Below the pieces are notes generated by a model that saw nothing but the letters and a program-made list of their open reading frames with translations, made no database searches and was not told where the DNA came from. From Gloeopeniophorella convolvens (taxonomy: Eukaryota; Basidiomycota; Agaricomycetes; Russulales): a DNA stretch of 64,000 nt. The stretch covers positions 62,001 through 126,000 of the forward strand of contig WTXD01000064.1 in assembly GCA_022496205.1 (NCBI GenBank). Reading direction: 5' to 3'. The position numbers and the translations under genes are program-made. The stretch's first letter is position 1. Each line of letters begins with the position of its first letter. This document shows, one piece after another, positions 1 through 64,000 of this stretch.

Positions 1-1795
1 TGCGGCAGCGGTGATGACGATATGATCCCATGACCGAGTTGTACGCAATCTATGGATAACCCTCCACCAGGGCGTTGACGATGCGTTCTCGTCTCCTAGA
101 CGCGAAGCCTCACGTGCGTTACACACTCTGTGGGCGTAATGGTATTGCCACCTTGCGCATCCTGATTTAAAGACATGCTATACCCATAAATGTGTGGTCA
201 CAGACAGAATGGAGAGATTGAAACATCACCTTTAAACGTTAACCTCTCGGTTGTTACAGTAGGAGGCGCAGAAGAGATGAACGGAAAATCTGATGCACTT
301 TACGCTCTTCATGCACTGCTACGAACCATTTCGCCGCACGGGATGCTGACGAAGATAAGTTACAGAAGCTGCCGTGCTAGACTAATAGAACGTTGCGCGT
401 CCCAGATGAGTTTCAATGCCGGAGCCTACATGGGTATGTCGCGCTTGCCACCCGTATCGCATTAGGTGGCGTCGATTGGAGGGGCCACCTTGGCGTTGTC
501 CGTTGCAGTAATTAGAGTTTAAGAACTGCACGTCATTGGAAAAACGAGCCCAAGTCCGGCTCCTGCACTCCGCGAGCTCAGGGGTAACTATTCGTGGCAC
601 GTTGCCATGACCCATCTGAGGCCGCCCACACCACCATCCCAGGATCGCATGGGCGCATCGTCCCACGGCATGCTTCGGGAATGGACCACATGTTGACTGC
701 CAGTGGCCACCCCCGCATGCAGGAATGCTAAGATAAGGGAACGATTGGAAATGATAGCGCTGGACAGTCAACGGGTGGCGCAAGGTCCCAGAGCTGCCAA
801 GTAGGCTATCCACGAGATACATCTACTTCTTCGAGGGCCAGAAGCAGGAAGCAGTGCAGACGCCGGGCATCTGTCCCAGTTAACGGGGACAAGCCGGCGC
901 ATCCCAGTCTCCACGACCCCATTTTGAGTCTCGAGCAGAGAAGGCGCGAATGTTCCTGAGGTGGAAAGCCAAAGCGGGCGAGAGAATCGAGACGGATGGT
1001 TCCTGGAATGAGGGGCTCACTTGATCAGGCTCGTGCTTCAGCGGGTCACCTGCGCGCGGACTTGACAGTCGTGGGACGAGCGAAGCGACTGCGCAGTGAG
1101 ACGCGGGCGAGGAACAGAGCTGGTTGCCATGGGATAATTTAAGGGTGTGGCCGTCGTCACTCGCATGTTATCAGGCCATCGGGACACGCAGTCTGCTGGG
1201 TGCGACCATGGTGGACTGGTGGCGCGCTCATATCGGTCACGTTCGCTGTGGTCAGGGACATGGGCTCGGGAAGCACCGCTTCTGACTGCGTGACGTATCT
1301 GTAGCATCTTTTCGACTCAGTCCAGGAGTAACCTGTCACCTAATTTGTTCAAAACTGCCAACCGTACTAATTGAGCTCACCTGATAGTTTGCTTTATTTG
1401 TGGGAGGCCGGCGAGATACTCCCATGGATGTACGCCAACTCACAGACATACTGAATACCAGTTGTCAAGAGGTGGGCCGTGGCAAACGGACTCATGCGGT
1501 CGGCGGTACAGTGCTTGTCACCGACGTAGATAGCGCCCTGAAAGTAACCACAACACCATGGCAAGGTTGATGTAAAATTTTGTAAGGACCAAAGCTCTAT
1601 CTCCGCTGCTTTCCTGGAGGGTGCACGATTGTGGTCATGGGGCGTATCATCTCCACAAGTCTCGCACGTTTTCAAAGATACAGTTTAAGCTTTTATTTTA
1701 CGCCCTGTGTGAAGCAGCGTCTTTCAAATGAGCCCTCGGAGGCGAAGATGTGCGTGCCTTGGACAGGGGAAGCTTCTTGAGCTCTGATCTTTCTC
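1..1795. other. no gene recognised
   Basis: Short open frames occur on both strands, but none shows a known family, a signal peptide or a convincing splice pattern. I see only unannotated intergenic sequence here. Confidence 0.5.
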
Positions 1796-2000
1796 TCAGT
1801 AGAAATTCAAGTTCTCTGGCTCAGGAGAGCGAGCCTCCAGATTCGGCACATGAGCAAGGCCATCTGTAGAAAATAATCAGGGGAACTCAGCGCTGTGGGT
1901 GGCGCAACTTGCATTCGATAGCAGTCGCGGGACGGGCGGCAGTGACGGCTGCCTGCAGCACAAGGACTAAGATAGAAATAGAGGCGACGAGGAAACGCAT
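1796..2000 (-). CDS. small secreted peptide, 51 residues (array member 1)
   Basis: Not a recognised family. Exon 1 (2000-1913) encodes an MRFL start, a hydrophobic signal peptide ending near AVTAA and a short propeptide. Exon 2 (1863-1796) encodes a tail ending SPEPENLNFY. The intron (1864-1912, 49 nt) is phase 1, as in the other members, but would use a GC-AG donor (GCAAGT). With a GT donor two bases further on, the tail loses its resemblance to the family. Exon 1 is 88 nt, exactly as in three other intact members. The mature part has no cysteine. I saw no TATA box at the usual distance. The signal peptide is clear; the splice choice is inferred from the family layout. Confidence 0.6.
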
Positions 2001-2856
2001 TCTGTTAGATGGCAGAGGGTGAACAAGGCGCTGATGGGGGTTCCCGAGTAGAACAACGCTCCGAGGTGCGGCCTTGCCTTTTCAAAGGGCTGGCTAGACG
2101 CCCTAGTGCCTGCTATGGGGGTCACCGTAATTGATCAGTGATGGGAAGCGCGTCCGAATAAAGCTTCGACCTGTCTAGAGATATAGACACGACCTTTCAG
2201 GTAAGACGTATAAAACGTGTTGTTTTGGCCCCACGAGTGGCGGTATCGCTACGACAACCTTGGTTCGAAAAAAAATATGGGGAGGCACGCGCGCACGCAC
2301 GTCAGGCCTCCAGGACGCCGACGTAGATTACAGCACGTCGCCCAACGCCTCCCGAGGGAGTGGTTGTGATGCCGGCGGTCTCTTTTGCGAATGTCAGTTT
2401 TGAGGCAGCAAATCGCTGAATACATGATGAAGTTGAATGATGAAGCCGGTGGCCGGTGGTGGTGGTTCGCTTTCGCTCGCTTTCGGATTGGTCCGGATGT
2501 CGGACCGGGACTGCGGTATGCGGGATCTGCAACACGCAACGTCCGACTACTCCGAGCCTGGCCGAAGCGCCGCCGCGCTCTGCGCAGGGGCGACTTGTCC
2601 CGTACCCAAAGGACTCGGACTTATGCTCGAGACCCAATAAATATCAATGAGGCGCTCTCTGAAGAAGATAGCGTATTGAGATGCATTGAGTCCAAAGCAC
2701 AGAACCTCTCATTCACGCGCTCGGAGTCGCAGGCTTGCTTCGCAGCCCGGTCCACGACATTCCTGCTTAACATCCATCCAACCCTGAGATCCTCTATGTA
2801 TCCTTCTTGTATACGAGCGGAAGGAAAATACCTGTCGAAGGCAAGGCAGAGGTCGG
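2001..2856. other. no gene recognised
   Basis: Overlapping short frames on both strands; nothing with a recognisable domain, signal peptide or splice layout. Confidence 0.45.
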
Positions 2857-3049
2857 TTACTTGTGGGCTGCGATGAAGTTCGCTTCAAGAGGCCGTAAAG
2901 GTCCAGCTGGGCCGCAAAACGTCAGGAGCAAGAAGATACGAGTGAGAGGATGCGAACGGACTTTCAGCATCAGCCTTCGGACTAGTTGGAACTGCCATGA
3001 CGAGGGAAGCGAGAACGATGAGGATAAATGTCACTGAGTAGGTGCGCAT
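2857..3049 (-). CDS. small secreted peptide, 45 residues (array member 2)
   Basis: Exon 1 (3049-2962, 88 nt) gives an MRTY start, a strong hydrophobic signal core and a cleavage-like site after MAV, then PTSPKADAE. The intron (2907-2961, 55 nt, phase 1) joins GAA A to CT GGA. Exon 2 (2906-2857) gives a tail ending in ANFIAAHK, close to the G-F-I-A endings of other members. The product has no cysteine and no CaaX end, so it is neither a hydrophobin nor a basidiomycete pheromone precursor. A TATAAAG lies 78 bases upstream of the ATG. Function unknown; probably secreted. Confidence 0.68.
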
Positions 3050-3126
3050 TTTCGTGGCTGTATAGAAAGCTGATCGGATGCGGTGGCCTGGTGTTTGGAA
3101 CCCATGTAAAGCGAAGGCTTGAGATA

Positions 3127-3133
3127 CTTTATA
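3127..3133 (-). promoter_or_regulatory. TATA box of array member 2
   Basis: TATAAAG on the minus strand, 78 bases upstream of the start codon. This matches the 66-92 base spacing seen before most other genes of the array. Confidence 0.5.
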
Positions 3134-3139
3134 CTCGGG

Positions 3140-5892
3140 AACCTGTGGAGGATGTGGAAGATTGTTGGCGGGAATGTTGGGACGTCGGAAGGATACATCA
3201 GATGCGCCCGTATTCAGCGCGAGAATGTCGAAGACAGCAAATGGCGGGGCATGAACAGATTAAAGACGCCCGAGCACGCTGCGTCCAGACAGTTGGGTGG
3301 AGCGGGGCCCATATGGTGTGCGCAATCGGGTTGACGAAGGTATGTTGAGAAGAGCTGAATACCTTCTCTAAATTAGAATCCCATAGTAAGTTGCAAGGAT
3401 CAGATTACTGGAGTGATTTTATCGTAACGAGGCTTATAGGAAGTCAAAGTTGCAAGGACATTCGACCGTTGTCTATTGCAAGAAGCCAGTCCTGATAAGA
3501 TATGTTGCGTTTTACGTCTTGCATTTCGAATCCCATGAGACATTATGCGGAATGATTGGAGGACTACGATAGCCAGGTAAGGGCGCTCAGAGGGACGATC
3601 TTCCTTTGCTCCGACGGAAGAGACCGCGACAAACATGGGTGATAGATAATTATAGACAGAGAACAACGAAAATTTGATCCATGTAAATGTTTGAGGGTGG
3701 TGAAGAAGCAATTAGTTGTTCTACGGGATGAGCGCCACGATAGTAAATGGGTCCACTGGGCGTTGCACAGGAAGCGGGAGGATTGAATGTCCACTAGTCT
3801 TCCCGGCGAGCGAGATCTTTCCAGCCCCCAGAGCCACCGGGTAGGACTTGGAGTTCTTGAGATAAGTCCGTATGTGCATCAGAAACGGCCCAGTCGGCCT
3901 CCAAGTTCCGAGGAATCCCAAAAATTACTGAGTCAGAAAATAAAACGAGCTTTAGCACGGCATCCTGAGCGTTTTCCAGGCCAGTATCCTGGCGGAAATC
4001 CTTCGGTCTGCACGACACGCAAGCGAGTTGAGTCGGTTAATTGAACCAGAGCGACCAGAGCGCGGGTAGCGAGTCGAAATTATCGGAGTCCGTCTATGAT
4101 ATGAGTGGGAAACTGAAGGTCGCAGCAACGGCGCTAGCCACCCGAGCCGCCGGTCGGGCTGGTCACGGGACCTTCTCGCTTCACCTCATTTACCGGCACT
4201 CCCGGGTGACGCGAATCAGTGATCAAACGCTCATCATCATCTCGCCAGCGAGCTCGTCGCTCGTCGCCGTGACTCCATACACATCCTCCAGCAAGCCTTC
4301 CGCGACTCTTTGACTCTTCCCATGGAACTCCACAGGTTTTCTCTGCTATGCGCTCAATGTCCTGCTACCATCATGTTGTTGCATTAGAAGGTCATGCTAT
4401 TTTCAGCAGCGCTACTGGGCCATGCCCACCATTATGGCCCACCATCCATGGCTCCTCCCTGCTCCTTACATACACCATCCGCGGTGGGCGTCGCACTATC
4501 CTCCGTACTGGTGGCTTCGTTCAGATGTGCAAGCCTGGCAGTGCAGGGCTATGAGTGATGATCTCGCTGGAGGCTGGCCATCCCCGTGGCTGAGCTGTCT
4601 GCCTCCATACAGCGCGGTAGATAGATGACACTGGGAGCCCGAAACCGTTGCGCAGATCTTTGCTGATCATCCATCATGTCTTCCTATCCGCTAACGTGGG
4701 TTTCGTTCTCATGAGTTGTACCTCGGCTGACCCTGATTCAACGAAGAAGACTAGGTATTCTTGACCATCTTGCGCTTCGTGACGCCTCCTCTTTGGATCA
4801 CCGCATTTGTACGACAGAGTCAGCTCTTTCGTTGTGAGTTAGATGGAATGAAAATACGAGGGGTGCGCTGGTATGACCCGTGCCTTGCGTGGCACTGTCG
4901 ACACATGCATGTAAACAAGCGGTCCGAAGCAAGCTTTCAATCTACTCGATCTCTGTCAATACCCTGTAGAGTCCGCGGGGTTACAGATTGTACCTATCTA
5001 CACGCAGATGATACCTGTGGCTCGGTCGAGGGGCTAGGGTTCATGGGAATGGGTAACCCCGCTCAGCTGGGCTGAGCACCTTCTGACTGCTGAAGCGCTG
5101 ATGGACCGTCGTGTCAGTCAGGGCGAGCGGCGACATCGGATTGTTGGCTTATCCCGTCAGGCACCGCCCAGCAAAGAAGTGATCCTCTTTCATTTTATAT
5201 TTCTCAATTGATTAGACCGTACAAACTAATCTCAGGCCTTCCCATTCCGAGTCGTATGTGGCCCGACGTGCCATTCTGTCTGACAGTCATGACAGTACGA
5301 CTTCAAACCAACTTTTAACCGTGGTGCTCGCCTCCGGACAAATACGTAAGTATACTGGGAGGACCCATGGACGCCCCGGAAAAACCTATCAAGTGGACCT
5401 CTGCAGCGTTCTATTGGACCCGGGACCAGCTCCTCCTCTTTGAATATGAGATACTATAAGAGCACTTCTTCGACGTGTGATACTTGATGAACCATCGGTC
5501 TCTCGTACACAGGTGACCTGGCTTCGACACTTCGAGCGCCCAAGCGCCGCAACTTACCCAGGTGCGTATCATTCGCTCCCACTTGGTCTGTCACTGAGGC
5601 CAAGACTTGTTTTGATAGTGGGTTGTCTATTTTTTCCTCGATGCGCTCAACGCCCGACTCCGCGACAGGATTCATATCCAGATGCACGAGGCGTTGCCCA
5701 CTTATCGGTGGGCGTGGCACGTTCACACGCCGAATGATGGCCACCACATTGGGGCATCATCCGCACGATTATATGCGTACTTAAGAGCCAGTCACTAGGG
5801 GAGCGTGGTTCTCACCCCATCCTCGGCGTCTTGCCATCCACTGCCGTGCGCGGTACTGCAGCCTCACCTACTTCACGAGCTCGTCCGCCGCC
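3140..5892. other. no gene recognised
   Basis: Several open frames of 60-110 codons on both strands, none with a known domain or consistent splice pattern. I looked for further members of the peptide array (MR start plus hydrophobic run plus phase-1 intron) and found none. Confidence 0.45.
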
Positions 5893-7338
5893 ATGTCCGA
5901 CCAGGCTGCTGAGATCGCCGCGTTGTATCTCTCGTACAAAACGGCGGTGTATGACAACTTATTCGTGGGGATGGTATTTGGTGAGTGCATAGATATCTTA
6001 TGTTGGCCGAGCTTATTTGTACCATTAGGGGCATACGTCGTGCTCTATGCCGTCTCGGTCCATATACTTCTGTAAGATCCACTCCTTGATCAAAAAAGAG
6101 AACGTTCTCACCTTTCGGTTGCGACGATAGGAGGAAGCCTGGGTTCCTTTCCTCGACACCAAGGCTTTTCATGTTCGGCATCACGACCTTCATGTTTCTC
6201 CTGTCAATCATCGCGCTCGCGCTGGAAACAGCACTGGGGTTGCAGCAAATTATTCTTCAGCTTAACCCTACAAGCGGAGGCATCTGGTCGTCGAGTCGCA
6301 CCAATGTTATCATTGCTGTCGGCGCGACTATCACACGCATCATGGTGGGCACCCCCATTGCCCATACTGCACAGACACTAAGTAGGAAGCAATATAGTAC
6401 ATCCTCAGCGACGTTGTCTGCGCCTGGCGTGCTGTCGTGCTATGGAACAGAGACAGACGCGTCATCGCCATTCTTTTACTCTTTATTCTCGGCACTATGG
6501 GTGCGTATGGGTCACCGAGGACGTTCATTATCCACTTATCGAATCTCCTGCTTCTAGCTGCCGCTGGATCCGATCTCGGTCTTAGCCTGGTCCCTCTGTT
6601 CAACCCATCCCACCAAAGCATCCAGGACTCTAGCAATACCAAGCTTGGAGAGCGCGCAATGATCATGGTTGGCCCGACGTTGGGCACGAACCTGCTCTCT
6701 ACGGGACTCATCGCATGGAAGGCTTGGTGCGTGTTGGCGGATCCTTTCCGCCTCGTTCTGATCACGCCTTCTTTAGGCAACATCGCGTTTCCGTCCGGAA
6801 ACACTTGGGCGATGGAAGCGCTCCCATCAGGGTTGAAAAGATTCTCGCGCTGCTCATCGAGTCCGGATTTGTGTACTGCTGCCTCTGGGTGAGTCCTGTC
6901 TATAGTGGGAGAATCTATCTCGGGGACTTACGGCGCCGGCGCAGATTCTATACCTCATCTCAGCTTTCCGCGTGTTCCCCGAGCCCGGATTCACCATTAT
7001 GGACGCTGTCTTGCTCTTCGCTTCGGTGAGTTCCGCGGACGCTCCACGGTTGTCACAGGGCCGGGCCGCTGACGCTGACTCGTGCTGTGCAGGGATTGTA
7101 CCCGACCCTCATCGTCATCCTGGTCTGTATGCAGAAGAGCCCTGTCGACTACTACTCGACCTACTCGACTGGGATCCAGTTCGCGACTGTACCGGTAGTC
7201 GACACGCAGAAGGCAAGCGTCGTGCAGCAACAGCAGCACATATACTCCATCCGCCGCGAGTACCTGTCTGACTCTGACACGCAAGTACCGTCTGCAACGT
7301 TCGGGAAGGCGTTAGATGGCAGTGAAAAGAGCGTGTAA
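5893..7338 (+). CDS. multi-pass (about seven-helix) membrane protein, paralogue A
   Basis: Starts MSDQAAEIAALYLSY, followed by about eight short exons. Recognisable exon pieces in order are LFVGMVFG, AYVVLYAVSVHILL, a block with ALETALGLQQIILQLNP, then VCAWRAVVLWNRDRR, ILLLFILGTM, KLGERAMIMVGPTLGTN, IESGFVYCCLW, ILYLISAFRVFPEPGF and GLYPTLIVILV, ending with a polar tail GKALDGSEKSV. Every hydrophobic block matches the gene at 23,894-25,328 in the same order, so the two are paralogues. Similar membrane proteins of unknown role are common in agaricomycetes. A receptor-like topology is possible but not shown. The exon boundaries chosen restore the shared frame; some are approximate. Confidence 0.75.
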
Positions 7339-7602
7339 TCCACTGCTGGAGTCCAGCTGTTATATGTACCGAGTGCGATCTACACCGTCGCTCATTTGTG
7401 TAATCTTCAAGTCTGTCTCACGTCGTAGTCTAGGCTGATATTATTATACGAATAACATGGCATCTACCGGTTGTCCTGGCAGCTCCACGGAAGTCGAAAA
7501 TACATGGACCGAATGTGAAAGGAACGGCACTAATAGTTGTAGGTTATAGACGCCAGGTATGTTGCCATTGGGCAGACCGCGCTGGTCGCTACATAATAAA
7601 GC

Positions 7603-9816
7603 TCAGCTAGAAATTCCCGTCTGTTTGCTTGGCTCCCACTCCCCGGGACCAAACCCGCGCGGCCCCAAGGCGTCATCCACAACATGCATCATGGCAAGGA
7701 CGCGCTCCTCCTCCCAAGGGCGCCCAACGATCTGTATCCCCACAGGCAAGCCATGCATCGCCTTGGGGTTGTATGCGCCCTTTGGCCCATACATGTCCTT
7801 CTCGATGAGCTTCGAGCCCGATCCTGGGCCGTTGCGCCATGCATCTGACAACGCATCCTTCTCCGCGTCGACGCGAGTGACGGGAACCACGCCGACCGGG
7901 CTGTCGACAATGTTGTACAGGATGGTGGCCGCAGCAAGCGGTGAAAGAGTGTCGCACCCGCCGTGCGGTACCGCAGGCAGGGCTTGCACCGGGGCCAAAA
8001 TCGCGTCGAAGGTTTGTCCGTCCGCTTGTGGGCCCCAGACCGCGGCACGCCAGCGCCGCTCGAATGCGAGTTTCTCAGCGGTGAGGTCGTAGTATTGCCT
8101 CACGGGTTTGACGTGGGATCGGGATAGCAGGCGCGCGAATATTTCGTCACCAACAAAGGTACGGGCAACCCAGCCAACCAGCGAGAGAACGAAAGCTACG
8201 GTCGCAGTCAGAATGAGCGTCATGGCTCCGAGCGAGGAGACAAAGATGGACTTTGCACGCACAGGGGAGTCTTGGTCCGAGTGTCACCAAGAAGAGAGCT
8301 GATTCCTGTTGAGAACGCATAGTAGGTGAGATGTGAATGTCACAAATCCTGAGACAAAGTATACCTTCTTATCTGGCCCTAAGTGAGAAAGCATCGTTTT
8401 GTAGCCGTCCGCTGACGTTAATGCAGTGAAAAGCTCCATTGCGTGCATTGCTGGAACGGAGAATCAGTACAGGTTCCAGCATGATACTGTGAGGAGTCGT
8501 ACGTTCTGGTGGCTGGAACTCGATACATTCATGCCCGGCACCGCGCAGTTTTTCGACAGTCTCCAACACTGCGCGTTGGCATGCTGGAGAACCCTTCACA
8601 AGGCCATCTGTAACAATTCTAGTCAGCACTATGGAAACGTAAATGTGGATCATCCAACCAGAGAGATAGTACGCGAATCTGAGCTTCTGGGGGAGCTCAA
8701 CGTCGAGATACGGTATAGGTGGAGGGAACTGAGCGTCGCCGCGAGCGCCAAATAGGACCCTCGCCGCGAGCTCTAAGTCTGCTACCGAACGAGCCAGCGG
8801 ACCTGAAACAACATCTATAGCCTGGAAGCCAGGGTTCGGGTCTGGCGAGGCTAGGTCAATGACATGAGCAACGTAGAGCGATTATTACGCACCCCTGGCC
8901 CCTTCACAGGAGATGCGCCCGTGCCCGGGCTTGAGGCCGTATATTCCACAGTATCCAGAAGGTGTACGAATGCTGCCACCGATGTCTGTACCCATCCCGA
9001 GCGCTGATCCGTCTGCAGCCAGCAGAGCCCCTTCGCCACCCGACGAGCCGCCGCTCGTATGTGCGGCGCTCCATGGGTTCAGCGTGCGGCCCCAGAGCGG
9101 GTTGACACTCTCGAACGCAAGCATGGTCTGGGGAACATTCGTTTTGGCGATCAACACCCCACCTGCAGCTTTCAGGGTGGCATAAATCTGTTGGTGTCAA
9201 GTCAATATTCATCTTGAATCGGTTCGGCCGAAACACATATACGCACGACCGAGTCCGAGGTAGCAGGCTTGTTTGCCCATTGGGTATAACCAATGGTGCC
9301 GTCATACCCGGCCACATCAACTGCGGGTACGTCAGCCTATATGATGATCTCAACCGGCTTGGTAAACATACATAGGTCCTTGAGGCTAAACGGCACACCA
9401 TGCAGCGGCCCCCGCAGCTTCCCCGTTGCAGCGAAATCTCGGTCCAGCTCTCGAGCCACCTCACGTGCATCATCGAAGAGGACTGCAAAAGGTTGATAGG
9501 GCTGGACTCTACAGAGAGAGTAATACGCACTTTCGGTCAGACAGTTCGTCGCAGCATGAGCCTGTGCCGCGCGAGCGATGTACGCCTCTACCACCACCAC
9601 CGCCGTCCACTCTCCTTTTTTGATTCGTTGAACGATTTGCGTCGCTTTATCAAGGTTGAGATGACAGGCATACATCACAAATATGAGAAACGGACCTGTG
9701 GCATCTGTGAACTGCTTGTGTTCAGGTTGGAAAGCTGAAGCGCTCGCCAGCGCATCGGCGCGCTCCTTGAGCTTCTTGTCGATGATGGGACGCGCCGAAG
9801 ATTCGAAAGGCCACAT
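7603..9816 (-). CDS. amidase (amidase-signature family), probably membrane-associated
   Basis: Amidase-signature hydrolase of the acetamidase / fatty-acid-amide-hydrolase type, which cleaves carboxylic amides with a Ser-cisSer-Lys triad. At least seven exons. The N-terminus is MWPFESSARPII. The catalytic Lys lies in GVPFSLKDL, the cis-Ser in TSGGSSGGEGAL and the nucleophile Ser in GTDIGGSIRTPS. The C-terminal block includes NIVDSPVGVVPVTRV and GLPVGIQIVGRPWEEE, both family hallmarks. The last long exon begins with a hydrophobic stretch (SLGAMTLILTATVAFVLSLV), seen in many fungal members and suggesting membrane attachment. All three catalytic residues are present, so it should be active. It sits inside the peptide array on the same strand as its neighbours; any link to the peptides is speculation. 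Confidence 0.88.
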
Positions 9817-10423
9817 GCTGAAAACGGATGAGAATCAGGCTCAATGGAATATTTAGTCCTCCTTGTGCAACGGGAAGGATCGTGTGGATGGTGCTCGTCT
9901 CTGCGGTTGAAACGTTGAAAGTGGGAAGCTGAGGACGCGACCGTGACTACGCGTATTTAACTGCTCTACGTGGGTATACCACCGAAGTCCCACGCTTCAA
10001 GCGACGGTGTGATGCTAAATGTGCCAGCCCTGAAGGATATGTGAAGTTGATATAGGAGTTGATACCCAAGGCCCTAGCCGCGGATGGTGGTGAGCCGCAA
10101 CCTCGCGCCGACTCCGTGTCTGGTCGGCCCTGGTCAGCCGCGGCGCAACAAGGCGGGCCGAGACTTGGTACGCATGCAGGCACGTGCAGGCGCGTGCAGG
10201 CTCGATCATCCGCCGGCCGTCATATGCATGGGCCCCTGGTCCGGCATGTGAACGCTCAAGTTGTCATCCCAAGTCCAAGCCTCGCCGTGACTTGAGCTTG
10301 TTTTCAGGGAGTACGGTATGTATGCTCGTTCGTGACGCGTGAACCTGTAAGGAGTTTTATCCGTGGTTCATCTGTTAAAATCTGGCGCGGCAGGCTCGGT
10401 GTCCGCCAAGTCGACTAGATTTC
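9817..10423. other. intergenic, upstream of the amidase
   Basis: No supported gene. It would contain the amidase promoter on the minus strand. Confidence 0.45.
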
Positions 10424-10566
10424 CATGCACGATCCAAAACCTTCGACCGTAAAACATGGCAACCCCATTCAACCATCAGTTCCTACAACAGGCCAGACTA
10501 TTCTTTCAGTCAGATCTCAGCATTCTCCCCACATCCTTCGACTCATGGCCCGGGGCACATTCACCT

Positions 10567-10756
10567 TTACCACGAGGCAAAAGGTTCGTCTTCAACGGGA
10601 GCAACAGCGGCCGCAACTGATATGGGCGGCGCACGTCAGTAGGCAGCTATAACAATTTCGGTGGAGGCACCCACCCTCAGAGTTCTGGTTAGTGGCAGGC
10701 GAGGCGGCTGCAAGGGCAATGACGGCGAAGAAGAAAGAGATGAAGAGGCCGCGCAT
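10567..10756 (-). CDS. small secreted peptide, 43 residues (array member 3)
   Basis: Exon 1 (10756-10675, 82 nt) gives MRGLFISFFFAVIALAAASP, a textbook signal peptide, then ATNQNSE. The intron (10617-10674, 58 nt) is phase 1 with a GTGGGT donor. Exon 2 (10616-10567, 50 nt) gives VAAAVAPVEDEPFASW. The paralogue at 13,371 has the same intron length and position and an exon 2 starting with the same AAAV core, which supports this model. An upstream in-frame ATG at 10,774 would add six residues (MPSTLN) before the signal core; I prefer the MRG start because the signal peptide begins there. The product is cysteine-free and ends in Trp. Function unknown. Confidence 0.78.
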
Positions 10757-10837
10757 GTTGAGTGTCGATGGCAAGAGATGAAGCGTGCTCGAGTCAGGTG
10801 TGACCGGTGCTGAGAGTGTGAAGGCGATGGCTCTGTC

Positions 10838-10844
10838 CTTTATA
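10838..10844 (-). promoter_or_regulatory. TATA box of array member 3
   Basis: TATAAAG on the minus strand, 82 bases before the ATG, conserved at the same spacing in duplication copy B. Confidence 0.55.
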
Positions 10845-12183
10845 TGGTGCAGAGAGTCCAGTGTAGCTTATTCCATGCAGGGCTCCGGAGAGATAGCATG
10901 AAAGGTAATTCGAGGAAGAATCGAATGCTAAGAGCCGCGCTATCTCATCTCGTACCAAGATGTTCCCAGGGTCAGTCGATGGTAATGACATAGAAAAGAA
11001 AGGAGCGAAGGCCGCCGCGGGCCCGCAGACACAGCTTCCTTCCGCTTCAGCGAATACTCCTTCCTCACCTCCAGGAGTACCCAATACGAAGCTCGATACA
11101 ACTCAGACTGTTAGAGCGCACGTGGCGGAGAAACTATGGTGGCGTGACCAGAACGTGTGAACCATCCATGGCACCGCACTAGCCTGGTTTGATCCCCTTT
11201 ATTCAATGTGATGGGCTTTCTCCGCCAGTGACCGACCCTTTCTGCGAACTGAAAGGAGTGTGCATCATCGGAGTCGCCGAAGCCATCAAGGACGTCGAAG
11301 GCGACGCTGAAGCAGGAAGGCGTTCCGTATGAGAGGGGCTCAGAAGCTGCAAGCCAAGTACATAGATATTGTATGAGCCAGAAGGATTTCCTGATACCAT
11401 CGGGGGATGGAGGCGGCGTAGCCGCCTGCGCGAGGAGAGAGGAGAGTTCGGGCGCTTACCCCGTTACCTTTCCGGTCAGGGCTGCCTACGTGCCCGTGAT
11501 CCTGCCGTCCCGTGACCCTGCCTTTTTTCGCCTCCAGATTCAATGTCCAGATTCCTATTCCAACGACCAGCACGTTAAGTTCAAAGGGAGAACAGCAAGC
11601 TCAATGAAAAGGCGAGATAAGCGATTGCGTAGTGTGCACAAGAACCTGGAATACCACACTACGATAAGACAGTAGAGAAGCAGAAGCGAAGCAGCAGGAA
11701 CAGTCGGTGTCATTGCACAAATAGCTACTGGCGGTAGAGCTTCCAATTATTGTATTCTGACAGCGAGTGTTGTGCCTAGTACAATGCCGCGACGGTCGTA
11801 GGAGAGAACGCAACCTTTCTGAGAGAGACCCTGAGGATTGGTCGTGGAGCAAAGTTCTCAAACCATCAGAACAGTGCGTCCATCGAGGCGGCTGTCAGCC
11901 ACTTTGCCTAGCTATCGCCATTATGTATTTGCCGAAGACTTCGGCCCCCGGTAAGAGTAAAATGTCCAACCCGCCTCGAGGGAGAGAAACTACAGAGCTA
12001 GACCGGTGGCGCGATAGCGAGCGAGAACGACGCGAGCGATAGCGCAAGAACGAATGAGCGCGAGAGTGAGAGCACATACGCGACCAAGAGAGGGTGCGCA
12101 GGGAGAATGGGGACCCCAGGGGCGATGATACTGCAGGGCTCCCGCCTTGCCTACCGTCGCTGAGAAGAGGATCATCCCGGAGG

Positions 12184-12210
12184 CCCCCCCTCCCCTCCCC
12201 TCCCCTCCCC
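12184..12210. repeat. short CCCCT tandem repeat
   Basis: A C-run followed by four TCCCC units. Simple sequence with no assigned role. Confidence 0.7.
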
Positions 12211-12278
12211 AAATAGCGGTCCCCGGGGAAGAGGGCCGTGCAGCCAGGGTCTCTGCAGGAGATACGTGCGTATTAATA

Positions 12279-12642
12279 CTAAGTACTAGGACTTTGCACT
12301 ACGTGTGCAATGAACTCACCTTCGTCCAAAGAGTCTGGGAGGTCCTCGCCATCTCCCAGCGCGTCCTCGTCCCCTCCATCGAAGATGTCCGGTAGTAGCT
12401 GCCGTCGCTTAGGAGATGCTGAAGGTGCGTCTTCTCTTGCATGTTTTCGTGTAGCGGGCGCGCGCGCGTGGCAGCGCTCGCATCCCCCCGGTACGCTTTG
12501 TCTGCCTTCCGCGCAGCGACGCAATGTCTTGCTCGAGATGCAACGGCGCAGTCCTCGGGAGCTGCGAGAGAGGTGCCAGATCGAAGAATCTGCACCTCTG
12601 ACAGTCACAGGGGACGGGAATGAGGTCGTACTTGGGCGGCAT
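12279..12642 (-). pseudogene. possible transposase N-terminal fragment (Plavaka-like)
   Basis: Starts MPPKYDLIPVPCDCQRCRFF with a C-x-C-x-x-C cluster. After a frame change or intron, the next part carries a basic SPKRRQLLP patch and an acidic DGGDEDALGDGEDL stretch. This arrangement resembles the short amino-terminal region of Plavaka-type transposon proteins in basidiomycetes, but no catalytic domain follows. It lies between the two copies of the duplication. It could equally be an unrelated short gene. Confidence 0.25.
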
Positions 12643-13178
12643 GGGGAAGACGCGAGGTGGATATGACTTGGGGGCTACAGCAAGGTCGTAACTTCGCGAA
12701 ACCGGTGGACTGCGGCCTCTTGGTCCTTAAGTGACCGGATCTCGACAGACGAGCGATGGACACATCTTCCGTCACATAGGTCCACGGACGAGCTTCATTC
12801 CATACCCCCTTAGAACAATTGACTGAAGTTGCGGCGAGCCTGCATATGCGCACCACATTGGATCGATCGACAGTTCCGGACGGGATCTATGACCGAATTG
12901 TTGGAATGTATATTTCGGGCCAGGTGTGAAAATAAGCTGGGCGTACTTTCTCAGCACGTGGAGAGGTCGCGTCGCGCGAACTCCGGGAACGATTAAGGCC
13001 CGCGAACCGCGTCCGATACCAAATTGACTACATATATTTTCATGCATGGTTTACAACCTTCGACCATAGAATATGGCAACTCAGCCATAATTTCCTACAC
13101 CAGACCAGATTTCTCTTTCAGTCAGACCTCAGCAGGCTCCCCACATCCTTCGACTCATGGCCCGGGGCACTTTCCCCA

Positions 13179-13371
13179 TTACCACGGGGCGGAGACGACG
13201 CTGTCTTCAACGGGAACAACAGCGGCCGCAGCTAATACGGGCGATAAATGTCAGTAGGGAGCTATGGCGGTTTCAGTGGAGACACTCACCCTCAGCATCC
13301 TTGTAAGGAGCTGGCGAGGCAGCCGCAAGGGCGATCACGGCGAAGAAGAAAGAGATGAAGAGGCCGCGCAT
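13179..13371 (-). CDS. small secreted peptide, 44 residues (array member 4)
   Basis: Exon 1 (13371-13290, 82 nt) encodes the same signal peptide as member 3 (MRGLFISFFFAVIALAAASP), then APYKDAE. The intron (13232-13289, 58 nt) is phase 1 with a GTGAGT donor. Exon 2 (13231-13179, 53 nt) encodes AAAAVVPVEDSVVSAPW. Member 3 and this gene differ mainly in the propeptide and the last seven residues, while P-V-E-D and the terminal Trp are kept. The product is cysteine-free. Function unknown; secretion is predicted. Confidence 0.8.
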
Positions 13372-13451
13372 GTTGAGTGTTAGTGGTAAGAGATGAGGTG
13401 TGCTCGAGTCAGGTGTGATCGGTGCTGAGAGTGTGAAGCGATGGCTCTGCC

Positions 13452-13458
13452 CTTTATA
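13452..13458 (-). promoter_or_regulatory. TATA box of array member 4
   Basis: TATAAAG on the minus strand, 81 bases before the ATG, in the same surroundings as in copy A. Confidence 0.55.
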
Positions 13459-14933
13459 TACTGCAGAGAGTCCAGTGTAGCTTATTCCATGCATGACGAG
13501 TCCGGAGAGATAGCATGGAAGGTAAACTCGAGCAAGAATTGGACGCTAGGAGCGGCGCTACCTCTCCCCGGTCGTGATGCCGTACCAAGATGTTCCCAGG
13601 AAAAGTCGATGGCAATGACATAGAAGAGAGAGGAGCGAAGGCCGCAGCGGGGCCGCAGACACAGCTTCTTTCCGGTTCAGCGAACACTCCTTCCTCATGC
13701 TCGGGAGCGCGGTCACACGAAACCCGGCGGTACACTTCAGAATGTCAGAGTGCACATGACGGAGAGACTATGGTGGCGTGTACTAGTCTGGTTCGATCCC
13801 CTTTGTCTGACGTGATGGGCTTTCTCCGCCAGTGACCGACCCTTTCTGCAGGCTGAGGGGCGTGGGATAATCGAAGTTGCCGAAGCCATCAAGGACATCA
13901 AAGGCGATGCTGAAGCAGGAAGACGTTCCGTATGAGCAGGGGCCCAGAAGCTGCAAGCCAAGTACATAGATATTGTACTAGCCAATCAAACTTCTTGATA
14001 CCGTCGAGTGACCAGCACGTTATACTTTCAGAGGGGAGAACAGCAAGTCCGATGGAAAGGCGAGGTAAGACTGCGTGGTATGCACGTTGAATACCACGTT
14101 GCGATAAGAGAGTAAAGAAGCAGAATCGAAGCGGCAGGAACAGTCGATGTCATTGCCCAAATAGCTGCTGGCGATAGAACCTCCAATTGTTGTACTCTGG
14201 CAGGGAGTGTCGTGCGTAGTACAATGCCGCGGTTGTAGGAGAGAACCCAACCTTTCTGGACGGGTTCCTGAGGACTGGTCACAAACCGAGGGTCTTGAGC
14301 CAGCAGAACAATGTCGCACCTTCGAAGTCGCTGTCAGCCTACATCGCCCAGTTATCGCCCTTATGCCACCGAAACCTTCGGCCCCAGTAGGAGCAAAGCA
14401 TTCAGGCACGGTCGTAAGGTGATGGGGCTTCGGAACTTTCGACTTGTACGGTCACTTCGGAGACAAAAGGTGCGTATACGTGAATCCAGCCACAGATTAG
14501 TACGTACCCTCGCAGAAGGGGACCGCCTGGAAGAATCAGTGGTCGAGCTGAATTGAAGTGCCAAACTTGCGCGAACAAACATCTACGTAAGCAGGGCCCG
14601 CTCCTCGCACGTGACTCGGGCAAAGCGATACGGTTGGCGACTCAAGTCCAGTCAAGTCCGACCTCAATGTCGTTCCGGACTGCCCTGAGCTTGCACACAG
14701 CTATACTACCCATAAAATGCTGCGAACGACTAACTCATCACATCGATCGACACCAGTAACGCGAACAATGACCAAATTATTGCACAACGAAATAGTCCAT
14801 CTCAGGCCCGACCAAGTACCCATGACCACTGACGGCGGGTCTTACAACAGCTTTCGGTCAATGCGCTGCTTCAATGGCTTGCGCATCCCAGCTTCTGCGG
14901 CTCTCGCTCATACGACACGCCGGTTTGCTGCAT

Positions 14934-15138
14934 CTACTTCTTGCCGTTCACGGCGAAGAACCCAGTCTCCTCAGGCTCGGCCATGGCAGCTGGGAACACT
15001 CTTAGTATCTTCATGCTGAGCAGGCGGATGGCGCTTACCACGGGCAACTTCCTCAAGGGGACGAGAGGGCGCGGCAACGACACCCTGCGCAAGTGCGAAG
15101 AGGGCAACGAAAGCGAAAGAGAGGGCAGAGTAGCGCAT
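14934..15138 (-). CDS. small secreted peptide, 51 residues (array member 5)
   Basis: Exon 1 (15138-15039, 100 nt) encodes an MRYSALSF start, a signal peptide ending GVVAA and the propeptide PSRPLEEVAR. The intron (14990-15038, 49 nt) has a consensus GTAAGC donor and CCCAG acceptor and is phase 1. Exon 2 (14989-14934) encodes AAMAEPEETGFFAVNGKK. The tail E-P-E-E-T-G-F-F-A-V-N-G is almost the same as T-P-D-E-S-G-F-F-A-V-N-S in member 12, which lies 19 kb away on the opposite strand. That match is the best evidence that these tiny genes form one family. No cysteine. Function unknown. Confidence 0.8.
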
Positions 15139-15227
15139 GATGAGTAGGAGGTACTGGGGCGGGTTGCAGGTTCGCCTGAGTTGATGGTTGGATGCTAAGG
15201 CTGCGCCGTTGATGAATGTCTGAGAGT

Positions 15228-15233
15228 TATAAA
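15228..15233 (-). promoter_or_regulatory. TATA-like box of array member 5
   Basis: TTATAA within GAGTTTATAACTC, about 90 bases before the ATG. Confidence 0.4.
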
Positions 15234-16289
15234 CTCATCGTCAGACATCATAGCATCGTCAAATTCAGCTCCTCAAGAAGGTTATATTGCACTCCCGTAG
15301 CATCTAGCGATCTCTGACAAAGATTCCTACTCCGCGTACCTCCAAGCGAGCCCAGGGTCAGCCCAATGTCAGCTCTGCTTAACACTTGGGCTGTGGTTGA
15401 ATACTTCTGCAAGGCACAACGCAGACTCTCAAGGGGTTTGGCCTCAGGATCGGAGAGCCTATTGGTTTTCCCGCAATACAACCGGAGGGTGTGAACTTGC
15501 GGCAGTAGCGTCTCGCAGAGCCTATCTGTGGACCGGTGGCGTCAGGTCAGGTCCTGAATCATCGGTGTTGCACATCGAGGCCGGAACAATGGTGGCATCA
15601 ATCGCGCTGATGGGTGCCTCTACAAGCACGAGGCTCGTGACCCCGGGATCTGCGTAGAGGCGGGGGCGTTCCAATATGCGGACTTGCGGAGGCATACATG
15701 CCGGTAATTGCTTGCAGTGCCAGCCCAGTGCCAGGGTTTCTTCATGCTCGCAAAGCAGTCCGAAACCAAGAGAAGATGAGGTCAGGGTTGGTCAGGGTGG
15801 ATGCAATTTACGCGCGACGGAATGACATACAGACCAGACAGCCCTGCTTACCCCATTGCGCGCATCCCACTCTCCGTCTTCGCGATCGGGGTGGATCGCT
15901 GCCTGTTGTGCCTGATCGCGGACCCGGCACAAAGGAGACTGAGGGTAAATGCATAATGCGTTGCACAAGGTTGCACATTTGAAGCTAGCGTCAACGTTAC
16001 GTTGGCAATCAGGAGAAAACACATGAGGGTGTGCGTGATACGATATGATAATCTTTCATGGACCGTCTCCCGGTGCGTGGGCGAACATAGCAACATCGTA
16101 ACAATGGCAATTTATCGCAAAAGGACAACAGTACGAAGGAAACATCTCGTCGCTGGCACGTGGGACGTGGTTCACTGCCACCTGGCACTTATAGATTACA
16201 AAGCTGGCCAAGGATGCCATTCTCCGCGACTTCCATAACGGAACAAGGATTCCGAAGCACATGCGCGGGTCAATAATGTGCGTTTAGAC

Positions 16290-16538
16290 TTAGGCTGCCG
16301 ACCTGGCAGCCGGGAGAGGCGGCAAGGCGGAGAGGATGTCGACGAGAGTAGGCGGGAAGAAGCCTTCAAAGTCAGGCTGAACTGCAGCAGCTAGAGAGAA
16401 TATCAGCCAACTATTGCGGACGGTATTCATTGAGACTGGCGCACCGAGCTTTGCGTTAGACAAACTCTTGAAAGGAGCGGCGCTCGCTGTGCAGGCGCAC
16501 GCGATCAAGGTGAAAACATACAGGTTTGGTACGCGCAT
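16290..16538 (-). CDS. small secreted peptide, 64 residues (array member 6)
   Basis: Exon 1 (16538-16445, 94 nt) encodes an MRVPNLYVF start, a signal peptide ending ACTASA and the propeptide APFKSLSNAKL. The intron (16391-16444, 54 nt) is phase 1 with a GTGCGC donor and CTAG acceptor. Exon 2 (16390-16290) encodes a longer tail beginning AAAVQPDFEGFFPP and running on through a leucine/proline-rich end. The Q-P-D-F-E-G-F-F core fits the family pattern P-[D/E/N]-x-x-G-F-F. Cysteines occur only within the signal peptide. This is the longest member of the array. Confidence 0.75.
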   Translation of the reverse strand: MRVPNLYVFTLIACACTASAAPFKSLSNAKLGAPVSMNTVRNSWLIFSLAAAVQPDFEGFFPPTLVDILSALPPLPAARSAA

Positions 16539-16601
16539 GATGTTGCTGGCTCTGAGAGTGGACAGGCTCCGCGTTAGTGGCCTCTGTGCGTTTGAGACGA
16601 G

Positions 16602-16608
16602 TTTTATA
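16602..16608 (-). promoter_or_regulatory. TATA box of array member 6
   Basis: TATAAAA on the minus strand, 66 bases before the ATG. Confidence 0.5.
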
Positions 16609-17318
16609 TTCGTGAAAGTTGTTCCTGATAGCTTTCCGTGCGTAGAGAAGCAGAGTGGTTCTATGCGAGAATCGTCGAAGGAAGCCGCGATGATGCTCAC
16701 GCCGGGCGATCACAAGTTGGTTGGTACTGATGTGGTTGGTGCTTCTTCCATCGTTCGTAGGTGGGGCCAAAATGTTCGGACAACACTCGGACCTGAGCTG
16801 AGCATGATGCTGGGGAGCGCTTGAGTGCACATCCATTGAAGCGAGAGCAGCGTCATGGAGAGTACCCACAAACCTGAAAACGTGGATACCGCAGACCCGC
16901 GGTTATGACTAAGAGGCTGAAGATCATGGGATCCATCACTCCTTGAAACAAGTAGCACTGGGTAATACCCAAGCCAGCGGTAAAGAAACCAAGAGTATGC
17001 AAATGACCTTTGTGTAGGCGAAGGCAACGTTGATGGGAAGCCCACAGCGCCAGTGGTGGGCAGAAGAAGCCCGGCATAACGCGCGCTTCATTGCGGGAAG
17101 ATCCAAGTATACGACCATCGCGGCAGTTTTCAATTCGCTCGCAGCTTCCTTCGGAAACGCAGATCAAGATGAATATGAGACGAATGAGCGAGGGTGCATC
17201 CATTACATGATAGTGGAAAGCGACACGATAATAATAGTGACAGTGGTCCAACGAAGCCCGTAGAATCTCGGGGTGCCCAAGTATATTCCTATTCCCAACA
17301 TAATCCCCAGCAGAGGCA

Positions 17319-17519
17319 TCAGTGATGCTCAGGGAAATGGTCAGGTTTGGCCGGCTCTGGCTTTGGCTCTGGAAGTCCGACACGTCAGAGGAAATACCCC
17401 GTTTCAAGGAGGATCAACGAACCGGCGGCGACGAGTTTGAAAGGCGCGAGGGGCGCTGCAGACACAGTCTGCGCGACAGCAAGAAGAGCAATGACGAAAG
17501 AGATCTGAGTGAAGCGCAT
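17319..17519 (-). CDS. small secreted peptide, 48 residues (array member 7)
   Basis: Exon 1 (17519-17423, 97 nt) encodes an MRFTQISFV start, a signal peptide ending TVSAA and the propeptide PLAPFKLVAA. The intron (17369-17422, 54 nt) is phase 1, GT-AG. Exon 2 (17368-17319, 50 nt) encodes EPKPEPAKPDHFPEHH. The tail is rich in Pro, Glu and His and keeps the K-P-D-x-F order, but lacks the G-F-F core. Exon 2 length is the same as in members 2, 3 and 11. A TATAAAG lies 84 bases upstream. The His-rich end might bind metal; that is speculation. Confidence 0.72.
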
Positions 17520-17601
17520 TGTGGTTGAGAGAATGAAAGGGTTCGTCTAGGTTATTTGGTTTTGGTTATGAGTGTGGTAGGGCGAAGTGCAGAGTGGGGG
17601 C

Positions 17602-17608
17602 CTTTATA
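17602..17608 (-). promoter_or_regulatory. TATA box of array member 7
   Basis: TATAAAG on the minus strand, 84 bases before the ATG. Confidence 0.5.
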
Positions 17609-17619
17609 GTACGAACTGC

Positions 17620-19617
17620 GGCCCGCGTTGTCAAGGGCATCAGGTGAAGTGGTGATGTGCAGTCAATGAAAAGCTATTGGGATTGACGGATCATGCGTTC
17701 AAAATCCGCAGTGTGCATTCATGAGATACTGGACGAATTGACGAAGGCCACAAAGAGAGGTCGCGATGTTCTTAGCATTGAACCAGATCAGTGCGATGCT
17801 GATACTGTTCCCAAGTGCAGCGTGCCAAAGGAAGAATACACCGCGAGGCCAGGACATAACCACCAGTTATGGTCACCAAGGCGGACCAAGAGCGCGCCAT
17901 ATACCAAAGAAAACGGCCCAACACATCTGTCTAACAACGCTGATTGATACTCCATCACATTCGGGACGCAGACAGAGCGCCCTTGGACCTGGGTTCAGAG
18001 CATTTCACGGGCGCGGAATACTTTAGGAGAATGGATTGTCCAATCTGCAACAATCTTCGACGATAGGGATAAAAGGGTCGGATAGCTTACCAGAAAGGGC
18101 AGACCATGTACTAGACATGGGCGAAGTTGTGAAATGGGCCGGCGCATCTCCCGAGAACGCCGAATTTTGCACTTCCTCACGCGGGCCCAAATCTGATGCG
18201 CCTGCGTGGGTGAAGGAGGGGCGTGAGAGACGTGATTGTTGGCTGTTATCGTCAGTCGCACGGCAAAGGGCTTATCCGGTGTTTGAGGGGGCCATCGTGT
18301 CTGCGCGAAGCGTTTTTGCGCGAGGGGATATACGGTTCTATTTAAGATAGCAGGGAGTCCTTTGCCGGGGGCGAATGGTGAGAAAACAAGTCGCGAGCGG
18401 CTCTCATTGAGCGAGCGTTCGAATTGACGGCAGGAGGCAGCGGCGAAGTGAATGGGTATATCATGTGATTGCATCATCTGATCCCGTGATGCTGATAGCC
18501 TGCGCGTCGCGTCTTCGACGGGTGGGCATGAGTAAGTACTTCACCGACTTCGAGGCGCCAAATTATTATACACGTAAGCTACTGAAGCCATCCCTATGTA
18601 GAGATGAGCATCGGTCCGCCTATCGTTCCCTATGAGGAACATTGCAACGTCCTTCCGTGCAAAGGTGGCGTGCGAGATCCGAGGATGTGACCGACATACA
18701 GTCGACAAGAACGGAAGTCGTTCATCTGCGTGCTCTGCGAACCGGACGCAGTACTTACCTACAGCTACTGTATGACAAGTCCGTACTCATCGGCACCGGG
18801 ATGTCCCATTCGAAAGAACTGTGGCGTACCTCACACAGACAGCAGCACCTTCCTCCGGGGGCGACTTCCCCATGGGAAAGCCCGCGCTTGAATGGTACAA
18901 GCACTCGAGCCCTAGGCCGGATTACACCTAATCGCCACCGCCATACAGCTGTTCGTGTTCGTGTCCCTGGTGTCGCTTGACGGTGCCTTAAGGTGCCTTG
19001 TTAAGGAACCTTTCTCCGGATTTTCCTCAATAGGCGCGCCTCCTGAGCGCCATCGTTAGCGGGGGCGCGATCGTCGCCCGCCAATATTGGGCGACGCGAT
19101 AAACTGTGCTCACGAGCAACCCTGCGAACAGCAACAAAATTGCTGTCGATGTTTATAATACAGGAAGGCCGGTCCGAAGTGCCCAGTGCCTGTATGAGGC
19201 CGAATGAGGCCTGCCCCCCAGAAGCAGCGCAAGCAGTGAGCACAAGCGGCCTGCACTTGGCGAAAATGGCGGTATGTCATGAGGTCATTGAGCGCAATAT
19301 TGAACCAGCCCGAGCCGACGCTGCTCCCATGTCAAGCGCCACGATGCCGCCACATAACTCTGACGTCGCCGCCGGGACTTGTTCTGAGTGACACTTCGGA
19401 CGATGTCAATGACAGGTTGACGGACGCCACCAGCCGTAACGCCCATGACGACAACGCTGCCGCCTTCCGTATATGTGCATGACCAGGTCGTACAGGTGTA
19501 TATTGCTGCAGCATTCCTACGCACACGCGCGCTCGACAAAGAATGTGAGGAAGAACATCAACGAAATAAAACGGGAATCACAGGTGTACCTGATGGAGTC
19601 CGAGCGTCAGCGAGACC
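17620..19617. other. no gene recognised
   Basis: Open frames up to 160 codons on either strand, but no known domain, no signal peptide and no consistent splicing. Confidence 0.45.
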
Positions 19618-20263
19618 TCATGGAAATGGAAGAGAGAGATTGCCCACCTGCTGTTCCGAAACCCATTGTGCGTATTCCTGTTGGTTCTTCTCGAACTCTT
19701 GATAGACGCGTCTCCAATCCACGCATTGATGCGTGTCGGCACGGACCTCTGCCTCACCCTCCCTTCCAAGCACCGTGTCCAGCGAAAGGTCCGCACGACA
19801 GAGCACCATCTGACGCATATAGTTCAAGCAGTGCCGGCTGAGCCTGAGGTCCTCTGGCGGGAGCTCCCCAGCGATGTCGCGCCTGATGACGTCCAGGCAA
19901 CGCAGCTGATGGAACAGGGAGATGCTGAACGGCTGGCGGTCTGGGCCGAGGTGGAGGATGCCATCGTTGGGGGCGAGCGCGGCCCACTCTGCGTCTGCGT
20001 CCCGGCCGGAAATTTGGAAGTGGGTGGTCGGCTCGATCGCCATGCGTATGGGCGGGAGGTCACCGACGTCCCAGGTGCGTGGGTAGTCAGACCCGATGTA
20101 AGCTGTCGCGGTGTGAGTCTAGTGTGTACGATACATGACTGCGGTACTGACTGTGCGTGTCAGGCGGGGTAACATGCAGCTTTGTCCGCAGGAGCGCGAT
20201 GCAGCCCAGCTTGATGAGCAAGCATAGAGAAACTAAGGTGATATATCTCGAGCCGGGCTTCAT
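19618..20263 (-). CDS. UstYa-like (DUF3328) protein, first copy
   Basis: About 198 residues. Exon 1 (20263-20152) encodes a cytoplasmic MKPGSRY start and a membrane anchor (ITLVSLCLLIKLGCIALL). A 49-nt phase-1 intron (20103-20151) follows. Exon 2 (20102-19618) encodes YIGSDYPRTWDVGDLPPI, typical of the family, then the two conserved His/Cys motifs: SLFHQLRCLDVIRR and SRHCLNYMRQMVLCRADLSL. In known UstYa proteins these motifs are H-x-x-H-C and support oxidative cyclisation or modification of ribosomal peptides (ustiloxin and related dikaritins). Here the first motif reads H-Q-L-R-C, so its second His is replaced by Arg. The gene is divergent from the second copy, with 368 bases between start codons. 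Activity is uncertain because of the altered motif. Confidence 0.85.
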
Positions 20264-20631
20264 GGTCGCTGGAGGGGGACGGGTGTTCCTAAGCAGCGCT
20301 GGATATAGGGAAGGTGGGCGACTGCCAGGCGACGCTTGGAAAAGCACCCCCAGGGGGAACGATTAAGGGGGAGCTGTGGTGCCGCGGCCGGAGGAGATCA
20401 GATGGAATCTGGAGGCGTTGTGAGAAATGATGCCCGCGCCCGGGCATGTGGACGCCCCGTAAACGCCATCGGGCGGCGTTCTATTATCAGCGCCGGGGGT
20501 GCACCTTCGCGAAATCAGAGTGATGAAGATAAATCGCCAATTCTGCGTTGAGGAGGCGTAAAGATCAGGACTTCGTCTGGTCTCAGTGCCCACGCGTGTC
20601 TGACAGCACGGATAGACTAACCTCGGACAGC

Positions 20632-21394
20632 ATGCTCAGCCACCGGCAGACAAGCATCGTCCTCGTCCTCGTAGCCCTCCTCAGCGTCGCGTCCATCTTC
20701 CTGACCCACTCGCTGTATGTCTTCGTGCGCAATGTTCAATTTGGACGGGCTGTTATGGTCAAGGAATACAGTCAGTGGCCCGTGCATATTCGGACGTGCT
20801 TGCTTCGACTGACCAACGGCCACTCGACAGGCATGCAGGGCGACGACACCCCTCCATTCTTCCCTCTGACGCTGAAGAGGAAACTCCGGATGGTAGTGGA
20901 AGAGACTGAGCATTACGCGCCGCACGGACCAGGCGCAAAGGACGAGTGGCGCTTCGAGATGGGGTTCGGCTTTGACGGCGCCGGTCGCGTCGGCTCCGAC
21001 AACCGGACGTTCGCCGTCGCGCTCTACCACCAGGAGCACTGTCTGCGCTACTTCCAGACAGAGCTCACAGACCACTCTCCGAACAAGAAGGACTTCCCGC
21101 ACCACCACCATTGCTTCGACTATCTGCGCCGGGAGGCGCTGTGCCACCCCGACCTCACGCTCGAGCGTGGAGACTTCACGAAGCGCGACTTTGACGTGGA
21201 CCGCGAGGGCGCGACGCACGTCTGCCGCGACTTTGAGACAGCCTGGGACATCAACACGGACAATTGGTTGGGCTGGTATTACTTCTTGAATTCGACGCGT
21301 CTGCCCAGTGAGTCCCACACGTTTCTTATCTGCCATCCGTGTCTGAGCGCGATGCCCCGCTCCTGCAGCGTACCCAAGTCTGGATTTTGACTGA
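20632..21394 (+). CDS. UstYa-like (DUF3328) protein, second copy
   Basis: About 213 residues in three exons (20632-20770, 20831-21307, 21369-21394), with introns of 60 and 61 nt. The chosen start (MLSHRQTS) is followed directly by a membrane anchor (IVLVLVALLSVASIFL). The luminal part has both family motifs complete: ALYHQEHCLRYFQ and HHHHCFDYLRREALCHPDLTLE, then DREGATHVCRDFETAW. The small last exon ends TYPSLDFD. The full H-x-x-H-C motifs suggest a working member. Family knowledge: such proteins oxidatively modify peptide substrates in the secretory pathway. Together with the first copy it forms a divergent pair in the middle of the peptide array, so a role on those peptides is an attractive but untested idea. 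Confidence 0.88.
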
Positions 21395-21399
21395 AGCGT

Positions 21400-22054
21400 A
21401 TTTGATTGACAGTCTGTATTTTTTCGTACAGATACCTGAGAATACATGTTGCGCCCGTTCGTAGACGATTGCGCGAGAACGTCGAAGCGCCACCACGCGG
21501 CTGCTTCCTCGACTCCAGAGCGGATATTCCTATCTGGGCACGAGACCATATCGCCCTTCCAGCTCTCCAGCTTCGTCTTTGTGATCACCAACAGCAATGC
21601 CACTGTGAGCTAATATGAAGGCGCACTGCCTCTCTTCCTGATGCATTGATTGCCCGGAGGAGCTCTAAGAACTTTCATTTATCCCAAAACGACACTAGCC
21701 TCTTATAGGTGCGGCCCTGCGGTATCATTTTCCGCCTCTCAATCGGCTGCTGTATGAGTATGTTTCCCATAGGCGAACGCTATTTGATCTATCAAAGAAT
21801 CCGGTGGACCGTGGGCCTCTACGAAGCTGCCCACATGAGGAAGGTCCGCGCGCGCAGGCACTGGTCAAAACCGTCGACTGACCATGCGCAAACACTAGCC
21901 TAGTGTGCGCCTATCCTCAAGTTCGTGGCGTAGTGCCCACCTAATATCCTGACGTTGACAGGAGGCTTCCCCATATTCTCCTGCCCCTCGAAAGGCTCTG
22001 TCTCCCGGACATTTCCCCTCCACCCATTGTTGACATCGTCTTGTCGTCTCCACT
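21400..22054. other. intergenic
   Basis: No supported gene between the UstYa-like pair and the But2-like gene. Confidence 0.45.
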
Positions 22055-23061
22055 ATGTGGCGCCGCAACTACCAGGCCTTACCACAAGACAAGTCGGAGG
22101 AGGACTTCACCAACTCCGAGTCTTCATTGGATTCCGGTACTATATCTCCTCCTCGATCTCACATTGCGATGACATCCTGACTCAGTCCCTCCAGTGGTTT
22201 TGAGCAATAGGACCAAGGCGCTCCTTCGTTACGGCTTTTTCATCATCGCCGTCTGCACCGTCTTTGACGCCCTCCTCCTGTTGGTCCTGGGCTACCGCTA
22301 CGCCAAGGCTACCTGGTACCCGCTCGACCCGGACAAGCTCGAAACACCAAGCACGTACATCAACTTTGACCTCTCTACCGCAACGGCACGAAGACAGACG
22401 CGAAGTTCGGCCCCATCAAGAGCCTGCCCCGCGCGCTTGCCCAAGTTTCCGCTAGCGAACCTAGCAAGATTTACCCGCAATGGCCCGTGTCTTCCTGGCG
22501 CCTTACGGTACCGTGCCTTACAATGACAGGCACTTGCTCGTCGAGCCTGGAGTGAGTCACCTACCGGGCGCTCCTCAGAACCTGGCGCTAAGTCGTAGCA
22601 GATCTCGACCTTCCTCCAATTCCGCGCGCTGGATTACGGACTGGAGGAGTGCAAGCTCACGCTCGAGGTCCCAGAATACGGCGCGAAGAACATGCACATC
22701 GCGCGCGTCGGCACGCCTATTGATGTCTGGTCGCTCGAGGTCGACGGCAAGGTCGACCTGCTCAAGCTCTCGTACAACACCCTGCCGCGCCGGGTCGAGA
22801 AAGTTGGCACGTTCACGCCCAGGTACAACTCGACCGAGTCGCTCCCAAGCTTCGCATGCACGTCTGGCACGTACCACGCCTTCCTGCTCACGTGCTCGGA
22901 AGGCGCGCGGAAGGAGGACTGCTGGATGGACGTGACGAGCGTAGGGGAGGACAACATTGGTGCGTTGCCAAGTGCTCCCGTGCATCCGCGCGCATCGGAC
23001 TCACGCACGCGCCCTCGTCGCGATCGCAGGACTGTACTTGGAGCAGCATCAGACGATCTGA
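22055..23061 (+). pseudogene. membrane-anchored But2 C-terminal-like protein with two apparent frameshifts
   Basis: Exon 1 starts MWRRNYQALPQDKSEEDF; a phase-1 intron of about 60 nt leads to a single membrane anchor (LRYGFFIIAVCTVFDALLLL). Then come the YINFD and LYRNGTK blocks, LPRALAQVSASEPSKIYPQW, LAPYGTVPYNDRHLLVEPG, a phase-0 intron, FLQFRALDYGLEECKLTLEV, and a last exon ending LYLEQHQTI. This order matches basidiomycete proteins carrying a But2-type C-terminal domain. The frame changes twice with no usable splice site: a two-base gain in CTCTCT near 22,371-22,376, and again near 22,480. Either the gene is broken or the read has errors there. Family and order are solid; integrity is not. 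Confidence 0.62.
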
Positions 23062-23893
23062 GCCCGATCCGGCAGGAGTAACGATACCTTCTTGTATTTG
23101 GTATATGCGCGCACCGCGAGTTGTGTACGTTGTCGCCATCAGAGCGTGAGATGCATGCATAAATTGCGGACCCCTTTTCGGGGAATCTCGCGGCGTGGCT
23201 GGCCTCATCCGGAACAGAAAATGTCAAGCGGAGGTTTGCGTTGGCGGCCCTGAGTCTCGCTTGTTGGAGACGTGCCTGAGATGTACAGCGAGAGCACGTA
23301 GCTCTATCGGGAGCGCAGGTCTAGGCCCCACGCGCCGCGCCAAGGCCTCCAAATTTGCCTCTCTATTTGCCTCTCTATTGCCTCTTCCTGGAGACGTCGT
23401 AACGGTTTCACAATCCACATACTGCGGATGAGTTGAAAAGATGACGCGCAAAAGAAGGTGTTTTGATAGGGAGTGTCACGCGAGGTATGTTCGCTGATGG
23501 ACGATGGGCGATCCTACGGGGGGGTGAGAAATCGCGCGCAGATTTGTTGGGTGTTTGGTGCTTCTGAGCACGCGGCCCGAGGACAAAGAGTCCGGTGCCG
23601 GCCGGTGTCAGTTCCCGTCGAATCTCTGATTGCAAGTCACAAGTGTCCGCGAAAGGCTTCATGCACTTGTTGCGTTGTCCTGTCGCGAGGCGATGCCGCC
23701 GCCGCTCAGTTTTTGGGCCTTTTTCTCGTCATAAGATGCTCCGCGCGGGGCCCTCCCTCTCGAGGGACAAGCCTGCCGTCGCCCCCATCCGCCACCACAG
23801 CGCCTGTCACTCGTTCATTTAGGTTGCCCACCTTCTTCCTCGATCGCGGCGCTGCCTTGTTTGACAGACAAGTGACATCTCCATTGCATTGCA

Positions 23894-25328
23894 ATGTCTT
23901 CGGATCCTCTGGCAGCGGAACTTCTCGAGCTCTACGCCGCGTACAAGTCGGCAGTCTATTGCAACCTCTTTGTTGGCATCGTCTTCGGTACGCCACCGCT
24001 CGTCATGTGGTCAAATTTCGCGCAGCTGATGCCTGACGCCCTTCAGGCGCGTATGTCGTCCTCTACAGCACGTCGTTGTACATTCTTCTGTGAGCACGCC
24101 AGCCTGGCATCGTTTGCCTATGTTGCATCGTCCTCATACCATCCCAGTCGTCGCGATGGCCTCCTGCGCTCCACCCCACGCATGTTCATGCTTTGCGTGA
24201 CGAGCACGATGTTCATCCTGGGCCTGGTTGCGCTCGTGCTCGAAACAACGCTCGGCCTCCAGCAAATCATCATCCAGCTCAACCCGAGCAGCGGCTCCAT
24301 CTGGTCGTCCCACCGCACCGACGTCGTCATTGCCGTCGGCGCGACGATCACGCGGATCATCGTGAGCCATTTTCTGCATTTGGTGTTCTGCCACGTTGTT
24401 GAGCCAACGCTTCTTTTCCTCCAGTACATCATGAGCGACATCGTTTGTGCATGGAGAGCGTCTGTGCTCTGGAACCATGACAGGCGCGTTATTGCGTTGC
24501 TCACGCTCTTCATCCTGGGAACGATGGGTGAGCACGTTTCCTCCCCCATCGGGTAGCCAGGTTGCTGACGCGCCCTAGCTGCTGCGGGGTCCGATCTCGG
24601 GCTGAGCCTCCGGCCGCTCTTCTCCCCCTCCCATCACTCCATCCAGGATGACAGCAACAGAAAGCTCGGCGAGCGTGCGCTGATCATGGTCGGGCCCACG
24701 CTCGGGACGAACGTTCTCTCCACCTCGCTAATTGGAATCAAAGCGTGGTGGGTGCCTAGGCCTTGGCCCTCTCATTTTCTGCCGTCCTGACAATGAGTGC
24801 AGGCAGCACCGACGCACCCTGCAGAAGAACCTCGGTGCGAGCAGCGCTGCGATCCGGATAGAGAAGCTTTTTGCGCTCCTCATCGAGTCTGGCTTCGTGT
24901 ACTGCTGTCTTTGGGTAGGCAGCTCGTCTTCTTTGGGGTGTCTCCGTTGCTAACCATTTGGGACACAGATCCTCTACCTCATCTCGGCTTTCCGCGTCTT
25001 CCCTGAACCGGGCTTCACAGTCATGGACGCCGTCCTTCTCTATGTCTCGGTACGCGTGCTTCCGTTTGATCCTCATCCACCTTGCTGACTGGATCGCGCG
25101 CAGGGCCTTTACCCAACGGTCATCATCATCTTTGTCCTCCTTCACAAATCGCCGTCATCGGTGATAACCGACGCATACTCGACGAGCACGGACTTCTCAC
25201 GTCGCCCTGAACTCACGACCGTCGAGGCGCGGATGCCCATGTCGGCTGTGTACATGCAAGGCAACTCGTATGCCGACTCGGAAGACACCGCGCTGCCCAG
25301 CAGCCCGCCCTTCAAAAGCAAGCAGTAG
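23894..25328 (+). CDS. multi-pass (about seven-helix) membrane protein, paralogue B
   Basis: Starts MSSDPLAAELLELYAAYKSA. Exon pieces in order are NLFVGIVFG, TSTMFILGLVALVLETTL, GLQQIIIQLNPSSGSIWSS, YIMSDIVCAWRASVLWNHD, LLTLFILGTM, AAGSDLGLSLRPL, KLGERALIMVGPTLGTN, LLIESGFVYCCLW, ILYLISAFRVFPEPGFTVM and GLYPTVIIIFVLLH, then a Ser/Thr-rich cytoplasmic tail ending SSPPFKSKQ. It is the clear paralogue of 5,893-7,338, sharing intron positions and nearly every helix; the tails differ most. The role is unknown; multi-pass proteins of this kind in mushrooms are usually left uncharacterised. Some exon edges are approximate. Confidence 0.78.
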
Positions 25329-27304
25329 ACGCCCGATGGAGATACCCGCTCGCGTACTTACCAGATCTCGAGGGAGAACAATACCCGCAAATTATCTCAG
25401 AGACACCCTATATGACATTTGCGCATGTTGTAATTATAGTACTTATATACCACCGTAGTATAGTAGTAAGTCTATTCAATGGAGGACTCCCAGGCGGTGG
25501 GAGCTCGCCTTACTTCGCTGTCTTGTCTGGATGACTGGCTAAGGGAAAAATCTGGTGCGCGATCTCGTGACGCCAGTGCAAGTAATCTCGTTACGTCAGG
25601 GTCCAGGGTTGTGAGGGTTGCACATGGGCTTTGACATCGTCCATTCTTTGCTTCTGCTTGCTTGCACAGCCGCAGCATCCTCACAGACTGCCGTCACGGA
25701 TCCAGCTCTCGACGCCTATGTAACGTCAAACATTGCTCCCGGTCGGTGAAAGCTCCTGGAATATCACGCCACATCTCTGTGATCGTCCGTACTTACTCTG
25801 TGCTTACTCATATCTACCTGCTCGCACTGCGACCCCATCTTTGTTTCCCGCGGACTGCCATGATCCCAGCTGGCAGTGATGCAGGGAGTCGGGCGCCCCG
25901 CCGGGCAGAGCACCCCGCAACCACGAGCTGGGGCGCCAATCGAATATTATGCATTAAGTATGCTCTGGCGCCGCATCACCGCTCCGCCGATGCCCGGCAC
26001 TTACTTTGACCGCGTGCCTCGCGCGGGATCTGCGCATCTCGACTCGCCCGCCGCAGGGCTTGACTGGATGGACGCGCGCGTACTTACGTACGTAAGTAGA
26101 TGGTTTCAAAGCGCAGGCTTCCGGGATGACACCTGTCGATCGCGCGCGCTTGTCTCGGACCTCTCGGACTCACAAGGGGAGACGGGTGCGCCTCTTGCGG
26201 GGCTCGGGCTCAGGCGTGCGCCACCAGGGTCCCGAGCTCTGCTGCTAGTGCAAAAGAGGCTGTATCCGGCGGGCAGGGTCACTCTGTTTTCCTCGCTACG
26301 TGGTTGGCGTGTGGGATCATTGAAGGGCCGTTTCTCCAGCTCCCTCGCGGTGGCGACGAATTCGAATCCGCAATTCTTCAAGGAAGTTTGGTCAGCCATA
26401 CTGGCACAGCCTGGATCAATCTGTCATCGTGCTCATGGATGCGCCGTCTGTTGCGCCGCTGGAGGGCACCTCGCCCCGTCGGTACATATCTGGCTTCCTT
26501 AGGCCCTCTGGACTTGGTTCCTGCTTTATCATCGCTGGAGATCGATCTGCAGCATGAAGACCCCTCGGCCCTCGGACGACTTCCTTACGGTAACTGCTCA
26601 TCTAAGTGCCAAGGAAAAAGGTGGATCCGGCGGCGAACGGGCGCCATGATTGGCTGGCCTTGGATCTTGTGAATCTCAAGGACAGGTGCGCTTCCGGACA
26701 GGCGTTCTTACGGGCAGTGTTTCGCTCTGCAAGAAGATATGCTATTATTGATTTATGGACTGGTACCTTGGGGGCTTCCGTTCTGTGGGTGTCTCTAGGC
26801 TGCTGGCAGGCCCTGCGCTCCCTGATTAATTGCGTGCATCGGGGCTATGTCATGTGATGCAGTTTCAGGCTTCAGCTTCAAGGATTATTCCACGCTCGCA
26901 TTCAAAACGGCGCTCGCTGTCATCGACTCCGAGCGTTCCGGTCAAGGTGGTCTACTTTCTCGGGACTCGGCAGCGTATTTTGCTCCTCAATGCGGCGTTA
27001 AATCTGTGACTCGGGCTCTCACCACCTGGATTTCCCGCCCAAAGATACTACACCTCTTCGTGAACCGGGTCCAGCTGGATTAGCTCTCGTTCTGGCGCCT
27101 ACTTTCCACTGCCTCTCCCTGCAATCGCACACTCCTCCATGGCTACAACAGCAGGTCCAGACAGTAGGAGCACCAGCAGCGTAGCAAACAGGTGCACACG
27201 CTCAAACAATAGCTCATGTCACCCGAGGTTTTCGATGTATAACTTGATCTCGTTCTCGGGCGAACATACCTAGAAGCTTGCGAATCTCGTAGGATTGCAT
27301 CACC
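25329..27304. other. no gene recognised
   Basis: The longest plus-strand frame here (about 208 codons from 25,876) shows no known domain and overlaps equally long frames on the other strand, so I do not call it. Confidence 0.45.
27238..27242 (+). promoter_or_regulatory. TATA-like box of array member 8
   Basis: TATAA about 65 bases upstream of the ATG, a spacing similar to the other members. Confidence 0.3.
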
Positions 27305-27537
27305 ATGCGCGCCTTCGGCGCTTCTCTGTACCTTCTCCTTGTACTCGCCGCTATCACCACGGCACAGCCGCTCAACCTCCAGAGGAGAAGTAGGATAGAG
27401 CCGGAGGTGCGTCCCCGCAAATAACGTCGCTCTTTTTGCTCCCTAACTCCCTTTTGTGGTTGTTCTTGAAGTATGCCACCGCCTGGAATAATACCGGCTT
27501 TTTCGCGCGATCCTCGATCAAAGAGAGACTCGCTTGA
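27305..27537 (+). CDS. small secreted peptide, 55 residues (array member 8, divergent)
   Basis: Exon 1 (27305-27406) encodes an MRAFGASLYLLLVLAAITTA signal peptide, then QPLNLQRRSRIEPE. The intron (27407-27471, 65 nt, GTGCGT donor, GAAG acceptor) is phase 0 here instead of phase 1. Exon 2 (27472-27537) encodes YATAWNNTGFFARSS plus a short basic end. The T-G-F-F-A core matches members 5 and 12. QRRS offers a possible dibasic processing site, which other members lack. The signal peptide is strong; the splice model is less certain than for the phase-1 members. Confidence 0.55.
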
Positions 27538-27808
27538 CCTCATCAGAAGCTGGACGACGAGGCATCACGGCGAGGTAGGGTCGCCGACTCTGTTCCTCCA
27601 GTCGTCAAGTGGCAGATACACGAGGGCGCATGGGTATTCCTAAGGGTACGGTGGGGGGGAAGGGCCGTTTAATTCCCGTCGGTACGATATCGAAGACGGA
27701 CCCAAATCGAGACAATGCTGGAACCATGCTGTAGGCAGAGAAGCCTCCGCTGGGAATAAACATGGAAGTAAGGCCCACGCCGACGCCTGAACTCCGGGGA
27801 GCTCGTGC

Positions 27809-27815
27809 TATAAAG
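27809..27815 (+). promoter_or_regulatory. TATA box of array member 9
   Basis: TATAAAG within TATAAAGCCCTCTG, 83 bases before the ATG. The same 14-base string stands before member 10. Confidence 0.6.
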
Positions 27816-27891
27816 CCCTCTGTGGTCTTCCGACTGGTAGCACCACACCGCTAACCAATCTTGCTGACGGCCATTTCAAGTATTCACGATC

Positions 27892-28113
27892 ATGCGCTCC
27901 TTCTTGACGCCTCTTGTCGTTCTTGTGCTGTCCGTTTTTGCTGTGGCGTCTCCCCTTACCACGGAGGACAGGGCTGAAGGTAGTATTGTGTTTTTACTTG
28001 CCTCGACACTCTTGCTCAAACATGCGCGTGACCTAGCCTTGGATTTATCCCTTGCTGCTAGCCCGGACACGAGTGGGTTCATCCCCGTTAGTGCGCCCCT
28101 AGGCTCAGGGTGA
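27892..28113 (+). CDS. small secreted peptide, 54 residues (array member 9)
   Basis: Exon 1 (27892-27979, 88 nt) encodes an MRSFLTPLVVLVL signal peptide and the propeptide PLTTEDRAE. The intron (27980-28036, 57 nt) is phase 1 with a GTAGTA donor and CTAG acceptor; its length is a multiple of three and it has no stop, so an unspliced frame of 73 codons also exists. Exon 2 (28037-28113) encodes ALDLSLAASPDTSGFIPV and a short tail. A-L-D-L-S-L and S-P-D-x-S-G-F-I recur in member 10 only when both introns are removed, which supports the spliced model. No cysteine. Function unknown. Confidence 0.82.
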   Translation: MRSFLTPLVVLVLSVFAVASPLTTEDRAEGSIVFLLASTLLLKHARDLALDLSLAASPDTSGFIPVSAPLGSG

Positions 28114-29239
28114 GGGAACTCGGCCTGCATGGCGGGTAAGTGGCCTGCGCTGTTGTTTCCTTCCAGACGAACTCACGCAGCAGTTCGACAGGAAAGCTTC
28201 TTCCAAGGGTTGTCTGTCAGTGACGTCACCTGATTCCTGTACGAAAGGGTGGTTTCTTGTGTTCTCTCGGATCAGGAAAGTGCAATAATGATGTAGCTGG
28301 CATACTTGTGCGTGACGGTCCATCATAAAGGGCTAGTGATATTCGGTGGACATAGAGAGTACGATCTGAAGTAATCTTTCACCCATTTGGTAAAGACTTT
28401 TCATTCCTTCGAGGGTGCAAGATACTGGTAACTGACTGTACACTAACCATGCTGTCCGTATTGCGTCTGAAGATGCAGCGCACACCTCTGATTGACGCCG
28501 TATGGTTTGGGGAGCACTCTAGCGACGTCACAATAGTCCATATAGCTTTGCCTGACTTACGTTATCGGCGTCGACCTAAGCAGTCTGAATACTTACCATC
28601 GAATAAGTATCCCAATTCTGAACGGCTGCTTGGGGTCGCTATTGGGTGCAGCGAGCAAAAGCTGGCGCGTCTGGGAGATAGCCGTGGCGGGATTTCCCGA
28701 AGCGTCGCCCCGACTTGGCTCCGAACATGACTGTGACGGAACCGTAACGGCAGGTTCGAGCGAGTCGTAGACTTCGCGCCTCGCACCTTTTTGCGTCTCT
28801 TTCAGTCTGAAGCTAATAATAGCCACTTTTTCACTTTCATCGGCGCCCTTTCTTGATCCAGGCACATCGGAGAACCCGGGTTCTGCGGCCCTAGCGCGCA
28901 AACCCTGAACAGTAACTGGTACCGGTACCATGATAGTGAATAATCCCCGAGATCAACTTGTTGCATCATGAAGATGAATTAGTCTGTTCATGGACAAAAG
29001 CTTGAAAGTCATCACGATTCTTTGATGGTCAGCTGGAACGAGTTCTCTCACCTTGATCTTTACATACTCATGCCGCGTTACCGACCAGGTCCCGTCGGAT
29101 TGACTCCTTCATTGTTCATTCATCCGGTCTAGCGACAGCTTCTGCCATCTGTCAACTGGAGTTTATCCCATGGGAAAGCTGCGCGTGGTGCCGCTGTATT
29201 CGTAACTCTGAAACTATGCCAATATCATGCATCTTGCGG
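28114..29239. other. intergenic between array members 9 and 10
   Basis: The first bases after the stop contain a GGCGGGTAAGTGG block also found after member 11, so the duplicated unit extends into the 3' flank. No other gene is supported. Confidence 0.45.
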
Positions 29240-29246
29240 TATAAAG
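29240..29246 (+). promoter_or_regulatory. TATA box of array member 10
   Basis: TATAAAG within TATAAAGCCCTCTG, 75 bases before the ATG, identical over 14 bases to the box before member 9. Confidence 0.55.
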
Positions 29247-29314
29247 CCCTCTGCATCCCGAAAATTCATCAACAGTACACCACCTTCACTCATAAGCAGA
29301 CATTACTGGTTGCA

Positions 29315-29524
29315 ATGCGTTCGCTCTTGACACCGTTCGTCGTCCTTGCGTTGGCCGTTTTGCTGCGGCGGCTCCCCTTGACGCAGGAGACAGGGCCGAA
29401 GGTACACTTGAGTCGCTCTTACCCTTAGCCACGCTCTCTCACGCGCATTGGTCTAGCGTTGGATCTATCTCTTGGCGTCAGTCCTGATGTGAGCGGGTTC
29501 ATTGCACACAACAACGCGGACTGA
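29315..29524 (+). pseudogene. small secreted peptide gene broken by a one-base deletion (array member 10)
   Basis: Exon 1 (29315-29401) starts MRSLLTPFVVLALAV and then loses one base, so the downstream part is read out of frame. It is 87 nt long where members 1, 2, 9 and 12 have 88. The intron (29402-29456, 55 nt) keeps its GTACAC donor and CTAG acceptor, and exon 2 (29457-29524) still encodes ALDLSLGVSPDVSGFIAH plus five residues in the family frame. TATA box, intron and tail are all intact, so the lesion looks recent or may be a read error. It is the closest relative of member 9. Confidence 0.75.
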
Positions 29525-30688
29525 GGGAGTCTGTAGGTAAGCATTTGCATGATTGCTCGCCACCAGATGAACTCATCTAGTAATTCGACAGGGCACTTCT
29601 GAAGGGCCCGACGATGTTTCTGGACACCGTATGGCCTATATGTTCTTGTATTCTCTTGGTACCTCTGGATATTGAAGCATTTTTAGCTTTTGGGCGTACT
29701 GTAGTCGTGACTTTTGGTATGAATATAGCACCGAAGTTACAAGTATTCCTGCTATTAGCGCCGTAACGCGGCTGCGCCTGATATATCGACATGTTGCGTC
29801 CCTGAAGTTGTTCGGCTTTTGAATGGAATAGAGTGTACGTCTCTCGTCTAAATTACCGCAGATGCGAGAAGCTGCCTCGTAAGCAAGAGAAGGTAATGTT
29901 CGTGCGGAGCTTTGGCTCGGTGAGCAGTATACATAGAACGCAGTTTCGTACGTTGGCTAAGCGAGCGCTCGCATGACGTAATTCCGAATTGAAGGGTTCC
30001 AGCTAAAATCAATTGTTTAGTCCAGATACACCTACGTTATTGAATGCCTTGCGGGCGAGATGCTGCAAGATGTTGGACTTCGGAAGAAATCTGCCTCGGA
30101 GGTGCTGCTGACTCCGTTGGCCATTGGGCACCGCCTAAGCGGCATTTCCCGAAGCGCCGTCTCAAACGACCAGGGCCGTTCGCGCCGCAACTGGTGCGTC
30201 GTCTGTCAACACATCCCATACTCCTTCCAATATGAGGATAATGGCATTCACGCCTTCACCTACGTCGGGATTCTGTCCGCCCCGAATTGGAGAGCTCGGA
30301 TCCTTTGGATTTACCACCAGGCCCCTGAAGCTCCACATTGCAATTCCCCGTTGTCCCGCCCACGGTGTGCACTGTGCATCGATATCTCATTGCGGTGAAT
30401 CAGTCTAAACCAGGGATAAAATCCGACCATCAAGATTAACAACCGGTCGGTTACGCGGTGGAGCAAGCATACAACCACACAGGGCCTATCTAGGCTTGGG
30501 CTACAGCGTCAGCAAGCGATTCCGTGTCAGGCCGGGCCCCCTCATCCCGCCCCTGACACGGACAGCTTCTGCCAGCCACATATCAACCAATTGCCGTCCA
30601 TGACAGTTACGAATGGTGGCGCCGGCATGAGCGCGGAGTCTTGTACTTAGCGGCGTTGGGGGTTATCTTAATGCCGTGTTGTCAGCTC
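29525..30688. other. intergenic between array members 10 and 11
   Basis: No supported gene. Short plus-strand frames near 30,044-30,398 show no domain or signal peptide. Confidence 0.45.
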
Positions 30689-30694
30689 TATAAA
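30689..30694 (+). promoter_or_regulatory. TATA box of array member 11
   Basis: TATAAA, about 70 bases before the ATG. Confidence 0.5.
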
Positions 30695-30759
30695 TTTGCT
30701 GTCTTTTTCCCGGTTAGCGGCAGACACGACACCTGGAATCCCAACCATCAATTTCTACC

Positions 30760-30957
30760 ATGCGTTCCTTCCTCAAGACATCATTCGTCGTTCTTGCTCT
30801 CTCTGTCTTCGTTGCAGCCTCTCCGTTCGACATGAAGGACAGAGCTGAAGGTGCTGTCTTCTTTCTTGTCGCCAGTTCCTTGTTCGTTCATGTGTGTAAC
30901 CGTGTAGCGTTCGCTCGCAGTCCGAACGAAGGGGGGTTCATTGCTATCAAAGACTGA
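30760..30957 (+). CDS. small secreted peptide, 46 residues (array member 11)
   Basis: Exon 1 (30760-30850, 91 nt) encodes an MRSFLKTSFVVLALSVF signal peptide and the propeptide PFDMKDRAE; D-R-A-E before the intron is shared with member 9. The intron (30851-30907, 57 nt) is phase 1 with a GTGCTG donor and GTAG acceptor. Exon 2 (30908-30957, 50 nt) encodes AFARSPNEGGFIAIKD, matching the family tail S-P-[D/N]-x-x-G-F-I. The intron has no in-frame stop, so an unspliced 65-codon frame also exists. No cysteine. Function unknown. Confidence 0.82.
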   Translation: MRSFLKTSFVVLALSVFVAASPFDMKDRAEGAVFFLVASSLFVHVCNRVAFARSPNEGGFIAIKD

Positions 30958-32228
30958 GACGGGTTACATGAACGGCGGGTAAGTGGCTAGTGCGGAATAA
31001 CTCTGTCACTTCAACAACTCACCGCCGCTTCCTGTTTTGGCAGGAGATTTCTACCAGTCCATCTTCTCGCAGCGAGCCTACCAAGTTTCATGTCTCCTGA
31101 CAAGTGCATTGTACATCTTTAACTCGACGAATGCGAGAGTCATGATGCGTAAATCACAATGCATGACGCAAGACACACCTTTTGTTTGCGATGCCATCTT
31201 GCAGTGCATATGTATTTGCTGGCCGCAGAAAGCAAACGGAAGTACGGCGTGCTCTACAATCCCGCGCTTCAAGCTTCAACAGTCACTGCAGACGTTCGAA
31301 GTCAGAGTCCAAGGGTTCCCGTCTGGGCACTGGACCGGCCGAGAACAGGATTTCAGTGCATAATCCGATCCCCGTCGCTGGATATTCCAAGCTACTGCTT
31401 TCATTACTCGTAGATTTTCTCGTAAGAGGTTAATCTTATCCTTCTTGATCGCGCTCTGACGAGATATCGAGGATGTCGTAGCGTGTGAATATGCCCGTAT
31501 CGTCAGCTTTGTAACACGATTACTCTCTTCATGGGGGCGTAATACGATGTCGGCGTGCCTACGCGTCCTTTCGATCCGAAACCCTGGGATCGAAGATTCA
31601 AGGGAGCTTGTCAGGAAAAGGTTTGGGTAGATTCGCTACTGTTGCACTATTCTGATCCCTCAGTTTCTTCATATGACCATGCCAGCTGACACATTGGCCA
31701 TGCCAGAGCGCGGTAGGGATTGAGTGGAGTCCTGCATCGTTTTCGCGCACCGATTGTTACTGATTGCAGTAGTAACTTCTGACTACGCGTCCTCTCGGCT
31801 GCCGGAACTTACATACCTTGTTCTCCGAGCCGAAGCTTCGGTGCTCCAGAGGAGAAAGCCTGTTAGTGCCGCATTTCTCTTCAATGTCGACCCTCGCTCT
31901 GATCAGGAACCTCCCAACGATACAGCTTTCAAGGTCTACCTGACTTGATATACCATCTTCGCGGTACCAGCTCGAGAATTCGTTCTGCAATGGGCATGGG
32001 ACTTGATGCCGCATATGCGATGTGAAGGTGCGTGTGTGGTCATGCCGTCTATTATCGCTGGCGGCGTGGGATCAGGTCAAGCCCCCAGGGATCGATGCCC
32101 AGTCTCGATTCCATAATCTCTGCTTACAGGTTTGTCATAGCGGGTGCGTAGGGAAGGGTGCGGGCAGCATAAAATAGGCGTCGTTACAATGTTTGCTGCA
32201 ACATAGCTCGCGCTCAGATCTGCCCACC
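30958..32228. other. intergenic
   Basis: No supported gene between array member 11 and the Old Yellow Enzyme gene. Confidence 0.45.
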
Positions 32229-33498
32229 ATGTCTACTCCTACCCCAAAGCTCTTCCAGCCGATTCGTGTCGGCGGTCTTGACTTACTGCACCGTGTCGTG
32301 CTGTCAGCGATGTCGCGGTTCCGCGCTGATGCTCAGCATGTTCCTGGAGCGCTCGCCATCGAGTACTACAAGCAGCGCACGAGCGTACCCGGTACTCTCG
32401 CTATCACAGAGGGGACGTTCGTGGCGCCGCGCACTGGCGGCCTCGCTAACGTCCCCGGAATCTGGAACGATGAGCAGATTGCAGCGTGGAGGCCGGTCAG
32501 TATCTACCGCGCCCTTACCTCTGTAACGGATTGTTGATCGCCCTCGCAACGAATCGTCAGATCGTCGACGCAGTGCATACGAACGGATCGTTCATCTTCC
32601 TGCAACTTTGGGCCACCGGAAGGTGCGCTACTGCCTCGGTCCTCGAAGAGGAAGGCGAGTATCCCCTCGTGTCGGCCAGTGACATTCCCTCCAAAGACAA
32701 AGACATCCCGCGCCCGCTGACGATCGAGGAGATCAAGGAATACGTGCAGCTATTCGCTACGGCTGCGGAGAACGCGGTTGCCAAAGCTGGCTTCGACGGC
32801 GTGGAGATACAAGCTGCCAACGGTTACCTCGTCGACCAGTTCCTGCAGACTGTTAGCAACACCCGCACCGATGAGTATGGCGGCTCTGTCGAGAACAGGG
32901 TACGCTTCGGCCTCGAGATCGTCGACGCCGTGGTCAAAGCTGTCGGCGCTTCCAAGGTTGGGGTCAAAGTGAGTCCTTGGACGACCTACCAAGGTGAGAT
33001 AAGATACGTGTCATTATTCCGTGCGTCGTAGTAACGGTTTTCTCGCACAGGGATGGGAATGCCGGACCCAGTCCCTACCTTCACAGAATTAGTCACTCGC
33101 ATCCAGGAACGCTACCCCGATTTCGCGTATATACATGTCCTCGATCCCGACGTTTCTTCGAAGCCAGAGAGTACCGGGGAGAGCAGCACACCTCCGTCTA
33201 CCAAGTTCTTGCGCAACATCTGGGGAAATAGGGCATTCATTGCCAACTGCGGCTTCGAGCGAGATACCGCGATAGAGCGCGTAGAGAACGAAGGCGGTCT
33301 TATCTCGTTTGGACGTCACTTCATTTCGAACGTATGTTTTGCTTCACCGTATAAGAGAGGTATTTACTGATGCGCTGATCACAGCCGGATCTCCCACACC
33401 GCTTGAAGAAAAACATTACCCTTGCGCCCTACGACTTCAAGACTTTCTATACGCCCGGGGCTGCCGGGTACACTGACTACCCTGCCGCCGAGGCGTGA
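32229..33498 (+). CDS. Old Yellow Enzyme family NADPH:flavin oxidoreductase
   Basis: An FMN-dependent TIM-barrel enzyme that reduces activated C=C bonds with NADPH. Four exons, the first at 32229-32495. Recognisable blocks are FQPIRVGGLDLLHRVVLSAM, EYYKQRT, FLQLWATGRCA, GFDGVEIQAANGYLVDQFLQ, RTDEYGGSVENRVRFGLE, VSPWTTYQGMGMPDPVPTF and GGLISFGRHFISN. In the substrate pocket, Old Yellow Enzymes carry H-x-x-N or N-x-x-N before G-Y; here it reads Q-A-A-N-G-Y, so the first ligand-binding His/Asn is Gln. The Tyr proton donor is kept. Length and order are otherwise normal. It lies between peptide-array members 11 and 12 on the same strand. Ene-reductases of this family often serve as tailoring enzymes in fungal gene clusters; that role here is inference. 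Confidence 0.88.
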
Positions 33499-33504
33499 AT
33501 TGAG

Positions 33505-34026
33505 CGGAGGGCCTGAACCGTCTATATCTCCGGGAAACTGTGGTACATGTAGCTGATACGATTGAATAGGATGGAATGGTATCTGATAGTTCATGTGCAC
33601 GTGTTGTGCCTGATACATCAGCCAATCAACGTCAATCTATGCGCGCCACCATGCGCTGGCATGCGAGCGGGGTTAAAGACAAATTGCGGGGTACCTACGT
33701 TGACACTGGGAAATGCTCGTTGAATCAAGGTGTCCTGGACGCATTGCGGGCCCGGGACAAGGCGCAGGGAGCCACTCGTGTACGCCGCAGCATACTCAGG
33801 TGTGAGACTACAATTACACTACGGCCCATCTTAAGGTACAGAAGGATACGATGAAACACAGTGCAGAGCGGCGCCTGACTATGGGTTCCTGAAGCGAGGC
33901 GCTGAAGGCCTGAATTTTCAGGACGGCTACATTGGGCAATTCCGCCACCTTCCAGGTCATTCTGTTCCGGATGCATTCGAGCGACGATACATTGCACCCG
34001 CGGAGGGTGGGACGCCACAGGATGTG
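33505..34026. other. intergenic
   Basis: No supported gene between the Old Yellow Enzyme gene and array member 12. Confidence 0.45.
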
Positions 34027-34033
34027 TATAAAA
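34027..34033 (+). promoter_or_regulatory. TATA box of array member 12
   Basis: TATAAAA, 75 bases before the ATG. Confidence 0.5.
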
Positions 34034-34101
34034 TCAGCATGCACTCCGGTTCATGGGCACTACAGGCAGACATCACCCTTAGTCGACACCAGCTTTCAAT
34101 C

Positions 34102-34302
34102 ATGCGCACATTCTTTCTGAAATTCCTCCTTCTGGCGCTCGTTGCCGTCGCATCGGCAGGTGACGTTGCTCCCGAAGACAAGGCCAGAGGTGACGAAAGA
34201 TATAGTACCTCCCTCAGTGACGGACCGCTAACGAGCCATGCGAGAGCAGATGTCCCTTTAACCCCTGATGAGAGCGGCTTCTTTGCTGTTAACAGTGATT
34301 AG
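34102..34302 (+). CDS. small secreted peptide, 47 residues (array member 12)
   Basis: Exon 1 (34102-34189, 88 nt) encodes an MRTFFLKFLLLALVAVASA signal peptide and the propeptide GDVAPEDKAR. The intron (34190-34246, 57 nt) is phase 1 with a GTGACG donor and GAGAG acceptor. Exon 2 (34247-34302, 56 nt) encodes ADVPLTPDESGFFAVNSD. The tail closely matches member 5 on the other side of the locus (P-[D/E]-E-[S/T]-G-F-F-A-V-N), and exon 2 has the same length. The unspliced frame is also open. No cysteine. Function unknown; predicted secreted. Confidence 0.82.
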   Translation: MRTFFLKFLLLALVAVASAGDVAPEDKARGDERYSTSLSDGPLTSHARADVPLTPDESGFFAVNSD

Positions 34303-34309
34303 GCCCGTA

Positions 34310-35386
34310 TACGCGGCCTCCGGCCTCAGGAAGCGCAGCAGAGATATGCGGTTGGGAGGGCTGTTCACCCAGTTAACGTTGTAGTGAAGTGGCAAGAGGA
34401 CAATGCGATGATGCTTTGCCGTACTCTGTCATTCGGTCGTCTAATTATTGCTATCAAGATTTCTATGATGGGATCATCATGCTGAACCACGGCGTAGGGT
34501 CCCGGCGGCGATGTGCCCCCCCCCCCCCCCGAGATAGAGAGCGCCCTGAGAGCGACGCATGGCTGCCTCTCGAACAGAGGGTTAGCGCGAGGTTTTGCCT
34601 ATGATCGCGACTCATTCTGGGGATGTTATTTTATCCCGAAGATCCGGTATTGAGGAAATTGCACCATAAGTCGAGCAGCGGCGTGAAGGCGGCTCAGAAA
34701 GCCCGCTTCTCGCCGGTGACATCGGTCCTCCAAGTGTGCGGCCTGGGAAAGGGGCGGTTCGCTTTATTTCCAACAAGTACTACGTACCATATGGTCAAGT
34801 ATTCACTCACTCATTCTCTGGATTGATTGACTCGAAAAAACTGGTGCAACGGGGCAACGGAATACCGCCGGCGATTTGGCACCCGACCATCTGCATCCGG
34901 AGGCAAGCAGGTTGCGCACTCATCCCATGATGGAGAGAAAGCTGGACGTTGAAATTGGAGGCAAATTTGGTAGTATTTCTCGCGCGGGCCTTCCACAGCG
35001 GTTATTCGTACCCAGTGATTATTTCAGAGCAGTTGGTCGGGCAGCTAAGGAGGGTCAAGAGGCTTGCTCCCACTGGACCTAAAATGAATCCCACGCCGAG
35101 ACTATGGCAATCACGTGCCAGTCTCTGAGTTGAGGTTGAGCAGGGTTTCGGAGTTTTGGAGGGCTGGGCCGCTCCTCTCCGATTCCCTTCAGATTATTTC
35201 CCTCCAGCCGAAGCACCAGCGGAAAACGTGTCGAACACGTCCGAGCGGGGAGTTTTTAGCAGGAGCCTCGACGGCGCGCGCGTTGTGCACCTTGTGTGCA
35301 CCTCCCCGCGTAATCATCTCTGTTTGAGTTCGCCAATTGTTCGAATGATTACATAATCACAATTTGGGCCGTCGCCCCGCAAACCC
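34310..35386. other. intergenic before the KDZ transposon
   Basis: No supported gene; contains a C15 run at 34,516. Confidence 0.45.
34516..34530. repeat. C15 homopolymer run
   Basis: Fifteen consecutive C. No function assigned; the run length may be unreliable in the source read. Confidence 0.85.
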
Positions 35387-35752
35387 ACCTGACCCTCTAC
35401 TTTGACCTATCGACTTGGGCCGGTACCGAGGGGGGTGTATATCCACCCAATTGGGGTCATCAGCCACCCATTTCGCAGCCCGCACGGGCCGCCCCATTGA
35501 GATTTCCATATTCGGAGATGCTTCTCCGTACCTATCCGCGTGACCTGCGTGTGTGCCGTGCATGTGTGTGTGCATGCACGTGCCCAGCCCACTCTTGCTG
35601 ACCTGGTTTAGTACTACACGCATGCCCGCGCGCGCCCAGCCCAGCCCGCCAGCTACTCCTTCCCATCCTGTATGCGCGTCTTTCGAGCCCAGCCCATTGA
35701 ACCTGCTGAGGAGTCTGCACTGCGGGCGCGCACACGCATGCCCAGCCCAGCC
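35387..35752 (+). repeat. left terminal inverted repeat
   Basis: Reverse complement of 45,962-46,327 with a single A/G difference found near its inner end. After this point the two sides keep the same repeat style but no longer align base for base. Confidence 0.88.
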
Positions 35753-36630
35753 TGCGAGCCGACTTGTTTGGTGTGTGCGTGTATGCGCGCGCCCAGCCCA
35801 GCCCGCTCGCTCCCTTTTCCCATCTTCAGTACTTCAGTGCGCGCATTTCTCGAGCCCAGCCCGCTTTTACCTGTCGAGTCGTACTGTGGCACGCACGTGC
35901 ATGCCCAGCCCAGCCCGCTCGCCGGCCTGTTTGGTGCGTGCGCGCATGTGCGCGCCCGGCCCAGCCCGCCCGCCAACCTGTTTGGTACATGCATGCGCGC
36001 GCCCAGCCCAGCCCGCGTCGTCTGTTGGGTTGCGCTGTGGGCGCGCACACGCGCGCGCCCAGCCCGGCCCGCCCGCCGACCTGTTTGGTGCGTGCATGCA
36101 TGCGCGCGCCCAGCCCAGCCCGCTCGCCAACCTGTTTGGTACATGCATGCGCGCGCCCAGCCCAGCCCACGTCGTCTGTCGAGTTGCGCTGTGGGCGCGC
36201 ACGTGCACGCCCAGCCCAGCCCGCCCGCCCGCCTGTTTGGTGCGTACATGCATGCGCGCGCCCAGCCCAGCCCGCGTCGCCTGTCGAGTTGCGCTGTGGG
36301 CACGCACGCGCCGGCCCAGCCGGCGACGCAGCCCAGCCCGCTCGCCCCCGTATGGTTGCGATGACCCGCGCCGGTATTCCCTGAGCACACGCCCAGCCCG
36401 CCTCTCCGCCCAGCCCAAATCCCTTGTGGGCGCGTGCGCAGGCCCAGCCCACAACGCAGCCCGCCCCGCTTGTCCATGTGCTGTTCCTAAGCACCTGTCC
36501 AGCCCATTCCCCGCCCAGCCCGTTTCCCGCCCAGCCCGCTGTCTTTTCCGGGTTGTGCGCCCGCGTGCAACCCTGGGTCACGCGCCAGCCCAGCCCGTAT
36601 CACTGCCCAGCCTGCTCGTGGCTGCAGGTG
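35753..36630 (+). repeat. left subterminal repeat array
   Basis: Many copies of GCCCAGCCCAGCCCG, separated by alternating purine/pyrimidine stretches such as GCGCGCACACGC and CATGCATGCGCGC, and by a repeated CCTGTTTGGT spacer. The long open frames found here are a by-product of the repeat. Such subterminal repeats usually bind transposase. Confidence 0.8.
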
Positions 36631-36767
36631 CGTAGATCATTGCTCCCCTTTCGCGAGCCCAGCCCTTATACCCACATTCTGCCGGGTAGCGTGGGTAACT
36701 GATCAACAGGATGCGCGCACAGCGCAGGATCCGCGGCGCCACTATCGTTCCTCTTCCCAACCATAAC

Positions 36768-39700
36768 ATGGCCCCCAGAAAAGCCAGGGTGCAGGTTGCA
36801 TCGACGCACAAGTTCCATAGGCGTTCTATACGTGATCCAGCGGGCGGTCCCTTACCTTCCATCCCCCAGCTTCGCGCACAACGCTTGAACCAAAAAGCGC
36901 AGGAAGAACTCGACAGCGTTTTCGACGACCGCGCGAAGGGCGCGTATGCTAGTGCGTCCGCAACGCCTGTCACATTCTCTCGTTCACGGACAATCGTCTG
37001 GCAGGGCTTTCACTCGGAATGAAGCGCACGAAACAACAAGCATCCGAGGGATCGCCAGCTAAAGAAATGAACGGTTCACAAGTCGAGGACTCGATGGACT
37101 GGGAACAAGTGCCACTGGACACAGAGCTTGAAGTCTCTGGTGAAGGAGGTGAGGTCGAGCACCTGGTGGAATATATCGGGTACGTGCCACCCCAGATTAT
37201 TGTCATTGTATATCGCCTCTTGACTAAAATCCAGATCTCAAAAGCGCCGTAACGCGCAGACGTGGTCCAGTCGCCTTCGGAGTGCCGAGGAAAAATGGGA
37301 GGGTCAGATTGATGAGCTGGTTGACGCATACCTTCTGTTCAGAAATCAAGGGGCTGCTGGCCGGGCACAGTACCCTGACGTTGACACCTTCCAGCTGCCG
37401 TGTATCGATGCGTTCGGTAAGTCACGTCTGACGAGACTCGCGGCATATCAGTTGACTAATGCAATAGGTTCCCTCAGAATTTTGCTCTAATCGCGCATTT
37501 CTTCAACTTCCGGGTTGTCCGTGTCCCAATATGAACATGCTTCGGCAGGGCTGCCTCAGCTCTAGTCCGACGCGCATTTCTTTCACGATAACGTTGCGCA
37601 CCCTGGAGCTCTATCGCGTCCTGCGTGTACGCCAACCACGTCTTAGCATCCAGGCATGGGTGCGAGCGTTGTGTGACTTCCATAATGTCATTATCACACG
37701 CCTCGCTTGATGCTATAGCCGACCTATTCTCAATCGCATTCACAGATCACCTACCAACGCAGCTATTGGCAATACTTCTCCGACACCTTCGACGTGTACC
37801 TCAAGATCAAGTCTGGGGTGCGCGCTCGCATACAGGAAGCTCTGAAGCGGACAGATCCCAACTGGCGGATCACCCACTCCTGCCCTTGTTGCCAGAACCA
37901 GGTATATTTATGTTCCCTTTAGCATGGACCCTTCCTAACGAGTCTTTGACAGCTTCCGGAAGAGGAACCGCTCGACGTGTCAGTGATGGGCGTGATGGAC
38001 GGAAATCAATCCCTCAAGCGTGTCCGCATGCGAGATGGTGCTAACGCCGATCCACGAGTCTTTAAGAGCGACTACTTCATCCCAGAGGATGAAGTTGACC
38101 GATTCAAGCACGATGTGAAGCCGAGGAAAGAAACGACTCGGAAAGAGGTGCGACGCGACTATGCTTCCACAACCCATATTCTGGCGCTAAGCCATGATAG
38201 GTTCCGCGCGGATCCGCGCACGAAGAAGCTCAACTGACAGCCCCCAGGGCGTGGTCCAAAGATGACGCAGAAGCCACGCCTGCTGATGGCGATTATGATA
38301 ACGCCACCTGCACCGAACGGTGGAAGGCGGCGCAGGACGACAATCTCAAACGCATGTGGTCCATCTACCGTCAGACCGGCATCTTTGTGTCTGCCTGCCG
38401 CCATGGGATGATCTGGTTCATCACGGATATGATCGAGAGTGGAGAGTTGTAAGTATTTTCTTTCCTATAAGTAGCTAATATTGACACTGTCTATCAGGGC
38501 AAAATATCCCCTCGCCGTCGTGCATCGGCTTCTGGACGTTCTTCCAGCTCGGCCGGGCCTTGGGTACGACATCGGCTGCTCATTCACCGCCACCATTTCA
38601 AAAAGTTCTCTCGCGGACAAAGCCAAGGCCAGTTCTCTCTGAATGGTCGTTCCCGCGTTCCACGGCTACGCACACAAGCGTCTCTGCCAACTTTCCTTCC
38701 ATCCTCTTTTCACGCCAGGTTTCGGGATCGAAGACTTTGAGACAGCGGAACGAATCTTCGCGTCGTTCAACGGACTTGCTAACATCACGCGATACGCATC
38801 AGAATACCATCGCCACCAAGCTATCGACTTGTATGCTCGGCAGCACGATGACATAAGTACCAGGAGCTCTGTAAGTGATAGCTGGATCGCCTTTAGCATG
38901 CATACTCATGGACGCCAGCGACCTTCCTCTTAGGAAACTACGAGCAGATCAATGGCATCCTCGACGAGCTTCCCCAAGTAGTCGCAACGCTACAAAGGGG
39001 TAAGACTCTAGAAGATACGAACTACCACCAGCATATGCAGAACGAGCGCAAGTACCTCCTTTCTCGTCAAGTTGAATCGCAAGAGGACGCGTTTGCATGT
39101 AACTACATGGAGCATCTTCTCCTCCATGAGAAGGCGAAGTGAGTCTGTGGTTTCACTACGCAGCTATGCCTTTACTGAATAACATTACATATTGCTATCT
39201 CCAGAAAGATCTACTATCAGTCCCTTGTTGTCCGCACGACTGATGCCGCCCGCGGCTCCAAGTTGGAAGAGGACGGGAGCCTGATGGTGCGGCATGCTTT
39301 CGAGAACCTCAAGTTGATCCAAGATGAGCTGCATGTCTTCGAGACGCAGCACAAGTTGACGAACAGATGGACCTCAGACATGCCGGAATGGAAGGAGGCC
39401 GCGAAGTACCTGGCGACCCGCGAGTACCAGAAGGCCCTCGCGAAGCTCGAGGGCCTTGTGGTAGCGCGTCTGTTTGAACTTCACAAGGCAGGACTATCCG
39501 GAACAGGTGTGTCACATCCCTTTTCATATTGTTAGAAGTCCTGTAAGTTCATTTTCATGGAGGCTACAAACTACGTATGCATATCAACAAGTCCCTGAAG
39601 ACTTGCTGCAAGGCAATTCAAACCGCTTTGCGGAAGTACAACGAAGCCGCGTTGCAGCTTGGGCGCCCCTAGCTCGAATGGCGGGACATATCTACCTACG

Positions 39701-40197
39701 GCAGCCTCGCAGAATTCGAACTGTTACAAGAAGGCAGAGAGGATATCCGCCGGCAGCCCTGGGCGGAGAGTACCAACAGGCAAGCCGCGTTGCACTCCCT
39801 CAAGATTGAGCGTGCCAAAGAAGAGCGAACACGTCTCAACGTCGAGATTGCGCGCCTCGTAGACTGGATGGCTGCCGATGAGCGCGCACATAACGACGCG
39901 GTCTCGAGCCTCCGCGGCTCAAATTCTCCGTTGGCTGTGGAGGTGGAAGAATCTCTGGCGCGCCGCGTCTGCCAGAATACTATCCATCGTGCGCGCATAC
40001 GTCACATTTATCAACTCACGCACTATACAGGAGGCCTTGGTCTCATACCGAACGTTGAGGGTGACCCGGTTGGACCAGATGCATCAACATCCGCCCCGCC
40101 AGTTGAGGAGGCAGCTGACGCAGAAGAAGATGATTTTCTTGGCGACGAGCTCGATACCTTTAACGGGTTCTTAGAGAATTTGAGTCTCGCGGATTGA
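36768..40197 (+). CDS. KDZ transposase
   Basis: Starts MAPRKARVQVASTHKFHR and continues through many short exons. Recognisable blocks in order: TWSSRLRSAEEKWEGQIDEL and VDAYLLFRNQG; the cysteine-cluster region with QGCLSSSPTRISFTITLRTL and LSIQAWVRALCDFHN; the catalytic part with RLLDVLPARPGLGYDIGCSF (first Asp), FHGYAHKRLCQLSFHPLF, EDFETAERIFASFNGLANIT and ASEYHRHQAID; then QDELHVFETQHKLTNRW and a C-terminal block ending FLENLSLAD. This order is diagnostic of basidiomycete KDZ transposases with an N-terminal CxC cluster. The transition near 36,950-37,025 could not be spliced cleanly, so one exon edge there is uncertain. It cuts and moves DNA ending in the inverted repeats that flank this element. 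Confidence 0.88.
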
Positions 40198-41146
40198 TGT
40201 ACTGTTAGCATGTACTAGATGTCATTGTAAACTGAATCGCTAGATGATGTGGAGATGCCGGCGGTAGGTCACCAAAGCCAGAGAATGAAGAGAGAGTTGA
40301 GTCGTCAAAGTCGCTCGTTGGCACGGCTTGAGCTTGAGCACGCGAAGTGGCTAGGATGCGCGACACGCTGTGGGGTTCGCTCATTAATTGCGCGAGAAGT
40401 CATGAGCTGTGCCAGACACAGTAGCTGTACGTGATCTAGTACGGCACCCTCTAGTACATGTGATATGCTGGTCTCATGTGAGAGCACCACGGCACGATGT
40501 CGTACGCCGGTTCCCATGCGACTTCAACACCCCGGCACAAGTCTGTCAGCTGCCACCTCCTGTCTCCCCCAACGCTGCTGCATACAGCTCGAGAGATTCT
40601 AAGCTAAGTACCTGTCCAACTCCTGGACAAGATAACGAGGTCATCTGACGTGCTGAATGGGTGCATGATGGCATCGCGCGCGCCTTCGCTCAGCGCCTGT
40701 CATGCCAATGCTTCACGCCGAACAGGAATTACTACCGGTCTGGTACACCAGTTAGCGCGCCATGCTCGAGCTCTGCATTCTCAAGACAGAGCGATTACCT
40801 TGGTCGTTCCTGCATGGTCTCTACGAAGCAACTCGGATTGGCACGCTGTCGTAGGGCGACAAATAAGGCAGCTGCATCGCTCGCGTCGTCGCTTTCGAAC
40901 CACACGTGTGTATATGGTTCTGGTGCGTCTCACTGCTACAGAACGCGGATTGCCTATGTCAACTTGACTCATTACAATACTTTGTGCCCCAAACGTGCAC
41001 CGTCGTTATCAGGGCGCAAGTCCGTTTGCTTTACAAAGTCTCGCCATGCTGGTGCTTGGCAGCGACTCATCTGAGGTTCACCTCCCGCTTGCCTCCCGCC
41101 GTCCTTTCCACTTTGTTTCTTTCGCTACTCTTGCCTCGTCGCTAAT

Positions 41147-42602
41147 ATGTCTGGTGACCGCGGAAATCAAAACAACGGCGAGGATCAACGCGATGTGCCG
41201 CACCCTGTCTGGGGCTCGGCACACCCGGCCACCATCGATGAGATCGTTGTGAGGCTTCTCTCGCAGTTCCCAGAGATGGAGTATGAGCCTACCTTCGCCG
41301 CCGAGATCGCCAGGGCGTCAATGCTTGGTCTCGCGACAACAACGTCTATCCGAGAACCCTTCAGGGGTTTCATGAGGGATACATCAGAGACGCGAGAATC
41401 AGGAACAGGATCCGAGAAAGGATGATTGAATCTGCCCTCGACGTGGTGAGTGAAGGTCGCCCCCCTGTCGTCAATTGCAGCTAATATACCTCATGATGTT
41501 TAGTGCACAGGACTGGAACGCCTATGCGGGGTTGGGTTCCATCTCGTGCTGTTCCAAGGGAACAACACCGGAGCTTGGCTAGGTCCCCTCCCCAACAAGT
41601 CAATCTCGACCCTACCAACATCGCGTCCACAGCAGCAACATCTTCAGGTCAGACCGGCGCATCTTTCAGAGCAGCCTTTCCGACATCGAGTACATCTGCC
41701 GCCTCCATCTGGGCCCTTCGTTCATGCAAGATTGGCGTCTCCGGGCGGTTTCCTCACGCTATCTGAGCGCGGCTTCATTGAACACTTCGCCAGTGCCGAG
41801 GACGGAGTCGGTAGTCCCTCGCCGTGCTGGAAACAATACCGGGAACAATCAGGAGCAAGTCCCTCTCGCTCCCCCGCTTAACAGTAGCACTCCCCCGCGG
41901 CAAGACTCACCATCCCCCTCTAACGACAGCGAGACTCCCGTGTCTTGGGAATCCCTGAACTCATTCATACAGGCGACTTTCCCTCCGGGTCGTGTTGCTC
42001 TCGCGCGGGAGCTCGTGCCGTTGCCTCGCCGCGATCCGGTGCGCAGGCTGGCTCGTCTGCCCGCCCAGTCACGCCACCCCCATCCTCATCTTCCACTGCT
42101 GCCCAAGTTCCGGTCTCTCCTACCAGCGGCATTGCTTCGCGCATGGAGACGATGGCGATGTCCACCCATCGTGGCAGATCTGTCATGACTGCCTCGGTGC
42201 CTGGCGCCGCGCGTGCGCCACCGCTGCCGCTTCCACCACTACTACCGCCCCTCCGCTGCCCCCACTGCCACTCCCGAACCCACTCCATCCATCAACCCGC
42301 CGTCGTTCCCGGAACGTGGCTGGTCTTATCGTTTCCAACCAATGACCGAGTTGCCGCCCCTCGCCATTGAGTTCCTCTCGGTACTCAACCGTCCCCTTCT
42401 GCGGAGGAAGTCTTGGCCATATGCCAGGTTTGCATGCCGGGGACGCGCGAGCAAGCATTCATAACATTCCTCGGCCTGAATCTCCCCGCGCGAGGGCTTT
42501 GGCGCAATATATCGATGGCGCGGCGCCGTAAGTCCGATCAGAGTATGCATGCTAGCGCGGATCGTTTTCAGCAGGAAAACAGACTCACGTTCTGGATGTG
42601 AT
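41147..42602 (+). CDS. transposon cargo gene, Ser/Pro-rich protein of unknown function
   Basis: Starts MSGDRGNQNNGEDQRDVPHP with VRLLSQFPEMEYEPTFAAEI, then (after a frame change) VYPRTLQGFHEGYIRDARIR. A long Ser/Pro/Ala-rich middle follows, and then a C-terminal block with LAICQVCMPGTREQAFITFL. I could not splice all parts into one frame without guessing, so the gene may be split by introns or partly decayed. It lies between the transposase and the third gene, all on one strand. No known domain was recognised; nothing about function can be stated. Confidence 0.35.
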
Positions 42603-42745
42603 GTGCGGTGAGTTTGTCCGGGGTCCTATGTAGTCTTTCTGATTTCCTTCTTGACCGTTTGTTTGCCATTGGTGTCGCGTCGCGTCGCGTCGACTTCTGT
42701 ACAGTTTTTTGTTGATGATTCGCCCAGCCTTGCCCAGCCCTGTCA

Positions 42746-42753
42746 TATATAAG
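42746..42753 (+). promoter_or_regulatory. TATA box of the third transposon gene
   Basis: TATATAAG, 111 bases upstream of the chosen start at 42,864. Confidence 0.5.
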
Positions 42754-42863
42754 AGCGCGGACCGCAGTATACTGTCCCCATCCCCCCCTTCCTAGCGTCT
42801 TTCTGCTCCGTCCCCGCTCTCATATCCGATCCTGTGACTTGTATCTACTCTCTTTGTCCTGCA

Positions 42864-45089
42864 ATGGGAATTAACACCACTGAAGACTCAAAGAAAAAGG
42901 AGCGCGCACCAAACGCACCGAAGAGCGATGAACAGCGGCAGCGCGATAGTGCCGTCGCTGCCGCCAAGAAAGTACACCTCAACGCGGCTGTAATGGCTGC
43001 AGCGGAGGCTATTGATAAGATCATCGAAGATCTTGCGGATGCCAATGACATCCACCTCTCATATGCAAGCACTCTTGTGCATCACGGTGGGCGGGTCTTC
43101 AAGGAACGCCGCCGCCCCTCAATACAGAATGCATTCAGCTACTGCCACGCTCGTGTCGAGGATGGGCGATGTAAGTACCAGTTTTATTAGTCCTCAATGC
43201 CTACGCTCAATAGCAATTTTGTAGGGACTGAGGATGATGAGCGCGAGGCTGTTGTTAAAGCCGTCCGCATCATCAAAGGCTGCAGCAACTCTGACTACAA
43301 ACAGCTCTCCGACGACGACAAAGCCGTTCTTCTCGGCCTCCTGCAGGAGAACCGTGACAAGAGGGACACGGGTGTTGTCGGGCAGCCGCAGAGGCAGCAA
43401 CAGGATATCCGAACCACGACAGATAAGATCAGCATCGAGGTACGTCGTATTTAACTCCAATATGGTGAGCGAACTAATTAAGAACATTGAATCTAGCTTC
43501 AGAATCTTCACGATCGCAGCAACTTCGAGTATATCTTGATTGGCACGCACACCGACCCTAAAGCTTCTGGAGAATGGGTTCTCCAATTATCTACAATGGG
43601 CGGCAATTTTATCAAGCAACGCCTCATGTGCGATCCATCTACTCTTGCAAATAGGTTTGACGGGTACGCAAAATGTTATGCCACAGATAGTAAGTTGTGT
43701 TCTTCATCAAATCAGACGTATTTCCTGACTGTTTATCTCTCGCTCCCTTTTCAGAACTTGGGATGGGGGCGGTAATTCCACCCGCACTAAACAAGGGTGG
43801 AGAGGTAAAAAGCAAACTCAAGACCGATGAAATCATGCCCGACCTACGCTCCCAGTACTGTAAGTTTATCAATCAATGGCGTGCTATACATCTAGATCTA
43901 ATTATCTATAGTGCGGGTCACGCGTCTTGATCATTGTCCGCGCTTCGAATGGAAGAAGTGGGCGGCCGGGACGCCTGACAGCAATGGCGTCGTCTTAATC
44001 GGGTGGCCATTGACAGATACGGAGCCGATGGCGCTGTCCAAGATCACCACAAACAAGAAGATGGAAGCGATCTCCAAGGCCATCAAGATGGGAGAGTGCC
44101 GCCTGGAGCTCGCCGTCGACAATGCTGCTCCAGGAAAAGCAGTGCCGAAAGCTGGCACGCGGTCTCACAATACAGGTTCGTACCTGTAGCATACCCAATG
44201 TCCCATGGAGGCTGACATATTACGATCAGAAACAGCGTTTGACAAGTTCATGAATCATCACGGCGGAACTCTCATCAAATTCGGCGATGAGCCAGATGTT
44301 TCAGCAAGCAAGACGCGCAACAGTCGCAAGCGCAAAAGCGAGTCGACCAGCGACTCTAATCCCCGTCCTCTCTCTGGCGAGAAGGAGAATATTCCGCCCC
44401 CTGTAGGACTTGAAGAGCGACAATCAAAGCGTCTGCGCCCCCACGCGCGTCCCGTGTTCTCTGCGCGCAGGGACACTCCCGAGTCTGAAGACTCCGCCAG
44501 CGGATCCGATCTTTGGCTGCCCAGCGGCGGTTCCACTCGCATCATCGCTTCTAGTGCCACCCCTCCACCGAGCACTCCTGGCTCTGATGCGAGCTCCCTG
44601 GACACCGTCCCCGCTAGCCCGCAAGCTGCTGCATTTGAACTTATGCAGTCATTCACAGACCTGAATGCTCTCCCAACCCCACCCGTTGCACCAGATGCCA
44701 CTCCGGAGGCTGCCACCTGGCAACTCCTTGGCAACTCCTTCCCATCCATTCTCCCAGCAGCACCTTCCAATGCTGCTCTACTAGACACCGCCCTGCTCCC
44801 CACCGGCGACGCGCCCTCCCTGTTCCCGCCCCCGCCCGCCGCACCCGCCGCGCCGTCCATTGGACCCTCGCCACCAGATGCACCTTCCGAAAGCGATCAA
44901 CTCACCACGCCCGGTCACGGTTTCGCATCTGACGCTACCGGCGGGCAGGATGGGCCAGCCTCCAGCATGCGAACCCCGGTCCATGGTGGCGCCAGTCTCG
45001 ACGATCTCCCTTCTAATGACTTCGAGCTTGGAGGCACCGGGAGCGACTTGGAAAAAGGCACCGGTGATTTGGAGGCCTCCGAGGTCTAA
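42864..45089 (+). CDS. transposon cargo gene, conserved-looking nuclear protein of unknown function
   Basis: Starts MGINTTEDSKKKERAPNAPK and has at least six exons separated by 50-65 nt introns. The amino-terminal part is helical and charged (AAVMAAAEAIDKIIEDLADA). A middle domain has NFEYILIGTHTDPKASGEWV, LGMGAVIPPALNKGG and FEWKKWAAGTPDSNGVVLIG. The last exon begins FDKFMNHHGGTLIKFGDEPD and has a strong nuclear-localisation-like patch (NSRKRKSES), followed by a long Pro/Ser/Ala-rich tail ending DLEASEV. The frame is well kept through every exon, which argues for a working gene. I recognise no known domain. Its place inside the transposon ends marks it as cargo or an accessory transposition protein. 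Confidence 0.65.
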
Positions 45090-45242
45090 GTAATCACGTT
45101 GATGTGGCAAGCGACTGACTAGTAACGCTCGGACTATGTATTGATCGCACCTTTATATTCACTGCTTCTTGCTTCTTGTTCTGGCGGGGCGAGTTTGTAC
45201 TGATGATATACACATGATGTATCTACAGACGTTGAAGTATTC

Positions 45243-45259
45243 ATATATATATATATATA
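45243..45259. repeat. AT microsatellite
   Basis: Uninterrupted AT dinucleotides between the last cargo gene and the right repeat array. Confidence 0.85.
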
Positions 45260-45269
45260 CTGGTGGGCT

Positions 45270-45961
45270 GGGTGTGCGTGCCACGCCCACGCTAATCACG
45301 TTTGGCACACCGGACTGGGCCACGCCCCGAACGTTTGAATTCGGACGGAAGCGGGCTGGGCTGGGCGCACACGTTCGCACCAAAGAGATTGCGGGCGGGC
45401 TTGACTGGACTGGGCACGCGCATGCGCACGCGCGCCCGCAGCGCAAGTGGGAAGGTGAGGCGGGCTGGGCTGGACGCGCATACGCAGTCACGCACCTAAA
45501 CAGGCCGGCGGGTGGGCTGGGCTGGGCGCGCACGCGCGCGCCCGCAGCGCAAGTGGGAAGGTGAGGCAGGCTGGGCTGGGCGCACGTACGCGCGGCACGC
45601 ACGTATACAAACAAGCGGGCGGGCGGGCTGGGCTGGGCACGCGCACGCGCGCCCGCAGCGCAAGTGGGAAAGTGAAGCGGGCTGGGCTGGGCGCGTGTGC
45701 GCACGCACGCACCCACCCACCCAAATAGGTCGGCGGGCGGGCTGGGCTGGGCACGCGCACGCGCGCCCGCAGCGCAAGTGGGAAGGTGAGACGGGCTGGG
45801 CTGGGTGCACGTGCGCACGCACGCACGCACGCACACACCGAAACAGGCCGGCGAGTGGGCTGGGCTGGGCACGCGCGTGCGGGCCCACAGTGCAACTCAA
45901 CAGGTAAAGCGGGCTGGGCTCGAGAGATGCGCGCACCGAAGACGGGAACAAGGAACGAACG
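45270..45961 (-). repeat. right subterminal repeat array
   Basis: Repeats of CGGGCTGGGCTGGGC with a recurring CGCAGCGCAAGTGGGAAGGTGA unit spaced about 110 bases apart, written here on the plus strand. It is the inverted counterpart of the left array in style but has its own unit, so the two arrays evolved separately inside the shared ends. Confidence 0.78.
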
Positions 45962-46327
45962 GGCTGGGCTGGGCACGCGTGTGCGCGCCCGCAGTGCAGA
46001 CTCCTCAGCAGGTTCAATGGGCTGGGCTCGAAAGACGCGCATACAGGATGGGAAGGAGTAGCTGGCGGGCTGGGCTGGGCGCGCGCGGGCATGCGTGTAG
46101 TACTAAACCAGGTCAGCAAGAGTGGGCTGGGCACGTGCATGCACACACACATGCACGGCACACACGCAGGTCACGCGGATAGGTACGGAGAAGCATCTCC
46201 GAATATGGAAATCTCAATGGGGCGGCCCGTGCGGGCTGCGAAATGGGTGGCTGATGACCCCAATTGGGTGGATATACACCCCCCTCGGTACCGGCCCAAG
46301 TCGATAGGTCAAAGTAGAGGGTCAGGT
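45962..46327 (-). repeat. right terminal inverted repeat
   Basis: Reverse complement of 35,387-35,752, ending in GGTCAAAGTAGAGGGTCAGGT at the outer edge. Confidence 0.88.
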
Positions 46328-47127
46328 GCATGAGCGGTGGTCCGAATCGCGTCGCAGTTTGCTGACTATGCTGCGTGATTACCCAATCAAGAACCAGAGT
46401 CTCGCCATCCCGTGAGAATAGATTGGATAATTACGCTGTCGTGTACATAATATTGGACGCCCCACCGGCATCTCCGAGATGCGCATACTGTCCGACACCA
46501 TCAGTCGCAGGTTGTGACTGTCTATGTTATATATGCTCGTAAAGTGGCGTGGAAGATCATGTACCAGAAAGTATGTGCCTGTCATCAAATCCGAAATCGC
46601 ATTCCCGCTCCTTTGTCGTATTGCTGAGAGCCTCGAGGCGGTTCTGCGCTCCCTCAACAACAGAACCGTAGCATGCTCGATAGGTTTTTAGTACCCGAAC
46701 AGATCAGTCAGCCACGAAACAGAACCGGGTTATCTTTCGACATTTGCTGTGATGTAAACATGGTTTGTGCGGACGCCGCCAACTACGCCAAAAGACTGCC
46801 AACCAGCCCTACATAACGTATTCGCTTCGGAGATCCAGAGGGACTTGCAGTGACCAACGTCGAGACTTCTCGGCCTTCATTGCTTATTAGATCGCCCAAA
46901 TCCCGGCCAGCCCCGTTTCTTGACATTGTGATTTTGACATTCGTCACTGCAATAGTCGTTGTGTTCACGAGAAACTCCAACACTGCATCCTTTGCACAGG
47001 CTGACTATGCCGTGAAGCTTAGCGAATCTACAGAGTATCTCATGTCAGATGATTCATCGAGACAAAGAAAGCGGATACTAACTCCAGATGTTCGGTGCTG
47101 CAGAACCCTCCGTACCGCGCGGCGATC
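46328..47127. other. no gene recognised
   Basis: Flank of the transposon. Short frames only. Confidence 0.45.
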
Positions 47128-48006
47128 TCACTCGGGACTTGCCCTCTGCACTGAGACCCAAGCCTGCACGGTACCAGAGACCTTGTTAGAGACACTTGGG
47201 ATTGCGTCACCATACTGGTTTTCTTGGAAGGCTCTGTTCATTGCCATGTCCGACATTAGTGACGTTGATAACCATTGGAATGCAGTGCTCACTCGCTCTT
47301 CCAGCTTGAGGTCTACCAGCTACAGGTTTACCTGGGGGTCCCTTGTAACGCGGCTCGTCGTCGAGCATGGGATCTGAGCCTTCCTCTTCCGTATGGCATC
47401 GTCCGAAACTCAGCATGAACAATCGCGCGGAAAGGGTACGCACCACCATCCATGGTCTCAGGAACGCTATGCAGGGGGCCGTTGTAGTATTGTGGCACTC
47501 CTTGTGCTCCACGGTGCGATATCGACGGTGTCATATTCGGGGCTGGTGGTCCATCGTATGACTTGTGATAGCCATTGCGATGATCAGGCATGGGCATTGT
47601 AGTACTTCGGTGCATGCTACTTGGTGGATCGACAGCATATGGATAAGATGGGACGCCTGTCGGTTGCGCATTTGGAAAGGCTTGGCGGGACGAGGGAGCT
47701 GGCTGCGAAGGGTAATGAGAAGGCTGGGCCGGTGCATTGTAAGGGGTCGGAGCTGGCGCTGTGCAGAGTTTACGACACTGACGCGGATCGGAGACTGGAG
47801 AACTCACGTGGTGGCGCATACCCCTGCGTTAGCGCCGGGCCGCTTGGGTAACGATACGCTCGGGGGTCTTGCGATGGGTCGACGAAACCCCCGGGATGGG
47901 GCTCTGGGTATTGCGAAGTACCGTACGACCAGTGGGCCATGGCTGCTGGAAAGTAGGAAGGGTCACTGGGCGTTCTTCGCAGCGAAGATGTAGTATATGT
48001 AGGCAT
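47128..48006 (-). CDS. proline/tyrosine-rich protein of unknown function
   Basis: Starts MPTYTTSSLRRTPSDPSYFP. Exon 1 runs through HPGGFVDPSQDPRAYRYPSG; a phase-1 intron of about 50 nt (GTGAGT donor) leads to a long exon rich in Pro, Ser, Tyr and His, with PAQPSHYPSQPAPSSRQAFP and NGYHKSYDGPPAPNMT. A further intron leads to an acidic EEGSDPMLDDEPRYKGPP segment. The last exon and stop near 47,128 are my best guess. Composition suggests a disordered protein, perhaps nuclear or RNA-associated; no domain is visible. It is transcribed in the same direction as the EF-hand gene upstream of it. Confidence 0.5.
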
Positions 48007-49487
48007 GACGGCGTGTTTGAGCACCTGATGAGGGCGCGGCGCACGAGCGGCGATTCGAAATCCGTAATTAGACGCCGCCCAGCGCCTATAACAGCCTGCA
48101 ACCTTATCATGAGTCCTTTCCCCGAATCCCTGCAGAGATCGCGCATCAACGAACACTTACTTACCAACAACAACCATACGTTGCCCAGCCCCGATCTGGG
48201 GGTGTGCTCTATGGCGCTAGAAGTGCGGTACAGCCAGGGTCGCTTAAGGTCCGGGCGACAGTAATCGAGATGCCCCGAGCCAGGCTTGCGCGTAGGACGA
48301 GTGCCATTTGAAATGCAGCTGCGATCGTGGGAATTGTCAGATGAAATCAGTGAGAGCGTGCGCCCGGGCATGAGGTGCCTACTGAGCCATATCCGGGCGC
48401 GAGAGTGCGCCGACCCGCAGGCACAACGTAAGGAAGGCCGCCGGCGTCAGGAATACCCGGAGAACATTTGGGAGCACAGGCGCCAGGGATACGATCATGC
48501 GCGGAGGGAAATGCGGCCTCAACGTGCAGTGATGCGTCTCCCACGAAGTCTACGGGATCGGGGACATTGGACAGGGTGCTGGGGCGCCCATGGTTTCCTT
48601 TCCGGAGACTTGCAGATCATCCAGAAACTAGGTAGGAGCCTATGGTGTCGCATGTGCCGCAGATTTTTGGAGCGTGGGAATGGGTGTGCCAGGCTCAGCT
48701 TTTCAATGTTACGGCGGCGACCAGGTGGAAGAGCGATTACAACGCTCGAGATGCAGAGTATATGAATAGCTCGTTCTCGATCTGTGGATGGGCTGCCTGG
48801 CGCGGGGTGCTCGGAAAAGTAGTTCCTTGCAGAAGTCCGATTAGCTGGCGCACCTGACCCCCGGAGGACGTTCCGAACTATCCGCGAAGGGCTTCAACGG
48901 GCTCAGAACATTCGAAGAAGGGCCGACGCCCATACATTTGATCATCAGATGAAAGAATTGAGGAGAAGATAGCGCCTTGGGCACGACGGAGGAGCAAGAT
49001 GAGTGCTGGTTCTGCAGGGTCGAGGCGGCGCGTTTCGGGCTGTGGGACGAAATCAAGACGAACTGGCCATCAGTCAGTGTGGGAATGTTCTCCTTCTTCA
49101 GCTGCCTGGCCTCGAGACAAAGAATGCAGCTCCTCGTGCAATTCAATGCCTGTCTTGTGTGGGTCGGTTCGTCCGAGACGACGTCAGCGTCCAGACCGAA
49201 GCAACCGCAATCCGGTTCGAGTTCAAACGGTAGTCCGGCCCGGTCACCGAGGATCGACGAACACCGTTCGAGCTATTCGAGTCGTATTCGGTCGGAATAT
49301 CGTCATTCACTGCCACCGATGCTAGTGTAAGTAACAACCCAGCCTTCGCGACAGCAATCAAGGAATGAGTCATCTGATGTAATAACGAAATCAGGATCAA
49401 CAATTGGACGTACATGTATGCAAGAAATTCACTCCCTACGAAAGGAAACCAGGCCAAAACGAACATCTCGGAACGTGCAGTAGCCTC
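48007..49487. other. no certain gene
   Basis: On the minus strand near 49,150-48,870 two open stretches in the same frame (LHEELHSLSRGQAAEEG and RLDFVPQPETRRLDPAEPAL) are separated by one in-frame TGA. They could be a remnant or a gene with an unrecognised intron. Nothing else is supported. Confidence 0.3.
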
Positions 49488-50821
49488 TCAGGGCAGGAGT
49501 ATTACTTCGTGAAGAAAGTTGTCCCGAGTTATCGACATGGGCTCTGTCCTTCCCACTTCACATCGCTCGTAGAGATCGCACATCCGCTTGACGACGATGC
49601 ACGCGCAGACAAAACGGTCCAAGTTTATTTGCGTCCCGTAGTGTGCGGCATGATGGACCGTAGGCGGTCGAATGCCTGTAAGATGGATAGTAGGTGAGCG
49701 CCTAGGCAAATCTCGAGCAGGGCAATTCGTGTTGGCAAAACTAACCATACTTGTCAACGAGAACGTCTAGGACCGACTGGCCGACGTAAAGGCTAAACAC
49801 GGTATGCTTAAGCACAACGAACGTTGATGACGAGATGCATCACGTACTTGTGAGAAGCCAGAGCTCTCCCCAATTCTCTGGCGTCGATTCTTCCATCGTC
49901 ATCCGTATCAAATTCTTTAAAGGTCCGTCGCCATTCCTGTCAAGCATGTCAATCACAAGGCGCGAGACGAAAGACATACGCATGAAGGCCCACAGTTATG
50001 TATTTCCACAGTGGCTCGAACTATGCTCGGAGTTTACAAGCTGTAGAAAGCGATGAACGGAGAGCCCACCTCTTCGAAACTTATTCCTCCGCTACGGTCC
50101 ATATCCTGCAGTAGCACTGAGCACCTGCGGTTTTTGAAGAGCGTGGCCGGGGTACGCACAAACATGCTCATAAGGTACTTCACGGTGTCCAGAGAGAACT
50201 TCAAGTCTATGCACATTGAAACGTTCAAGCTGACAGTTGCAAGGAGGGATCACCACAATACGTACTGCCTTCATTCAGGAGCGCGTTGTCTGCGTAAATG
50301 TCAGTCTCTACCCAGGCGTTAGAGTGAGAGAACAGACACGCACGCAGTTCCTCCACGGACACCTGCCCACTGTCATCTTGATCAACTGCCACGAACCACG
50401 CGTAGCTCCTTTGAAGGGTTAGTGGTGGAGCAGAACAGCAAAGGAAATTATGCCCACTCGTTGCTATCAAACTCAACGGCGGCAGGCGGCGGCCGAACGA
50501 AACCTCCCGGAAACCCGGGCTGAACTACCTGAGCACCCTGAGTAGCGTAGTTGGTGGGTGGTATATAATTGTTTGGAGGGAGGGGGTGAACTGTGTGTGG
50601 AAGCTGGCCCGGCCGAGCTTGCTCGGAGGACATCGGACGGCGCCTGTCGTCGGGAAAGTCAGGAGGTGCTCCATATTGTGGGGCGCCGTTCTCGGTTACT
50701 CCGCGGCCCTCCCGGCGGCTGGTGTTCTGAAAGGAGATTGCGCCAAACGCTACCGGTCAACTCAAAGTTGACAGGCACGGGGACCGGAGAGACCCGAACT
50801 CACCCTTCGGAAGAAATTCAT
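49488..50821 (-). CDS. penta-EF-hand calcium-binding protein (peflin / ALG-2 type)
   Basis: About 275 residues in many small exons. Exon 1 is only 18 nt (MNFFRR, 50821-50804). Exon 2 is a Pro/Gly-rich amino-terminal region with PQYGAPPDFPDDRRR and PGFPGGFVRPPP. Then come EF-hand 1 (DQDDSGQVSVEE), KFSLDTVKYLMSMF, EF-hand 2 (DMDRSGGISFEE), FEPLWKYI, EF-hand 3 (DTDDDGRIDARE), a helix VLDVLVDKYG, and the family's C-terminal signature INLDRFVCACIVVKRMCDLY, ending NFLHEVILLP. The first three loops have all calcium-coordinating positions; the last two are degenerate, as is normal for dimerising penta-EF proteins. These act as calcium-dependent adaptors at membranes and vesicle coats. A later in-frame Met at 50,633 is an alternative start, but the upstream exon has good splice signals. 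Confidence 0.85.
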
Positions 50822-51342
50822 GTCGTGGCAGGGAGTATGAGAGAGAAGATCAGGTTGAAAGGCCGCGGATGGTTCGCTCGACGTGAAAGGGAAAATAGGG
50901 GGGCCCCTTGGTTTGATGGGGGAGTCGAATCTCGCTTCCCGTCGAACGTCGAACTTGTGGTTGCTTTAAGTAAATATCAGGGAGAACGTCATCGCATCAT
51001 TGAGAAAGGAAACATTGGTTTCCGAGATTGAACCGCAGCGTTCAAGGCACAGCATTTGACACTGCACAGCGTCGCGGGCCCGACGCTGTTAGATCTGCAT
51101 TGCCCGTAGGTGACTCTCGTGGCAGAGCATGGCAGCGACGGCAGGTGACAACACAGCGTAGCAATGTTTTGAATCCCGCTCGGCAGATGCCGCCACATGG
51201 CCGGACAGCCCTGCGCGACGCAACAAACTCAAAACAAACTTGTCCAGGGATCATTGATCCATTGGCTACTCATGTTTCTAAATTTATCTCTTCCTGGGTT
51301 CGACAATATATCGGGTAACCACGATATTGCATGCATATATAG

Positions 51343-51367
51343 CCCGCCACCCGCCACCCGCCACCCG
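51343..51367. repeat. CCCGCCA tandem repeat
   Basis: Three full seven-base units and a partial fourth. Confidence 0.8.
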
Positions 51368-51463
51368 CAATCGAGAGGTGAACCATGGACCTGGCAGCGT
51401 CTACTCAACCTCCACCATTCGCATGCATAGCGCACGCCGACCAAACTATCTTATGATATAAGT

Positions 51464-51541
51464 AAAGTCCCTTCGATACTATCAGAAATTAACGGCGGAT
51501 ATAATCAAAGTCCCTCCGACACTATCAGAAATGAGCGGCGG
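51464..51541. repeat. two direct repeats of about 35 bases
   Basis: Two copies of a unit starting AAAGTCCCT and ending CGGCGG with a shared ACTATCAGAAAT core, 43 bases apart, with a few differences. They lie outside any gene. Confidence 0.7.
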
Positions 51542-51927
51542 TACGTGCACGGCGAGTGTAACGTAAAATCTAGAGTCATTTCCAGAAAGCAGGGCGCGAA
51601 AGCTTAGACGCGTCTCCGCCGGATTTGCTGCACGCGTTGCAGAGGCCACCGCTTGGCTCTAGGGAAGCATTGTTACACTTGTCTCCTTGGCAAAACTGTG
51701 CCAACTGGCCATCCAAAGCGGCTCTATTGTGTGCAGAAGCGCTCGAGTATTAGCTGCGATAGGTAGCGTAATGGAGGTTGAACCACTGACTTCATGCATT
51801 CCTTGCTGCAGAAGTTGCTTTTGGCAATCTTCGGATTGCCATTGCATCCAGGCAGTCTGCACTTGATCTGAGTCCCTTGGGAAGCGGCGGTGTAATTGGC
51901 GTCATCTGTTTTCCGTGTTGTGGTGGG

Positions 51928-52805
51928 TTAGCACGCTGGGCGTGTATGCTCCGTGACGATGTGCTTACGCTTCTGAACCGAATTGGGGTCATCTAACGGA
52001 CCCCTGGGGCTCACTATTGTTGCATGCCGGGCTTCTACTTGTGTTCCCTTCGTCACTTCCACGTACATCTGAGTGGCGTCGTTCACTTCCTCTCCAGAAT
52101 TATTAGTCTCCACAGAAGCATTTGATCGAGCACAATATGAAAGGCACGTACGGGCTCCCATTGACTCTAGCTCGTCAGTGTACATAGGGCCGTTTGTGTG
52201 TCCCATGGGGGCGGGCGCGGTTCCTTCTGTTATGGAATGCATCGTACTCGACGTAGTTGGGGTTTGCAGGGGAGACGGGGAATTTTGAACGCCAGCGTTG
52301 TGTTCGAACACAAGCGGTGTGGCCCCATCGATCCGAGTTGCACGCGGTAGGAGACTCCATTGGCGTCGGTAGTGCGGATGTTCTGGGAATGTTGGGGTAT
52401 TCTGTCCTTGTGGATGTCCCAGAGGGACAGGGTGCGGCATCGTGAACGTCGTGTCCACCGAAGTAAACTGCGTCGGGTGGACGTGGGGCCATGGACGGGG
52501 TTGGGGGTAGGGGATGAACGATTGTGCGGGATCCACGGGCGTGGTCGGAGAATGCAGGGAGGGATGGGCCAGCTCTGCCTCTTGGATTCTGGCTCCTGAT
52601 AATGCCCAGAACCAGTCAGATCCCTGAGTTGGAGTAGTTTGCGTAACATACCTTGTTGGTCAAGTAGGATACCGTGCCATGGACTCGCAGCTTGAGGCGC
52701 CAAGAAACCCAGGGGACCCACAGGAAGCGTTGCCGCGCGTTGGCGGGGTGAACTTTGGTGCAGCTCCTGTTCAGGGAAGGTCGGCAGGGACCACTGATCA
52801 GACAT
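51928..52805 (-). CDS. proline-rich protein of unknown function
   Basis: Starts MSDQWSLPTFPEQELHQSSP. Exon 1 ends ASPWHGILLDQQ before a phase-1 intron of about 55 nt. Exon 2 is a long Pro/Thr/Ser/His-rich stretch with HPSLHSPTTPVDPAQSFIPY and HVHPTQFTSVDTTFTMPHPV. A second intron near 52,155-52,100 (GTACGT donor) precedes a last exon with QMYVEVTKGTQVE and a basic QKRKHI patch, ending TRPAC. The composition and basic patch suggest a nuclear, largely disordered protein. No domain recognised. The last splice is uncertain. Confidence 0.5.
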
Positions 52806-54440
52806 CGCGAGCGATGAGAAGCAGCGACGAGACTTGTGAGCGACCGCGTTATATACCTAGCACTCTTTTCGCCATGCGGTGAGTAAATTCCCGCATTTGG
52901 TAATTGGTGATTGGTTCAAGGCTGTGAACAGGCTGGCGTCTGCTCGGACTCCGGAGGCCTTCGACGTCGAGCCTCTGCGCGCTCTGGAGGCACGTCGCCT
53001 AGTGGCGACGTCCCGAAGGCCATAGTATGTACCAGAAACTCGTGAATAGAGGCGTCCTCGTTGTTAGACAGGGGCCACTGATGTCAGGGCAATGAGCTCG
53101 ACAGTCGAACTATCGGACAAGACAATAGTGGGTCTCTTTCCGCTAGGGCCAACATACGCATTGGCCTTGTAGCAACCGTTCGCGATCGGGGGATCCAGAA
53201 GACACTTGTCTCTTGTTGGTCGTGGAGTTTGATTGGTGATCAGGAGCACCGCATAGTCACAATCCCGGCACCAGGCTATTGATAGGCGATGGAGTAAGGG
53301 TCATGCCCCCTCTTCGACGCACCAGACACAAAGGAACACAGCGCTCAGGCATGACTGCTGGTCGGTGACTACGTATCATAAGTGACGCGTCAAGCCAGAA
53401 GGAGAATTGAGCACTGACCGGTTTTTATCCCGCCTGACCAGTAATGAGAGCGATTCGTCGCGCGAGCCGTGCCATGTCATCTGCTGCACATCAGCGTCGC
53501 GGTGGCGCATTGACATACAAAACCAAGGACATACAATGATCTACCAGAACAAAGTGTGCAAGGTCGCTGGAAACCACTTGTTCCTCGAGTGACAGGTGGG
53601 CGTCCTGTAGAACAAGAACGGTCTCCGTTTGGTCTCCGTGATGGCCACCATGAGGCCAGGGGCGGGCTTCGGAACAAAAACACCTTCCCATGCTCGCTGA
53701 ATGTGGACTGGATGGTTTCTTCGAGCTTACAGTTCAACAAAAACCGAGGCGTTCATTCTGGTGGATCGAAATTTGCGGCCAGACGGTCTGCAACGACGTT
53801 GTCCAGTTGCGTACTTTCCGCATACTTTTCACACGCCGGGCCGGTGTTCCCGGTGGTTTTCCCACATTCCCCGAAGTACCTTAGGTTTAGGGTTAGCTAG
53901 GGTTGACATAATAGATGGTTTTTTATTGTATGTGTAATGTAAATGACAATGCTTTTCTTCCACTGAGTAATGGTAATGACAAACGCTTTTTCCGACATGT
54001 AATTGGGGTGACAAATCGCATTTTTATTGGCTGCAAGTCTGTATCTACTGTGTACTAGGGGGATAGTTGTAAGGAAGGGAGGGGGAGGGATTCTGCCGCA
54101 AAGGAAGGAGCTGACTTAGTGCGTATGAGTAATTGTACATCACTGGGGCGGGGGAATTAAATGGCATGGCGGGGAGCGCTGGAATGCGCGGGGTCCGAGG
54201 CGGGGGAGGGGGCGGGGGTGCGGACGACATCGGCGCTGGCGTTGTCAGGACTCACTCGCGGAGTGCGCACAGAGAGGATAGCAGAGGGGTTTGGAGAGCG
54301 TCGCAAGGGGGAAGACAGAAGATGAGCTGCGATGTGCAGGAGCAGAGTGGGAACACACTAACAGTGCTATTGCAGTGCTAGGTACAGATGAGAGTGCCAC
54401 AGATGGACAGTGTGGCGGGAGCTCCAACTCCGCACAACAC
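52806..54440. other. no certain gene
   Basis: A minus-strand frame near 53,691-53,491 reads TETVLVLQDAHLSLEEQVVS and looks protein-like, but I could not attach it to flanking exons. A short telomere-like string TTAGGTTTAGGGTTAG stands at 53,881. Otherwise nothing is supported. Confidence 0.35.
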
Positions 54441-55602
54441 CAGTACGGTCAAAAGGGAGGTTGTTGAGACAACCGGCGAGGCGTTCGCGCAGAGCAGAGT
54501 CTTGCGCCAACCAGCAACACAGGAGCGATCGCTAACTTGGCTACCTTTATGCAAGGCAGCAGCGACTGAGTCAAACTGTAGAAGAAGCTGGTCCTCAAGA
54601 TTAGAACTTGTAGTCTACTACAAGAGAGGCTGTTGGCACTCTTACCTGGTCCTCAAGAGGAAAGTCTGAGGACCTAAGTGCGCAACTACATGGGTTTATA
54701 TACTACTAGAGGAGCGCTTACAAAGCGACTCCGCAGCTGCTGACTGAGCGACTTGGTGCTGACTGATGCACCTTACTCACGCTCACTAAGCCAGTTTCCC
54801 ACACTATGTCATGCTCACTCAGCGATGACGTCAATGCGCAGCACAATCTAGACTACTGATGTCACCATGACGTCACAACCCAAAGTCCATGGCCTCTAGG
54901 CCCTTCCAGCCCATTCTAACCCTAGTATCCCACGGGATGAGTCACGAGACGAGTCACATGCTGTCATGTGCAGCTTACGTAAGCCTGCACCTAACGCAAA
55001 GGAAATAATTCCCGTGGAATATGTACTTTTAGCACTTCTTCGATTACTCAGCTTAGCAGTGAAGGCTCAAGCCTGCTAGATGGTCCAGGAATCCTTCGAA
55101 AAGACGCGTCCGTGACAGACAGTCTGAGGACCACTGGGCGATACATGGGGGTCTTATATACTACTGGAGACCCCCCAGACGAATCTGGTCTAATTATTGA
55201 TGGGGATTCCAGAGGGGATTCCCCATAACCTCTCCTCTCTGATACGCTTCTTAGATTCCATCGCAGAGTGGGGCTTGAGGCCCCATGGAGTTCTTGATAA
55301 TCAGAGTCCCAAAGAGGACGCATGAAGTGTTTCACCTTGATCAAGGTTCTGGTTACTTTGGGACGAGTAATATGGCCATTCTGAGAGATCCCTAGTCCGG
55401 GATCTTGGGGGTATTCCAGGGTTAATTGACCATTAGGGAGTAGGGCGAGGAATGGGGGTGAAGGGTCACGTGATGCATTTCGACTTGTAGTCGCAATGTG
55501 AGTGGTACGCGTCGCATTGTGAGCGACGCATAGGGTATTTACTGGTAGGGCTGGATTTGCTCTAGTGTTCTGAGCAGTTCGACCTCCTTGAGGCCTTAGT
55601 AT
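54441..55602 (-). repeat. putative 3' LTR or 3' flank of the Ty3 element
   Basis: Directly after the Pol stop there is GGGGATAATG (purine-rich) followed by TGTCATGAATACTAAGG, as expected for a polypurine tract and an LTR start on the minus strand. TATATAA-type strings occur near 54,700 and 55,160. I could not find a matching copy of this sequence at the 5' end of the element, so the LTR call and its inner end are unproven. Confidence 0.35.
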
Positions 55603-58600
55603 TCATGACATTATCCCCTCTTTATGATTGCGCTGCGCCTGAAGCGCACTGATAAGTCTGTCATGAGCGAGTGATGGTGGTTGCGGCATAGAGGGGTGTC
55701 GTTGGTGGAATGAGTGAACAGTTTCCATGGCGTGTTTCATTTCCGAGTAAGGGACCCATGAATTTTCAGAGTCAGGGTAACCTTTCCACTTGACAAGGTA
55801 TTGAACGCCTCGTCGGTTTCTAGTGGTTCGGCTCTTGATAATTGTTTCAATCTCGTAGTGTCCTTCTTCATTGTCAATGATTTTGGGTGGGGGTGTCGAA
55901 AAGTTAGGTCCGTGAGCGGTGGTTTCTTTGTATGGGGAAATGAGTGAGTTGTGAAAGACAGGGTGAATGTGCCAATGGTCGGGTAGTTTGAGTTTACTGG
56001 TGACCGCGTAGGAGGTGATGACCTTAAATGGTCCATAACGTTTGGGTGCTAACTTTGCCTTTGGATGTGTTGTACGAAGGTTCTTTGCTTCTAGCCAGAC
56101 AAGATCTCCTTCTTTGTATTTGTGTTCTGGTCCGTCCGGTCTAGAGCGTTTCATGATTTCTGCGGCGTTTTCTAAGCTCGCTTTGATTTCGGTACGGATT
56201 TGCTCGAGTAGTATGAGACGTTGTTCGGCAGATTCAACTTGGGAACCGAGTTGTGGTGGTGGAATGAATTTAGGGAGGAAGCCATACCAGGCTAGGAAGG
56301 GTGCAACATGGGTAGCTGAGTGCTGGTGATTATTGTGTGCAAACTCCATGAATGGGATGAGGTCAACCCAGTTGTCTTGTTGATAATTGCAGAAGACTCG
56401 TAGGTATTGTTCTAGTTCTTGGTTAACTCGTTCTGTTTCGCCGTCGGTCTGAGGGTGGTATGCAGTACTGAGGGTGAGAGTTACTTGAAGTCGTTTCCAG
56501 ACTTCTTGCATAAATTGTGATGCGAATTGCGGTCCTCTGTCGGAGATAACTTGTTTAGGAAGTCCAGTGCGCTTCCAGACATAATTGATGTAGAGGTCGG
56601 CAGTTTGTTCTGAGGTGATAGTCTTATGACAGGGAGTGATGATAGTGGCTTTGGTGAAGCGGTCAACTACGACGTAGAGTGAGTCATATCCCTTTGAGAT
56701 AGGGAGGTCGGTAATGAAGTCCATGGTGATGACTTCCCAGGGACGGTTTGGGATTTCGTTCGGATGCAGTGGAATGGGATTAGGGTGTTGTCGTTTAGTG
56801 GTTTGGCAAGTGGCACAGCCGTCGACATATTCTTTGACGAACTTGGATATTCCAGGCCACCAGTACTCTCGAGAGACTAGTTCGTAAGTTTTCCATCTTC
56901 CTGGGTGGCCGGTGGCGAGTGACTCATGGTATTGTTGAACAATTTCTCGTCGTAATTTGGTGTCTTTGGGGATGTAGACCTTTCCTTGATGTAAGATAAG
57001 ATCGTCTTCATAGTTCCAATCTTCTAAGCCTTTCGCTATCGTACGTGGACCATTCTTCATGATTGTTGTTAACGCTTTAGTGACTTCTTCGTCTTTGTCT
57101 TGAGATTCTCTGATGCGTCGTCGTAGGTTTTGGTCTCCAATGGTAGTGGTAGTGCCAGCGCGAGTAGCTCGGATTGCGAAAAACTTGGTGTCCAGGAGGA
57201 TTTTGTTGTCGTTTTCAGTCATTATCCCCTCTTTAAGATCTGGACGGTGGGACAGATGATCGGCGCGGTTGTAAATGCCGGGTTTATGAAGGAGAAGAAC
57301 GTCGTATTGGGAAAGTTCAAGAGACCAGCGTGCTTGTCTTCGGGTGAGTTTCTGTTTTGTGGTGAAGTATGTCAGGTTGTTGTGGTCAGTCCAGATTTCA
57401 ACACGGTGTTGAGCCCCTTGTAAATAGTGTCGATAGGTTTTGAGGGAACGGATAATAGCAAGAAGTTCTTTGTCATGGATGTCGTAGTTGCGTTCTGCGT
57501 CGGTCATGGATTTAGACAGGAATGCGACCGGGTGCCAGCGATTAATTTCATCTGGTTGCTCCAGCACAGCGCCGATGGCAAAGTCGGAGGCGTCTGTAAT
57601 CAGACGAAATGGGCGAGCGTGGTCGGGGAGTGTGAGTACTGGGGCTGAGGTGAATGCGTGCTTGAGGTTGTCAAACGCTTGTTGACAGGCTGAGGACCAC
57701 TGGAACGGAGTATCTTTCGTGTGAGGGCATGAAGTGGTCGTGCGATCTTAGAGAAATCCTTGATAAAATGTCTGTAGAAATTGCCAAAGCCGAGGAACGC
57801 TTGAACGTGCTTGAGTGTTTTTGGTGTTGGCCAATCCATGATAGCTTTGAGTTTGGCAGGGTCCATGCGAATGCGACCAGCAGAGATGATAAGGCCAAGG
57901 TATTCAATGGTTGTCTGGAAGAAGGAACATTTCTCTGGTTTGAGGTAGAGGTCGAGTTCGCGAAGTTGCTGGAGGACACGATGAACAAGGGCATAGTTTT
58001 CTTCAAGAGTGTCGGTGAAAATGAGGATGTCATCCATGTAGATAACAACACAGCCGGTTGCAATGATATCCTTGAAGTTCTCGTTCATAAAGGATTGGAA
58101 CGTGCCGGGGGAGTTGCAGAGTCCAAAGAACATGACTAGGGGTTCGAATAGACCACGGTTGGTCTTGAAGGCGGCTTTCCATTCATCGCCTTCTTTGATG
58201 CGAATATTGTTGTAGCCCCAGCGGACGTCAAATTTGGTGAAGTAGCGGGCGTTCTTGAGTTTGTCGATGAGTTCAGGGATGAGTGGAAGCGGGTAAGCGT
58301 TCTTGATTGTGATGTTGTTGAGGGCGCGATAGTCTTGTACAGGACGTAATTTTCCATCTTTCTTCTTGACGAAGAAGAACGGGCTTGCCATAGGTGACTT
58401 TGAAGGGCGAATATAGCCTTTTGCAAGGTGTTCTTTGAGGAATTCGTCAAGGGCCTTTTGTTCATCAGGGGTGAGACTGTAGATTTTACAGTCACGGAGT
58501 TGGGCATCAGGTTTCAGGTCGATAGCATGGTCCCAAGGTTTGCGAGCAGGGAGTCGTTGGGCAGCTGATTCTTCAAAGACTTTACGGTACTTGAGGAATT

Positions 58601-59620
58601 CTGGAGGGACAATGTCTTCGATTGTTTTCTTGGGTGCGACATTTTGTTCGGCCAATTGTTGCGAATGAGTCGTTTTGGCGCGGACAGATATAGATCCTAT
58701 CGACAGGTGTAACTCTAGTTGTGTTACAGGACGAGCTCTAGGATCATGGACCACTGCGCTGGTGGAACGCACACCAGGATCATTGACCACTGCTTGGGTG
58801 TGCATTGATTCTGATTGGAAGAGTTGTCTGATGGTGGTGAGGTCGACGGAGTCAAGGAGATATGGTTCTTGAAGGGTGTAGTCGATGTAACCACAAGATG
58901 CAAGGATTGTTTGCATTTCTATGGCGAAGTTCACGTTGGTTTCATGGATACCATCTTCATTGGTATTGATTGGTGCAGTGATAGTACGGATTAGGCCAAC
59001 AGGAATGTTGTCTAGTGCGGTGGCAGAGATAGCGGAGTCGGATAGTTGGCAGGAAGGGGGACAACGGTCAAAGGTAATTGTGTCCTTTTCCCAATTGATA
59101 CTAGGGTTGTGTCGTCTAAGCCAATCTGTGCCTAGGATGAGGTCGTGGTCGCCGATGTCAGTGAGATATAGTTCAATCCATTCTTGGTGTGAGTGGCCAT
59201 CTGGTGTAGGGATTTCAAGGCGTTGAATAGTAGTATGTTGAACCAAACCGGTGGCGTTATCAGTGCCATCGACATTGCGAACAGGGAAAGGTTTGACGAG
59301 TTTCTTGAGTGTGAAGTGATGCCGGTTGGCGAAGTTGGTATGCAGGATAATGCCTTCTGCGCCACTATCAACAAGTGCGCGTGCACTGACTTTTCGGCCA
59401 GAGGACTGTCCCAGGAAATTGACTCTAACAGATATGGACGGAGTCCGTCGATTACGCGTCGTAGACGACGGTACAGGAATAGAGTCAATCGTTACAAAGG
59501 GTTCAAATTTCTCGACTCCGAAGAACCTCTCATATGTCCTCTGAACACGAAGAGTCCCAATAGACAGTGCGGCTATGGGACGGTTCAAAAATCCTTCTTC
59601 TCGGAAGTGGTAGAGGGGAG
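55603..59620 (-). CDS. Pol polyprotein (protease, RT, RNase H, integrase, chromodomain), one frameshift
   Basis: The aspartic protease has ARALVDSGAEG and DHDLILGTDWLRRHNPSINW. The reverse transcriptase has PMASPFFFVKKKDGKLRPVQ, FTKFDVRWGYNNIRIKEGDE and the catalytic IYMDDILIF at about 58,040. Near 57,715 a run of A has lost one base, which ends the first frame inside HALTRK; RNase H then continues in another frame (LITDASDFAIGAVLEQPDE, DIHDKELLAII, EIWTDHNNLTYF). Integrase has a zinc-binding HESLATGHPGRWKT...CATC, then ITMDFITDLP, VISDRGPQFASQF and a Glu in TDGETERVNQELEQYL. The C-terminal chromodomain is YLVKWKGYPDSENSWVPYSE, which in this family steers insertion to chromatin marks. All catalytic residues are present; only the frameshift breaks it. 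Confidence 0.88.
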
Positions 59621-61386
59621 ATGATGTCGGAAACGGCTTGCTTGGCCTCAGGAGTGGCTTGAGCATACCAGCTATTGATAGCTTGGATAGAAGTGTCGGT
59701 AGTGGAGGAGGATGATGGGTCATTCGCAATGAGATTGCGAGAGTTAGATGAGGGAGTAAAGGATCCGCCGCGTCCGCGGCCTCGGAATGATCCTCTAAAG
59801 TTTCCTCTACCTCGGCGGTTAAAATTGAACGAAGTGGAAGATGAGGGTCCGCTAGGCTTCTTGAGGCATTTGTCGGACCAGTGTCCTCCTCCTCCACAGT
59901 ACATGCAAAGATTGTTGTCGCGACGACGCTTGCGCTCTTCAGTAGTGAGTGGGGGAAATGCAGTGGTCGCATTGACTTGTGAGATTTCTCCTTCTTCGAG
60001 GGAGCGGATATTGCTTCGTCCGCGTCCACCTCGGAAGGTACTCCTAGGACGGTTGTCCAGTAGGAGTTGTCAAGTTCTTGGATAATCTTAACGACTTCTG
60101 CAAGCGTCTTTGGTTTGTTTGCGACAGCAGAGTACTTCTGCTCAAGTTGATTATTCAAGTTATGACGGAGAACGGGGATGGTGACAGTGTCGTCAGTGAT
60201 GGCAGCTTCAGTGCGTGCAACGTCCCAATCTTGGTACCATTCGCGGAAGCAGCGAATGCCTTGTGGGTACTGGAAGAACTTGTTGATAGTGAGTTGTTTC
60301 TGGTCCGGGTTGGTGAACATAGTTTCAAAGGCATCGACAAAGGCTTTCCAGGTGCCGTAGGCTTTATTCGTGAGTGCGTCATTCATGCGGACGCGAGCCC
60401 ATTCCCCAGCACGGGTGTTGTTTTTAAAGTGAGTATAGGCGTCGGCATCTTCTTGGTGTCGGTGTTATACAGGTCTTCATTGAGTGAATAATAGTTGTTA
60501 AGATGAGAAAGGAATTGGCGGGCAGTGGTTTCTGCCCCGTCAAAGGGTTCTGGTGGGCTGCCGAGTAATTTGGAAGACATCTTGGGCGGAGCGGTAGTGG
60601 TTCCTTGTGATGGTGGGTTTACTGGTGGTTTGAATGGAGGCGGTACTTGAGTCTGACGAGATGAAGAGGCAACTGGAGTCTGAGTCGGTCCGATACAGAG
60701 ACAGGAGGCGTAGGAGTCTGGACGAAAGGTACAAGTTCTTGAGGCTGAGACGATGGAGGCGCAACTGGTTCAGATGATTCTTTAGGAATTGGGTTTTGTT
60801 GAGGAGATGGATGATGTTCCGGGGTACCAAAGCCTCCAGGTATGGTGCGAGGCGAGTTTGCAGCTAATGGGGTGCCTAATGGAGTAACTTTTCTGGATAT
60901 ACGGTGGATGGTTTCTTGAGTAGATTCTAGGAGTTCGTTGACTTTGTCTGAGTCGTCTGAGGGAGGTGGTGTAGGTGGTGGTACGACGCGGGTTTGTTCA
61001 GGAGGGTCAAAGTATACTGGTTGGTTGTTGAAGTATTGCCACCGTTTCCTTCCTTCGTTCCAACGGACTTTCTTGTCTTTGTAAAGTCCTTCTAAGGACG
61101 CCCAGGCGTAACCTTGAAGTTGATCGGCATGTGGGTAGTAAGCGTTGAGTGCGTCGAGGACTGGTACTTGATAAGTGGTGAAAACTGTTTGCTTGGTTGC
61201 CTTGTCGAGGACGAGAGTTCGTCCAAGGACTGTGGCGATGGCGTAGACATGTCCGCTTTCTTCGTCAAGTCTGATTTTCCTAATAATGCTTCCGGGAGGT
61301 AGATGTCGGGAGATGTCAGTGATTTCTTCTGGGCTAGGGTCGTTCCAATTGTTCTCTTTGATGTATCTTTGGAATTTGGTACTCAT
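59530..61386 (-). pseudogene. Gag region with frameshifts
   Basis: Starts MSTKFQRYIKENNWNDPSPE. The first frame ends near 60,619. The next part (LLGSPPEPFDGAETTARQFL), the capsid-like part (YGTWKAFVDAFETMFTNPDQ) and the nucleocapsid part lie in different frames, so at least three shifts separate them, near 60,640, 60,440 and 60,070. The nucleocapsid carries one CCHC zinc knuckle (CMYCGGGGHWSDKC) followed by an RG-rich stretch (GRGNFRGSFRGRGRGG). Gag and Pol overlap near 59,530-59,620 in different frames, which could be the normal expression frameshift of the family. Confidence 0.75.
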
Positions 61387-61915
61387 AAAGAGTGATTCAG
61401 ATGATAGGGAGTCCTACAACTTGCACAGTGTAGGTGTTGACGTTGTGATGATATATGATGGTGAAAGCGTGGTTATGTTGAAGCGCAGCAGAAACAGGGT
61501 GCCAACTAGGCAAGCAAGAGCAAAGCTCAGTCAGTGAAGTCAACAGACTGAATGTCATTGGCGCAATACCTAGGCAAGCAAGAGCAAAGCTAAAGTAACT
61601 AGGTAAGCGCAAGTCCGGAAGTTCCGGAAGTAAAGTACTTGCCTCAGTCAGTGAAGTCAACAGACTGAGGCTACAAGGGCGAAAACAGCGTCCTTTATAT
61701 ACACAAAAGGAGTGTGGTTTGCATGTGATAAACAACAGCAACATGTGATAACCAGAGACCCATGTGAAAGCGGAACTAAAGTGGGTCGACCGGAACTGCA
61801 GGTGGGTCAACCCGGAACTGCATGTGGGTCATGGAAGAGCCCGGAAGAATCTAGAACAGGAACGAAAGTAGGTACAGCCTTAGGGGCTAGAACATAATGA
61901 TGTCATATACATTGT
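61387..61915 (-). repeat. putative 5' leader or LTR of the Ty3 element
   Basis: On the minus strand it has a TATATAAAGG promoter-like string near 61,695 and two copies of a block around GTCTGTTGACTTCACTGACTGAG, at 61,528-61,556 and 61,643-61,670. Next to them CTTTGCTCTTGCTTGCCTAG also occurs twice. A TGGCACCCTGT string could be a primer site. It does not match the sequence after Pol, so the element lacks a recognisable LTR pair. Confidence 0.35.
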
Positions 61916-61918
61916 AGA

Positions 61919-64000
61919 TCAGATAGCTCGCAGATCACCGAGTCCCTTATCTAATCTAATCAGAGACGTCCTTCCTGTCCTGAGTCCTGTCCGTCTCAAC
62001 ACGTTGCCGTCACTGAGCATTGCCTGGGAATTGGAGATTACATTCTCCAATATGCGCCGTGATTCATCCTTGGAGCAGTCGTCGAGCGACTCGGGCGCAA
62101 TCATCGACATCAGCGATGGGATCTTCGGGAGCTTTTGGAGGGGGGCTGGCCCTGCCCCGATTGAGTGCTGAACGGCAGCGACGTGCTTGCAGAATCGGAT
62201 GCGCGGCCAGTCTGGACAGTCGCAGGCTTCCCGATTGACATCAACATAATACATGTGTGATGCATCTGACGCGGATCGCACGTAATACCGCCCGTTGTCC
62301 AATGGTTGGACATCGGCCTTCATTTCCGCGGCGTGCTTTACGATCTCCCGGCGCCGAGACTCAGCCAAATTGGGGCCGCTGAAACCAAGCCCCTGGCTTC
62401 GGTGATGGTTCTCGTATTCCAGCAACATCTCCTTCAGTAGCGTATGGAGCAGATGATCCACCCGCCGGTTGCGCTTCCCTTCTAGCCATTTAGATTTCAA
62501 GACATGGTGATATCTGTAGATAGATAAACATTAGATCTGCACAATTACGCTCAATCTTAGCGCGATAATACTACTTACGCCTCAATAAGCATATTAGTAT
62601 CGCTCTCTTGAAAGATCGTGCGAGAAGATCTCGACCATCCTGTCCAGAGAGGAAGGACAGACATCCAGTTACTATCCAGATAAGCCACCATGCTCCCGGG
62701 CACCGAGGGATCGGTGCGGATTTGGTCCCACCAAACATAGAACTGATCGCGATCGGTCGTTCTCACCCATTTCTGAATGATGGACCAAAGCTCCGGGAAT
62801 GCGGCTGTATTGAAATGTGTCCTAATCGCGCGGAGGACGTGCCACCAGCAGAGTAGCAGAGTGCAGTCAGGGTACGCGATTTTGATCGCGTTCATTTGCC
62901 CTTGATCGCGATCGCTCATTGCGATCTTTGGCGCGACGGGCGGGTTCCACGCCTTCACTGTATTGAGGAAGTGGAGTATCGTTGCCTGAGTGCCACTGGA
63001 CGACAGCATCCAGGCAACGGGAACACCTGTCAATGCGAAATTAAGCGGAAATTAAGCGGAAATGAACATTGGAGCGTACCATGGCCCCAATGATCTCTGG
63101 TCATCAGTGTAAACAACTGTAGGCCAGAGTACTGTGTGGTGTTATGGGTAGCATCCACAGCCAGGAAGTCATTTGCCAATAGGTTGAACATAGATTGCTG
63201 GAACCTTGTTTGAATGCAGAGCACAAAGGTGTTTTGATCTAGCAAAGATCCTCCTGGGACAGGATCTATCCTATCCTTCAGGAAGACTAGATCTCCATCT
63301 TGCCGGAGCTGCTCCACCCAAACGCTGACCGAGATCGCATCGTTTTGATCGAGTCGGATCTCCTCACTCTCAATGCTACGGCGGATGCGGGTAACGTCGT
63401 GCATAGTGACATAATGATCGCGCTGCGTCGGTTTCGTCGACGCGCGAATATGCTTAAGCTGTGGCAGCCGTCAAAATAGCGAGATGAATGAATTAAGCGT
63501 TGCAACTCACTATTGCTTTAGGCTCTACTCCGAGCTGCACCATCGTCGTCATCTTCTCCCGCACCGGCTCCGAGATTCGGGTGAATATGAGATTCTCGTT
63601 GCCAGTGTCGTGGTCGTGCTTGGCTTCATACTTGCCAAGCACGGTCTGGACGTGTGGATAAAGTTTGATCGTGATCCTTGCACTACAGCCTGTCTGTTTA
63701 CTGGGAATCTTCCTGGCCCAGTCGTGCTTCTTTTGATAAGGTTTGATTCCGCCCGATCCCTCCCGGGCACACTTGAAAGTGCGGCGTTCTAGCCAATTAG
63801 GGCTGTCCGAGTCGACCGGGCGCTTGGTTTGACTGCAGACGAATTCCACGGCGTTCTCGTACTCCTGGGCTGCGAGCCAGGCCTTGAATGCATCTAGATC
63901 TGTCCATTCCAGATGCATCCCGCCCTTCTCCCAGTCGTATGTAAAGCTTCCCCGTTGGCGGGAAGTCTCCGGACTGTCGGCTCGGCGCGCTCGGCCTGTG
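61919..64000 (-). CDS. MULE-type transposase with SWIM zinc finger (5' end beyond the window)
   Basis: At least four exons. The amino-terminal DNA-binding part is FAR1-like, with AFKAWLAAQEYENAVEFVC and TGCSARITIKLY. The DDE core follows: NDFLAVDATHNTTQYSGLQL (first Asp), KIAMSDRDQGQMNAIKIAYP (second Asp), LCWWHVLRAIRTHF, then FQESDTNMLIEA and SKWLEGKRNRRVDHLLHTLL. The C-terminal SWIM finger is CDCPDWPRIRFCKHVAAVQH. This is the usual layout of Mutator-like transposases in basidiomycetes. The reading frame stays open upstream of the Met at 63,918 up to the window edge, so the true start may lie outside. No inverted repeat can be judged because the element is cut. The Ty3 element begins within about ten bases of this gene's stop codon. 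Confidence 0.82.

Follow-up and report, generated by a model that had tools for sequence, protein, structure and literature searches.

Intron-split secreted-peptide genes grouped around UstYa/DUF3328 genes in Gloeopeniophorella convolvens: candidate single-core RiPP precursors

In ascomycetes, UstYa/DUF3328 oxidases cross-link the dikaritin RiPPs, with tyrosine as the residue cross-linked in the known members. The MSDIN cycloamanides and the borosins, like the products proposed here, are basidiomycete RiPPs with small precursors; these precursors lack a secretory signal and depend on POPB or on a fused methyltransferase. In a survey of 1461 strains, according to the passages concerned, just 103 of 1680 repeat precursors from basidiomycetes had DUF3328 genes nearby, and the survey leaves undecided whether cyclization is rare in basidiomycetes or the motif is different (PMC7329392), and excerpts of another study give 16 UstYa-like genes for Pleurotus alone (PMC8893723). 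A single-core DUF3328 precursor was suggested for two lichen clans in the relevant part of a further paper (PMC12048977).

We analysed a stretch of 64,000 nt (the window; contig WTXD01000064.1, positions 62,001-126,000 of the forward strand, assembly GCA_022496205.1) from Gloeopeniophorella convolvens (Russulales), described as wood-dwelling. The 142-kb contig carrying the window is called C366 and its second-haplotype (allelic) copy C52. The locus resembles the dikaritins (ustiloxin, phomopsin, asperipin-2a, victorin) in its DUF3328 genes, present here as a pair, its secreted precursors and its short aromatic cores. Unlike the dikaritin loci, the window has one core per precursor with no Kex2 repeats, and numerous precursor genes interrupted by an intron in phase 1, in a basidiomycete host; the tyrosinase and peptidase of the older dikaritin definition were not found in the cluster, with no tyrosinase match on C366 and no S41 peptidase match anywhere in the genome. 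The signal peptide and the short secreted peptides are shared with the KEPs of Agaricomycetes (PMC7329392, PMC9769878), whose layout is seen in a precursor on another contig, C45. Repeated cores with dibasic Kex2 spacing, as in dikaritin and KEP precursors, were not found in the window peptides, and since these have no repeats and dibasic sites in only two peptides, KEP mining would miss them. With the two lichen clans, as described in that part of PMC12048977, the window has in common UstYa genes and no repeat precursor nearby; it differs in that candidate precursors, unnamed in that suggestion, are seen here. The array offers candidate UstYa substrates in a layout to which repeat-based mining would be blind, and suggests an overlooked raw material for a modified-peptide family in mushroom-forming fungi.

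Small secreted-peptide genes of the window

As the original prediction had claimed, twelve small secreted-peptide genes, 11 intact and one broken, were located between 1796 and 34302. The 11 intact products have 43-64 aa, an MR start and a hydrophobic N-terminus, the secretory signal expected of dikaritin precursors being judged here from hydropathy alone, without a signal-peptide predictor. Splice sites were picked manually. Genes are named by the position of their start.

1796..2000, minus strand: peptide gene 2000, 51 aa; GC-AG phase-1 intron; tail SPEPENLNFY; C52 copy identical
2857..3049, minus strand: peptide gene 3049, 45 aa; phase-1 intron with weak donor GTCCGT; tail RPLEANFIAAHK; TATA at -84; C52 copy identical
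10567..10756, minus strand: peptide gene 10756, 43 aa; tail APVEDEPFASW; tandem paralogue of 13371
13179..13371, minus strand: peptide gene 13371, 44 aa; tail VPVEDSVVSAPW
14934..15138, minus strand: peptide gene 15138, 51 aa; tail EPEETGFFAVNGKK
16290..16538, minus strand: peptide gene 16538, 64 aa; tail QPDFEGFFPP...; identical to public protein BC834DRAFT_974008
17319..17519, minus strand: peptide gene 17519, 48 aa; tail KPEPAKPDHFPEHH
27305..27537, plus strand: peptide gene 27305, 55 aa; phase-0 intron; tail AWNNTGFFARSS...
27892..28113, plus strand: peptide gene 27892, 54 aa; tail SPDTSGFIPV...
29315..29524, plus strand: broken peptide gene 29315; frame lost in exon 1, end set by eye; tail exon still encodes SPDVSGFIAHNNAD; intact paralogue at C366:31772
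30760..30957, plus strand: peptide gene 30760, 46 aa; tail SPNEGGFIAIKD; paralogue at C366:30499
34102..34302, plus strand: peptide gene 34102, 46 aa; tail TPDESGFFAVNSD; paralogue at C366:27162

Together with homologues elsewhere in the genome, these genes gave 23 models, 21 of them intact. The intron, which had been described as conserved, is in phase 1 in 21 of the 23 models, with the phase-0 intron of 27305 and the broken gene 29315 as exceptions. The strict motif P-[DEN]-x-x-G-F-[FI] had six matches in the six-frame translation of the window, one in each of exactly the six genes for which it had been claimed; it is absent from 2000, 3049, 10756, 13371, 17519 and 27305, the last having NNTGFF without the proline. 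A looser core, P-x4-[FYVI], is present in 18 of the 21 intact tails; the core proline is kept in 20 and an aromatic residue in all 21, tyrosine occurring in only 5. No model tail contains cysteine (the two cysteines of 16538 lie in its signal peptide) and no C-terminal CaaX was found in the tails, so that a CaaX pheromone and a cysteine-rich effector were rightly set aside at the outset. A dibasic site past residue 20 was found in two of the 21 peptides, in one of them at the extreme C-terminus. Between positions 1 and 36000 of the window, the only tandem repeat was one row of a 12-base unit, which lies clear of the peptide genes.

The array might be chance signal-peptide-like ORFs joined through hand-picked splice sites, a reading favoured by the shortness of the ORFs, the manual splicing and the weak donors of 2000 and 3049. 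Against this, pN/pS in the spliced frame was 0.14-0.51 in ten paralogue comparisons, and this excess largely vanished when the frames of the two nearest pairs were shifted; the spliced genes are under purifying selection. The tail exons gave 0.35 (eight comparisons) and are overall conserved, not hypervariable. The second-haplotype copies were open in nine of nine cases, a TATA box stood at a similar distance in 14 of 23 models compared with 110 of 2209 ATGs, and the public annotation of 16538 has exactly our splice. A strict finder detected five of the twelve window genes with no other match in the window and a single one in 20 simulated 64-kb sequences; by missing seven, it is of low sensitivity. 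A chance origin is largely contradicted and very improbable, and the reality of a dispersed, mostly unannotated family of intron-split secreted-peptide genes, as first proposed, is well supported.

The DNA pattern of the tail had 54 matches in the 36.7 Mb of genome searched (30 for the reversed control), and eight on the 142-kb contig compared with 0.2 expected (P about 7e-11). Of the 44 matches off C366 and C52, two, on C376 and C386, were inspected, and no signal exon was detected in the 2 kb fetched and scanned. A single C52 copy differs strongly, that at the position of 10756; it deviates in both propeptide and tail and is closer to 13371, so gene conversion is possible.

The original prediction had proposed a profile search; searches of 5.8 billion proteins with profiles of 13, then 21, peptides, which use at most 100 short words and are liable to miss others, recovered the annotated member of the window alone, one of the 21 intact genes.

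UstYa genes and other neighbours

The original prediction had overlooked a UstYa/DUF3328 pair inside the array, and also the array members beyond the window and a sister array at the UstYa pair of contig C268.

5893..7338, plus strand: seven-hydrophobic-segment protein, paralogue 1; segments counted and end set by eye; no Pfam family
19648..20263, minus strand: UstYa/DUF3328 oxidase gene 1 (UstYa1); PF11807 52 bits, hand-spliced; 3' end approximate
20632..21394, plus strand: UstYa/DUF3328 oxidase gene 2 (UstYa2); PF11807 48 bits; public BC834DRAFT_974011
22055..23061, plus strand: membrane protein; ends set by eye; reading frame looks interrupted
23894..25328, plus strand: seven-hydrophobic-segment protein, paralogue 2; ends set by eye

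Both UstYa genes exceed the Pfam cut-off for DUF3328 (PF11807), as in dikaritin clusters, and the pair is divergent, that of C268 being convergent. UstYa2, whose end was set by eye from the public protein, has an N-terminal helix and both HxxHC motifs; the first motif of UstYa1 reads HQLRC, the second histidine being missing. By sequence, UstYa matched none of the solved structures, the predicted model of UstYa2 is poor (pLDDT 54), and a scan of viral contigs with a Lactarius UstYa relative gave no matches. UstYa2 has relatives in Lactarius psammicola (BJY52DRAFT_1175690), Russula dissimulans (BC827DRAFT_821088) and Lactifluus volemus (BGW80DRAFT_606136).

The peptide genes are grouped around UstYa genes at three sites. 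Outside the window, the third UstYa gene of the contig (C366:21.4k) is encircled by six more MR peptide genes, in a reading of C366 that passed over 33-42 kb. On C268, five MK/MQ ORFs lie within the same 30 kb as the UstYa pair; four were modelled and the fifth, 102673-, yielded no splice model and stands outside the 23. Their tail, P-x-P-N-x-[VI]-F-stop, had three genome matches, all at C268, with one for the reversed control. Beyond the window and its allele, UstYa2 has its best matches at C268 and C366:21.4k (51% and 40%), and UstYa1 at C268 (45%). On C45, a three-repeat Kex2-type precursor 6 kb from a UstYa pair has the same layout of signal exon and phase-1 intron as the window peptides. 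At the UstYa sites of C101 and C388 no peptide of this type was found, and those of C7, C18 and C370 had different secreted ORFs only.

Alternatively, the peptides could leave the cell as linear, unmodified signals or effectors of a pheromone-like or defensive kind, with UstYa acting elsewhere or adjoining by chance. Such a reading would fit the near absence of dibasic sites and of long tandem repeats in the first 36 kb, the seven-segment paralogues, possible receptors, in the same array, and the distance of some peptide genes, as much as 17.8 kb, to their closest UstYa gene. We consider it unlikely, because the arrays found sit at three UstYa sites, those closest to UstYa2, and a repeat precursor of the same layout lies beside another UstYa pair. 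The strict finder had no match in 49 kb without UstYa genes (C366 42-62 kb and window 35-64 kb), a weak control given that it also misses two genes at C366:18-20k; its one other match was at the UstYa site of C18.

In a ligand-receptor module, the co-encoded seven-segment proteins would sense the peptides, with or without modification by UstYa. The window has two paralogues, another is found about 1 kb past the UstYa gene at C366:21.4k, and the closest copies of the family are on C366 and its allele. The family is nevertheless large and also present away from known peptide arrays, none of its members was found at the C268 array, and the hand-spliced protein has no Pfam family, so that the receptor is putative; we regard this module as improbable.

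A proposed UstYa-dependent pathway

The array probably encodes, in our judgement with moderate confidence, peptide precursors for a RiPP pathway that depends on UstYa, single-core and non-repeat precursors being its best reading. Each gene would encode three parts: a signal peptide for secretion, a short leader ending at the conserved intron in phase 1, and a single core at the C-terminus, centred for most genes on P-x-x-x-x-[F/Y/V/I]. This precursor would enter the ER/Golgi; there the UstYa pair, anchored in the membrane, may oxidatively modify, probably cross-link, the core's aromatic residues, and the modified product would then be secreted. Many single-core genes would thus replace the many cores of one Kex2-repeat precursor. 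From linkage alone, we infer the action of UstYa on the peptides, and with it the chemistry, the cleavage point and the secretion of the product. The few dibasic sites, the lack of tyrosinase matches on C366 and of S41 peptidase matches in the genome, the deviant UstYa1 motif, tyrosine in only 5 of 21 tails, the distant peptide genes, the UstYa sites without such peptides, the conserved tail exons and the possible gene conversion at 10756 count against this pathway, and DUF3328 proteins function in non-RiPP pathways too, according to the part of PMC12048977 concerned. The substrate question is now testable in one strain by RNA-seq and mass spectrometry.

The family had been presented as unlike any described. 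A Pfam scan of seven members gave nothing over the cut-off, and Pfam and NCBIfam matches of the peptides were sub-threshold only; the UstYa pair and the further arrays place the layout near the known dikaritin-type RiPPs, not outside every known kind.

Tentatively, mushroom-forming fungi may possess their own RiPP class, in which UstYa pairs and a UstYa-adjacent membrane protein would act on single-core intron-split precursor families, and the peptides of the locus might also be sensed by the co-encoded seven-segment proteins. Such a class, if true, would explain the rarity of basidiomycete repeat precursors near UstYa genes. The middle part of the membrane protein at 22055 shifts frame, which could mean a pseudogene or an error in the assembly; its C268 homologue reached 23.2 bits for Pfam But2, below the cut-off of 24.2. 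With the hand-joined reading as query, all genome matches of this protein at E<=0.01 adjoin UstYa genes.

Small peptide genes of the array

All twelve small peptide genes of the original prediction were located in the window (C366:62001-126000 in the 36.7-Mb genome of Gloeopeniophorella convolvens, a member of the Russulales), and the 11 intact spliced models gave products of 43-64 residues, as had been claimed. The proposed tail motif P-[DEN]-x-x-G-F-[FI] also fits six tails, and a six-frame reading of the window shows it at no other place. For gene 16538 (genes are named by ATG position), the splice in the public annotation is exactly that of our model. GTAAG donors just 3' of the stop codon of genes 27892, 29315 and 30760, read by eye, may mark extra introns in the 3' UTR:

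28130-28170, possible 3' UTR intron
29535-29595, possible 3' UTR intron
30975-31045, possible 3' UTR intron

The peptide genes are very likely a real gene family. In ten paralogue comparisons, into which some genes enter more than once, pN/pS in the spliced frame was 0.14-0.51 (0.37 summed), and over eight of them the summed ratio was 0.36 in exon 1 and 0.35 in the tail exon. Tail exons are conserved overall; those of the two closest pairs showed, in small numbers, 8 silent vs 3 replacement changes in the chosen frame, with silent/replacement counts of 2 and 8, and 3 and 6, in the two shifted frames. Parts of C366 seem to have their second haplotype on contigs C52 and C41, and the spliced frame was open in 9/9 copies examined there; two of these copies are of another length without a frameshift (18529 by one codon, 10756 by six). 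A TATA box was present at -125 to -45 in 14 of the 23 gene models, compared with 110 of 2209 window ATGs, a background that includes the window genes themselves. A strict sequence scan for this gene layout returned five matches in the window, none of them within 35-64 kb, and one match in 20 simulated sequences of 64 kb; because seven of the 12 genes in the window escaped it, as did both genes at C366:18-20k, it speaks for specificity and not for completeness.

UstYa genes and peptide arrays across the genome

The array encloses two genes for UstYa/DUF3328 (PF11807) proteins:

19648..20263 (-), UstYa1 (3' boundary provisional)
20632..21394 (+), UstYa2 (end set by eye)

The genome scan gave 19 PF11807 matches on ten contigs; C52 and C41 look allelic to C366 sites, which leaves nine separate UstYa sites by our own count, with C7, C18 and C370 counted separately. 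Peptide arrays were found at three sites: the window, C366:21.4k (six genes whose products begin with MR) and C268 (five MK/MQ ORFs, four modelled). At a fourth, C45, lies a three-repeat Kex2-type precursor; its first exon and phase-1 intron correspond to those of the array genes. No such peptide genes were seen at C101 and C388 (20 kb and 10 kb read, respectively). Outside the window, UstYa2 is closest to C366:21.4k and its allele (51%) and to C268 (40%); its main matches elsewhere are 25-35%, apart from a single piece of 51 residues at C101 (40%). UstYa1 is best matched at C268 (45%); C101 gives two short pieces at 41-43%, C7 35% and C366:21.4k just 29%.

The C7, C18 and C370 sites carry other secreted ORFs, cysteine-bearing and with weak models, which are perhaps another precursor type. 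These ORFs beside UstYa pairs look alike, with FK near the start and cysteines:

C7:26823 (-), secreted ORF
C18:22107 (+), secreted ORF
C370:80780 (-), secreted ORF

Core motif and the proposed UstYa-type RiPP reading

At the DNA level, P-[DENK]-x-x-G-F-[FI] has 54 matches in the genome and the reversed pattern 30. Eight matches lie on C366, all within array genes, where 0.21 were expected (P ~ 7e-11), and two on its allele. The C268 tail pattern occurs three times in the genome, always inside the C268 array, and its reversal once. Among the 21 intact models, the core proline is kept in 20 and P-x4-[FYVI] in 18, with F or Y at that last position in 14; none of the 21 tails lacks an aromatic residue.

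We consider it probable that the array peptides are UstYa-type RiPP precursors. They would be substrates of the UstYa pair, laid out as signal peptide, short leader and one core, and recognition may involve the proline and the leader ahead of the intron. Several observations count against this reading: dibasic sites are scarce (2/21 peptides), no tyrosinase match was found on C366 and no S41 peptidase match in the whole genome, one HxxHC motif is altered in the UstYa pair, and peptide genes lie up to 17.8 kb from UstYa. In ascomycete dikaritins, UstYa homologues cross-link tyrosine (PMC6514808, PMC7329392), whereas most tails of the G. convolvens models hold phenylalanine and only 5/21 tyrosine. 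UstYa-type RiPPs are themselves known, and the array would be a variant of this type of system. No description of such precursors was found in the literature on UstYa/DUF3328, dikaritins and RiPPs in basidiomycetes/Agaricomycetes, as covered without bioRxiv and with few subscription papers; the articles drawn on were PMC7329392, PMC8893723, PMC9769878, PMC12048977, PMC9233826 and PMC6514808.

Neighbouring genes and duplications

One further gene lies close to the UstYa pair:

22055-23061, membrane protein (frame looks interrupted)

At E<=0.01 the genome contains 12 pieces that match it, every one beside UstYa genes (C366, C52, C268, C370, C7 and C18), and another search gave no match at the UstYa sites of C45, C101, C388 and C366:21.4k; the C268 copy shows a weak, sub-threshold Pfam But2 match (23.2 vs a cut-off of 24.2 bits). 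Proteins with seven hydrophobic segments have two paralogues in the array, a third near C366:23k and relatives elsewhere in the genome. The array also contains an amidase (PF01425 in 7603-8262 (-), adjoining 8904-9530 without match) and an NADH:flavin oxidoreductase (32229-33498 (+), PF00724 in 32486-33031).

A tandem duplication of ~2.6 kb holds genes 10756 and 13371 (window 10272-14313; C52:16354-18402), and the haplotypes differ by ~20% over 10.3-12.4 kb, with flanks 97-99% identical. The C52 copy of 10756 keeps the signal peptide; since propeptide and tail both differ and it is nearer to 13371, it is no clean case of fixed leader and variable core. Genes 34102, 30760 and 29315 of the window have opposite-strand copies at C366:26-32 kb, which suggests that a segment of this contig was duplicated in inverted orientation. 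Retrotransposon ORFs (gag/protease, reverse transcriptase, RNase H, integrase, chromodomain) occupy 55603-60386 (-) of the window.
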